Positions 1-64,000 of a stretch of DNA of 64,000 bases are shown in pieces. Origin of the DNA: Sclerodactyla briareus (Eukaryota; Echinodermata; Holothuroidea; Dendrochirotida; Sclerodactylidae); contig JAODTK010005624.1 of NCBI GenBank assembly GCA_026419785.1, forward strand, positions 124,001 to 188,000. The letters are read 5' to 3'. Within the stretch, counting starts at the first letter, position 1, and each line of letters starts with the position of its first letter. A program made the translations under genes and the position numbers. The notes beneath the pieces were generated by a model. It had not been told where the DNA came from and did not search any database. It saw only the letters and a program-made list of their open reading frames with translations.

Positions 1-35
1 CAGAATTTTTTCCGAAAATCATAATCTCAAGTTGG

Positions 36-112
36 GGGGGGGGCACAAGGTGTCCGAGGAGGGGCACGAACGAGCCCCCACCCCCCCCTCCCCCTCCCCC
101 TCCCCTTGGACG
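36..112. repeat. G-run and C-run low-complexity block
   Basis: A run of ten G at 34-43 is followed within 50 bases by long C/T-rich runs. Such paired G and C blocks occur elsewhere in the window (14.8 kb, 52.0 kb, 53.9 kb) and look like the ends of degenerate DNA-transposon relics. No gene is visible here. Confidence 0.4.
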
Positions 113-167
113 ACGCCACCTGCAAGAATTCCCTGTTCTTGCCCGGTGAATTGCGATGTCCAGCAAA

Positions 168-794
168 CTAATGCATCGCGTAATGCATAAAGCGAATGTT
201 TGGAGTCAGGCATCGGACCGGGGCACCGGGCTTTACACAGGTGGGAATGGACTGCATACGGTACTTCCTCACATTGCGAGACCTGACTTTAGGCCTAGTC
301 TTGGGTAGTGTGGTAGTCTTCCTTTCTTGCAGCTGATACACTTTGTAGGGCAAGGAAATCGTTGTAGTAGTTGGTTGGTAGTTTGGGACAGGGGTAGTTT
401 CATTATGAAAATCAGTATACTGACCCAACCAATTTGTCGATTCACTCCCATCCGTGTGAGAGGCCGCGTTTGAGCGATAGTCAAATAAACATCCAGGGAC
501 CTTAGTAAATGCCAATGTGCATTCACTCACTCTAGGAGGAATATGCTGGAAGGGCATCTCGCCGCCCGCAACCAACCTTGCACCCACCTACTGCTTCCAA
601 TAACGCGGACGCTTAGGGCAAGCAACCAAGCCTAGAGCTGTTCCCTCGAACACACAGGCACCACTAACCAAAGAATTCATGACTCTGCATGCTAAGTCAG
701 GGGTGTGGTCCCCCAGGGTAACTTCTAACTTCCGGACCGCACAGCGGTCAGACATATGATGCAACATTTTAGAGCATTTGGGCCACGATTTCAA
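168..794 (-). CDS. Possible coding exon(s) of unknown identity
   Basis: One minus-strand frame stays open from about 794 to 168 except for a single TAG at 588-590. The upper part (68 codons, 794 to 588) has five cysteines and ends in RPRYWKQ. The lower part (139 codons, from 587) has three cysteines, an NETT glycosylation-type site, a threonine-rich stretch and a basic stretch (KTRPKVRSRNVRKYR). The TAG lies within CAGTAGGTGGG, so it could be intronic sequence beside a splice site rather than an internal stop. I do not recognise the family. The cysteine spacing would suit a secreted or extracellular protein, but that is only inference. It lies downstream of the USP5 3' end, separated by about 11.8 kb of repeats. 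It could also be a chance open frame. Confidence 0.25.
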
Positions 795-2481
795 CTTTTA
801 AAGAAAATCATGAGGCTTGTGGGAGAAAGAACAATTCAAGTGCCATGTGTGGATTTTCAAAAATTTTGGGGGGGGAAACAATGACCAGAAATTCCTGAAC
901 ACTTGGAAGGTACGGCAACTGGAGCATCAAGATCAAACACCAGGACTGTGCACTGTAACTTTTATGACAAGCATTTGGCATTATTTCCACATGATGGGCG
1001 GCAATAGGGCCGAAAATTCTCGATCATTACTAAACATCAGCACTTTGCATCAAACTTGGTTCTCACCCAACACCAAACCGACTCAACAGCATTGTCTTTA
1101 TCTGCTTCCAGTGCTTGACACAGTGCCTTTGGCGCCATGGCTCAAGCTCTCTAGAAAGATGGTCTTACCATTGGACACACATGGCAGCCAGGCGACCTCC
1201 TTCCAATTAGCATAAAATGTTCCTCACAAATTGCTCCGGCAGACTTCCTAGGACGACCATGTGGGGGCTATGAAAGGCTGGATGGGTCTATGACAGGATG
1301 GATGGGTAGATTGGCTGACAGTGGCAGATTTACACAAGCTCAATCAGCGAAGATGAATTCAGCATAAAAGCGACATTAACAAACAATGAAGTACGTAACA
1401 TATGTGAAAAGAGTTGTAGAACAGGGCAAGAATCATCTTCGATGTTCTCAGTAAAACTTATGTCTGGGTAAGGTGAAACAATCGCATTGAAATTAATGCA
1501 AATAATGATCCAAATCCATGGAAGAAGTGAGGAAATTTGTGAGAGAGAGATCAATCATGAAATTTAGCGAGCTGATACTTTCGCTAAAACTTTGATAACA
1601 TACCGGACACACTTATTCTCATTGGGAGGGGCGATTGGAAGGTTGTCGACGGCATGGTAATTTTGGCCTATGCGTATTACAGTCCGATCTCAGAGGTGTT
1701 TGGCCTATGCGTATTGCAGTCCGATCTCAGAGGTCATATTGGCCTCTGCGTATATTGCAGTCACGCCTATTCACTGCAGTAACCAGGTCTGTACCTTAGG
1801 CAAGATTCGGTTCGACCTTATGCATTGACAAACGACAACTCACAGGAAGAAGAAGTGGTGTATATTTTCACACGCGAAATTGTTTACAGCCATTTTGAAT
1901 CCTTCCCGGGCTACACCCAGTCTAGCCTATTCGAGGAAAAAAGTTACAACAATACTTTATGGGCTGGCCTTGTGACATTTGTTACAGATCATTCAAGCTG
2001 TTGAAATATTGATGTTGTCAGACACAATCACGCAGATTCAGTCAAGGCCTATCGATGGAATGGCATCGATTCACTGAAACATATCAACCAACAAATTAGG
2101 TTAGGGAAACGTCTGTTTGAATGGCCATAGATGGATGAGGAAATCGACAGATATAAATTACATGAATCATTGATGTTTTGGCACTGTGCCGAGACAGTGC
2201 CAGCAAGGTGATCAAGTTGGTTAAGTATTGAATGAAGTTGCATGTACGAACAGCAGAGCAGAGTTAATGTTAAAAGTCTAACACCCCAGGTTAACCATCC
2301 GAGTTGGGGGGGGGGGGAGGCGCTCGCTGACTGCCGTCATGGATAGACAGACCGGCAAATCATTGCCTTCCCTGTTGCCCGCCCAGGCATGTTGGACTTC
2401 CGCCCCCCCCCCCTAGGATCTGCCACTACCCTTGCTGCCACTCACTAATTAGAAGGATCAGAGTCTGGTAACCAGATTTTG
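795..2481. other. No gene seen; short triple repeat near 1.66-1.77 kb
   Basis: No frame here looks like a gene. A plus-strand frame at 817-1215 is open for 132 codons but has no recognisable motif. At about 1660-1770 three tandem copies of a roughly 40-bp unit occur, with core GGCCTATGCGTATTGCAGTC; the third copy is diverged. Confidence 0.4.
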
Positions 2482-3528
2482 ACACCTAGGTTCAAACCAG
2501 GACATAGGTTAATGTCGCAGGACAGAAGGCCGTGCAATACAGGACCTAGGTTCAAACCAGGGACATAGGTAATGTCGGCAGGACAGAAGGGCGTGCAATA
2601 CAGGACCTAGGTTCAAACCAGGACATAGGTTAATGTCGACAGGACAGAAGGCCGTGCAATACAGGAACCCTAGGTTCAAACCAGGGACATAGGTTAATGT
2701 CGGCAGGACAGAAGGCCGTGCAATACAGGACCTAGGTTCCAACCAGGGACATAGTTAATGTCGGCAGGACAGAGGCCGTGCAATACAGGACTAGGTTCAA
2801 ACCAGGGACATAGGTTAATGTCGGCAGGACAGAAGGCCGTGCAATACAGGACCTAGGTTCAAACCAGGGACATAGGTTAATGTCGGCAGGACAGAAGGGC
2901 GTGCAATACAGGACCTAGGTTCAAACCAGGGACATAGGTTAATGTCGGCAGGACAGAAGGCCGTGCAATACAGGACCTAGGTTCAAACCAGGGACATAGG
3001 TTAATGTCGGCAGGACAGAAGGGCGTGCAATACAGGACCTAGGTTCAACCAGGGACATAGGTTAATGTCGGCAGGACAGAAGGCCGTGCAATACAGGACC
3101 TAGGTTCAAACAAGGGGCATAGGTTAATGTCGGCAGGACAGAAGCCGTGCAATACAGGACCTAGGTTCAAACAAGGGACATAGGTTAATGTCGGCAGGAC
3201 AGAGGCCGTGCAATACAGGACCTGGTTCAAACCAGGGACATAGGTAATGTCGGCAGGACAGAAGGGCGTGCAATACAGGACCTAGGTTCAAACCAGGGAC
3301 ATAGGTTAATGTCGACAGGACAGAAGGCCGTGCAATACAGGACCTAGGTTCAAACAAGGGGCATAGGTTAATGTCGGCAGGACAGAAGGGCGTGCAATAC
3401 AGGACCTAGGTTCAAACCAGGGCCATAGGTTAATGTCGGCAGGACAGAAGGCCGTGCAATACAGGACTAGGTTCAAACCAGGGCCATAGGTTAATGTCGG
3501 CAGGACAGAAGGCCGTGCAATACAGGAT
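2482..3528. repeat. 62-bp minisatellite array, about 17 copies
   Basis: A head-to-tail array whose unit contains CCTAGGTTCAAACCAGG, CATAGGTTAATGTCGGC and GACAGAAGGCCGTGC. The unit is about 62 bp and about 17 copies are present. Most copies differ by one-base indels and by GGCC versus GGGC. Sixty-two is not a multiple of three, so the open stretches seen across it on the minus strand are repeat artefacts, not proteins. Confidence 0.9.
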
Positions 3529-3584
3529 CTCCACACATTTCAACACAGTGTTTGTGTAACAAGAGGCATAATTACAAGACACAT

Positions 3585-3815
3585 GAATTGCCTGTGGTAC
3601 CATGAGTAAGTATGTAGCTTTGGTCTAACATTGTACAGGTTTCTGTGGTACCATGAGTATGTATGTAGCCTTGGTCTAACATTGTACAGGTTTCTGTGGT
3701 ACCATGAGTAAGTATGTAGCTTTGGTCTAACATTGTACAGGTTTCTGTTGTACCATGAGTAAGTATGTAGCTTTGGTCTAACATTGTACAGGTTTCTGTG
3801 GTGCCATGAGTATGT
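3585..3815. repeat. 51-bp minisatellite, short array (4-5 copies)
   Basis: The unit contains TTGGTCTAACATTGTACAGG and TTTCTGTGGTACCATGAG and is about 51 bp long. Copies here are very regular. The same family forms the larger array at 7170-8880. Because 51 is 17 codons and the unit lacks stops in two minus frames, it yields two overlapping repetitive reading frames, which I do not treat as genes. Confidence 0.9.
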
Positions 3816-3829
3816 CTGAGGATAATTAC

Positions 3830-6800
3830 AAGACAAATTGAATGCTGCACTTGCTGTGCCGAAGTTCTCTTTGCCAAACATGTTTCTTGCACTTCAGTTC
3901 TGTTCTTGGGAGCTCTTTCTATTAGTCATATCTGAGATGGAGTATCCCAGTCCTAACACAAAGGGGCAGTGGTAGCCTGTATGTCAACACTGTAATACGC
4001 TTTTGCTAAGCTCAACTCATTCATAACCCACAAAAGAAATGAAGTCACCAAAGTCTCCAGAAAAGCATCTTGACAGCTCTCATACATGACTGAGCAGAAT
4101 TAAACCTTGGTACGTTGAAATAATTTACCGACAGATTACCACATGTGTTGTACAGGGTTTTTCAAGCTCCTGAAAGGTTGCGGTCTTCCCATTAGTTGCC
4201 TCTTTACCAGACAGGAAATACCATGAGGGTTATTCTACACCCCAGCCTACAGGCCTCACTTTTGGAAAGACACCATGTGGGCAACCCCTCGATGATACTA
4301 ACACCACTGTAAAACTGTTTCAAGGCTGACTGACGTAGATCACACATGTACAGCGTGATGAACGTGACGAACAGATCAGTAACATGTGAAAAAATGTCTG
4401 ATGCATTCAGCAAGGGCACAAAGTCAGTTACAAAGAAAACATTCATAGTTGAATTGATGGTTTGTTTGTCCATAGCAACAAGAACATGGTGGAAGGAAAC
4501 ACATGAACCACTTTTGGGGGGAAAAACAGGAAAGGGGCCTGCAGAAGCCAGGATGTCAAAACAGGATGGCGAATAGTAATTGTATGATGCACTTCTCAAC
4601 CCTAATTCACTGTCAACTGTCAAGGGTGGGTCATACAATCCTTGTCCACTGACGAACCTCCCAGTCACTGAGATGACTTGTTGGAAATTACCCACTAATA
4701 GACTAGCTTTTCATATTAGTTTCTAAATAAATAGAGTCAGCTTTGTATGACTGACATGTAGAGACAGCAACACAATTTTCTCAGTGTTCTATATGAAAGG
4801 TTCTGAAGTTCATAAAGTGGTGTTCACATACTCCCCGGTTTCTAAGCAGATTCGCCAGGTATTAAAGTGGGCTAGCCTTGGTGATCGGTTCAATGACCAG
4901 GCTACAATCAAATACCTCTATCTCGGGCAACAACTACACGGCTCACAGGTTCCAGCTCAGGGCCAAAACGAGACTGATCATTGAAAATGGAAAATAGGCA
5001 GGGGGATGCGAAAACATGAGGGTAATAAAAAAATAAAAGATGTGTCTGCAGGTGAAATGAAACCGTGCCTAAATAGCATAGTAGAACAGGCACCTAAATA
5101 GCAGAAGAGACAACAACAGTTTTATGTAGTTTGCATAGCTCCTTGCGGGGTAGGTAAGACGTCCTGAAATCATGGTGCACGCTTCAATGAACATGTGGCA
5201 AACAAGCAGCTGTATTCTGAATATAAAGTCCATGGTCATAACAGAAGTCGCTGCAGTATAACATAGAGTGCTGGATTAAAAATATTACTAGGGCACAACA
5301 GAACAAAACAGTTCACAGCTACAGTACCAGTCTGCATGCTCAGAGTGGACATATGTGTGACAAGAATATTGAACAAACTGACCACTTTTTGCATCACCGT
5401 TGAAGATGTCGCCCTTAATTAAATAATTTTCTTGATTGCACAACAAAATTTAAACAGAAGACAGCTGGTTAAACCTGTGAATAATGGTTTGGTATAGTTA
5501 CCTTTCCAATAATAGCTAATTCGAACATTCATTCCAGGCAGGTTGAATCAACTTAGTAGGTGGATTAGCTTAGCCCACATTACCACCCCAGGACGAGGAT
5601 CAAGAGATGGCTGGTTCAAGGCCACCGACAGGCTCAAAGTACAGTGGTCATGTTAAACATGACCTCTGCTATTTTGGTGTCTTATATTCAGTATATGTAG
5701 GGAACTCTAACCTCATAAAGAATTCAGGGGACCGGTAATACAATGCAAGTCAATTCAAAACATGTATTTTTACCAACCTAATGACAAAAGAACTAACAAT
5801 GGGATCTGATTAAAAAACTTACAATATGCATTTTCTCAGAAAAAAGGAAGAATCATTCATCAATTTCATTCATGAATATCAACTAATATTTTCCTGCTAT
5901 AATGGTGCAAAACATCAGCATTTAAACGGTGTAAAGTCAATGAGCGACCTTTGCATTGTTACTCTGGTGGCGTCATTAGTTGGAAGTGAAATTCATTGAA
6001 GTAAAATAAATAATATCAACAAGGGAAATGCTATGATAATCACCAATTTGGTGTGTTGTGGGGTTTGAAAGTCCTCTTTACATCTGTGCCAGTTTAACGA
6101 TTTCGGTGCATGACCATGTACTTTAAGACTTTTTGCACGCTGTTGTTGGACCCATGATACCTATGTGCGAAAGTGGCAATCAGTGGTCTGACTTGTGAAA
6201 ATAGTGGGGGACAAATGTGAAAGGACTATTGGGAAGGATGCAACAAGTTGAGACATTGCAACAGTGAAAAGCCATTTATTAATCACAATTGGGTAATATC
6301 TGCAAAGTACTTCAGGAACATATATGTCAGGACACCTAAAAGCCCACATAAAACAAGAATCTGGTTGAATCATTTGGTGCTAAATTACAACAGAAGCTAC
6401 TCACAGCATGTCTTCAGACTGATTGATTGGATATGTTCATAGCACGTCAGCATGTATGTGTTTGCACTTGTCAAATGTATGACGTACATGGCAGAACCAG
6501 ACAGGTGAGTCATGGTCAAAGGTGCATCATACAAGATTTGTACCTTGACGCACACCTCAGTCACCCAATGACGTACAGTTCCTTAAAAAGAGCCACCAGT
6601 AGGCTATTGATTTTTCTTGTAAATAGTTCCTACATAATCAGAGTGAAATGACACACCCCGAGGGATTGACACACATGTGAGTCAATTTAGATTGCTGATG
6701 GTGACATTTGAAACAGACCCAAGGTATTGTGGCAGGTCATGCAATTGCGAGTAGAATCAATATACAGTGTCAGTCATGACTACCTACCAACTTGCCTGCA

Positions 6801-7165
6801 GCATGGCCCATAGAAAGTGATGTCTTTGGTTATTGACAGTATCATCAATGCCAGATTGCAGCAAGCAACCAATTTAGATGGGATCAGCAATTGCTGCACT
6901 GAAAGCAAACACCCAAATTTAGAACTGTAGATGATTGCACAATGTTACGAAAAAATTGTTACAAGAATTTTTCAGGGATTAACATGGGAACCACCACCAG
7001 TGGGCGATATGACACAGTACCTGCACATATTTTGAACCTCTGTTAAGGATGATTCAGACCATTATCGAAAAAATATGCAATAAATGCCTGATATGCCAAG
7101 TACCTTGTGGAATTTTTGTGAAGCTCATTTAAATTGGAATAATTTGCAATTTTATTTCATGGACC
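3830..7165. other. No gene seen; two copies of a TGAC-rich dispersed repeat
   Basis: The longest open frame of the whole window (minus, 4204-4695, 163 codons) lies here but shows no domain or codon signal and overlaps a repeat. At about 4600-4770 and 6480-6730 are diverged copies of a repeat rich in TGAC/GTCA words (GTGGGTCATAC, AGAGTCAGCTTTG, GACACACC), related to 10780-11060. The rest is AT-rich unique-looking sequence. Confidence 0.4.
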
Positions 7166-7169
7166 ACAG

Positions 7170-8880
7170 GAAAGTATGTATTGAGCATTGGTCTAAACAG
7201 TGTTACAGGTTCAGTGGCTACAATTGGATATGTATGTAGTATTGGTCTAACAGTTGTACAGGTTTCCGTATTGTACCAGGTATGTCTGTAGTATTGGTTT
7301 AACATTGTACAGGTTTCTGTGGTACCCTGAGTATGTAAGTAGCATTGGTCTAACATTGCACAGGTTTCTGTGGTACCATGGTCATGCCTGTATCATTGTC
7401 CAAACATTGAGCATACAGACAAAAACATTCCTCAGATTGGCTATGCATACTCCACCCAGAGTATGTAAGTAGCATTGGTCTAACATTTTACAGGTTTCGT
7501 GGCCATGAGTAAGTATGTAGCATGGTGTACATTGTACAGGTTCCTGTGGTACATGAGTTAAGTAGTAGCTTTGGTCTAACATTGTACAGGTTTCTGTGGT
7601 GCCATGAGTATGTATGTAGCCTTGGTCTAACATTGTACAGTTTTCTGTGGTACCATGAATAGTCTGGAGCATTGGTCAACATTGTACAGGGTTTATGGCA
7701 CGGTACCATGAGTGTGTCTGTAGCATTGGTTTAACATTGTACAGGTTTCTGTGGTACCAGAGGAGATGTCTGTAGCATGGTCTAACAGTGTACAGGTTTC
7801 GGTGGTACCATGAGTATGTAAGTAGCATTAGTCTAACATTGTACAGGTTTCATTGTTTACTATGAGTCTGTTGTAGACCGGGGGCTAAAAACATTGTACA
7901 GGTTTCTGTGGTACCTGAGTAAGTAGGTTAGCATTGGTCCAACATGTTACCGGTTTCTGTGGTACCATGAGTAAGTATGTAGCATTGGTTAAACATTGTC
8001 CAGGTTTCTGTGGGCCATGGAGTATGGTCTGTAGCATGGTCTCACATTGTACAGTTTCGGTGGTACCATGAGTAAGTATGTAGCATTGGTCTAACATTGT
8101 ACAGGTTTCTGGTGTACCATGAGTAGTATGTAGATGTGGTTAACATGTACAGGTTTCTGTGGTGCCATGAGTAGTCGGTAGCTTTGGTCTAACATTGTAC
8201 AGGTTTCAGTGGTACCATGAGTATGTCTGATTATTGGTCTAACATTGTACAGTTTTCTGTGGTAACATGAGTATGTATGTCGCATGGTCTAAAATGTACA
8301 GGGTTTTGGGGTACCATGAGTATGTAAGTAGCATGGTCCTAACATTGTACAGGTTTCTGTGGTACATGAGTCGTGAAGTAGCATGGGTCTAACATTGTAC
8401 AGGTTCCTGTGGTACAGGAGTATGTATGTAGCATTCGTCTAACCATTGATAAAGGTTTCTGTGGTACCATGAGTATGTATGTAGCCTTGGTCTAACATTG
8501 TACAGGTTTCTGTGGCACAATGAGTATGAAGTAGATTGGTCTAACATTGTACAAGTTTACTGTAGGTACCATGAGTATGTAAGTAGCATTGGTCTAACAT
8601 TATACAGGTTTTGTTTTCTGTGCGTACCATGAGTAGTTAGTAGCATTGATCTAACATTGTACAGGTTTCTGAGGTATCAAGAGTATGTAAGTAGCATTGG
8701 TCTAACATTGCACAGGTTTCTGTGTACCATGAGTATGATGGTAGTATTGTCTACATTGTACAGGTTTGTGTGGTACCAGGGTATGTAAGTAGTATTGGTC
8801 TAACATTGTACAGGTTTCAGTGGTACCAGAGTATGCCTGTACATTGGTCAACATTGAGGCATTACACAGACAACATTCCT
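7170..8880. repeat. 51-bp minisatellite, long array (about 30 copies)
   Basis: Same unit as at 3585-3815 (AACATTGTACAGG, GGTACCATGAGTATG), repeated about 30 times with many one-base indels and substitutions. A non-unit segment containing ACATTCCTCAGATTG and CTATGCATACTCCA occurs inside the array at about 7425-7455 and again at its right end at about 8870-8905. This suggests a higher-order duplication of array plus flank. Confidence 0.9.
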
Positions 8881-9199
8881 CAGATTGTCTATGCATACTC
8901 CACATTCATATTTTCCATATGCAACATACCCGAGCCACGAAGGTTGATAACATAGAAATAGGGTAGGCTTCTGGACAGATAATTGAAAACCTGATGCCAA
9001 TAAAAGTAATGGCCATGGATCAGAGTGGCCAAACTGTTTATTGATTGCATAACTCAACTAGACATGGGTAGGCGGGTAAACGCCCACGTGTATATCCCCA
9101 CTTTTGAGCAAACATTGGAAAGGTATCTAAAACCCCATAAAGACCCCATTTCGGTCAGAACCAAGAAAACTTCATCCACCAGTTGTATTATAATCCATG

Positions 9200-9950
9200 G
9201 GAGTTAACAGGCACAGGAATTATGCAAATCTTTGAAACTGATGGCTTGAAATGACTTTAACGTTGCGAGGAACAAATGTAGCCCTCTTCCACCAAGTTCG
9301 TTCAAATTCTGAAAAAGTGTGGCAAAATCGCATAAATTTTGCAAGTTGACCTCCGAGGGGTGACTTGAAAGGACCTCCACATTTTTCGGATTCAATATAG
9401 TTCGTTCCCACCAAGTTTCGGTCAAATATGACAAAGTTTGGAAAATCGCATCAAGTCACAAATTTGACCTTTGTGCTGAAAAGACCTCACTTTTGTCGGG
9501 AGCCCTACCACCAAGGTTCGTTCAAATCCGACTAACTTGAAAATTTTGCGAAAATTAGCAAATAGCGGCCCCCAGCATTGCAGCGATGCCCACTTCCAAA
9601 CTCATTCGAGATTAAATAGGGCGGACATTGTGTGCCAAGTTTCAGATCACTTGGATAAGCGTTAAAGAGGTATTGCGCTACGGAGAAATCGTACAATCGT
9701 GGGAAATGATGCAAGTAGCGGATACCGTTCCTGTGGCGACGCCCACTTCGAACTATCCGAAGATTTCACTAAGTCTGACATGTGTGCCAAGTTTCGGCTC
9801 AATGGACAAAGTGATTGGAGAGTTATTGCGCTAACAAGAACGCGGCGGCGGCGGAGTCGGGGACGGCGCGGAGACGCGAAGCAAAAACCATATCTCCCCG
9901 CAGTGGTGATATCAAAGCCAAATTAACAGTGTTCATGCACATGCTCACAA
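9200..9950. repeat. Degenerate dispersed repeat of the CCAAGTTTCG type
   Basis: Recurrent words CACCAAGTTTCGTTCAAAT, TGTGCCAAGTTTC and TATTGCGCTA, with a GCGGCGGCGGAG stretch near 9842, mark a tandemly organised, strongly diverged intermediate repeat. Related words recur at 44.7-45.2 kb and 61.2 kb. No protein is apparent. Confidence 0.5.
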
Positions 9951-12120
9951 CTAAGCCTGGGTTGCAATCGAGTATACAGGCAACCAGAATGTCACCCACC
10001 TTTGAAAATTACTAGTAGTGATGTTAACTTAAATAGTACAGGGTGGCAGGGGGATATTGCCCGGCATCAGAGGGTAGGCTTAAGATGGAATTTGCCAGCT
10101 GAGCTTCATAAGGACACTCTGCTGACGTTTGCGGTAGGCATGTGTGGATGCCAGACTGTCCAAGGGTTCTCTGTCGACCTTCAAAATCCGCATCGTAATC
10201 ATCATAGCATCACATGCTGTAGACGATAACTATAAAATTGGATTCAGTCACCACAAAGCAATTTAAAAACCTCAGATAACAGCAGCTGGGGGCTGAATAG
10301 GATGCGATGTAGGCACGTAAACATTTTATAGTAGTTAAAGGGTTTTAGCGTTCATGTTGATGGGATGGTTTATAGCTGATGAATCGATCGCCACTTTATT
10401 GTTACGTTCATGTGGACTGATTGACTATGGGTTTGTGAGTGAGAGATGACCTTCTATCGTTATGTTACCCCGGGCGACACATTTCAACGCGTGAATGACT
10501 ATTACACTAGAGTCAGTGACTTTGCAGTGATTTTTGACTGGGTGAAGACTGATCTCAACCATTTTAATGACTAGGGAAAAGATCACTGATTGAAGTAGCT
10601 TGACTGAATGCATGCAACCTCCGAAAAAAGACGTGGCTCAAGTCGAAAAAAAAAACATTGAAAAAATAGAGAAATTTCTCATATAGGTTATCCTGGGAGT
10701 CACAATATAACCATGTAGCCATGTAATCCCCAACTCTGAATACCTAGTAGTTAGTCCTTTCATTCTCGAGGTCAGAATCCACAATGTGTATATTGCACAC
10801 AGATGTATGACGCACTCTTCTCCAGACAGGTTGAGTCATCTTTAGAGGTGGGTCATACCAATTTTGTTACATTAAAAACCCCCTCAGTCAATTAGATGAC
10901 TTAGGTTTCCTTGAAAATGCCCCACTGGTAGGACCAGCTTGCCAGCCAGTACAATGACACACCCAGAGTCAGCTTTGACTGACCATTCAGAGTGAATGAC
11001 GCACATATGAGTCACTTTGGTTCTGACAATGACCCACATTTGCTTGACCATGCCCATGGTGATGGGGGTCCGGTGCGTCATGCAACCGAGATTGTATAGG
11101 CGAGAACAGCGTTCGAAATAACTGGTGTAGCATCGCAAAATGCTCCTCAAATGAGCGAGATCGCTACAAATTTTTGGAAGTGCATAGCAGTACATTTGTA
11201 CACAAAAACGATAGGACCGCGTTACAGAGGGTCTACAATTCCTCCCCAATAGCTTCACGAGTGTCCGACACTATTTCAAACGCTGCCCAAGGATGGGTTA
11301 TAAAACCTGTGATTACATGAGAACAGACTCTTTCTGCTTGGATAAGCTTGATAGAGTATAGGAGCATGATAACTATGTCAAGAAAACCAACCAAGTTAGA
11401 GATCTCCAGCCTGCCACACTTACACCCCTCTCTAAATTGCGACACCTGCATTGTGTATACAGGTGTAATCCAGTCTCTGACCTGGAATTGCCATTAGAGT
11501 CCAGTCAAGCATAGGGTCAGTCGGGTTGAATGGCACTGTACATGTTATTACACACACACCCTGAATGGTAGTGTTCAAGCCCCCCTAAAGGCACCCAGGC
11601 CTAACGGGGTCAACAATGGATCAATGACAACAACTGCTTGGTTGGATGCACTAGTTCCCACCAATGCTGAGATTTTAGACTTGCTCCAGATTATCACGAT
11701 CTTTATTGCAGTTCAGTCAATTATTTGAAGCATGTGACGATGACGAATTCATGGCTAATCTGGGTGTTATCTTTCTTATAGGAGAAGAGACATTATTATT
11801 GTGCTGTTAGTTCAGGTACCATGCACTAAGCCTATAGTGAGGAACTAAGGACTAGCTTAGCCAGGATATATCTTGGGAAAACAAAACCCAAACAAAAATG
11901 AATCTGGCACACTTTGCTGTGAACTTTGAACCCCTGAATTTGGCACATGCACACAGATCATTGTGCACTCCAAGGTAGCTCTGGTATATAGTGAACTGGC
12001 AAAATTTTTTTATCCAAACAGCCATACTCATCGAAGCAAAAGCCTACACTGGATTTCCCATCATGTTCATTGTTAGCTAATTATGAAAATTCTGACCGAC
12101 TTGTGTTATAACATCTCCGA
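9951..12120. other. No gene seen; third copy of the TGAC-rich repeat
   Basis: At about 10780-11060 lies the clearest copy of the TGAC-rich dispersed repeat (TTGAGTCATC, GGTGGGTCATACC, AGAGTCAGCTTTGACTGACC, ATGAGTCACTTTGG). A minus-strand 124-codon frame at 10884-11258 overlaps it and is probably spurious. Nothing else is supported. Confidence 0.4.
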
Positions 12121-12124
12121 TAAG

Positions 12125-12162
12125 TTTATTATGGTTATGTTATGAGATCACTCAATTTTATT
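12125..12162 (-). promoter_or_regulatory. Candidate USP5 polyadenylation signals
   Basis: Two AATAAA hexamers on the minus strand, at 12157-12162 and 12125-12130, lie about 440 and 470 nt past the USP5 stop codon. They are the nearest I noticed, but the hexamer is common in AT-rich DNA and no cleavage evidence is available. Confidence 0.3.
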
Positions 12163-12597
12163 GTTAGCTAACCTTGTCTCCAATCGGTATCAGTGGAACT
12201 AGGAATCGACAGCCAGCTAGTCCAAAAAGATTTTAAGCGAACAAAACTCAATAATTTTGCACATTAATACATGTTTCGCTTTGCAGATTTTGGCATTTGT
12301 TAGGAACATGGTCCTGGGGGAATTGTTCGGGTTGGAATTGTCCGGGTGGGAGATGTCCGGGAACTGCATAGTCATTACCCTCCTCCATGGCTCTGTGGCA
12401 CTACCAAAAAATGCCTAACCTCCCGTGTGCTGTGAAGCGCATCTGACAGCACGTTGGACCAACTATAACACATATGCATCCCACATATCTGATCCATTCA
12501 AATGCATCTACTGAATCTCGGCACTCTGATACGGTTCCAAGCAGGGTAACTCTGGCAGACGGTGCACGTCGACAGTGGTACCGGTGGTCCTTGATAT

Positions 12598-12684
12598 CTA
12601 CACTCGCTGATAGAAGTACAGGTAACCAAGGTCCTTGGGTGGTTTCTCTGATGGGCCACCTTCCGATCATTGTAGATTACCCAC
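12598..12684 (-). CDS. USP5: USP5 last coding exon: YND motif and C-terminus
   Basis: After a CCCCAG acceptor the frame reads [10 protein letters not shown], then one base out of phase [17 protein letters not shown] followed by TAG at 12598-12600. This is the family's terminal segment, holding the third catalytic-site residue in the YND motif and the usual YFYQR end. The exon joins the 15088-15171 exon in phase (codon AG|G). One base is missing after the alanine codon, between KVA and SEK. Confidence 0.95.
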
Positions 12685-15600
12685 CTGGGGAATTAGGCAA
12701 TGAGAATTATGGCATGAATAACGTTCTAGTCATGGATTAAAATAAGTGCCGTAATGGAGGAGATTGCAACTGAAGCAGGTTATTATATAGCAGTTTATTA
12801 GACACTGCATGTCATTACGATCTTCTATATGGGTTTTGTCCTTTTACTATAATACAAGACATGGAATAACATACTTGTGCTTTTTTAAGCAAATGAGGGG
12901 ATTCTATCATTCTCATGTTCCAGTTGTTATCATCATGTATAGTATTCTAACAAGAGTGCCAATGACACAGCAGTCACCTGATAATTCATAGTTTTTCCAA
13001 TGTTTCGCTTAAATTTGTATAGTAATATTTATCCGGTTTTGTGAACAATGAGCATGAACAGTCTGCATGAGTGATGCAAAATATCAGTGTGCAAAACAAA
13101 ATTGAACCATGAATGACCTTTGACCTCTAATATCCTAACACCTCATATTTTACAATGTCAATGATAATACAGATCAACTTTCATGTTCATCTAATCTACT
13201 TTGTAGGGCTACAGCTTGCCTCACCATTAAAATAAGATAGCTGAAATTTGCCCTTACAACAATGACCTTTGACCTGAAATTCCTGAACATCCCATAAGTA
13301 ACATTGGCAGTGATAAATATTGACCAACTTTCATGGACCTTCTATCTCTCCTGTAGAGTAGAAACTGCTAGACCGTTCATATTAACACATTGTCCAGGAT
13401 ATACTGAGCAACATACATGATCATCCTATCTGTTCTATAAGAGTAGAAGCTGCTTGACCAAAATTCACCCCTAGACAGCCTGACCACATTTTCCTGACCC
13501 CCCCCCATATGTACTCTTAGTCAACACCCCCCCCCCCCTATGTACTCTTAGTCAACACCCCCCCCCCCCATATGTACTCTTAGTCAACGGTAATAACTAA
13601 TTACAATGTCCATCCTATTCAATATGGGAGAAGAAGCACTCTGTTCATATGACCGTCAAAATTATCATTTTAGCCTAAATGACTCCTGATACCTTGCTCC
13701 AATCTCTCAATCTTTTGTATCTTGGCCCCCGATATATTAAGCAACTTTCACGATTATCCTGAACTGTAGGAGAAGAAGTATTTTGCATATTTTCACAAAT
13801 TATTTTTACCCCTAGATGAGCCTTGACCTGATTGTTCATCCCCCAGATGACCCTTCAACCTGGTCATCAATGTGACCAGGTGTCATATGATCCAACAAAG
13901 GAGTAGGAGCAGCAATTGAATGAATAGGCAGGTAGGCGCGGCCAGTGTGGGGCAGTTGTGTTGTAGTCGTTTTGGCTTAGGCACCGACCATACATACAGT
14001 TAAAAACTCAAGTAATGTGTCCGGCCTCAGCTCGGACTTGGCCGGCCTCGGGACTAGCATCGCTGTAGGCGGCAGGTGGGCGGCAGATGGATGAACAGAC
14101 AAACAAACAACCAGACGAATGAATAAATAAAGAAATGATAGACAGGCCCAATGACAATAGGCTCACCCAGCCACATGGCTGAGTTAAGCTGGAAGCATGC
14201 CTAATGTGTCATTTACCGGCAGGACATGCTAAAGCAAAAGAAAAACTGGAATGGACTGTATTCATACATTTTGCGGGAAGAACGTTCCTCGTTTTGCAAT
14301 TCAATCATTTGTGTGTGTGTTCGGATTGAAAATCTGCAGGTAAACTGTAGTAACTCTATGGAGACCTACGAAAGTTATACCAAGATTCTCAATCCATTAC
14401 ATGAAGCCAGTGTTAATAGCACCCTAGATAGTATCTTGAATGTTTTTCAGCGCAAGTTCACCATGAGTTCAACGTTAGTTACTTTAGAACTATAGTCACA
14501 TATATGTTCAAACAATTCAGCATGAGTCACCACCAATCTAGCAACCAAAAAGTGTTGTAAGAGCTCCAGACTTGTGAGAGTTTGAAGCCACTCAAAGCCT
14601 GTTTTCTCAGCAGTGCTGCTAGACAGGGTATGTCTCTCCAAAGTTGAGGGGGCAGGCTAAGGAGGGGTGACTCCCTCAAGTAGTGAATGCCATTGGTGGT
14701 AACCTTAATATGAAACGCCAGGGCACATAGTGAAGCAACAAATTTTGTATGATGCGTTAGGAGCAGCCGCGTAGCGAGAGATTCGTCTTGGGGGGGTTCC
14801 AGTTGGGGGGAGGGGTCTAAGGGGAGGAGGTGTCCCCCTCCTCTCTAGCAAAAAGTGTGATTTTTGGCTCCCTTATACGCCAATGGTGCAATATTCGTGT
14901 GGAAAACAGTAGTCAAATACTAGAAGATGATCTGTCAAGCGTTTTTCTCTCTATTTCATTTTTCTTTGTCACTTGGGTCATGGGGGGTATACCATTTGTT
15001 GAATGTACATCATAAGCACATCTGTTGAGCCATTAACACCTTTCACAAAACCCTTTCACAAATTTCATTCAGGATTAGGAGTCTTACCTTCCTTCCTTGA
15101 GTATATGACAGACGTAGTGGCCAGAGCTTGTAGACTTCCCCATGTGGCTGATAAACGCCATCAGCTTGTTTCTGCATGAAAGAGTAGAGAGATGTTATCA
15201 TCAACAGACTATGAGTAGAATGGTAAAAGCTAGACAGAGAGTAGCCTGTTGAAACAGGCGTTTGACTTCATTCACCTGCATATCACCTCATTCACCCATA
15301 TTTGCAGGAGACTCTTAACCAATCAGCAATTTGCCAAAACAAACGCCTGTGCGACGTCGTTCTGCTCGCTGTTGAACTGAATCATGGGCGGGACTAGTGG
15401 CGCAAGTGCAAACTTCAATGTTGATTGCACAATCGAAGGTTCTCCCTTTTACTAAATTACGGGACATGCTGCGCTTGGAAAATTACTCTATTGATCTGTC
15501 TGGAATGTTTAGAAACCTCCAACCTATAGTTTGGCATACGAACCAGTACGCATGGATATTCTTTTTTAACTCCCCATTGAGGGATTCATATTTTTCTTAA

Positions 15601-18600
15601 CTTGTGCGGCAATACCAAACATGCAGCAATACATTTCAGATTTCAAATACATCATTCTTTGATAAGTTCTCATTTTCGGTATTGCAGTGGAAGGTTATTG
15701 AAAAGTCTTCTGTAAATATTCATGACTGAAATTTGGGGCAATTTTTCGCGGAATCTATTCAGGGTTGCTCCCATCCATATCAATGCTTGTGTGCTACTGA
15801 TGACTGACATCTAAGTCACATGAATCGTAATGAGCAGAATCCAATTTTGGGGGATTCGTCAAACGAAGTCCTGCAGACGATATGTTGGTAATATTCGACC
15901 GTGGTGGTATATACTAAAGAGTGATAGCCCCCTCTATTTTGGGAAAGGACTTCCCCATATCGTATGCTTTAGCAGGCTAGACAGAGAGAAGACCAGGCTC
16001 AGAAAGTTAAACCCCAGCAAGTATCTAGACCTGGATTATTGCACGTATTGCCAGTGTGGATTTAACAAACAAGGTATAAGACCAGAAAAAGCCGGAAGAC
16101 TTTAGTGGTCCTTGACTGATCCTGACTTGATCAAAAAAAGCGAAGCCACTTGTCACTTCACATGCTCACAAGATTTACAAAAGGTACAATGTAGTACTCA
16201 TTATGGGGAACTCACATACCAAGTATGAACTACATCCATGCAGGTGAGGTCTTGCTAACAAGCTGAAGTTAGCGAAATTATCAATTTTCCGCCTCAGATG
16301 ACCTTGGATCTGACCCCAAAACAATAGGGATTATTTACTCATTATGGGGAGCCCAAATACAAGTATGAGCTTCATAAAAGCCAGGTGGGGGTCAAGTTAT
16401 CGTTTCAACAAGCTAGAATATGATCACAAGTATCAATTTTGCAGTTCTCCAATCTCTCCAAACTGGACCCCGGGCACACAAAAGCGATGGGCTCTCATAT
16501 AACCCATGAGGAACGCTGGCATATAAATTTCACCTGATTGCGGTCATGGCATTATGGACTTATAGGTTAAAAAGATTTTTAGGACTTTGACAACCTCGTT
16601 GACTAGAAGACCTTTGAACCAGGTATTCTAGACTTATAGTGTTAACAAGGTTTCCAGACTTTGAGCTCTCTTGACCTCAGATGATTTTTTGACCTGACCC
16701 CAAAACAATAGGAATCATGCTCTCATCATGGAGAACACAAAACCGTAGGAGATTCATTCATCAAGGTGGAGTGGAGTTATCTTGTTAACGAACTAAATTT
16801 CGCCGAATTATCAATTTTCACAATTTCCATCTTTTTTTCCAAAAACTGGCCCCGGTCTACACAAAAAAACAGTAGGGTTCTTGTACATCCCATAAGGATG
16901 GAAGCGGCAAACTAATTTACCTGATGAGTCAGGCATTTTGAACTTATCTTAACAAGATTTCCAAACTTTTACCTCTCTTGACCTTTTTTTTTTTTTTTTT
17001 TTTTCCCAGGATGTGACCTTTGACATGTCCTCAAAACAATAGGGGGGATCAGTTATCATGATGGGGAACTCATATACCAAGTATGAGCTTCATCCATCAA
17101 GGGTGGATGGAGTTATCGTGTTTAACGAGCTAAAATTTGCCAAATAATAAATTTTTCAAAATTTCTCAGTTTTTCCCCAAATCTCCAATTCTGTGCCCGA
17201 TTAAAACCAAAAACGTACCATAAAAAGCTGCATACCAAATTTCAACCTGATGGTGGGGACCAGGATCGACTTTTCATGTTAACAAGATTTTAAGAATTTG
17301 ACCTCAGATGACCTTTGACCTGACCCCAAAACAATAGGGATCATGTACTCATTATGAGGGACCCATATACCAAGTATGAGCTTCATCCATCCAGGTGGGA
17401 TTGAGTTATGTGTTAACGAGCTAAAATTTGCCAAATTATCTATTCTTCACAATTTTCCATTTTTTCTAGATCTGAACCCTGGTCTGCACCAAAACAATAG
17501 GGTTCCTGTACTCCCCATAAGAAAGCTGCATACCAAATTTCAACCTGATCGGACCAGGCATTCTTGACTTATCGTGTTAATAAGATTTTCAGACTTCAAC
17601 CTCAGATGACCTCTGACCTAACCCCAAAACAATAGGGATCATGTACTCATTATGAGGGACCCATATACCAAGTATGAACTCCATATATCCTATGGGGTTG
17701 AGTTATCCTTTCAACAAGGCAGGTGTCACATACACACACCGGCCCATACAAACACACACTGTCATGAGTGCATAGATTCTCAAAACCCAATTCACCAAGA
17801 CAAGAAATAAGACAATGCCCTGAAACTTCACCAAAACAAGGAATATAAGGCTAAGCCTCTGTGACATGGCTGCGATGTGGATTTGGTATTTTATTTGTGT
17901 GACTGAGTGGCTGGCACAATCGGCAGAGCGTCGGCCTTACACCAGGGAGATCGTAGTTCGAATTCCCGCGTCGGGTCATCAAAGACGTTGAAATGGTACT
18001 GGCTTCTCGTTGGGTGCTCAGCTCACAAGAGTGGGAGCAGAAGGAACGCTGTACAGATAGCACATCCCCATTTTGACATTCACAGCGGGTGGGCCCGGGC
18101 TGAGGTGTCAGGATTATAAGCCCCTGCAGCTAGACGCTGTTCACAGCGTATGCTCAAGCTTTGACCCGCCTATGCCTACCACCTCGCAAACAGAGTGCAA
18201 AAAACTGGGTTCAACTTAAAACACTGGATTGCAAATAGACCAACACTGTCCCCAATTATACCGCGATACAACACTTCAAACGGAGAATGAGTAGTTAGTT
18301 ATGATATCTCAAATACCAAAGCCATTACATAAGGATCAGGTGGGCAGTCTTGCCACGTGGTAAGATATTTTCTCATTCCCATGTTGTAAATGCTGAACAG
18401 TATAGATTTTTAGAAATTCGCAAGTGTATTTGAAGTTGACAGTTTCAGAAATGTGCTGGTGGTCACGCATTTGGATGAAATGGGTTCTCCAATTCCCTTG
18501 GTATGACAAAAGGGGGAAAATTATGCCATCCAGGTTTCATTCAAATGTCACATGATCCAAAACTGCCTGAGTTGATTAGCCAAGAACGAATCAGAGGTTT

Positions 18601-21600
18601 CCTCTGTCCAGCATTACTATTCAACAATGGGAAGTCGAGATACTCACTCCGTGCCATCACAAGCCTGGCTGAGTGGCTGGGGTTGCGCTATCTTCTGTCT
18701 CCATGGCCTCCGAGTGCGCTCGTCCTGTGGCTGAATATCCACTCAACCGGCCCGCTCGACATTGTTGTCGGAAGGGTTCAAAAAAATAGGGAAACAATAA
18801 TGTACATGTAGCACTGTATGTGTGAAGACAGGGACAGTCTTAGCCAGGTATAGGCAACCTCTTCTACGAGTGTTGGCACAGTTGGTAGAGCATGGTCTGA
18901 AATTTATAAGACAGAAATAAGGCTATGACTATGTGGCAGGGCTGCGATGTGGATTTGGTATTTTATTTTGGACTGACCAGTGCTGGCCAATTGGTGAGTT
19001 GTCAGACTCCTACCTGTAGACCGGGGTTTGATCCCGATCGGGTCTACAAGAGACTTTGACAATGGTACTTGTTCGCTTTCTCGCTGGTTGCTCAGCACAG
19101 GATTGGAGCAGGGGCAAACGAGGGATGGGACATTGCAAAAGGGATCTTCTAGCTTGCAAATCAACGCTAGAGTGTTATCAATCGCTGCACAATATTTTCC
19201 AAATTTCAGATAGATCGTTTAGTCCACGATAAATGGAAAAAATATTGATTATCGAAACATAGGGAAGGACTTTCCACATCTGGAAGATTTGGCAGAGTCA
19301 ATCTCATTAGGGAGTGTTTTAGCCGTCATGATGAAGGGTCCTGTATAATTCAACCTAACGGAAAAAAAAAATTGGACGATGATGCACCATATCGGTTGTA
19401 GTGTGACCGGCTCTTAAGAGAGGAGCAATGTTACAGACATACCGTTGCCCTGAGGGCCTTCTTGGCTTGCTCTGCCGTGAAGCCCTTATCGGTATCATGA
19501 ACAGAATCCTCAGACTGGGGGTCTCTTCAGAGGTCTCTGACTTCTATGTAGTGGTTCTGCAAAATCTTCAAAGAAGTGAGCTAAGTCATAACTACATTCC
19601 CAGAGCGTGAATCTCATAATTTCACTAGCAATCACCGTACTGTACTAGATAGAAGGATTACCAACTAAGAGTGATTCTAATAGACCTGGTCCCGCATTAA
19701 AAACAATGGGGACAGGTGTGTTTTCCCAAACGACGAGAGATTTTGCGGGTGGACCGAGTGGGGGGGGGGGGGGCGGGGGGGTTGGGAGGATGGTATGAAA
19801 TTACTTTGAAGGGACAATAAATTAGTCTGGACAGGGTACCTGTATCATGCTCCTTTCCCTCCATTCTGCCCGAGGCAGCCCTCTAGGAACAAATGCATCT
19901 GTATACACTGTATTGTATTGGCAGGAAGGAGAGATTTGTGAGCTATTAGTATTCGTAATAGACCCTGGATACAACCTGAACACAAACAGAGCGATGCGCC
20001 AAATATCATGTAACAGATACACAGTGATGCCCGTGCATGCCCGTGCAGTGCAGTATGACTGCGGCATGCGAACTACATAATTAGGGTACGGCCGCTTTTA
20101 TAACAGACATTTTTGTGAACAGCCTTAGAGGTATACAACCTACAAGCAGATCAGAAGGTGTAGATCTCGGTGTATCACAATTGCCAGATAGCACCTACCT
20201 GCGAGGGGATGTGGTATAACTGCCACAAAAAACTTCTGCCAAGTCATAGAGGACAACTGCGGCTAGATACAACAGAGGGTATATCGTGGAGAATGGAAAC
20301 ACGTTGCTATAGGTTTCAAACCCTATTTCAATCCGATGTTCCATGTGGAGTTAGTGGCCTTCAAAGTTTTGGCCATTAAGCAAAGAAATTGGAAAAGAAT
20401 ATCGATTGCACAATAATGCATGACTTCACACATGCGGCAACACGGGGAACACTTAGGTTATGTTTTTCATTGGATCATTTTGTTGAATAAGTCAAGATTG
20501 AGAGAGTTCTGTTCGTCTTTCTCTCACCTAAGAACCATCAAAACCTACCATTACCAACCACTACAGCAAGCTCACCATCGACTAAAGCGTTGCGCAAGTA
20601 ACTTAGTGTGTGAATTTCAATAGAAAACAAAGAATGTTTGCAGGATTGTGCAAGTATGACATCAAATATTATTGCATGATGGAATGATCTTTCGATTTGC
20701 GCAAGAAACATACTCACAATACAAGACTTTCAAAGGACTATACTCTGTCACGGGAAGTTGTATTGAAACTCTCGGTTTGGACGACGCATTCAGTTTTATC
20801 CAGCTGTATATTAGTCCTTTATAAACATCCTGCAGTTGTCCTTAGGCTATTCATCTAACATCTACACTGAGAAGGAGGGGAATCCTCGTCTGTAAATTGA
20901 ACTCGGGAGAATTTACCAGTACTTTATTCGAGAGGATTATGGTATTCATTTTATACCTGGGTCTCCCATATGCTCCAATACCCAGTTCATGGCTGCTTCG
21001 GGGCCGAGTTCTGAGTGGGGGATAGACGCCTTCCTGCACCCCTCTGGAGGATTCCCATAGCGACAGTGCTCAACGACAGCCTCATCTATCTGGGGTCTGT
21101 ATAGCTGAGGAGGATGATATGGATAAGATATATATTCACTCAGCATGTTCCATTACTGTTCCGCATATAATGTTGGGTAAATATGCATACAGCCACAAAG
21201 GTTCTATTACAACTGTTCTAGAGCTATAGGAATATATGAATATGGAATGAGCATAAGACATATCCTGAGCTGAACCAAAAACAGAAAAGAAAATGGACAA
21301 TTATAATGATATTGAGTGCTTATATAGCACGTGCCAATGTTATTAGAATTCTCAGAGTGCTTCACAGATTGGTAGGCTCATTGGTATGCTCTCAGGACAA
21401 ACCCAGTGAGAGTAAATGTTGTGATTAATTGGCAGGGCCTCAATTCCCCAGTCTGCCAAAACAGTAGGATAGATTGATGGATACATAAGTGCATGTAGGG
21501 CACTTCAATGAACTTGAAATTTAACTGGTATAGGTCTTCCCACATGCGTTCAATTTACACCATTGCTGTGGCTCGAATAAAAAATACTTTCTAATATTGC

Positions 21601-24600
21601 ATCTTTTAGTTCTAATAGGTAATGGAACACTGATTTAAAATTATTATCGTTCCATGCAAATTGCGGTAATTTGGTTGCTCATCACTATCAATCACACAAA
21701 CGTTGGAGTTTCACAAAATTCTGCCATTTTATTCTCATTTGCCAGAATGGACACCTCACGAATGACTTTGTAAGTATGGAACACCTCACAGGTCATGTAC
21801 ACTGTGTTCCCAAGGATGAGCAGAATGCATCAACGGACCACAGTATTCATGTTCGTTGGCCTTCCTTCCAGTAGTGTGCCTGATTTCTAAACTCTTAGGT
21901 TATCCAATGGTATTCATTTCCCCCCAGTTTTCCAGTTGAGAGGTACGGATTATTTTGCCTACTCTAAGGCTTCTGAGAAACCACTGTTTTTTTGTGTTTG
22001 CTAAGGTGTTTAGATTGTTTCAACCCCCAGCTCGTTATCCAGATATAACATCAAAATCTAAGAGCTCTATGCAGATCAGGTTGTATATACAGCCCATCAA
22101 ATCCTCTCAATAAAGTGGCACTACCCACTGAATGAAAGTTCACCTCCACATCTGTTAGGACTGACTGATGAAGTTTTCAATGTCCGTCAAGTTTGTGAAA
22201 AATCTGATCAAGTTGATCAACCCAAATCATGACTTTCTCAAAATTATCAATAAAATCTGTGAAATCAGGGACAGCGTTAATGGGGGCTAGCCTATAGCAA
22301 ATTAGGTACTTAAGTATTTCACACAAGAACTGTGAATAACTGTCACTCTGCTCATATACGCTGAACAACCTCACATATAACACAACGTTAATGTGAATCT
22401 TGCTAACCAGCCCAAACAAGAATATATTGAATTGGCTAATCACCGTACCTAATTGAAATCTTTTGTGTCCAGATTTGTGATAGATCGAGTACACCTCACT
22501 CGGATGTGACATATAAAATCTTGCCAAACATGAAGGAAAGTGTGACACACAACAACGAAGTAATCGCGATTCTGACACTTGGGGCACATGAAGTCATGGG
22601 AGCTTTTACAAAACCAAAACAGATTGATCGGCCTGCAATGACGCTGGAGGAAATGAGCGAGTTCAGGCATTTTAAATAGCTTTTGTGAGGCTAAGAAAAC
22701 CACCCAGTATGTTTTATTTGGAATATTTGATTAGTATAAGATGAAAATGCTTCAAGGAAAAATTATTTGAAAGATTAATCTGGATGACTTGAACTTGGTG
22801 AATATAAGGGGAAGGGGGAGTTAAAATCTCCGTATCTATTTCATGAGGGGGTAAGGAGATGGTAGCGTTGCACAGTATACGGTATTTTTTCGTACAGGTA
22901 CTGCGCACCCGTACTCGCCAGTACCCAACGGTCAATGCCACCGTTACTATTACCGTATGCTAAAATTACCGGTATTAGCAACAAACCACGGTATCCCGTG
23001 CTGTAATACTTGTATCTGTGCCGATCCCAACCACCGCCGCGTACATCGCAACGTTATCTGCAACCTGGTAAGAATTATAAAATTGCCCCCACCCTTCCCC
23101 CCCCCTTGGTCTTGTGCGGTGTACGTAATAATGAAAGGGCAACAAAAGCTGTATGTTGCTAGCACACTTGCCTCAATGGCAGACTTTTGAAAACATGAGC
23201 CCTGCTTGGAATGTTGTGTCTCACTAAATTCTGTTCACAGTATTTCTGATAATGCATTCCCCACGGTAATGTTACAGTGCGTTACACAAAACATACGGCA
23301 CTCTATTGATTTCGTACAGACTGGCAGCAACAAACTTTTTACCGCACAGGAGTTAACGTCAATGGGATTTTTTCCTATGACTCTGTGATTAAGAATTGGA
23401 TTTATTTGTGATCGTCATCGATTACTGCAATATAATTCGATGGGCTACAATTCATATGAAGGAAGACAGTGAATAAATTAGGCGATTGGTGGATGAAACA
23501 ATAATACATTAAGGTTTAGTTGATTTAGTGGCTTTTATGGCTAATTTTAGATTTGGTGTTGCTTCCATTTTCTTGCTAAAACAATCACAGTTATGTTAGA
23601 GCTTTAATGTAAGGCACTAGCGAGAGACCGTTGGGCCTGGCCGGGCTTACATAACATCATACATACGTTGAAGAATTGGGGGGGGGGTGGGATAGTTGTA
23701 CATGTATTATGCCTGCGGTACCAGCATGATAGTGATGTGGGTTTGCAGTACGTTACATTTCATGAATTTCTCAACTATCGATACAAAACGAAAGAAATGA
23801 ACATTTATTACACATTCTTTTGGGGGGGCAATTCTTTTTACATCAAAAAGAGGTATAAAAGAAGAAAATGTAAAAGGACAATCCCATACAGTGAGCTGCA
23901 AGTAGGTGGTGTAGTATAACGAACGCTAGCATTATTCAAAGCAAGCACGAATACGGGCATCGGTAGTACCGCGTCTGAAAAATGTAGGGAATGCGCGACC
24001 CTATGAGGTGGACGAATGCCCCCCCCCACATCACTAGAACCGGTATAACAAGCATTGAAAATCACATTTTGTGCAACCAACTCCAAGGGCATCCCATCCC
24101 TCCCAACATAAAACAGATGGATTCAGTCCCTTCAGGGACTTAATTTATTAAGTCCCGCTAGCGCACTTCTTCGAAATATCCTGCGAGGAGGCCCTGGCCC
24201 GCGATGGATGCTGACTGAAGGCAACCTTACCGAATGCGGGGTCACCAGGCCCTGTGCGCGGTCCGTGCGGCCTTAAGTAACCCGGCTGCAAGTCTGACAG
24301 ATGGCATGATGAGAGGCCCCGGGCCAAGGGACACACCGAACGCGATAGATCACTATAGCGGGGGACAGCGTGCGAAGTCGTCCGAACGTAGTAACTGATG
24401 TCGGAGAGGGACCGAGCACAGCTCTGGCGAGGCGGCGACCTTATACAACGTCCCTCGGCGAAAAAGAACGCCAGCGCTAAGTCTGCTCTCAGTTATCGGG
24501 GATCAACGGCACGCTAACAAGCATGCTGTGACCATCGAACCCCCGAGGACTACCGGGGGTAAGTAGCCTCGCCGCTCCGGGGTGTAGAACACCACTGAGT

Positions 24601-27600
24601 CCATTGAGTCGCAATGCCTGAAAAGAGAGACTCCCGGCGCTCCGGCTGTTTCGGCCGGACATGCCACGCTAAAACCGGAGACTCCCGAGAGATCTCGGGA
24701 TCGGGAGGTCTGTCGTCTCCTCCCCCTCTTGCCCGGAACCAAACAGCTGAAGTTCCTGAAGGGCTGCCGCGGCTAAACCTCCCTACGAGAGGGACGGGGG
24801 GGTCCAGGAGGTCAAGCCGTATGGCCCCGGAAAGTTGCCGCTCTACACGGTCTGAACAAACGGGAAACTGAGTTTGAAACATCGCCCCGCAGGGGCTCGC
24901 GGCTTGGCTATCAATGAAACTTCTCTGCTAGCGCTATCCGAATCCGAGACAGAGACCTTCATGGGGAGATGTTGACGATGTAGGCTGTGCCGGTGGGCTT
25001 GGATCGTCCCTGTCACCCTGGACCCTGGTTCCCCTGCGCTGGTCTGATGGCCTGAGCCCGACCGGCCCGCCAGTCCACGGCGCGGGACCCGGCCCGAACG
25101 CAATCATCGGGACCTCCGGCCGGTTCGAGGTGTAACCACACCCCGGATCTGACCGGATGGGCCGGCCCCGACCTTGCGTGTCGGGACTCCCGGGCCCGTC
25201 CCGAGGTGTAACACACCCCGTTCGCGGACATGGTGGGCGGCCCCGACATAGCTTGTCGGGACCCCCGGGCCTCCCGAGGTGTAACGACCCACCCCCCGTT
25301 CGGGTCCGGCGACGAGGGAAGGACCAGAGAGACTGGCCCCTCGACGTGCGAGACGAGCCACCTCGGCCCGCCCCGGGGCCGGGGCTTAGGGTAATGGCGA
25401 CCCAGAGCTCTATGCATGTGGACTACGAGTGCTAACGGAGCACACCTGCCCACGGGGCCCCGGAAGGGGCCACCAAGTCGAGAACGTCCTCTATTCGAGC
25501 GCCCCATATACTTGGGTCTTCTCTGCCGTCGGTAGGTAGTCTTCTTAGACAAGCGGCGCCTCACAGCGTTCCTCTGTCACAGGTAGCGAATGGCGAAGGC
25601 CGGTAGCGACACACTTTCCAGTATCTGAGGAAAGTCCCGATACGGAAAATATCTTCAGGAGGTACCTCCTCCCAACGACTATACATAACAAGACACAAAT
25701 AGGAATCACTTCCGACATGAAATGTGAAAAGTCATAATACGAGTGTATGCAGTATAAGATTATAAAACCAGAACATCAGCGATACGGGGAAAATATCCTT
25801 TCAGGAGTAGACCTCCTCCCGAACAGATTATACAATAACAATATCAAAAATAGGAATCATTCCCGAATGACATGTGATATGTCCATTAAAACAAGTGTAT
25901 TGCCAGATAAGATAATACAAATACATAACATCAGCAGATAAAGAACGGTATACCATAGTGTTATCACAGATGGATCATTTCCGACTGATATGCGATTATG
26001 TCATTAAGACTAGTGTATTGCTGTATAAGACTATACAAAATACAATACGGATGGTAACCATATCACAAATAGGAATCATATCCGACATGATAAGCGAAAT
26101 GTCATAGTACGAGTGTATTGCAGTCATAAGAATATACAAAAACAAACCATCAAGCCGATAACGAAATGGTATTACAAAAGAAAATTCAAAAGAATGAAAT
26201 ACCACTTCCGACAGATCTGACGAAATGTCATAGCCGTAGTGTATTGCAGTATAAGACCAGACAAATAACAGTAATCAGGCCGGGGGTAACGAAATCACGA
26301 TAAGAGAGTTAACTTAGGACTCCAAGCCCAAGTTAACGAAAAATTTTCCCCATTCCCCCGCTCTCACCAGTCTTGCGTAACATTTCCCTAGCGCCGCGCG
26401 CGGAGGAGACACACCCCCCGGGAGAAGGGGACGGGAGGAAGGTGTGTAGTACAAACCCAAGGATAGGGAGGAGGGTGGGAGGTTGGGGATCAGGGAAAGC
26501 ACCGGACAAACAGTCCAGCCCTACTGATCCTAACACAATAGGAGCCCACACACCCCGCGGGTGTTAGGCTACGGGGGAAGGCAATGCACAAACCCTATTG
26601 TGTAGCGCAGCACTAGGCTAAATATGGACTTACCCAAAACGGGATCGAGGGGGGGAGATAAAATCCAAAACCAATCATCACGCAAACCGCGAAGGATAAA
26701 CATATCCTGAGAGACGACGTCGGAAGAAAAATGATCCACTTGCGTCGCAATCCTGACGGGAGAGATTCCCGGCGCTACGGCTGTTTCGGACGGCCTGCCC
26801 CGTACCCCCAGATACCTCCCGAGAGATCTCGTATCGGGGAGCGTCCTTGTCGTCTTCCTCCCCCTCTTGCCCGGAACCCAACAGTGACAGTTCCGGAGGG
26901 GCTGCCGCGGGCCTAACCTCCCCTACGAGAATGCCGGGGGGGTCAGGGAGCGTCAAGCCGTATAGGGCCCCGGCAAGTTGGCCGCTCTAAACTGTCTGAC
27001 AAAAAACCGGCGAAACTGGCCTGTAACATCGCACGTAGGGCTCGCGGTTGGTATCCAATGTAAACTACTCTGCCTAGCCGCTATCGGAATCCGAGCAGAG
27101 ACCTTCATGGGGAGATGTTGACGATGTAGGCTGGCCTGTAGGGCTTGGGATCGATCCTGGTCCTGGATCCCTGGTCCCATGGCGCTGGTCTGAGCATAGC
27201 CGTACGGCCCGAAAGGTCACGGCCGCTGGGACCGGTCCGAAACGCACTATCGGGACCTCCGGGCCGTTTCGAGGTTGTTGTAACCACACCCCGATCGGCC
27301 CGGATGGGCCGGCCCCGACCTTGCTTGTCGGGCCCCCGGCGTCACCGAGGTGTAACCCACACCCGTTCGGACCTGGCTGGGCCGGGGCCCCGAATAGATT
27401 GTCGGGGACCCCCGGGCATCCCGAGGTGTGTAACGACACCCCGTTCGGACCGGCCGGGGCTGGCGCCGACCTACAGTTCGGGCGGACAGGCAAAGACGGC
27501 ACGCCTCGGCCCACCCCGCCTGGGTCGCGGGTCCCGACCTCACCTGTCGGGACTCCGGACAGCCTGAGGTGGAAACGACAACCCCGTTCGGGGTCCGGCG

Positions 27601-30600
27601 CCCGAGGGAAAGGGGACAGCAGAGCCGGTCCTCGACGTGCGAGGACGAGCCACCTCGGCCCGCCCCGCGGCTTGTAGGGGGGCTCATGCTGACCCAGAGC
27701 TCGATGCCTGTGGGGAGAGCGAAGGGCGGTGAAACGAGCAACCGCCCACGGCCCCGGACGGCAGCTCGAGAAAAAAGTCCCTCTCTTCGAGCGCCGCCAT
27801 ATCACTGGGTCTCCTCTGCCGTGGTATGTGTCATTCGCTAGACAGGCGGAGCCTCACAAGTCCTCTGTCCCAGGAGCGAATGGCCGGAAGGTCCGGTAGC
27901 GGACACACTTTCCCGTATTGAGGAAAAGTCCCGCTACGGAAAATATCCTCCAAGAGTATAACTCCTCCCGTGTATTACGATATTACAATAACCAAATCAC
28001 AAATAGAATAAACTTCAGACATGAATGTGATATTTGCTCCTAATACGAGTGTGTATTCAGTATAAGATATACAAAATTACATAAACATCAGCCGAGTTAC
28101 GGAAAAATCTTCAGGAGTTACCTCCTCCCGAAGATATTACCAATAACACACTATCACAAATAGGAAATCACTTCCGACATGAAATGTGATAGTTCATAAA
28201 ACGAGGGATTGCAGTATGAAGCATAAAATAAAAATTACATAACATCAGCGCTAACGAACGGTATACATAGTGATATCAAAGATAGGAATAATTTCCGACC
28301 TAATATGCGAAATGTCATAATACGTATGGGTAGCTGTATAAGACGATACAAAATACAAATCATCGGCTGGTAAAACAATATCACAACTAGGAAATCCTTC
28401 GACATGATAAGCGAAATGTCATAGTACGAGTGTATGCAGTATCAGAATATACAAAATACAAACCATCAGGCGATAACGAATGGTATATACAAAAGCAATA
28501 TCACCAGAAGGAATCACTTCCGACATGATATGCGAAATGTCATAACCGTTAGTGTATTGCAGTATAAGACTATACAAAATTACAGTAAGCGGCGGTAAGA
28601 ACTCCAGATACGACGAGTTACTTAGACTCCAAGCCAAGGAACGAACACAGTATCCCCCATTGCCCCCGCTCTCAACCGATCTTGCGTAACATTCCCTCGC
28701 GCCGCGCGCGGAGAGACAACCCCCCGGGAGAGGGGAACCGGGAGGGCAGGGGACAAAACCCAAGGAAGGGAGGGAGGGTGGGAGGGGGGGGGGGTCAGGG
28801 AAGCCACCGGACAACAGTCCAGCCCTACGGAACTAACCCCCCAACAAAAATAGGAGCCCACAACACCAGCGTGTGTGTAGGCTACGGGGGAAGACATGCA
28901 CAACCCTATTGTGCTAGGACCAGCTTAGGCTAAATATGGAGTACGCAAAAACGGGACTCGAGCGGAGATAAATCCAAATCAAGATCACGCAAAACAGCTA
29001 AGGAAAACCTACCTGATAGACGACGTCCAAAGGAAAATGCTCTCCAGATTATGAATGCGATGAAAGCAGAGGGTTGATTTTCGGCGATGAAAAATCGATG
29101 TGTGAAATTCTTAGCACAAGAGCTCATGAATTAAGCGTTCAAATGGCAAATTAAGAAGGACGATAGGTTGCCAGCCAGGACTACTTGAAAAAGTCCAGAG
29201 ATGGTCAATGGCGCGGGGTGGGGTGCAAAGTGCAAGATGGGTAAGTGGTAAGTGAAGTGAAACATAGATGGTCAGTAACCATACTACATTTCACCTGGTT
29301 CCACCCCAGTGGCATCTCACTCCTCCACACATGAAACCAGATGGAATGGTTTCAAGTAAAACCATACTACTAGTCCCTGGTTCAACTCCAAATGGCATCT
29401 CACTACCTTCCCACATAAAACCACAGGTCGACATGGTCAGTAACAATACTTACATTCACCTGGTTCCACCCCAATGGCATCTCACTTCTCCAACATGAAA
29501 CCAGCTGGAATGGTCAGTAACCTACTACATATTACGGTTCAATTCCAATGGTATCTCACTCCATCCCATACAAGAAACCAGATGGAATGGTCAAGTAAAA
29601 ATGTGGCCATTCAAGCGTACTTACCCAATTTCTTGAAACCAGTCTCACCAAGCATAAATTTCCGGAAGTGTAGGATGAGATAATCTGGAAAAGTTGAGAA
29701 TCTGCTCCTTCTAAACACAGATTAGAGAAATAGACCTCAGAGGAAAATTTGCTTGGCAATACTATTCTACAAAGCAACACAAGGCCCGAGGCAATCATCA
29801 AAAGAAAGAAAATCACTGTAATAATCATAGATATCATCAAACCATAGAACTAATATATGCAAAATCTATACCTGTAGAATGACCCTGCCAGGTTTTAAAT
29901 GTCTCAACACAACAACTCAGTACATGGATATGATAATTATGGGTGCTATAAGCAATGAGGTATAGGTCATGGTATGGTTAGTCCACTTTATATTGGGCAG
30001 TGTATTGCCTCTCCAGTTACGGGTATTCATTTCTGTGAGCGCCCCCTCCGTAAGCACCCACCCACCCTTCGGCAACGATCAAGTGTGAGTATAAATCCTT
30101 TTCCTCACCAAAAAAGTTGATTCTTTACTTTATCCCGCAGACGAACATAAAACGATTATAGGGCCTCCACATGTGATGTTGTATCAAGTGGGTTGAAAAC
30201 GATTGTGTAGCCTGTATATACCCTCATGAGGCCTCCCTGAAACTCTGCAAGCACCCGAGTGCCTTATTGAAATGAGAGTAGCGGGTAATATAATAGCTCC
30301 ACGGTTTAATTCAAACAAGGGTCCATTTTAAAGTCTGGTGCCAACCACCACACCAGCCATTGGACCAAACCCAGATCCCAGCAGTTGACGTGTGAATGCC
30401 CAGGGACTTGACTGCAAGTATTAAGCTAACATAATAAATAAAAATTAGGCATGGCATAGAACTCCAATGGCCACATTCCCGGTATCCACGGAGGGTCATG
30501 CATAAAGGTCCCACAATACAGAGGTAGCAAACTGCAATCCACTGGTCCAAATTCCTGTCGTGGTTACAAATTCTGAGGAAAAAGTTATGGATTTTAAAGT

Positions 30601-33600
30601 TGGGAATCGGGGATCTCATGAAACATTATCAATAAAATTACTATTGCACGAAATTTCATGATGTGTGGCTAAGACAAACATGAAATGAAACAATTCTTCA
30701 TGCATGTATGGTGTTCGATGTTGTTTGAAAACTGAAAACTTTGAAGACACAACATACCAGCGCACCGTAGCATACCTTGCACAAAATGGTTTGATTATCC
30801 AAAGAGAAATTGACATTCATATTACAAAGGAAAAGAAGTGATGTCACTCATGTTTCCACAGTTGTATTGTGCAAGATGTGCAAAATACACAGGAAACAAT
30901 CTTGTAATACTTCAAAAGGTCTATTACCTTGCAACGGAATTTTCTCCAGAACAGAATGTTCACCACAAGTTTGTCAACTCCACACCCTCAATGTTGAAAA
31001 GGGGAACATGTGACCAAACCTCCACGGAGGAATCGGAATATAGGAATCCAAAATGACAGTCTTGGATAAGGAACACCATCCTACTGGCCTTCAAACACTG
31101 GGCATTGTTCAAGAGGAGACAGCAAGGCTGCTTGGTGTATCATCTATGCTCTATAACCTTAACCTAGAGGACCAGTTGGCCTAATTTGTTTGGTTTGGCA
31201 TAGCTTGCCAATCCCAAAGCTGTACCCAGACGTTGGAGTTAAGTCCACGTTGTACCCTTGAGCTTATCTTTATCCCACTTCAATCCCACTTGCTTCTCTC
31301 CACCCAGGTGTACAAATGGAGATTTGAGTCTAAGTACACAACTGGCGCTGATTACAGCTGCCACGATATACTCTCCGGGATTTTCGAAGTGCGTACTGGT
31401 TCCTATAATCTGGTAATGCCTGCAAAGCACTTTGGTGGTACAGGGCTCAATAATAATTATCATTATTACCTTGCGCAATGCCCTTGTCCTTGTAGCTGGC
31501 TCAGAAGCCCCAATGACTCGGAGGCGGCGAACCTCTCAAGGCAGGCATTGAATGGGACCTTCAGCCTGGCGGCCGGCACCCTGCGCTTATGGTTCACAAG
31601 CCTCAGCCCTTCGTGTCCTCCCTCCGAGCCTCACTGGCATTCACCTCATCTATGAAGGATATATGGAGATCAGTGTTGAGAGGGTATGACTATATGTACT
31701 CAACTCCGGAAGGAGGTAATTGAGGCCTTGTACTATGAAACAAACAATTATGGAAGGATGTCTCAACCCAATTAGAATCTAACAGATATACAGCATGAAT
31801 TTTGTTGAACTATTGGAACATTACCAAGTGCTACCTATTTGCCAAATGAACAAACAGAGAAAACATGTATTATTCTGTGATAAAAAATGAACGGTTCACG
31901 ACCAGCAAAATTAAACCCCAACACCTGGAGAGCACAAGTACAGCATCATATTGAAGAAAGATGGCAGGTCTCTGTATCGTCCATTTCAAACAATCCTTTT
32001 ACCCAGAAGGCACATATCAGATTGCCTTCAGACTTCTTAGATTACGACAGACTGAATTTATTCTATTGGTAGTTTAGAATTCATCACTCACAAACACATC
32101 AAAATAATATAATGAAGGAAGACCATAGTCATTTGGAAATATGACTCGACTATTGACATCCCTTCATAACCTTAGGAGAAACCAACCCCCACCTATGTAA
32201 AAATATCTTTTGGAAACTGCGAAACCAACTACCCAAGGGATAGACTAACAAGATAAGAGAGAAATACCCTCGTACATTGCTATATGAATACCTTTTTTGC
32301 TGCCAGTCTGTTACCATGAAACACACAATTGCAGCATTGACCATGTATAATCTACATCATTAAAGCTCCATTCAAGCCTGTATTTCATGTCCTCCGTACA
32401 GCCATAGTACCCCACACTGTAGTACACTCTATTGTTACTGACTGATATTAAAACTTACAATTGAAAAAAAAAAAAAAATCTGTTGAAACGATTAGTTATA
32501 GGTCAAAATTGTGTCTTCGTAGACTAGGTCCCTGTGGCGAAATGAATATAGGTTATGGCCGGCTAGGCTTTTTTCAATTGCACAGAACCCTGATGCCATT
32601 TCCTCCAAAATAGAAAGATTTGGGATGCTGTAAGTTTGGACTGAATTAGTCGTCTTGTATGATGAGGTATCAAAAGATAGCATTCATTTTCAAGATCATG
32701 ATGCTCATTTTCTCTAATAATTTAAAAAGATGAATGAATGAAGCTTTAAATTCTCAAAATTAATTAAAATAAACCAGAAAAAGCGACATGCCGAGCTTAT
32801 GAATTGGGTGTAGGGGTTTTGATATGTCCTCTTTTCACGGTTTTGAAAAAAACATTTTCCTCCAAGGACAGAGGATCCCTACGCATTGAATGTTGAATTA
32901 CCTAGGTTCCTCAGCTCTCTCTCAGTGTTCACGCCTCCCTCCTATATTTGTTGCAGCTCGAGGGGTTATCGGCAGGAGGCGGGACAAACTCATTGCTCTG
33001 GGTCTAACGAAACCTGACTGGTCTGGGGCACACTCATTCCTCTCCTCCACCTCAATACGGGAGAGGGTCGCAAGGGTGGCTTGGATACACTGTTCCTCTG
33101 GAAAATAGACAAATACCATCAGAAATGGCAAATGTCCCATGATGCAGATGACTCAGACATACAAAGAAAGGGCGATCCTGGGAGTGAGGGGGGGGGGTGC
33201 GGGGGGGGGGGGCAAGTTGGGGGGGGCAAGTATAGGTGGGTAGTTAGTTTGATGTCTGTTAGGGCTATGCATCCACTCACAATTTCAAGAGATTCACAAG
33301 GGGGCTGGGGCTTGGCTATTGATAAGAAAAAATTGGAGTTAGCGACTTGCTTAGTTGCTCATAGAGTACTTCTCAAAAAATGTAGGAGTGTAGTAAAAAC
33401 GATCACATTAAGCATGGAGAATGGAGCAGAGTTTGTACCAAATTCTGAAATTATTAGTTTTAAAACTTACATTTTCTCACAATTCTTCGGAAACCATGAT
33501 GGTGCTCATTCATTGTTATGAGTAGTGTGGCCGAAAGGTTTGTACTTGGAGCCTGGCATGACAAAGTCTTGAGTATGATGATGTATTCTAGAATTCGGAG

Positions 33601-36600
33601 AAACTAGTTATAAGCTTCCCGTTATCTACTCATGGAGTACTTGCAACATTGCTAAGAGTAGCGTGTAGCTCTTTAACTACTAAGGTGTGTGAGATGTGGA
33701 CAATTTGGATTGGAGGCTTCTAATAGCAAGTTACTTCAATCAGGCTGAACAGATGGAGTAGATACTCGTAGGCATCCTGCTGTCTTTGGTAGCGAATCAT
33801 GGTGACCCTTCCCTACCAGTGTCTTCAACATCCTGGGGGCAATGCCATCTTGACCCTTGGGGAGGAAAAAGAAATTTTGTTTTCTTTGTTCATCGCCTCG
33901 CGAAATTTGAAGAAAAGAGAAAATCCCAGAATTCCAATTTACAGAAAAGCAACATACTACCACATGCATTTATCTGCATTGAGTACACTTCACTGCCTGT
34001 CTGTTTCACGAAACGTTTTATGTGAGGTTGTAGGCAACATCACCTTATTTTGGCTAAGAACGTGATTTAATGGTGACCGAACTCCTGAATTTCACATAAA
34101 GGTGTGTTTTGCCAGTAGTCTCGGATAAACGTACAAAGGTTTTGGTGGATGAATACTACAAATACCAAACAGGTTTCATTCAAAGAGAATGTTAAAGAAA
34201 CCAATCAGAACATTTTTTAGATTGACCAATAATATGTGGTGGTTTTTTCACACCGGGAACATGCTCAAAGCGCTGCTCGAACGGGGCATCACCCCTGATC
34301 ATCAGTGACTTGTCACACGTGTACTATACACCTTGGCTCGTAACTCCGAGGCACCAAGTCAGTTACCTCACTAAATTGTGTTCCTGGTGGGACTTACCGA
34401 TAGGGGAAACCACATACAGCACTCACAATTGGTACTCACCTTCACAGGTGGGTAGCGTGTGACATTTCTTGTCCAAAAGCACAGTGGGAACACGTTTTCA
34501 GGGAAGGGCTCAGAAACGTCCTGCAAATCACTGTTTGCCAGTCGGCGCTTACGTCCTGAGCTAATCCGCTACCATTATTACTATTAACTATCGTTCAATA
34601 CAAGTATGGTACAATAAATATCCTCAACTATCAATACTTACTACATCCCCTTCCTCTCCCTCATCAGTAGGAGGGGCTTGGAGTATCTCCAGACAGGATG
34701 CCTGCCCAAACTTGGCCCTGGAGTGGGGAGGAAAACAATGGGCGGAGAGGAGAGTGTGTAAAACTGATTTTGAAATTCGTTTTGCCAATTTAAAATTGGA
34801 TTATTTATTAATTTATTAATTAAAGACACCATCCTAGCAACATAATGCATAAGGAGAACACAGCGGATGTCTGCACTATGATGCATATGAACTCTGAGGT
34901 GTTGTTCTACACAGAGAGTGCTAGAATGCATGTTGCATGTTTTCAACACACCGGCCCACAAATGCGTTGAGTCGATAACGCTAAACATATGGTCACCATA
35001 ACATTTTGTGGAATCATACAACTACTGATGGTGCAGTGTGGCAATTCTTGTTGAAGAATAATGCGAGAATAATGCGAAGAATACGAGTCATAGTGTCCAT
35101 AGGATATGAAATGGTACGACTCATATTTGGATTTATAATTTGATTGCCAAATGAATCGCAGTGCACTTTTGCCTCTAAAGCAGTGACTAATTACATATTA
35201 GTTGCCCCAAAACTAGCTCAATACCACGATGAAGCAAAAACTGTACTCACGCATCCCATATCTAATGCTTTATATATAATTCTAGCAATGAACCAACAAT
35301 CTCAGCTTTATACTCTCAGAAAACTAGTGACTTACATTTGCACATTGAAGTCACCAGTAGCATCTGATGGTGCTGATCTGAACAGTTCCTCAACTTGACT
35401 GGAATACCTTAGGATTCAAAAAAGGAAGATTCAATAATGACCAAGATATACAGAAGTCCTAAAAAAGCAATGTTTACTTATATCGTTTTTGTGCATGTCT
35501 GCATTGATAAGACCTTATTAAGTATTGTCAACGAAAATAATTTGAGCATTGTCCTATTACTTAACACAACACAGAATATTAGACCAAGCAGACAGCCTAA
35601 TTATGAACATCAAAATTACTTTTGGCCTCTGCGACTATTGAATTGCTTTTCGTTGTACAATTCCATATGTATTTTGAAGAATAATAGGCTTTTCAACATG
35701 TATAAATAGTTCTATGGAAGTTGTCCACAATCATTGACTTTCCCAATCAACTGCAGAAATTACAGTTACAGTGCTAAGGGGCCCAGTATCAATGAACCAA
35801 CATTACTACATGTGACCAGGGTCATCCCCGATTTGCATACTAGTTATGGAGCGTGGTGGCCTAATTGGTCAAGGCACGAGCTTGTAACCCATAGGTGTGG
35901 GTCGAGCCAGCCACGTTGTACCCTTGAGCAAGGGACTTTATCCCGCTTGCTGTCCTTCCCCAGGTGTACAAAATGGAGACCCGTGAGAGTTATCAGAACA
36001 CAATTGGCGCTGTGATGTAGCTGGCCGCTGATATACTCTCCGGGATTGTCGGAGTGGTTGATAGTTCCTATGCTCGGGGTAATGTCGTATAAAGCGCTTG
36101 AGCACTATGGTGGGACGCGCCTATATAAGAGATTTGAACTCTTAATCAGTAAGCTTGTGTATCTTGTATGCTCCCTTACAAGGGAGCTTCTTATTCCAAG
36201 ATAGGTCATCTTATGTTGGCAACATGAGCCCATATTTCTGAAGCAGCCTCCCGAGAAATGGGTTTTTACGGATTTATGTTCAAAAAGTCTATAACAAATC
36301 AGAAACAACCATTCTTAGTGTATAGTTAGTTTATCCGTTAAAGCCTAGAAGTGCATGCTTCAGAAATAGGCTGGTAAATGCAAGAAACCTAGAACTAAAA
36401 AGATGAGGGATAAACCTCAAGTACCTTTGAACAAAATCTGGAATGGGAAGAGAGAACTTGAAGGACGGGTTCATTTAACAGCTGAATGAAAGAGAGAGAT
36501 TAAACACAAGGACTGGTTAAACAACAACAGGTGCTTTAATAAAAAAGAGCACCCATGGTGGTAGCTCAAACGGCACAAATGACCAGAAAATTCAATATTA

Positions 36601-39600
36601 TGTGTCATATGTTTGCGTAATTGAAGTTAAGAAGGCAGTTTCAAACAAGTGCCTATTGTGCCCCTTTTGTAACAACCTTTTGTCCTTGATCTTCATAAGG
36701 CACAGCTGTAGTAGAAGTCAATAAACATGCTAATTGTTGGTGCAACCATCCATCGAAGGACAAGCAATGGAGAGCAGGAGAAACAGAGTGGTGATCGGTA
36801 CAAGTGTGCGCCCGCTTGTGCAATCAGTGGTTTCTACCATTAGACTGAAGCAATTGACTAGATAACTATACAGTCGATTTGAAGAATGTAAGTTTTAACA
36901 AACTCTGAGAGCGAGAGAATTCCCACCCATTGAAATGCCAATCGTTAAAATTTGTATGCCACCTAATTAGCATATTTATTGCTGAAGTCTAGTCAGTTCA
37001 TGAACCTGCCATCTTGATTATATGCTAAAGTCAAACCACATTTATAGCTCGTATGGTCAAGGCGTAATCTTGCTAAGAAGCCTAAACAATAAAATCTAGG
37101 AAAGCAAATTAATCATGAATTATGGTGATTGGTTGGCCTAAATTATGATTAGATCACCTCATCTAACTTTTGTTGCCATTTGTGATCAATCAGCGATCGC
37201 TGACAACCATACAAAAACATGCCAGTATTTCATTGGGCTGCTTTCCTGGTTTGTAAATTGTGCATGTGTGCAGTGAGGACATGTAAGTCTTGTCTGGGAT
37301 GGTTTCACAATACCATGACTCAAAGTCAAAGTTGGCTGGTAAACAAGTCACATGGAGCATGATCTTTTGCTTCTCCAGGTTCTGAGAAAGTGGTCGGATC
37401 CTGGGATTCATGATTGTCTGTTGGATGGAACGTTAAAATGTGGTCTCTGGGGAACGGTTACCCCCTGCCTTGAGATCATTTGACCACCTCTTGAGAGACG
37501 TAGGTAGTTATCAAATCAAAATAATCAGGATCTAGACGATGGCTTGAATGGCTTCTGAATGTTGTTGCAAAGCTGTAATCAGCAAGTAAGATCAGAAGAA
37601 GGAAGCCTATACGGGCAGCGAATTGACTTATGGGTGAATGAAATTGTGTTACACACTGATGGCTACATAACAAAGTAAGTCTTTTTCTGTGTATGGTACG
37701 AGTGGGGCCTCGGACCACAAAAAATCATGAACACCCCGACGGTACGGCTGTGACCATCATAATGACCGAAATCACCACTGTGCACAAAAAATTGGAGGAG
37801 GAGATACCTTCGAAATGTTTTACAACATTAATGCCTTTGACCTTAACTTCACAAGGTCAAACATGTCCCAAAGGTTCACGAAAATTGTACCACGTTTGGT
37901 CGCACCAGCACGATGATGTTTGGAGCCAAAAAAGGCCAAGGTTAACACACTGAACTGACTGACTGGAGGATGGATGGAGTGGACTAGATGGAGGCATAGA
38001 TAGGGAGTGACATGCAGAAGGAGGCCAATAGCTCAACAGCATAGCTGGTTTGAGCTAAAAATTAAATTTCGTTATTTGTTGCTAACTAGAAGCATATTTG
38101 TCTTTCCACACACGCACAGCTATCCATTGATGCAAATACTCTATTCTAATTAATCGACTGGCTAGCTTCTAGCCTGTTATTCTTGCCATGCAGTCAGCTG
38201 GTCAGAGTAACTACAACCAAATAGTTTTACCTTTTTGATTGCTCATGACAAGCATGTCAACGCACAGATCTGTTTAAAGTCACGTTTCACAGTCAGACAA
38301 ATGCAGAAAGCGTATGGAATGTGTTCAAGTCGATCGGCCCATGATTGGTGTATCGCCTCCAGACATGCACCCGTTTTTTTGAATTTTCCACAATTTGAAC
38401 GCAAACGGTGCCTGACCAGGCTTTGCACACACAGCTTGTTCAGGACTCCTCAAGCCGATCAAATCCAACCACACGAGAACCAACTGTACCTGCTCTATAC
38501 TCTATCCCTGTTGTTCCCTAGTTTTTGGGGTGTAGAAATAGGGATAAAGCACGTACCAAAGACTCATATTGTGAACATAGCTTTGAACTCAACATGCAGG
38601 TAAATTCAGCTAAATATCCGCACAACTTTTTTTACAGAAAAAAAAAAAAAACCCCACAGAATGAATGAATCTAGAGAAGATAATCATACCTGGTTCCCAG
38701 TTCCTGAGGCCGGTGATCCCGGTCCTTAGTGGCTTTAGTTTACTCCCAGACTCCTGGTATGGTATCCACTCCCAACTCTCGTGTTCAGGTCCTATCTCCC
38801 GCTCAGTCTTGTCTTGTCTGGCTGAAATTTTTGAACATTAGACATTTTCAAATCACAGTATTTCTGTGATGGAGAGGTTCAGTTTGTCATCATCCTCATA
38901 CAGTTGTTGAAATCTACCATCACTACCTGCAATTTTGGAAGGATTGTATCAAAATTCAATTAAGAGGATTGTAATTATTACTTCTAATTCATTTACATTT
39001 TCAGGCTAGTTAGCAACCCACTAACGTGTAAAGCTCTCTTATAATGAATTGATACTCCCAATGACTATAACCTTACTTCATATACTGCTGTGTCCTATAT
39101 ATTGTATTCCAATAAGGGCAACTGTGCTTCCCCACAGAGCAGACAGTGTCTCAGGCCTTCAAAATTCTGACATTCACCTGATTTTCCCTAACTTTGCACA
39201 GTAGGGCCGGACAAATGCGCGCTTTTGAGGAACCAAAAACTCATCGCACTTTGAAAAACACGCAAACAAAGCGTGATCCTATCGGCAAACACAAGATCTT
39301 ATTTGTGAGTATTACATGGCAAACTGGCCCGCCATCAGGCCATTTGTTTGCTAAACTAATGTGATAAAAAAACATGGAAAAAACAAGACTCTTAAGTTGT
39401 TCTAGTTAGCAGAACAAATAATACCAACAACATTACTGCTTTTAACTGGCCTATCCTTTGACTTATTCAACACCACTTTCGTTCGTTTTAGATTTTTATT
39501 TGAAACTAATTTACCAAAAACGCAATGATTCGCAAATAGCGGAATTTCGCGCTGCCAACCGCGATCGCGCAATTTGTCCAGCCCTATAATGTGTCTCAGA

Positions 39601-42600
39601 GTGCAACAATCGGGGAGTATCAAGATTGCAGCCAGCAGCCTCCGGCTTATGCACTTGTAATTATGAAGATACCTTGACTACCCCAGACAAAGGGGAGGTC
39701 ACCGGCACTTAGGTCATGGGTAGAAGGGCTACCCTCCTTCCACACACGCAATTAGGTCGGCAATGCAAGTAGAAGGGCTCACCCTCACAGCCACAGCCAA
39801 CGCCACTAGGTCCATGGGAGAAGGGCTCTACCCTCCTTCCACACCGCATTAGGTCCACTGGTGAGAAGGGCTCACCCTCCTTTACATACGCACTTAGGTG
39901 CCACGGAAGAAGGGCTACACCCTCCTTCCACACCGCACTTAGGTCCAAAAGTAGGTAGAAGGGCTCACCCTCCTTCCACCCCGCATTAGGTCCACTGGGG
40001 TAGGAAGGGCTCACCCTCTTCCACACTGCACTTGGTCCACTGGGTAGAAGGGCTCACCCTCCTTCCACACGCACTTAGGTACACTGTGGGAGAAGGGCCC
40101 ACACCTTCGTTCACACCGCACTAGGAGCACCACACTGGGTAGAAGGGCGCACCCTACTTCCTACACCGCACTTGGTCCACTGGGTAGAAGGGCTCACCCT
40201 CTTCCACACCGCACTCAGTCATGGGTAGAAGGTGGTCACCCAGCCCTCCTTCCACACACACCTCGCACTATGTCCACTAGGGTATGAAGGTCTCACCCTC
40301 CTTCCACACGCACTTAGGTTCCACTGGGAGAAGGGCTCCCCCCTTCCACACCGCACTTAGGTCAACTGGGGTATAAGGCTCACCCTCCTTCCACATCCAC
40401 ACCGCACTTAGTCCCTGTAAAGGGCTCACCCTCCTTCGGCCTCCACACACCGCACTTAGGTCACTGGGTAAAGGCTCACCTCCTTCACACCGCCACTTAG
40501 GTCCACTGGTAGAAGGGCTCACCCTCCATCCACCACCGCACTAGGTCCACTGTAAGTGCTCACCCTCCTTCCCACTATGTGATGACAAATCATGAAAAGT
40601 GCCTCCACTGCACAGTTTGCTTCCACAAGACCAAAGACCACACATGTTCCGATGACATGACTGACTAACAATGGAAACAACCCACAGTCACTAGGTGACT
40701 GCCAAACGGTCCAATGCACCCACATTGTGTGTCAGCTCGCCAATGGAACATGACCCTACAATGGACTCATCTTGTCCAGTGTAGTGGGGGTGTGTCATGC
40801 AAAGAGCTCAAATTTACTAACTAAAAGGCTTTTTCATGGTGTTGTAAGGCCATGCTCTCCAATGAACAGTTTGGTGGTATAGACAAGATTCTTCACCATA
40901 GCTCAATACGGCTATTCTCATACTGCCACCACTCTTGAGAACGCATTCCCATTATTGTTATTGTCGAGTAAGGGTGGGGGGAAATTTGGCGCTTGTCGGA
41001 GTTGTTGTAGATTTTGTCAGCGGAGTTTCAAAACATTGTTTTGCACACTCATTTACATGCAGTAGATCAGCCAGTGTGCCCCTATGATCTTTGACACAAT
41101 AGCATCTCATCAACTTTAACCATGAACAGGATTAATGTTGGGAATTCACAAGGATATAACACATGGCACCATAAGTAAGCTATGCTTCTATCTGACGAAA
41201 GACGGTGCATGGCAGTGCAAGCAGCAAACGGCAGTGATTAGTAAGACCTCTCAAGGAAACGCTTGCGCTAGGGCTACAAACATTTCATCTCAAACATGTT
41301 GATTCCAAGTGGGCAAGATGCTTGGCTAGTGTGGGTCCTCGACCTCGCGTCTCATAGTAAGAGGTAACCATCTGGCCAAACAAGAGGATAATGTACCCAC
41401 AGTTTCAGGAGGATTTCGCAATTTGAATATTTTTGTCCTCAGGCCATCGGAAGTTTAGTAGTGGTCACCTTGGTAATGTTGCACTATGATGCACTATAAT
41501 GTGAGTACGGACAATTGTTGTAAGTCACATAATTTGACAGGCCAGAATTGAGTTCGTAGCAGTGTTAGCAGTGGGAAAATTGTCTGGGAAGGACTTCCCA
41601 ACCAAAATATTGTTCGGAGGGAACCCTATCTATAGGCTACTTTTCTCAGCCAAGTGTGAGCACCCCTGACTATAACTGGCCTATCGTATTGGCATATCAT
41701 ACCGTAATTCCTTGCACTATACTACTTCTTGCACTTCTAATAGACCTGTATATTTTGTTAGGTCCTTGAAATAAAATAAGCCTATACCTGATACTCCAAA
41801 TCCTACAGCACTGAAAAAGGTAACTACATCATCGGTATTCTTTTCTGACCCTTATTTCAAGTTCTCATAGAGCAAGATTCTACTTTGCAGGAAATATGTA
41901 AACAAGGCGATAGCCCCCAGTTTCTACGCCTGATTCTCGGTCAGTGTTTCCATCTATTAGTCACCATGCAAACAATTACAAGGCATTTAATGAGTTGCTT
42001 TAAGATTCTGTATTAGCATTGACAGAAACACCCTACTAATCAGTGACCAATTTCAAATCCGTAAGGACTGATTATTGACAATGTCTACCATATAAGTTTT
42101 GTGGAAATGTGACTAAGATTGCCTAAATTATGCAAATTTAAACAATAATCAACTTCTTTTGACCCATTTTCTCTCCCTTCGGACTTCTTCCCGGAACCAA
42201 TTGTGAACCACACTTAATACATTTCATCGGAATTCAACAAATTTGAACATTTGCATGAATCGAGCAATTTATACACACTGCATACCCCTAGTGACCTGAT
42301 CCAATGTTAACATTTTGGCGAAACTAAAGGTAGACCCACCGCTCATAGTGGACTCATAGTGGTCCTATCTAATATAAAGTTTGTCTGTATATCCTCAGTG
42401 TCACCCATAATATTCCGATTAATACCAGCCCCCAGGGAGTTACTTCCCAGCTATCTCACACACTAGAGCTACTGCAGGTGTAACCTGACACCCTACATTC
42501 TTGAATAGGTGCCTGGTAGTAAGTGAACAATTGACTGGGAGTTTACACTTTGGTCAGTGTAGGGGTCCCAAAAGGGTCATGACAGGCAGAAGTGACCTCA

Positions 42601-45600
42601 AGGTAACAAGACACAAAACTGTGTCGCGATTGCTTGCCATAGCTGACAGGCTAGTGGCTTTAAGGCCAAACCAGAGGAAGATACCCCCTATTAGATATTG
42701 TTGGTTTTAATACTTAAAATTCCTTTCTATAAATTTGCCCACTCGGAATCTCAAATATTATCCATTCCCTTCATTCTCTGCTCCTTTTGTGGTATCACAT
42801 ACCCCTGCCTGAGGATATATATCGGGGCACTGGGCACAATTATGTCGAATATTTTTTATCCTGACACATCACTGCTCTCAAATTTGCTGAAGTGGCAGGT
42901 GCCTCCCAAAATATTCATAAGTTCAAACGACATATAAGGTCCCATGCATAACGAAACTACATGCAGTTCGCCTAGACGAAGAAAACTTTCCATTTCAACA
43001 TTCCTCTAAAATATTTTGTTGCCATGATGTCATTGTCAAACGTCAAGTTTAAAAAACAACATTCCATCCGTGTTTTGGGCTGTCTTGACTCTTCCCACGG
43101 TGCATCCTCGAGATAGCTTGTGTAGGAGTGTTTGTTGTATTTCATTAATCTAATTCACATTATGGTTTGTCTCAACAAGACGAATCAGGTCAATACAAAA
43201 AATTAGCACTCAATGTCACAAGGTCCAAAGGTCACAACGAGGGTCAAAAGATCAAATGAGTCCAAAGTAGGTCACCAGATGTAGTTTCGCCCAGAGAACC
43301 AACTTTTCCATGACCCATCCCTCTAAAATGTTCGGTTACCAGAGAATTAAGGATTGTCCTATGGTGACCTTAAATGACCTGACCTAACACCAAAAATAAT
43401 AGGGTTCATCCTCACCATATGTGCAACCCACATGCAAAATTTTGAACTTGATACATGCTTGCATTCGTTAGATATCGTGCTGACAAGCCTTTCCAACTTT
43501 GCCCTCTCGTGACCTTGAATGACCTTGAACTGGCACCAAAAAACAATGTGGTCATCCTCTCATATGTCCAACCCACATATATAATTTGAACTTCATACAC
43601 GCTTGCGGTTTTTAGATATTGGTGCTGACAAGGGGTGTCACACAGTCACACACACAGAAGCACACACACACACACATACGCACCGTGCATGATGCATTTG
43701 ATCCTTTATTTAACCCTTCGGCAAGGATCAAAAGGCCGTTTGACAATAGAATGAAATCTCTGTCTGTTTCAGATAGGAATACTAGTTTTCAGATGAATGG
43801 AAAGAACATACCTGAGGGGTTAAAATGAGTGAAAACCTCTGCAACCTTTGTTTATTGATATCATGATAGCATAATAAAAAATCGTGATGTTTTCAGCATC
43901 AATGTTGGTCAGCTAAGGGTGCCCTCAAGACTATACATTCTTAAATAGGTTAGCTACAGTCCTCTTGATGTTGATTTGCAGGAAATGTTATTATGTTGAC
44001 AGTTTTAACAATTTTGGTCCATAAGTGACCTTGAATGACCTGTGATGACTAATAACGGTTTTTTATGAAAAATGTTACCACCCCTTGATAATTATGCCAG
44101 CATTTCCCGAAATTTCAGCCATAATCGCACCGTCCCACTAGAAATTTATTGCAGAAAATGTTATTATTTGCAGTCAATCTTGATCTCGAATGACCTTTGA
44201 TGACTGGCTGTTTTTTATGAAAAATGCTTGCCTCAATGTTGATGACACAAGCCCCAAAAGCATTATGTAATAGGTACACACGCCCTATGCTATCGCCCAA
44301 AAGGTATAAAAAACACCCACCTTTGGCCCCATTGTAACTTGAAGACCTGGTGTCAGATCACGCAAGAGTTGTTTCTCTATGTAGCAGACCAGAAAACTAT
44401 CACAATATCTAAAATTGACAGTTTTTATTTCTTTGCCCCTGTAACTCCTAAAATAAGCACATTTCCTTAAAACTTGACCTTTGTCTTTTGACCCCGTCTT
44501 TACATGTTGTTTGATCCACTGAACCCCAAAATTACCATGACCAATCTCTACGAGCACCCTACTGCACTCATTCCAATTGTTGCTGGCCATTAACCTTCGA
44601 AAATTGCCATAATTTATGCAAATTATTCACATTAAATTACCTTAAGTGACCTTTGCACTGTTGTTAAATTGATCAGGATCAAAGGTGTAACCATCTCCAC
44701 CAAGTTTCATGAGGATTCACCCAACTTTAAAATCTGCATAAATTATGACAAATTAGACTAGGTAAATGCGAATTAGTAGCATTGAATAACCTTTGGTGAC
44801 CTCGTCCCTACTGTAAAATTCATTGGGACTATAGATTAAGCATCTCCACAGAGTTTCGTCAAAATCCAACAAAACTAAAAAATATCGCAGAAATGATGAA
44901 ATTAGCTAACAATCCAGCATATAGCATGACAGGAATCTAATCAGTTCGTGTACTCTTAATAGTTGTTAGATTCCCGAACGGCATCACCAATGCATCTACC
45001 GATCAAGAGATATCTTGTACACAAGCTTCCTGGCCAATTTCATTAATATGCAAATTTATGCAAATGAGTAAGGTCTTTCAGGACGAAAAATGGATGCACA
45101 TCGGCAACTCTTCACCGCGCACCTCCCACAAAAAGGTCCCAGCACGATTGCTTTCACGGTTCAGGAGATATCGAACCGCACATACGGACAGACAGACCGA
45201 CAGACGGACGGACAGAACAGACAGACAACAAAGTGACCACTATGTCTCTCCTTGAACAAAGTTCAGGCGAGACAAAAAAGGTGAATTGATGATCATATAT
45301 TCAGTAAGTTGTTGCATTTGCTATAACTTGTACAGGGACCCAGTTCAGCCTAAGTCAAAATCCACTGCCTGAAGACACAGAACGGACAATGTGCCCCAGA
45401 CATTGATGGGAAGTACTGATTATTGAAACATCTTCGAGCCTGTTTTCCTAATTGAGGTTTCTTGAAGAATTCAACGTTTCAATTTTTCAGAGACCAGGGA
45501 TCATACTGATCTCTAACTATTCTTTTCATGACTCAGTCAATGCAGTCAACTGCTCACAAAAGATTATGATACGCTATCACTCCCCCTCCTCACAACGATA

Positions 45601-48600
45601 AGATCGATTTCACACCTAGACCTTTAGCCTTATAGTGTACAGACTAGGTGCATTGTAGGCTCAGGTATATAGGCATCGGATTTTTCCCTAATCTGACAAG
45701 TCTGCTAATTCTTAAAGGTTGAGGAATGAAGGAATGAAAAGCCAAACAAAATGAACGTACTCCTCTAAGGCAGAGAACCAACCACTTTGACCATACACTA
45801 CATTTAACTAAAACAGTTTACATGCACCACAGGCAAGGTGTGCCCTGATTGGCTGCAGGCGAGCAGTGTATAGAGTTGATCAAGCACTTTGTTAGGATTG
45901 TTAGGGATTGAATCTTGCGTAAGCCTGTATCAGTGTCATGCAGAGATGACAGATATATTTACCATCTATGATGAATAATATTTGAAAAAAATGCTTCCTG
46001 CTGATTCTGCGTGCGATTCAAACAGATGGCGATTTCGGCGATGAAAAAACGATGAACTTCGGCTTCTCACAGCCAAGATGCTCTGACATAAACGTCCAAA
46101 TGGCAAAATAAGAAGGACGATAGAGTTGCCGGCCCAACTACTGTGAAAGATTGCCAGATGTTCAATGGCGGGGGTGGGTGCGAAGTGTAATATGTGGTAA
46201 TTGAGTAAGTTGAAATAGATTGACCCATCTGGAATGACTAAATATTTCTCCTCATGAGATACCCAGTCTTCTTGTTGAAAACCATGTCATGGTTTGATTT
46301 GCCGACCCAAGCCATTATATCATTTCCATCTCCGCAATAGAATCAATCCTGACAGTGGAAGCTTAAACGCTATTCCTCTCTGGTAGGAGTTGCCCGACAC
46401 TACCACTCTATCTTCTATATCTAATCAATGCTCTCAGGTGTGATGGCTCCTAGCTTCACCACTTCCCCTACATCTCAGTCTCACACCTCTCCTATGAGAC
46501 TTGCCATCCTCCCTTCAATCATCTATGCTACTTAACTCCACCTAGGGAGCAATGGCGAAGGCACCTAGCCACATCCACCTGTAGCTTCCAATCGCCTAGC
46601 TTCTCCCAGGCAAGCGTCCATGCTGTGCTGGCTCATCCCCTCAACTCCCTGAGCTACTGGTTCCTTGCGGTCGCCCCCACTGACCGAATCCAGCCCAAAC
46701 AGGACAGTTGGGCAGGATCCGTCGGCCAGGAGCACGCTATCCCAAAAGGCAGTTGGTGTGGCTAATCAGCAGCTAGCCTAACCTATACACCCATGATACC
46801 TGCGTCCACTGGTGTTATGGTTCCGGCAGCTTCACTGCCAGGGGGTACCCGTTCCTCCTTGTGAACTCCACCCCGCAATGTTGTTGCCACCAGAGCCGTC
46901 AAATACTTTCATCCCCACAGAGGATGGTTCCATCTGTCAGATTCATCCAGAGGTTATCCTTCAGGTGCGCGGCACACCTCCGCCGCTGGGCGACACTTTG
47001 ACACCTTTGTCCATTGTGTTATTTGGTCCGCTGTTCTGAAAACAGATGTTACACATATTCCAGTAATGCAATACTGTAACTGTACCTACCCACTGAAGTG
47101 CCTTAAAGTATCACCCAGATCATAGTAGTGTTCACCCTCAAGTATCTCCAGAGACTCTCAGAGAAAAATGCAGCGACAGTGTGAAACCTTTTTCTACTAT
47201 ATGTCTCCATTTAGCACAAGGGTAGGGGGAGGCAAGTTGCCCTAATAGCACATGGGTAAGGTAGGTTGTGACTCGATTCATCTCACACCTATCGGCTCGC
47301 TACACCATTTTTCGGCAACACGCCTAACTACTCAAAAACTGCTCTGAACGTACGACGGCCCAGCGACTAAAAAACTAAGCTAAATACAGCAATCGAAAAT
47401 ACCCTCCTACTTTACGTAAGTGGTAGAGAATCCTCCACCACACAGAAGAAAAACACCAGCCAAAGTGTGAAACTTATAATTTTGAGACTTTGCCAAAATG
47501 GTACATCGAGCCCGAGATTCTCACGAAGAGAAACGATGGGTTTGCCAGTTGAGATAGGGTTCAATCTCGGCCAGGATAAGACTAGTAGGCCTGAAAGGGG
47601 GGTGGGGGCACGGTGGGGGTGAGATTAAGGATTGGAAGTGATTCTCCTCGCTAACACCATGTTTTCGGCAACAAGCCTAACTCAAAAACGCTCTGAGCGT
47701 ACGACGCCCGCGACGAAGAACTAAGCCTAAATGACATGCAATCGAAAAATATACCACCCTCCTACTTCACGTAGTGGTAGAAAAATCCTTCCAAGCAAAC
47801 GAGAAGAAAAACACCATCCAAGTGTGAAACTTATACTTTTAGATTTGGCCAGAAATGTGACTATCGACCAAATTCTCACGAAAGAGAGAACGATGGGGTT
47901 GCCAGTTGAGATTAAAAGGTTCAATTCGCAGGATAAGACTAGTAGGCTGAAAGTGGGGGGGGGGGCAAGGTGTGATGTGAGATTAAGGCGTGAAGTAGAT
48001 TCATCCTCACAACCTTTCAATTTACCCTCGAGTTCAGCTGACTGGGAGAGGGAGACTGACTGGAATGACTTGTGGCCATTCTACCACTCAATTCACATTT
48101 ATGTAAGCGTCAAAGACTGTAGAAATGCTAATCACTTTCAATCCCTACGCATGGAGATACTCTACAAACTTTTGTGCTGGTGTCCTCATTAGGTCCACAA
48201 TCTAACTTCTTTGAAATGAATTTTCTGGTCTCCGTCCCAGGCACAATTCCTCCTGCTAGATGCGAGTCTGCTGTGATGCTAGCTGTCCACTGAGGTCAGG
48301 ACTTTAGAAGTGAAATAATCTTAGGTGAGATAAACCATTTGGCTAGTTTACAGATGTAGGACTACAGTAGTTAAAGGTTCATTAAACTACTGTACGTGTC
48401 AAGCACAATCAGGCAGTGTAATAGACTGGCACGTAGCACTTGTAGATCTCTTTCCCTTTTTTAATTCTGATTATTCTTTGTGTCTCAAGCACTTCAGGCT
48501 GGATTTGTATGCATGCAAAACCAATTACCACAGTCATGTCCAAGCTGCTTTGATTATATGTTTCTCTCTCTATGCCTTTTTTGTGCGCTACACCCTAGAT

Positions 48601-51600
48601 TATCATCTGTGATCTATTCGATCAAAATGTCTTGTAGCCTCTTTTGATGGTCGGTTCTGAATATCCTATTCTTCATGTATAGGAGTAGCAGGCTAATCAA
48701 TTGCAACGTACTCCTCTGTATCAGAAGCACCACCATTGACCATACACTACATTTAACTAAAACAGTTTACATGCACCACAGTCCGTGTGCCCTGTAGTGG
48801 CTCATGCGAGCAGTGTATAGAGTTGATCAAGCACTTTGTTAGGATTGTTATGGATTGAATTCTGCGTAGAGCCTGTTATCCGTGTCATCAGATATGCAGC
48901 AGATATATTTACCCATCTAGAATGAATAAATATTTGAAAAGGCTTCCTGCATGCTTCTGCGTGTCGATAAAGCAATGGGCGATTTTCGGCGATGAAAAAA
49001 CGATGAACTTCTCAGTCCAGATGCTCATGAACCTAAACGTCCAAAAAAAAAAAAATGGCAAATTAAAAGGACGATAGAGTTGCCGCCCAGACTACTGTTA
49101 ACGATTGCCAATGTTCAATGGCCGTGGGGTGAAGGGTGCGAAGTTTAATATGTGGTATTGAGGTAAGTGAAATAGATTGACCCCATCTGGAAGAATAATA
49201 TTTTGCTCCTCATGAAGTACCCAGTCTTCTGTTGAAAACCATGTCATGGTTGTTGCCACCAGCCATTATATCAAATTCCATCTTCCACATAGATCACCTA
49301 CAGTGGAAGCTTAAGCTATTCCTCTGTAGGAGTTCCCGTACACTATCCACTCTATCTTCTATATCTAAATAAATGCTCTACCAGGTGTGGATGGCTCCTA
49401 GCTTCACCCTTCCCCTACACCAGTAGCTGCTCACACCTCTCCTTATGAGACTTTCCCATCCTCCCTTCATCATCTATCTACTTATACCACTCTAGAGCAC
49501 ATGGCAGAATGCACCTAGCCACATCACCTGTAGCTTCCATCGCCTAGCTTCTTTCTCCCAGGCAAACGTCCAGGCCTGGGCTGGCTCATCCCCTTCACTC
49601 CCCTGAGCTACGGGCTTCCTGGCGCGCCCCAACTGACCGAATCCAGCCCAAACAGGACACTTGGGCGGTCGTCGGCCAGGAGGCACGCATATGCCCAAAA
49701 ATGTGCAGTTGGTGTTTAGGGGCGAATCAGGCAGCTAGCCTAACATATACAACCCCACAATTCATACCTGCTCCACTTTGTGTGATGTTCCCAGCTTCAC
49801 TGCCAGGGGTACCCCGGTCCTCCTTGTTGAACTCCACCGCATGGTTGTTGCCACCAGAGCCGTCACAATAACTTTTCTCCCCCGAGGATGGTTCATTTCC
49901 AGATCATCCAGAGGTTATCCTTCAGGTCGCAGCGGTACACTTCCAGCCGCTGGGCGACACTTTGACACCGTTGTCCAGTTGTGTTAATTTGTCCGCATGG
50001 TCCTGAAAAACAGATTGTTACAACATATTATCCAGTAATGCCATATACTGTAATACTGACCTACCCACTGACGTGACTTACCAATATAACACCGATCAAT
50101 AGGAGGTAGTTCACCTCAAGTATCTCCAGAGCTCTCAAGAGAAAAATAGCACAGACAGTGTGACCCCTCATTTCCTAACTCCTGTCTCCATTAGCACAGG
50201 GAGGGGGAGGCCATTTCCCTAATAGCACTGGTAAGGTGGTTGTTGACTCATTCATCTCACAACCTATCGGCATCGCTAACACCGATGTTTGTCGGCAACA
50301 AGCAAACTACTCAAAAACGGCTCTAGCGTACTAGCCCAGCGACGACAGACTACCTAAATGACATGCAATCGAAAAATATACCACTCTCCTCTTCACGGAA
50401 GTGGGTAGAGAAATCCATCCATCCTTCCACGCCAACAGAAGAAAAACAACCATCCAAGTGTGAAACTTATAAATTTTGAGACTTTGCCAAATTGTGATTA
50501 TCGACCAAGATTCTCAACAAAGAGGAGAACGATATGGTGTTGCCAGTTAGATAGGGTTCAATTCCGCCAGGGAAATAAGATAGTAGGGCTGAAAGGGGGG
50601 GGGTGGCAAGGTGTGAGTGTGAGATTAAGGAGTGAAGTAGATGCATCCGCGCTAACACCATGTTTTCGGCAACAAGCCTAACTACTCAAAAACGGCTCTG
50701 AGCGTAAACGACGCCCGGCGACGAAAGAACTAAGCCTAAATGACCTGCAATCGAAAAATATACCACTCCCTACTTCACTTCAGTGGTAGAGAATCCTTCC
50801 ACGCAAACGGAAGAAAAACAACCATCCAAGTGTGAAACTTTATAATTTTGAGACTTTTCCAGAAATTTGACTATGAGCAGAGATTCTCAAAACGAAGAGA
50901 GAACGATGGGGTTTCCACAGTTGAGATAGGGTTCATTCCGCCAGGATAAGACCTATTAGGCTGAAAGGGGGGGGGGGGCAAGGTGTGAGTGTGAGATTAA
51001 GGAGTGAAGTAGATTCACCCTCACAAACCTTTCATTAAAGCGTCGAGTTCAGCTGACTGGGAGAGGGAGACGGACTGGAATGACTGTGGCCATTCTACCA
51101 CTCCATTCACATTTAGGTAAGAGTCAAAGACGGTAAAAATGGCTAATCACTTTCAATGCCCTAGCATGAGATACTCTACAACGTTTGTGCTGGTGTCTCA
51201 TTAGGTCAACAAATCTAACTTACTTTGAATGAATTTCCGGGTCTCCGTCCCAGGCAGCAATATCCTCCTGCCTAGAGCTGATCTGCTGTGATGATAGCTG
51301 TCACTGAGGTCAGACCTTTAGAAGATTGGAATAATCTTCAGGTGAGATACACCATTTGGCTAGTTTACAGATGTAGGACTACAGTGATTTAAAGGTTCAT
51401 TAAACTACTGTACGTGGTCAAGAACAATAGGCAGTGTAATAGACTGGCACGTAGCACTTGTAGATCTCTTTCACTTTTATAATTCTGATATTCTTTAGTG
51501 TCTCAAGCACTTCAGGCTGGATTTGTATTGCATGCAAAACCAATTACCACAGCCATGTCCAAGCTGCTTTTGATATTGTTTCTCTATTCCCCTTTTTTGC

Positions 51601-54600
51601 GCTACAGCACCCAAGAGTTATAACCTCCTGTGTCTATGTCGATCAAACTGTCTTGTAGCACACTCTTTTGATGGTCCAGGTTATTAATATGCATAGTCTT
51701 CATGTCTAGGAGTAGCATGCTATCAAATTGCAACCCCCAGCTTCACTACACAAAGTGTACAACAGATCCATTGATTCAATTTCGACCAACCGCAGTTGCC
51801 CTACTTTGAGTACTAAAATGGCTGTGGCAATTCACTCCGCGTGCAACCAATGGAGAGTGCACATATGCGACATTACACAGTGATATTCCAACATTGGCCA
51901 GCTACATGCGAATTTTCATAGGCACTACGAATCATGGCGGGGCACCAGGGGCACTTGCCCCGTCCCCCCACATTGGGGGCCCCCACATTCAGCAGCAGAG
52001 CATTGAGACAAATTGGGCCTGAGTTACCCAATTTTTTTATTGATTGAGTTACCCAATTTTTTTTTATTGATTGCCCAAATATTTTACCTGCCCCGAACTT
52101 CTGTTCACTCTGCCCGAAATACAACAAAACTGTGCCATTTCGGTGCACATTGATCTCTTTCCTGTAATATGTCGTTTAATTCGCATGTCACTGAAATCCG
52201 GGCATTCCTGAAATTACTGCCAAGTTCCCAAACCATGAGGTTTGCAATACACGTGAATGCGCAATTCTAGAGTGAATTACGTTCGGGTACCTGGCAGTGG
52301 TACAGCATGCTCGACAAGATTAACGCATGTTGCCGTCCGCATGCATTGCCAATCACTCCCCTCAGGCTGGATGTAAGGTTTGTGGACTGTGGTGGTCATT
52401 GATTTTATCTCATGTAATTATTAACGGCTAAAGATACCCTTAACATCATTTTCCCGATTGTTGTTTAACGAGTAGCTAGTCGCCAGTCTAGGGTTGCATC
52501 CTATGGTTGTGTGGCAATGTCGATGCATACGTAGAATTTAACCTCGAAAAAGTTTCATAAATTCCTGCTTTCAATTGTTTTGCATCTCGACTTCTACTCT
52601 GATTGTTTTCGGCAACAAGCCTAACTACTCAAAACAAAGGCTATGAGCGTACGACGCCCAGCGACGAAAGAACTAGCCTAAATGACATGTGCAATCGAAA
52701 AATATACCACTCTCCTACTTCAACGTAAGTGGTAGAGAAATCCTCCACGCAAACGAGAAGAAAAACAAACCATACAAAGTGTGAAACTTATAATTTGAGA
52801 CTTGCCAGAAAAATGTGAAATCGACCAGAGATCTCACGAAAGAGAGAAAAAAAACGATGGGGTTGCCAGTTTGAGATAGGGTTCAATTCCGCAGGATAAG
52901 AACTGTAGGCTGAAAGGGGGGGGGGGGCAAGGTGTGCGTTGTGAGATTAAGAGTGAAGTAGATTCATCCTCCACAACCTTTCAATTTACCGCGCGAGTTC
53001 AGCTGACTTGGGAGAGGGAGACTGACTGGAATGACTGTGGCCATTCTACACTCAATTAACATTAGTAGAGTCCAAGACTGCAGAAACTGATTAATCAATT
53101 TCAATGCGCAAGCATGGCGATACTCTAAACGTTATGTGTGGTGTCTCAGTAGGTCCACCAATTAAATTACTTTGAAGGATTTCTGGTCCCGGCCCCAGGC
53201 GCAATATCCTCTGCCTCGAACATGCTGAGTCTGCGGTGATGATACGCTGTACTGAGGTCAGGGACCTTTAGAAGAGGAAATAAATCTTAGGTGAGATGAA
53301 CCATTTGGCTAGTTTACGATGTAGGACTACAGTATTCTAAAGGTCATTAAACTACTGTACGGGTCAAGAACAATAGGCAGTGTAATAGACTGGCACGTAG
53401 CACTTGTAGATCTCTTTCACTTTTAATTATGATATTCTTTAGTGTCTCAAGAACTTTCAGGCTGGATTTGTATGCATGCAAAACCCACTTACCAGTCTTG
53501 CCAGCTGCTTTGTGAATATGTTTCTCTATGCCTTTTTTGAGATACCACCCATAGAATTATACATCATGTGATCTAAGTCGATCAAAATGTCTTGTAGCAT
53601 CTTTTGATGGTCAGTTATGAATAGCATATTTTTCATGTATAGGAGTGAGCAGGCTAATCAATTGCAACCCCAGCTTCACTACACAAAGTGTACAGACAGA
53701 TCCAATTGATTCAAGTTCGACCACGCGCATTGACCTACGGTGATACTAAATGGCTGTGGCATTCACGCGCCTGCACCAATGAGAGTGAACATATCGACAT
53801 TAACACATGATGATCCAACAGTTGCCAGCTACAATGTGACTTTTCATCTCACTAGCGGATTTAGGGCGGGGAAACAGGGCACGGGACGGCCCCCCCAAAT
53901 TTGGGGGCCCCCCACAATTTCAGGCAGAGAATTGGAGAAAAAAATTGGGCGGGGGGATGAGTTCCCAATTTTTTATTGATTGCGTTACCAATTTTTTATT
54001 GATTGCCCAAAAATATTTTTACATGCCCGAATTCTGTTCAACTTCTGCACGATATACAACAAACTGTGCCATTTCGGTGCACATGATCTTTTCTGTAATA
54101 TGTCGTTGTATTCGCATGTCACTGAAATCCCGGGCCAGGTCTGAATTATTACTCCAAGTTCCAACCCATGAGGTTGCAAACAAACTGAATGCGAATCGAG
54201 GAATTAGGTTCGGGTACCTGCAAGGGTACAGGCAAGGATTCGACAAGATTAAAGCATGTGCCGTCGCTGCATTGTCAATGCCACCCTCCCCTCAGGGGTA
54301 GATGTAAGGTTTGTGACTGTGGTGGTCATTGATTTTATCTCATGTAATTATTAACGGCTAAATGTACCTCTCATTATTCCCAGAGTTGTTGTATTTAACG
54401 AGTAGGCTAGTCCAGGTATATGTGTTTGCATCCATATGGTTGTGTGCAATGTCGATGCATAAGTAGAAATTTAAACCTCGAAAAAGTTTCATAAATTCAT
54501 GCTTTCATTGTTTTGCAAATCTTTCTACTCGGTGTTGGCACTGAAGAGCTTCGCAACCTAAATTATCATTTGTACTAAGGGTGTTTCATTCATTAATGCC

Positions 54601-57359
54601 TGGATGACAGGAGAAACAGCCCTGCCGGAAAAAAAGTGTTCTTGTTCAATGTGATACGGTTAATGCAACAATGTAGGAGGGTGACATGTGAAACACACAC
54701 AGTGCACAACAAGTATTTTCTTTTATGCCGCATAAAGGTCTGTTTAAACAAAGGCTGTTTTGGAGGGAATAGAGGGTATAATTTGAGGTCCCGTTACGAC
54801 TGTACCAGTCTCTAGTATTCCGTAAGCTGTATCATGGGCCCACCTACAGACTGCGTGCCACCCCCCCACACATGCTAAATCCAGCCCTGTTCATACCCCA
54901 GAGCCACTGACGCACATGATGTGACATCTGAACCGGCCCCATTACATCAAGTAAATTTCTGTAAATTCCCCTGAACCCCCACACCACCCCGCTATGCCCG
55001 AAACCACCCGCCCCCCCCACCACCACAGCAACCACCCCCCCCCCCCCCCCCACACAAGCCCCTTGCCATGAGCAATTTACCACTGACATACATACGGAGG
55101 TAACAAGAGGGTCGACATTAGATTGTGGTATGAACAAACACGTGAGGATAATGACTCTAAAAAAAGGACTAGCTAAACCACAACCAATATTGTGTTACCC
55201 TATGTTTTTATAGTGTTTGTATTTGATCAATGGCCAAGTTATCAGTCTGTTAATATCTGAACACACATCAGCAAAATTTATAAGCAGAAACATCCCTCGA
55301 AGGACAAAGCTTTTACATGGGAGATTTTAAAACAACAAGCTTTGTGGGAAGAGGTTTCGTCCAAAAAATTTTAGTAATTCACAATATTCAACCTCAGTAA
55401 GTTGTTTGTCACTCAAATGTGACTTATTTGTGTTGACAGTTGTATGAGATCACACATGTGCCCTCCTTTTCAGTTAATATTACACAATTTTTTTGGTGGC
55501 ATTTATCCCTCTCCATGGAACTAATAGGAAGGGTATCCACGCTATGATTCCAGTGCTAGGTTCCACCTTCTTCCAACTTCACAACACGCCTGGTGTCCAG
55601 GATAGTGTGGAAACTGGGTGGGAAATGTAATAGCCTACGTACCTGGGTGGCAAAATCTGTATTAGGTAGAGCCATCATCAAACCCGCCGGGCCCGAACCA
55701 GCTGTTTTAGCTCCTGGAGTTTTCCGAAGAGCCTCTCATCCTCCACGTCAAAGCCTCCTTCAACACCTGAATTTTGAGATACATATTGGAATATTACCAT
55801 AGTAGGAAAATTAATTGAGGGTTAACAAAAAAAAACAGAAAGCCAAAGGCTTAGTGATCCTTGACTCTCGACAACCTATAGCTAGAACACAAGGACAAAT
55901 GGGAGATTGCAACCAGCTCATTATGGGCCAAACATAACTCTGACAAATTTCCCATTTATTCTAAAACAATAGGGTCCGTATACATGTGATAAAGAAACTA
56001 CACACCAATTAAAGAATTTTACCGACATTGACCTATGGTGACCTCTGACCCAACCCCAAAAACAAGGTCCATGCACCACTGTGGGGAAACCACACATACC
56101 AAGTATGGGCCCCATCCATACAAGTGAAGTGAAGTTTAAGGTTACAAGCCAAAACTGGGCATAAAATATATTGACTATCACAATTTCCAATTTTTGGACC
56201 AAAATTTACCCCAACTAAACCAAAAACAATGGGATTCTGTTCTCCCAAATGAAAAAGATACACACCAAATTTCACCTGATCAGACGACTAATATCTGGAC
56301 TTATCGTGTGTACAAGGTTTTCACACTTTGCCCTAAGTGACCTCAGACAACTCTGACCTGACCCCAAAACAATAGGTTCATGTACTCATATGGGTAATCA
56401 TAGGGGTCATCAACCCCAAATCAAGTATGAACTGGAACAATCTGAGTGGGGTCGAGTTAATGTGTTGTGGCTAAAATTGCCAGTTTATCAATTTTCACAA
56501 TTTCCAAATTTCCCCCGAATCGACCCCGATTACACCAAAACAAATAGGGTCCTGTACTCCTAAGAAGAAAGCTGCATACCATATTCCAACCTGATCCAGA
56601 CCAGGCATCGGGACTACTGTGTGACAAGACTTTTCAGGGACTTTGACTCTATGACCTTTGACCTAACCCACAGATTAAGAACAATAAGGAGCATGTATCT
56701 CATCATGGGGATCTACCACACAAAGTATGAGCCCAAGCCATCCCAGCGGGGTCAAGTGATTGTGGTCTACAGCTAAAATCTGTCAAAATATAGCCATCTT
56801 CATATCATCCCCATTCCCTACCAAAATGACCCCTGCTTCACACCAAAAACAATAGGTTCTGTACTCACCATGGGAAGCAGTACAATGTTGAATTTCATCT
56901 TGATCGGACCAAGCAATTCATTAGACTATCATGGCAGGCGGTTTGTAGACTGTGACCTCTGCTGACCTCGGCAAACTATGTCCGACCCCGAAAAACAATA
57001 GGGATCATGTAATCACCATGGGGAACCCACATTCCCAGCCAGATGGGGTTAGAGTTTATCGTGTCCACAAGTTGCGCATAACACACACACACACTTACAC
57101 GGACACACTGTATGATGCATAGATTTGGGACTGTCGTCAAGGAATCGAAAATGGCTATATGAGCACGGGGTGTAGAACATGAAGATTATAAAACCAATCC
57201 AACCCATGTGATGGGCAAAATCTGCCTCGGAAGGAAATACCGCCTAGAGAATAATATAAGTGAATGTGTGTATCACTTACAATGAGCAATGGTTTCATAT
57301 CTTACCTATACGCTAAATTGGTTGGCTTCTCCAAATTCTCCACCTCTTCCTTTGGGTTT
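12598..57359 (-). CDS. USP5: USP5/USP13 ortholog (isopeptidase T), split gene, 5' end missing
   Basis: USP5 is a cytosolic and nuclear cysteine protease that disassembles unanchored polyubiquitin, recognising the free C-terminal glycine through its zinc-finger UBP domain. Exons listed separately match the family in order: linker with GVEGGFD, zinc finger ([12 protein letters not shown]), Cys box (LGNSCYMNS region), catalytic core ([29 protein letters not shown]), UBA1 ([13 protein letters not shown]), UBA2 ([14 protein letters not shown]), His box (SGHYVC) and the C-terminal end ([10 protein letters not shown] to YFYQRV plus stop). Most exons are bounded by AG and GT. Several exons contain one to three small indels relative to the family; others are clean, so uneven sequence accuracy is likelier than gene death. 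About 70-80 N-terminal residues and one exon between 29625 and 21104 were not found. Introns range from under 1 kb to about 9 kb and carry the repeats of the window. USP13 is the vertebrate paralog, and invertebrates usually have a single USP5/13. Confidence 0.93.
13100..13890. repeat. TGACCT-rich degenerate tandem repeat with C-run triplet
   Basis: Four to five diverged units of about 150 bp share TGACCTTTGACCT (13114-13126 and 13263-13275), CAACTTTCATG and AGTAGAAGCTGCT. Inside, at about 13497-13590, three copies of a 30-36-bp block combine a long C run with ATATGTACTCTTAGTCAAC. It lies in the last USP5 intron. Confidence 0.65.
14755..14910. mobile_element. Degenerate DNA-transposon end (GCGTAGCGAG type)
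   Basis: The words CGCGTAGCGAG and runs of G followed by a CCCCCTCCTCTC stretch resemble the termini of hAT-like non-autonomous elements common in marine invertebrates. No transposase and no clear partner end were found, so the family assignment is tentative. Confidence 0.35.
15088..15171 (-). CDS. USP5: USP5 exon with catalytic His box
   Basis: Bounded by TTTCATGCAG and GTAAGA, this clean 84-nt exon encodes [20 protein letters not shown] and then HILKEG. The His of SGHYVC is the catalytic histidine of ubiquitin-specific proteases. No indel is visible, so this stretch is accurate. It continues the frame of the 18648-18778 exon (DG, then KYKLMAF in the family) and hands over to WVIYND. Confidence 0.95.
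16110..17785 (+). repeat. Higher-order dimer repeat array with CA-rich tail
   Basis: About five units of roughly 300-310 bp follow each other. Each unit is itself two diverged halves sharing CAAAACAATAGGG, a TGTACTC block, ATACCAA and TTATCGTGTTAAC. Units carry TGACCT half-sites, with TGACCTTTGACCT at 17309-17321 and TGACCTCTGACCT at 17607-17619. The array ends in CACACACC...CACTGTCATGAGTGCATAG (about 17728-17785), a tail also found at 57.1 kb and in part at 43.65 kb. It lies in the USP5 intron between 18648 and 15171. Confidence 0.75.
17845..18180 (+). mobile_element. tRNA-derived SINE, copy 1
   Basis: A pol III promoter is visible: an A-box-like TGGCACAATCGG at about 17911 and a B box AGTTCGAATTCC near 17956, followed by a non-tRNA body. 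The same head (GGGCTGCGATGTGGATTTGG or a close form) and SINE body recur at 18905-19140. The acceptor stem does not pair, so this is not a functional tRNA gene. Confidence 0.7.
18648..18778 (-). CDS. USP5: USP5 exon: end of UBA2 and linker
   Basis: The exon gives DNNVERA, EWIFSH and [17 protein letters not shown] in closely spaced frames, the end of UBA2 (family form RAVDWIFSH) and the acidic linker before the His box. The donor is GGA|GTGAGT. The expected AG acceptor is not clean at about 18778, and about two indels are present, so the left boundary is approximate. The last residues (DGTG) join KYKLMAF of the next exon. Confidence 0.85.
18905..19145 (+). mobile_element. tRNA-derived SINE, copy 2
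   Basis: Head GGGCTGCGATGTGGATTTGG, A-box-like TGGCCAATTGGTGAG and B-box-like GGGTTTGATCCC, then TTTGACAATGGTACT and TCGCTGGTTGCTCAGC, parallel the copy at 17845-18180. A partial A box (TTGGCACAGTTGGTAGAGC) just upstream at 18865 suggests a third, truncated copy. Confidence 0.7.
19443..19556 (-). CDS. USP5: USP5 exon: UBA2 domain
   Basis: Between acceptor TTTTGCAG and donor GTATGTC the minus strand encodes SEDSV and [14 protein letters not shown]. The GF, QA and ALRAT pattern is the second UBA domain of USP5 (family form SMGFSRDQALKALRAT). UBA domains bind ubiquitin chains. The stretch between SEDSV and GFT is a few bases off, and the frame before SED contains a stop, consistent with one indel. 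Confidence 0.9.
20957..21104 (-). CDS. USP5: USP5 exon: UBA1 domain
   Basis: The exon starts after TCCTCCTCAG and ends at CCAG|GTATAA. It reads [15 protein letters not shown] and [16 protein letters not shown]. This matches the first UBA domain (family: MGFPMDACRKA, then EAAMNWVMSHMDDPD). The LVEMGF segment appears as a slightly shifted HCRYGNPP, so one or two indels are likely. It sits 8.5 kb from the next recognised upstream exon (29625-29710); one exon is missing between them. Confidence 0.93.
21150..24120. other. USP5 intron; no gene seen
   Basis: I searched this stretch for the missing USP5 exon and did not find it. A block at about 21305-21385 (TGCTTATATAGCAC and neighbours) resembles the tail of a tRNA-derived SINE. 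Two overlapping minus frames at 22177-22703 (136 and 84 codons, one with CPKC) have no recognised domain. Confidence 0.4.
24120..29040. repeat. Spacer-like GC-rich block: two tandem 2.1-2.3-kb units
   Basis: After a unique GC-rich leader (24120-24605), unit 1 (about 24605-26735) and unit 2 (about 26740-29040) are diverged copies. Landmarks repeat at an offset of about 2.14 kb (for example CCCGGCGCT at about 24635 and 26770). Each unit has (i) a GC-rich part with three or four roughly 75-bp subrepeats containing CCGAGGTGTAAC and CCCCGTTCGG, (ii) a CTTCGAGCGC/CTCTGCCGT block, (iii) AT-rich subrepeats of about 110-120 bp with GAATCACTTCCGACATGA and ATTGCAGTATAAGAC, and (iv) a GC-rich segment with CGCCGCGCGCGGAG. 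Nested subrepeats of this kind are typical of a ribosomal RNA intergenic spacer, but no 18S, 5.8S or 28S sequence was recognised, so that identity is inference. The open frames here are GC-driven artefacts. Confidence 0.6.
24126..24156. other. Two overlapping, mutually exclusive hairpins
   Basis: GTCCC (24126-24130), loop TTCA, GGGAC (24135-24139) forms one hairpin. GGGACTTAA (24135-24143), loop TTTA, TTAAGTCCC (24148-24156) forms another that shares the GGGAC arm. They sit exactly where AT-rich intron sequence changes to the GC-rich block. Confidence 0.6.
29041..29265. repeat. Copy of a block also present near the USP5 zinc-finger exon
   Basis: TTTTCGGCGATGAAAAA, AAATGGCAAATTAAGAAGG and AGGACGATAGRGTTGCC-type words also occur at about 46010-46210 and 48950-49160. 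It marks either a dispersed repeat or a misplaced read end at the right edge of the spacer-like block. Confidence 0.65.
29268..29595. repeat. About 78-bp tandem repeat, four copies
   Basis: Units share ATGGTCAGTAAC, CCTGGTTCCACCCCA, TGGCATCTCACT and ATGAAACCAG. Four diverged copies lie immediately downstream (in gene direction) of the USP5 exon at 29625-29710. Confidence 0.8.
29625..29710 (-). CDS. USP5: USP5 exon: catalytic core FPDYL segment
   Basis: Between TGTGTTTAG and GTAAGTACG the frame reads [20 protein letters not shown], then TGFKKLG. The family form is [21 protein letters not shown], a core strand and helix of the protease fold. The following DWVPKKL motif is altered to TGFKKL. 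The next family segment (about 60 residues up to UBA1) is not found on the lower-coordinate side, where the spacer-like block begins. Confidence 0.93.
31165..31469 (+). mobile_element. tRNA-derived SINE abutting a USP5 splice donor
   Basis: An A-box-like GTTGGCCTAATTTG is followed by TTGTACCCTTGAGC, GGTGTACAAATGGAGA, ATACTCTCCGGGATT and GCAAAGCACTTTGGTGG. All are shared with the better copy at 35849-36120. The tail is an A/T trinucleotide-like AATAATAATTATCATTATT. It ends directly at 31469, where the exon 31470-31649 ends on the minus strand, so the tail and the splice donor are contiguous. Confidence 0.75.
31470..31649 (-). CDS. USP5: USP5 exon: catalytic core with VPF-CLE motif
   Basis: After CCTTCATAG the exon reads [12 protein letters not shown] (first codon shared with the previous exon), then [16 protein letters not shown], and ends before GTAATAATG. 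The family has YEEKKRQAEE, then VPFSSCLEAYGAPEQVDDFW. The middle and the WST region carry small indels. The donor site borders the tail of a SINE. Confidence 0.9.
32942..33097 (-). CDS. USP5: USP5 exon: VEER segment of catalytic core
   Basis: The acceptor is ATTTTCCAG. Three frames together carry the family features: RNSV at the start, VEERNEC in the middle, and AATNI at the end (family: RNCRSSENPNEVFRFLVEEK, then LPVPMDAALN). Two or three indels interrupt the frame. The expected donor lacks its T (G|GAGGG), which fits a one-base loss. The last base G pairs with AT of the next exon to give the D of DEVNA. Confidence 0.85.
33735..33855 (-). CDS. USP5: USP5 exon: QDGIAPRM and QQDA helix
   Basis: Between CCTCCCCAAG and GTAACTTG the exon encodes [19 protein letters not shown] and, one base out of phase, [17 protein letters not shown]. 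Both match the family ([17 protein letters not shown], then RQQDAQEFFLHLINMVE) very closely. One missing base between the two halves is the only disturbance. Confidence 0.96.
34642..34717 (-). CDS. USP5: USP5 exon: AKFGQ and acidic loop
   Basis: Between CCCACTCCAG and GTAAGTATTG the exon shows AKFGQ, ILSGD and [12 protein letters not shown] in shifted frames. The family has VAKLGHGLLSGEYSKP and an acidic stretch. Two or three single-base losses are implied. The first G completes the methionine codon AT|G from the preceding exon. Confidence 0.88.
35336..35407 (-). CDS. USP5: USP5 exon: clean 72-nt core exon
   Basis: This exon is intact: acceptor CCTAAG, coding [19 protein letters not shown] then FNVQM, donor GTAAGTCAC. 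It aligns with the family's KYVDKLEKIFQNAPTDPTQD-FSTQV. It is one of two exons without any indel and shows the gene's true coding quality. Confidence 0.95.
35849..36120 (+). mobile_element. tRNA-derived SINE (best copy)
   Basis: A box TGGCCTAATTGGTCAAGGC and a B-box-like GGTGTGGGTCGAGCC are followed by CACGTTGTACCCTTGAGC, ATACTCTCCGGGATTG and TATAAAGCGCTTGAGCAC, ending near GCGCCTATATAAG. The tail CGCTTGAGCACTATGG...CTATATAA is typical of tRNA-SINEs in echinoderms. It is inserted in a USP5 intron. Confidence 0.8.
36425..36481 (-). CDS. USP5: USP5 exon with catalytic cysteine
   Basis: Between TTTCATTCAG and GTACTTGAG this 57-nt exon covers the Cys box. The preceding exon ends in AG and this one starts with C, giving the Ser of NSC. 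TGT at 36478-36480 is the catalytic cysteine. The next codon reads TAA where the family has tyrosine (CYMNS or CYLNS), then ATG AAC. Later PVLQVL and, shifted, IPDFVQR match VVQVLFSIPDFQR. Three disturbances in 57 nt either reflect base errors or mean this copy cannot make an active enzyme. Confidence 0.88.
36800..38640. other. USP5 intron; unexplained minus frame
   Basis: No exon of USP5 was found between the Cys-box exon and 38690. A 73-codon minus frame at 37190-37411 (begins [15 protein letters not shown] and contains FDFESWYCE) looks protein-like but matches nothing I recognise. The rest appears unique and AT-rich. Confidence 0.35.
38690..38926 (-). CDS. USP5: USP5 exon: after zinc finger, up to Cys box
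   Basis: Acceptor ATTGCAG, donor GTATGATT, 237 nt. It begins [20 protein letters not shown] (family: ADVYSYDEDDMVLDPSLAEHL), then DKTEREI (KTDKTMTELEI), then ESWEWIPY (IGEWELI), and ends [19 protein letters not shown] (QESGVPLKPLFGPGYTGIRN). Two in-frame stops and several shifts are present. The final bases (CTGGGAACCAG) correspond to LGNS of the Cys box. Confidence 0.85.
39202..39586. mobile_element. MITE-like element with inverted ends and TA flanks
   Basis: The left end TAGGGCCGGACAAATGCGCG and the right end CGCGCAATTTGTCCAGCCCTA are inverted copies with one indel and about two mismatches. TA stands at both outer edges. The 385-bp interior has no transposase and contains AAACACGCAAACAAAGCG. 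This is a non-autonomous DNA transposon; TA duplication suggests a Tc1/mariner-type source, while the GGGCYGGACAAAT end also resembles hAT termini. Confidence 0.75.
39710..40575. repeat. 45-bp minisatellite array, about 19 copies
   Basis: The unit contains GTAGAAGGGCTCACCCTCC, TTCCACACCGCACTTAGG and TCCACTG. The array is indel-noisy. Because 45 is 15 codons, several minus frames stay open and give repeated VWKEGEPF-type peptides; these are repeat artefacts. It lies in a USP5 intron. Confidence 0.9.
40576..45754. other. USP5 intron rich in TGACCT repeats
   Basis: No exon was found. At 43190-43720 and 44000-45250 lie diverged relatives of the CAAAACAATAGGG/TGACCT repeat family. The first ends in a CACACA tail with GTGCATGATGCAT (43639-43700). 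The second ends in ACGGACAGACAGACCGACAG-type GACA microsatellite (45182-45235). Direct half-site pairs TGACCTTGAATGACCT occur near 43511 and 44027. Confidence 0.5.
46800..47035 (-). CDS. USP5: USP5 zinc-finger UBP exon, copy 1
   Basis: The acceptor is CTGTTTTCAG, the donor CGCAG|GTATC. Fragments [32 protein letters not shown] and PLAVKL match the USP5 zinc finger ([20 protein letters not shown], then [19 protein letters not shown]). In the family, the three Cys and one His of this domain hold zinc, and the pocket binds the ubiquitin C-terminal GG. The first two Cys codons are scrambled by indels here but legible in copy 2. Confidence 0.93.
48211..48289 (-). CDS. USP5: USP5 exon before zinc finger, copy 1
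   Basis: Acceptor GACCTCAG. Legible fragments are ADS, ASITAD-like and AWDGD; compare copy 2 for a better reading. The family has LLSADSASRKQEVQAWDGEVRQVSK. The donor should be AAA|GTAAGT but reads GAAGTT here. Confidence 0.8.
49768..50002 (-). CDS. USP5: USP5 zinc-finger UBP exon, copy 2
   Basis: Acceptor TGTTTTTCAG, donor GCAG|GTATGAAT. It begins [20 protein letters not shown] followed by C, then [24 protein letters not shown] and GTPGSEA-type shifted ends. The family's zinc ligands can be placed: Cys in SGWKC, the second Cys two residues on, and His in GNNHAVE. It is about 2.97 kb from copy 1. Confidence 0.93.
51224..51303 (-). CDS. USP5: USP5 exon before zinc finger, copy 2
   Basis: Acceptor GACCTCAG, donor AAA|GTAAGTTAG. 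It reads TAIITAD, then [11 protein letters not shown] and a short basic end. This matches the family's ADSASRKQEVQAWDGEVRQ just upstream of the zinc finger. Confidence 0.88.
51930..52150. mobile_element. Transposon-like relic (GGGGCCCCC type), copy 1
   Basis: GGGGCACCAGGGGCACTTG and GGGGGCCCCCACATT are followed by two ACCCAATTTTTTTATTGATTG blocks. This resembles one end of a degenerate non-autonomous DNA transposon. A second copy is at 53850-54130 as part of block C. Confidence 0.4.
53171..53251 (-). CDS. USP5: USP5 exon before zinc finger, copy 3
   Basis: The same exon again (IITADSA, then a shifted GRGYCAW-type stretch), with acceptor GACCTCAG and a GTAATT donor. It lacks a following zinc-finger copy of its own because block C follows block A here. 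Confidence 0.75.
53850..54130. mobile_element. Transposon-like relic (GGGGCCCCC type), copy 2
   Basis: Duplicate of the relic at 51930-52150 (GGGGGCCCCCCACAATTT, ATTTTTTATTGATTG, TTCGGTGCACATGATC), differing by indels. Confidence 0.4.
54985..55060. repeat. C-rich low-complexity tract
   Basis: Runs of C up to 18 long with CCACCACC interruptions. The minus strand is G-rich and could form G-quadruplex-like structures; there is no gene. Confidence 0.6.
55643..55766 (-). CDS. USP5: USP5 linker exon with GVEGGFD
   Basis: Acceptor AAAATTCAG, donor CACCCAG|GTACGTAG. The start reads [11 protein letters not shown] and the end, in another frame, [11 protein letters not shown]. The family has LAIGVEGGFD at this place, then an LP motif shortly before ADSASR. 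A net one-base shift separates the two ends. The first Gly is completed by the preceding exon. Confidence 0.85.
55960..57130 (+). repeat. Second higher-order dimer repeat array with CA-rich tail
   Basis: About four diverged units of the 16110-17785 family (CCAAAACAATAGG, CAAGTATG, ATACCAAATTTC-like, GACC words), with TGACCTTTGACCT at 56652-56664. It ends in CACACACACACAC and CACACTGTATGATGCATAG (about 57079-57125), the same tail as the 17.7-kb copy. It occupies the USP5 intron between 57306 and 55766. Confidence 0.75.
57306..57359 (-). CDS. USP5: USP5 most 5' exon recognised (KEE...KPT linker)
   Basis: Between CTTCTTACTCAG and GTAAGATATG the 54-nt exon encodes [17 protein letters not shown]. 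The family has RRPKEEDPATG, then KKPTRLAIGVEGGFD. The bases GCGTATAG would read LAIG into the next exon if one G were absent, so a single extra base is likely. No exon for the start codon or the N-terminal variant UBP domain was found above this point. Confidence 0.85.
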   Translation of the reverse strand, partial: KPKGRGGEFGEANQFSV

Positions 57360-57364
57360 CTGAG

Positions 57365-58590
57365 TAAGAAGGGAGAAAAGGACACTGAGCAGGGAATACC
57401 TATAGCTGAAGATGATGGGCCCCTTATAGGTTTGGTGACCTATACAACCAGGATTGTCAGTCAATTACCTGGCTCTGGACCATTGAGACACTGTACAGAT
57501 GGAGAGGGTACGGTATAGGAACGTCGATAGGGTAGGCGCACCAGGCAGGGCACTGGGTGGGGCGGTCAGTACACAAGCAGTATTGGAGCCAAGCTGCCTG
57601 GCACCCTTTTTTGTAGTGATAATATACTGTATAATTCACATTATAACGGACCCCAATATCACATGTATGTCACAGAATAGTCAATATGATATGGATGGAG
57701 CGAGAGGTAGGAAATAGACAGGAAAGACGGAAGATGGATGGGACGACAGATAGCTAGGCAAAAGGTGGAAGTGGAAGAAAAACAATAGACCACAATGAGC
57801 CAGGCTTAGCTGTTGGCTAAAAACACATTTTCCATAATTCTTCTTTTCTCTTCAGATGAAATGCTCATTATGGCTATTCGGGAGGGTATTCACACTTATC
57901 AACAAACGGAGATAGTGTCAACTAACAAGTTTCAAGGTGGAGGTCAGGAAAAGTTGCCTTTTTAACCCAGTTATATATCAATTCAATTCAATGGATAGCA
58001 CATTACAGCAAATAATTGTTCAAGTACCCAAAAAAAATGTGACAAATAGTGCTGATTTGGTGTACTTATTACACTGAACATTCACTTTTGAGCAAGTAGT
58101 GCAAGGTAGGGTGTAAATAGTGAAGCGTCCTACACTCATTTTCTTTAGTATTTCGTCATGTACATGTAAGAATGTGAATCAAATAAAGAGTTGCAATTTA
58201 GGATTCATTCAGACTCCTAATCATGGTCCACCACTTTCTTTCTTTGCTCAGTCATGCAGACATATGCTAGGCACAGAAAGGGGGTACGTAAAGTGGGCCA
58301 GTTTATGTCCATGAGTGAAGGTAATGTAGGCAATGGCGAACTGGCGGACTGCCACCCTGACCTAGATACATAGCCACCCACGCCCCCCCCCCAGTAACTA
58401 TAACCAAACCAGTGACCACCTTTGTTACCTTTGTTTTGATGTCTTTTTTTTTTCCCAATTATTTTTGGGTAGAGGGGGTTTACGTTGACTGGAAGTGCCG
58501 CAAGACATGCTCCTTACAGAGGACAAGGAAGCATGTACATACAGACGAACAGTCATCACCAATCTAGCTGATGTGTAGAGAAAGCAAAGG
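57365..58590. other. No gene seen
   Basis: I searched the minus strand for the USP5 N-terminal exons and found none. A 60-codon minus frame at 57457-57639 ends at a donor-like CCAG|GTAATTG but has no USP5 resemblance. A (T)-run and CCCCCCCCC tract occur near 58385 and 58445. Confidence 0.4.
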
Positions 58591-58597
58591 ATCGTAG

Positions 58598-59457
58598 ATG
58601 ATCATACGATGATACTGTCATTACTGATGAAACTGTCATTACGGTTATATGTTCAGATGGATATTCAACGTACACTACCCGATGCTAAGTTCGTCACGTG
58701 GTGTGACGATCAATGGTACAGCTAAGTTGTCAAAAACTAAAGAAACTGATTATAGATTTCCGCCGTAAGCCGCCCTTCAACCGCTCCATCCTTGTTCATG
58801 GAGAGCAATGGCAAAACAAGAAGGACACCTATAAATATTTAGGAATTATGTTAAGCAATAAACTTGAATGGTCGAGCAATAGTACATGTACATAAGAAAG
58901 CGAATCAGAGGATTTATGTCCTACGTAAAATGAAAAATTTCAGAGTGGATACAACTATCATGGACATTATTTCTACGACTCCCTTATCACTAAAGGTATA
59001 CTGTACAATATTATTTGCTATTTGCAAATACTATAGAAATGTGCCAAGATGCGTGGGGAACAGAAAAGCCGCTCGCGGGTAATTGGGGTTCACCTACCCT
59101 AGATGAACATCTGACTCACGAGAGAGTCTGCAAAAACAGGTGGACACAAATCATGCCGAGACCAACCATCCCTGTTCGAGCACTAAGTTTTCAACCGTCT
59201 GGATTGAGTCCCCCACCTTTTTTCTGCCCCCCGCGTACATCAGAGCTCGTTACAGAATCATTGGTGCCTCCTTTATCCACATTTTTCAATTCGCACGGAA
59301 GAAGATAATTGTAATTCCGTGATTTTCTGCATATGTATTGTTGTGTAGATCGTCTATATGTAATTATGGTTATTATGTGAACGACCTGTGTTATGCAAAT
59401 TTTACCAATTGTGGACAATAAATAAATCCAATCCAAATCCAATCCAAATCCAATACA
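58598..59457 (+). mobile_element. LINE 3' fragment (CR1/L2-like reverse transcriptase end)
   Basis: The fragment enters at the reverse transcriptase box C (YDDTVI, 58605-58622) and continues with KKLIIDFRRKP, DTYKYLGIMLSNKLEWSSN, HKKANQRIYVLRKMKNFRVD. These are the conserved C-terminal part of non-LTR retrotransposon polymerases. The frame is interrupted by stops and shifts. It ends with a 3' region and an AATCCAAATCCAATCC microsatellite tail, typical of CR1/L2 clade elements. It is 5'-truncated, so dead. Confidence 0.85.
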
Positions 59458-59465
59458 CTTTGTAA

Positions 59466-60221
59466 CTAAAGTAAATTAGCCGCGTGTCCATGCACGCGGG
59501 CGGGAGGGCGTCTAAATCGCTCATAGTTATTTTTCAAGGGCGCTGTTTCCATGCAAGCGGCAGCGGGCGTTTCTCGAATCGGTCATATAGCGATTTTTTT
59601 GTTCCGCCCTCCCCCGCCCCGTCTTTGTATTTTGTAATATCGAATTTCCGGGGAGTTCCCTCAATCATACCGGCTCTTATCCCGAAATGAGCGTACGAGA
59701 ATTTTTATTTTTGAATAATTTTCAAAAACAACATTCAAATCGTATTCCACACTGGATGAATTTCTACAGCTTGTCCTCTATTTTTTTTAAACAGCCAGAC
59801 AAACCTGTTTGAAAACATATTACATGTTTTTGAACCAATTGATATGTCCAAGTATTTGCTAATTCATCTCCAACCTGTCAATTGTGAGTTTTAATAGTGG
59901 GGCCGTAATCGTTGACATTTAGAACATTAAGAAAATGAACACACCGGGTTTAGGTTTAACATGTTCGTCCGGTTTTGATGAATAATATTAATGAATAATA
60001 TAAGAAATAATGATAATTATAATAAATGATAATAATAATAACACCAATAATAATATCCACAATAAAAACATAATAGTAGGCTACAGCGTTCTTATATATC
60101 GCACATACACACTACAAGTGAGAAGAGTGCGTGACTTGAGAAACCTCCCGCCCGCGTGCATGGAACGAGTCGTCCAAAACCCCGCCCCCCCGCCCCCTCC
60201 CGCATGGAAAGTGGCTTTAGA
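59466..60221. mobile_element. GC-rich inverted-repeat element (candidate MITE)
   Basis: The left end contains CCATGCACGCGGGCGGGAGG (59489-59508) and a second TTTCCATGCAAGCGG block. The right end contains CCTCCCGCCCGCGTGCATGG (60144-60163) and CTCCCGCATGGAAAG. The two 20-mers are perfect inverted copies. The interior is AT-rich, with AATAATAATAATAAC simple sequence. CTAAAG stands near both outer ends. No transposase is visible. Confidence 0.6.
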
Positions 60222-63200
60222 TGAGTTTATTTACTGTACTGCATATAATACAGAATCATTCGAGGCGGACGCATCTATCACCACAATAAATATGTTAGAT
60301 TTAATACACTCCTCCTACTTATCCAGTTACCCAAGACTACTCATGAAGAACGCCCTCTCTCCAACTGCCCCGGCTATTACCAGCATTTTTTGCACCACCC
60401 AAGCCTTGGCAAAACTTCCTCGTCCAAATTGCCCACACTTTCATTTGTCGGCTTTAATTTTGCTAGATTCTGGCAATGTACGATAGCCAGAAGGTACGGT
60501 ATGGTTGCGAACATAAGTATCATGTTTGATTGTGGATGACACGTTTTAACAGTGGTTCATGGCAGTGTGGGTTCCCACTGGCATTTTCACATCAGTCCCA
60601 TGGTTAGAAAAAAGAAAATCACAGCCCACTCAACTGATCAACGTGGGAGAACATCAGAGTGGTAATTTTTTTTTTTGTGATCCCGTGGTTGTTTCATTTT
60701 GCATTTATCATATTTTAACCAACTTGATCTTAGGGTTTGAAAGATGGAAATAACATGCAATTCGAACACAAAGTGATATAGTTTGCCAGGGATTGCCAGC
60801 CCCTAATGTGCACTAACCTATAATGGCACTGCTCATTGGACTATTTCAATTCCCTTAGGACTGTTTTTTTACCATAATCTACTACCAAAGAGTTCTATTT
60901 CTATACTCAATGCGCCCTATTTAAAGACATTTGATGGAGAAACCAGATATTGAGCGTGATAGACACCGTCGACAATCTCGCCTCTCCTTCTCGAATAGTG
61001 GCCCAGTTTAACGAGGCAGGGGTTGAAGAGTACTAAGTTTTCTGGAAATATGACTAAATACCTTTCTATTCTAATGCACATCGGACACATTACACTTGAG
61101 TTCCGTGACCCTTCCTTCTAATTTTTGAATATATCAAGCAACCGGACCATTTATTTCCATGAAATCCAACAAACTTAAAAGAATGCATAAACTTTGACAC
61201 ATTGAACTACTTGTATTCCGTGATAGGAATCTATGTTTAAATTTGAGACGAAGGTAGACTCAGACCCAACCAAGTTTCATGGAAATCAACAAACCAACTG
61301 AAATTTAACAGTGATTATGCAATTAGAAACACTGAATACACCATGACCCTGGAAAAATTCTGACCTAAAGGTTGACCTCCAGTGACCCCGGGATCCCTTT
61401 TTTGTTCAAAACTCTTGAGACTGGAAGTTTTGAAATTGCATTTTTGAAATTTGTGCATAAATTATTCAATTAGAGGACTTAATTGCATATCCAGGCTGAA
61501 CCTCTAAATCAGCTGATAGCATGTACCTATTTGCCTAACACAATTAACACATACATAGCATGTACAGCTCCTCCTTATAATCTTGCTGCACTTAACATGA
61601 ATTACAATCAAATAAAGCTCAGTTACCCTACTTTTAGTGACATTCATGCCCAAATCACTCAAATTGTTTCCATCCACACCACTACAAACCGAATATGAAT
61701 CAAATCTGACTTATATACGCGTTTGGCGAATCCTGCTAAAGAAGAATCGTATACACCCCACACAGCACACACACAATACAATGCAAAAGTGATGCTAACT
61801 CTTCCGTAAAAGGTAGGCCAAGAAAACCTAGAGTGTCAATTGCCTGAAATGCCCATCAAATTTCACTTTCATTCATGGCTATTTGTCCTCTGATGCTCAA
61901 CCAGAAAACACAGATGGGCAATATACAGTTCCCTTATTTAGAGCCCCATGGCCTGACACAGAGAGCAGCCTCAAATTAAAAGTTTGGGGGAAAGGGCAGG
62001 CAATTTCTCTGAGGGCAATTCAAAATTTCCGTCGGCATTCAAATGCAGGGCACAAGGCATTTAGAACAATTTTTAATGGCAGCAAGGCAATCTGAACCAA
62101 AAAGCATGTCAAGAAGGCAACTTTGAAAATTACGAAAAATGTTTTTTATATGGGGACCTGTAAACTCTCTCATCATATCTACTACGTTATAAGCGAGCTC
62201 CAGTGTTTTCTTATTAGCGGGCTTCACAACCGCTCGATTTTGGACAATGATTTTTTCAACTCGAATTACTTTACTCTGATAGGGTCTCAAATGAGAATCT
62301 TTTTTATATTTTCCCATGAAAAAAGAAATTTATCTTCTGCAATATAATTCATTCACGCTATCATGTAGGGCTACTGTATATTGCCATTTATAAATGTGGA
62401 TGTTAAAAGGTTTGTCGCTGCTAGCACTAAAATCATAACCGTCTCACCTCAATCCCACACACACACGACGACCCGCCGACCCTCGCTAGCGCTGTCCTGC
62501 CTGCTGCCGCAAACCGGTCGAACCTCTCAAACAACCATGTGCGCAGCACGCAAGCATATATCTAGCATGGCGTGATATAATTAGCTCATAAGTGAATGTA
62601 CAATATGTTCTTACTTACGTAGGGCCGTCGCGTGCATTCGTACTGCCGTTTTTAAAAAAAAATTAATTAATTATGTCAATGTGTGGGCAGCACGGGGCCG
62701 GCCCAGGCCTGGGTTAACTTAATTATGCACTTTATCTATGTGATTCACGTACACTTCCTACGACAGAAATTATCATGATGGTTGAAGGCTAATCCAATTA
62801 ATGTCCGATGGGAGCAGATGTCGATAGGCCTACGCGATGAATGTAACAGTACGGTTTGCGGTTAATATAATCTCCATTTACTTTCACTACTCAATAGTAC
62901 AGTACAATTGGCCATACACCGATATACGGATGTATGGTTCACAAACAATACAATACAATGAATGAAAGGACTAATCCCAATGCAGAATTGAGTAGAATGA
63001 TCGGAATTCTTGACACTTTTACATGTAATGCGCCCTGATATTCCCATGGAAAAAACTTTCAGAAGTGCTGTAGGCTATATCCGGCTATTTGGAGAGGGGG
63101 AGGGCCACCGCCGGCAATAGCAATTCCGGCAACGGCAAGTCACTGCCCGTCGGTGAAGCTTGAAAGTGAGGGCATCACGCAAATTTTCAGGGCACCGACG

Positions 63201-63840
63201 TCGATTGCCGTCGGTGCCGTCGGTTATTTCGAGACCTGCCTGACAGTTGTATGATGTCCCCTTTGGGGTTGTTGAAAAATGGCCTTGCCTGCTGAAACCT
63301 CAATCCCAAGCAATGAGACAAAAATATTTTAGGACCATTGACCTTGCATTCTTTTCAGCCCCTCTCCATTTGGAGATGATCCTAAAGGGGCACAGGGGCT
63401 AGTAATGTTGACCTAAAACAAGATCACATCTGGCAGAGGCCTCAAAATCCATGGGATGGATGAATTATCTTCAATTACCGATATGGATCAGTCAGCTGGC
63501 TGTGTGCACATACTCAAACTGAATACAAAGGCTATTCCATACTTCAGCAGATGTATCATGAAAATAAGTTTCAACTCGGTATATAAATATAGGAATCCCT
63601 GTGCCCCAGTGTTTAGGGTCGAGTTTGCAGTCTGAGGGAGTTCCCCCATCCCCAATTTTCAATTTTTACAGTGGGATTTGAAAATCTCAGGGGAGGGGGG
63701 GCAGTTACAACAAAAATATAAATAAATCAGCAATCCATCGATTGTTTCATTCCTCTGATGTTAAACTTACCACCCCACGCCCGTCCCTGGAATAGTCAAT
63801 CCTTCACAGTCACGTGGCATTTTTCCCTGCTGTTCGCATG
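60222..63840. other. No gene seen; degenerate repeats
   Basis: A 158-codon plus frame (60010-60486) crosses the inverted-repeat element and is not credible. At about 61080-61440 a diverged repeat of the CCAAGTTTCATGGAAATC type recurs. At 62455-62580 there is a CpG-richer stretch with GATTGAG|GTGAGAC on the minus strand, which could be a 5' untranslated exon but has no support. At 63100-63230 there are repeats of GCCGTCGGTG and GGCAACGGCAAG. Confidence 0.35.
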
Positions 63841-63843
63841 TCT

Positions 63844-64000
63844 CTAGATCTCAACTTCTCTCTTCTTTTGCCTCCCCTTGTCCCTCCCTTGGTCCTCTCC
63901 CTTGCGGTCCTTTGGTAGCATGTCTTTCTTCTTCTTCTCATTTTTGTTTTTGTCCTTCCTGTCAAGGCATTTCTGAATAATATCCCTCTGAAGGCCCGCT
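63844..64000 (-). CDS. Possible 3' end of an upstream gene, lysine-rich
   Basis: The frame is open from the window edge to a TAG at 63844-63846, 51 codons. It begins GLQRDIIQKCLDRKDKNKNE, has a KKKKDMLPKDRKG stretch and ends RQKKREVEI. The charged, lysine-rich composition and long absence of stops suit a protein C-terminus. However, the other frame across the same bases is also open, and the family is not recognised. It could instead be an exon continuing into an intron. Confidence 0.35.
   Translation of the reverse strand, partial: AGLQRDIIQKCLDRKDKNKNEKKKKDMLPKDRKGEDQGRDKGRQKKREVEI

Follow-up and report, generated by a model that had tools for sequence, protein, structure and literature searches.

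The question raised by this locus is whether a gene for isopeptidase T (USP5/USP13 family) is encoded in short, frame-broken exons on the minus strand and, if so, whether the breaks belong to the animal or to the assembly. The window, i.e., the whole 64-kb stretch of DNA analyzed here, corresponds to bases 124001-188000 of contig C2867 (206,570 bases), and the assembly searched comprises 319 Mb in 3,171 contigs. Human USP5 was aligned to the minus strand of window positions 12000-64000 plus the next 9,999 contig bases with our own GeneWise-like aligner, which is spliced and frameshift-tolerant and takes introns running from GT or GC to AG in the three phases. The human query agrees with PDB 3ihp throughout residues 1-628 and 653-858; those between 628 and 653 are outside the 3ihp chain or different from it.

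With strict settings, the minus strand scored 852.4 vs 53.8, 55.3, and 58.0 for three block-shuffled sequences and 60.5 for the plus strand. The score was 676.3 with stricter settings still, and 412.1, with three stops in the path, when frameshifts were in effect forbidden, vs 45.0-53.9 for the nulls in both cases. The strict path contains 24 blocks and 23 introns, with 385 of 769 aligned residues identical; 22 of the 23 introns start with GT and one with GC, and 11 start with GTAA or GTGA. The USP5 exons are therefore collinear on the minus strand, and the identity, exon order, and strand proposed in the initial annotation, which had suggested such a spliced alignment as a check, are borne out by these scores and by the five Pfam families described below.

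Its count of seventeen exon types was not reproduced exactly: the lax path has 33 blocks, 26 of which score at least 20 and 17 at least 40, and several of the low-scoring ones are probably fillers. The lax score was 1356 vs 428-477 for 14 nulls (the plus strand with USP5 and with USP13, reversed USP5 and USP13, five block-shuffled DNAs, and five shuffled queries). However, the plus-strand null at lax settings still yielded 277 identities in 728 residues, with 82 frame breaks and 34 introns; the lax alignment thus overfits, and its counts, like the PDB E-value of its translation, carry little weight. The exons are the following, in the order of the gene, where "both paths" means the lax and the strict path:

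58486-58563, minus strand: N-terminal cryptic zinc finger exon (LFVCM..FLVLCKEHVLRHFQS), both paths, human residues 40-64
57307-57359, minus strand: weak exon piece (..LEKPTNLA), start of the earlier interval, lax block score 10
55699-55766, minus strand: exon, both paths
53170-53267, minus strand: linker exon, copy 1 of 3 (matched stretch), score 48, by itself within the null range; recognized by DNA duplication
51226-51315, minus strand: linker exon, copy 2 of 3, lax path, followed by donor GTAAGT
49768-50002, minus strand: zf-UBP exon (zinc finger that binds the ubiquitin C-terminus), copy 1, frame-broken, score 221
48209-48325, minus strand: linker exon, copy 3 of 3 (matched stretch), score 56, by itself within the null range; recognized by DNA duplication
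46800-47035, minus strand: zf-UBP exon, copy 2, frame-broken at codons other than those of copy 1, score 210
41283-41371, minus strand: exon (..LAKHLAH.GINMFEM), both paths
38692-38821, minus strand: exon, both paths, local score 117
36418-36481, minus strand: catalytic Cys-box exon (SC*MN.VLQVL.PIPDF) with the one in-frame stop, both paths
35338-35398, minus strand: exon, both paths
34642-34717, minus strand: exon (MAKFG.GILSG.YSKP), both paths
33681-33855, minus strand: exon, 3' end setting-dependent, both paths, local score 150
32935-33050, minus strand: exon (VEERNECA..), limits setting-dependent, both paths
31472-31629, minus strand: exon, 5' limit setting-dependent, both paths
29580-29710, minus strand: exon, 3' limit setting-dependent, both paths, local score 87
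20903-21104, minus strand: first UBA domain exon, 3' limit setting-dependent, both paths, local score 126, PF22562 on the read-through
19443-19534, minus strand: second UBA domain exon, first part, both paths, PF00627 on the read-through
18650-18754, minus strand: second UBA domain exon, end (VEWIFSH), both paths
15090-15171, minus strand: catalytic His-box exon, without frame break, both paths
12601-12684, minus strand: C-terminal exon, one frame break, both paths

The read-through protein, i.e., the translation from the lax path, matched UCH, UBA_7, zf-UBP, zf-UBP_var, and UBA, all above the Pfam cut-off, and a plus-strand control built with the same freedom matched no family. A cryptic N-terminal finger (PF17807, zf-UBP_var, 8.6e-12) is followed by the canonical zf-UBP (PF02148, 3e-13) and by the USP catalytic domain (PF00443, UCH, 1.9e-36), in which profile positions 1-254 of 254 are covered. 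The two UBA domains (PF22562, UBA_7, 1.4e-20, two stretches, the best at 637-682; PF00627, UBA, 1.9e-6, at 715-739) both sit inside the UCH match, at 312-829 of the read-through. The order of domains is accordingly cryptic and canonical zf-UBP fingers, a USP catalytic domain split by a pair of UBA domains, and a C-terminal stretch. In the PDB, the read-through found 3ihp at 1.1e-266, but the control also reached 1.5e-134, and this E-value was dropped as evidence; other USPs and the USP13 chains were matched by the true read-through only.

The catalytic residues of human USP5, which we take to be Cys335, His818, and Asp834, were checked letter by letter at their equivalents in the gene: the Cys lies in SC (36481-36418, then the stop), the His in GHYVCH (15171-15090), and the Asp in YND (12684-12601). 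The His-box and C-terminal exons are unmistakable. The gene thus resembles human USP5 (PDB 3ihp) in its collinear domain order and catalytic triad, as well as in the finger residues equivalent to W209 and Y261, which are present as Trp and Tyr, and differs from it in sequence (385/769 identical, strict path) and in the linker and zf-UBP exons, which are duplicated in the assembly. According to PMC3247260, W209, R221, and Y261 matter for ubiquitin binding by USP5, and USP13 has a Phe at the position of Y261. The R221 equivalent lies on or beside frame breaks in both zf-UBP copies and is not readable for that reason; each zinc ligand of the finger can be read in one copy or the other, both copies being broken inside the finger. 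Human USP13 belongs to the same family with the same domain order, and some stretches (LTQLDNG, LAKHLAH) look closer to it, but its query scored below USP5 at each of the four settings (one lax, three strict), and the Y261 position is Tyr here rather than the Phe given for USP13 in that source. We found no literature on USP5/USP13 in echinoderms. To our knowledge, non-vertebrate animals have one gene for both USP5 and USP13.

The gene extends upstream of 57359. The interval initially assigned to it, 12598-57359, scores 826.9 by itself with strict settings over human residues 102-856 (a score given without a null for this sub-interval), but its 5' boundary was set too short. The weak piece at 57307-57359 is followed by the donor GTAAGA, which the strict path retains, and exon 58563-58486 reaches a local score of 79, vs a maximum of 69 in the 984 null windows against which local exon scores were judged, and is matched by PF17807 on the read-through. 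The first exon is likely to be found outside the window, at contig 192,936-192,880 (TTRVHKAARKYHKDECVLT); since the score of this candidate, 54, falls inside the same null range, the call depends on its place in the exon order and its HKDEC motif. There is an ATG at contig 192,977, in a frame different from that of the candidate.

The exon inventory also needs correction within 45.7-54.5 kb, where there are three copies of the linker exon and two of the zf-UBP exon. The splice sites of zf-UBP copy 1 are the acceptor TTTTTCAG and the donor CAG|GTATGA; those of copy 2, which is matched by PF02148 at contig 170815-170967 (E 0.003), were also read from the sequence. The features of the duplicated region are:

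45730-48707, minus strand: tandem unit, downstream copy (linker exon, zf-UBP exon, relict), 83-84% identical to 48681-51734
48681-51734, minus strand: tandem unit, upstream copy, differing mostly by 1-nt gaps and G/T and A/C mismatches
50661-54530, minus strand: second, overlapping tandem duplication, in which 50661-52599 recurs at 52604-54530
49170-49292, minus strand: probable relict of the zf-UBP exon (second half), copy 1, DNA score 47 vs exon copy 1
46222-46350, minus strand: same relict, copy 2, limits approximate; weaker, follows from the tandem duplication
45987-46221, minus strand: dispersed repeat adjoining the relict exon, with 40 of the 44 matches listed

Both duplications are head-to-tail, with a spacing of about 3.0 kb (45730-48707/48681-51734) and about 1.9 kb (50661-52599/52604-54530), and a 372-base sub-repeat lies inside the duplicated region. 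No other long copy of the tandem unit was found among the 40 of 693 assembly candidates that were scored.

The relict at 49292-49170 scores 47 against zf-UBP copy 1 and 31 against copy 2 (E 4.6e-5 in the DNA comparison); outside the exon copies, the best of 1,968 comparisons reaches 36. Its counterpart at 46350-46222, with scores of 33 and 21, does not rise above chance (E 0.13), and the peptides of the relict half-exons matched no Pfam family at E 1. The half-exon ends where the dispersed repeat starts, at 46221. Among the matches listed for this repeat, 35 of 40 begin at unit position 2484-2490, and those on other contigs are 77-83% alike (40 of the 44 matches listed, with 40 of 693 candidates scored). 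These limits suggest that the relict is a dead copy of the zf-UBP exon cut off by the dispersed repeat. A further candidate relict at 46459-46424 (E 10) was not supported.

Turning to the frame breaks, the strict path crosses 35 of them with one stop in 747 matched codons, and the lax path 82 vs one stop, so that their number is 20, 35, or 82 depending on the setting. Such an excess of breaks over stops points to base error, since free decay should bring more stops. Stops do occur, however, and count against this reading: that of the strict path comes right after the catalytic Cys, and zf-UBP copy 1 shows one at an intermediate setting. In the lax path, zf-UBP copy 1 is broken at codons 200, 211, 213, 215, 219, 223, 240, and 251 and copy 2 at codons 186, 197, 221, 234, and 249, i.e., 8 and 5 breaks (4 and 4 at stricter settings), none of them common to both copies. 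The density is uneven, from no break in the 82-base His-box exon to 8 or 9 in some others (lax). Programmed frameshifting or RNA editing that restores the frame of a gene truly broken in DNA would account for breaks inside otherwise conserved exons, but the lack of a common break position in the two fingers, the variable density, and the breaks seen also in actin make this explanation extremely improbable.

Base error is also the reading favored by the differences between repeat copies. Between the two tandem units, one-base gaps make up 239 of 287 gap events, and the 128 mismatches comprise 85 G/T or A/C, 26 transitions, and 17 others; in two other copy comparisons, the G/T or A/C share was 69/100 and 33/51 (binomial against one third, p 2.5e-14 for 85/128 and 4e-13 for 69/100). 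A pair of copies in the GC-rich stretch showed 69 G/T or A/C in 129 mismatches, with 36 transitions. Improper alignment (0 mismatches counted) led us to leave out two further comparisons, those for 16292-17409 and the 51-bp array. The yardstick was the dispersed repeat, compared between the window and other contigs and among contigs, which gave 111 transitions, 93 G/T or A/C, and 64 others, in pairs that are non-independent, with two overlapping loci, the noisy window copies included, and locus L046 omitted (match too short). An alignment of the two window copies of this repeat has 42 gap columns and 7 mismatches, of which 6 are G/T or A/C. Confusions of G/T and A/C fit a two-dye PacBio instrument; our literature search on PacBio mismatch spectra found nothing beyond work on another platform.

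Highly conserved genes elsewhere in the assembly are broken as well. Three actin loci on contigs C2792 and C1260, 80-94% identical to human beta-actin (341/369, 279/348, and 351/374 residues, strict), are free of stops with strict settings but have 2, 7, and 5 frame breaks; with lax settings they have 4, 16, and 7 breaks with 0, 2, and 0 stops; HSP70 loci contain 16, 12, and 5 breaks with 1, 0, and 0 stops. Contig C2424 (L037-L040) carries several partial, frame-broken HSP70 loci and 13 of the 14 HSP70 matches of the assembly. Against base error, the copies of the 62-bp array at 2484-3530 are 95% alike, which would require errors to be patchily distributed. As far as can be judged from the sequence, the most likely source of the frame breaks is base errors of long reads left uncorrected in the assembly rather than mutations, and the gene in the living animal is thus probably intact.

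The alternative is a decayed unprocessed pseudogene, i.e., an intron-bearing USP5 copy released from constraint, in which frameshifts and partial duplications have accumulated. The many breaks (20, 35, or 82), the stop after the catalytic Cys, and the tandem duplications with a probable relict exon would suit it. We nevertheless judge it very unlikely, given one stop per 747 codons at strict settings, the preserved catalytic residues, breaks that the two zf-UBP copies do not share, an error-like mismatch spectrum, and actin loci that are broken too. Moreover, no other USP5 locus that might be the working gene was found in the assembly: the search with USP5 gave six matches, five on contig C2867 and one elsewhere at E 7.5, and revealed no second, cleaner copy. 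A locus on contig C1315 with zf-UBP and weak UCH matches was rejected, as its strict USP5 score of 57 is at the level of the window nulls.

The tandem copies themselves are explained about equally well by a recent local duplication and by an assembly artefact. A working USP5 with a real recent duplication of linker and zf-UBP exons, in which the ubiquitin-sensing finger is repeated or alternative or one of the copies is silent, is a possible but tentative reading; it is compatible with an intact gene and concerns the duplication alone. It is supported by the two head-to-tail duplications, which overlap and have spacings of about 3.0 and 1.9 kb, and by the retention of most of the motif in both zf-UBP copies, but the identities in the three copy comparisons are the same (84, 84, and 85%), as equal error on near-identical copies would give, and these identities and the mostly error-type changes are also expected if the assembler laid down one locus twice, a misassembly that the 372-base sub-repeat invites. 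It is unlikely, if worth stating, that the duplications are real and that USP5 is produced in forms whose zf-UBP finger is doubled or alternative, in which the sensing of free ubiquitin chains would be tuned by exon choice; the relict half-exon would then date from an earlier round of this process. We found no literature on isopeptidase T with exon duplication. The locus is, very probably, an ordinary intron-rich animal USP5 gene (isopeptidase T, USP5/USP13 family) on the minus strand, with breaks that are most likely long-read errors and tandem copies that are duplication or artefact.

The initial annotation anticipated that annotation based on open reading frames would miss the gene, and the 10 ORFs scanned, of the 25 ORFs of at least 100 aa in the window, had no Pfam match at E 0.01. 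The indel scars, in turn, are not what makes it notable; since they are best explained as assembly errors, which affect actin and HSP70 loci elsewhere in the assembly as well, the hidden gene is an annotation problem. No tRNA and no Rfam match were found in the 64-kb window. In a GC-rich stretch at 24587-29042 (57% over 24001-28000), copies recur at a spacing of about 2.1-2.3 kb with a pairwise similarity of 67-78%, and both strands carry long ORFs, the longest of which (27074-27805) has no Pfam match. Tandem arrays lie at 2484-3527 (about 62 bases), 3592-3812 (about 51), 7184-8856 (about 51), and 39700-40575 (about 45), the 51-base unit being present in separate arrays. The 319-Mb assembly gave no COX1 match at E 0.001, which implies that the mitochondrial genome is absent from it or unreadable, and at least 2 UCH and at least 4 histone matches (exon by exon, lower bounds), below the expectation for an animal.

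Since even actin loci are frame-broken, gene absence, pseudogene calls, and ORF-based annotation are not to be trusted in this assembly without polishing, and the main value of the case is this caution about a poorly polished assembly. The kinds of change seen between repeat copies (one-base gaps, G/T and A/C mismatches) offer a cheap, read-free test of base error vs decay. USP5 as such is a conserved gene with a housekeeping role; the tandem duplications of the linker and zf-UBP exons (45.7-54.5 kb) and the probable relict half zf-UBP exon at the dispersed repeat are new details. By analogy with its family, the enzyme would take free ubiquitin chains apart, and its zf-UBP finger would sense the free C-terminus of ubiquitin.
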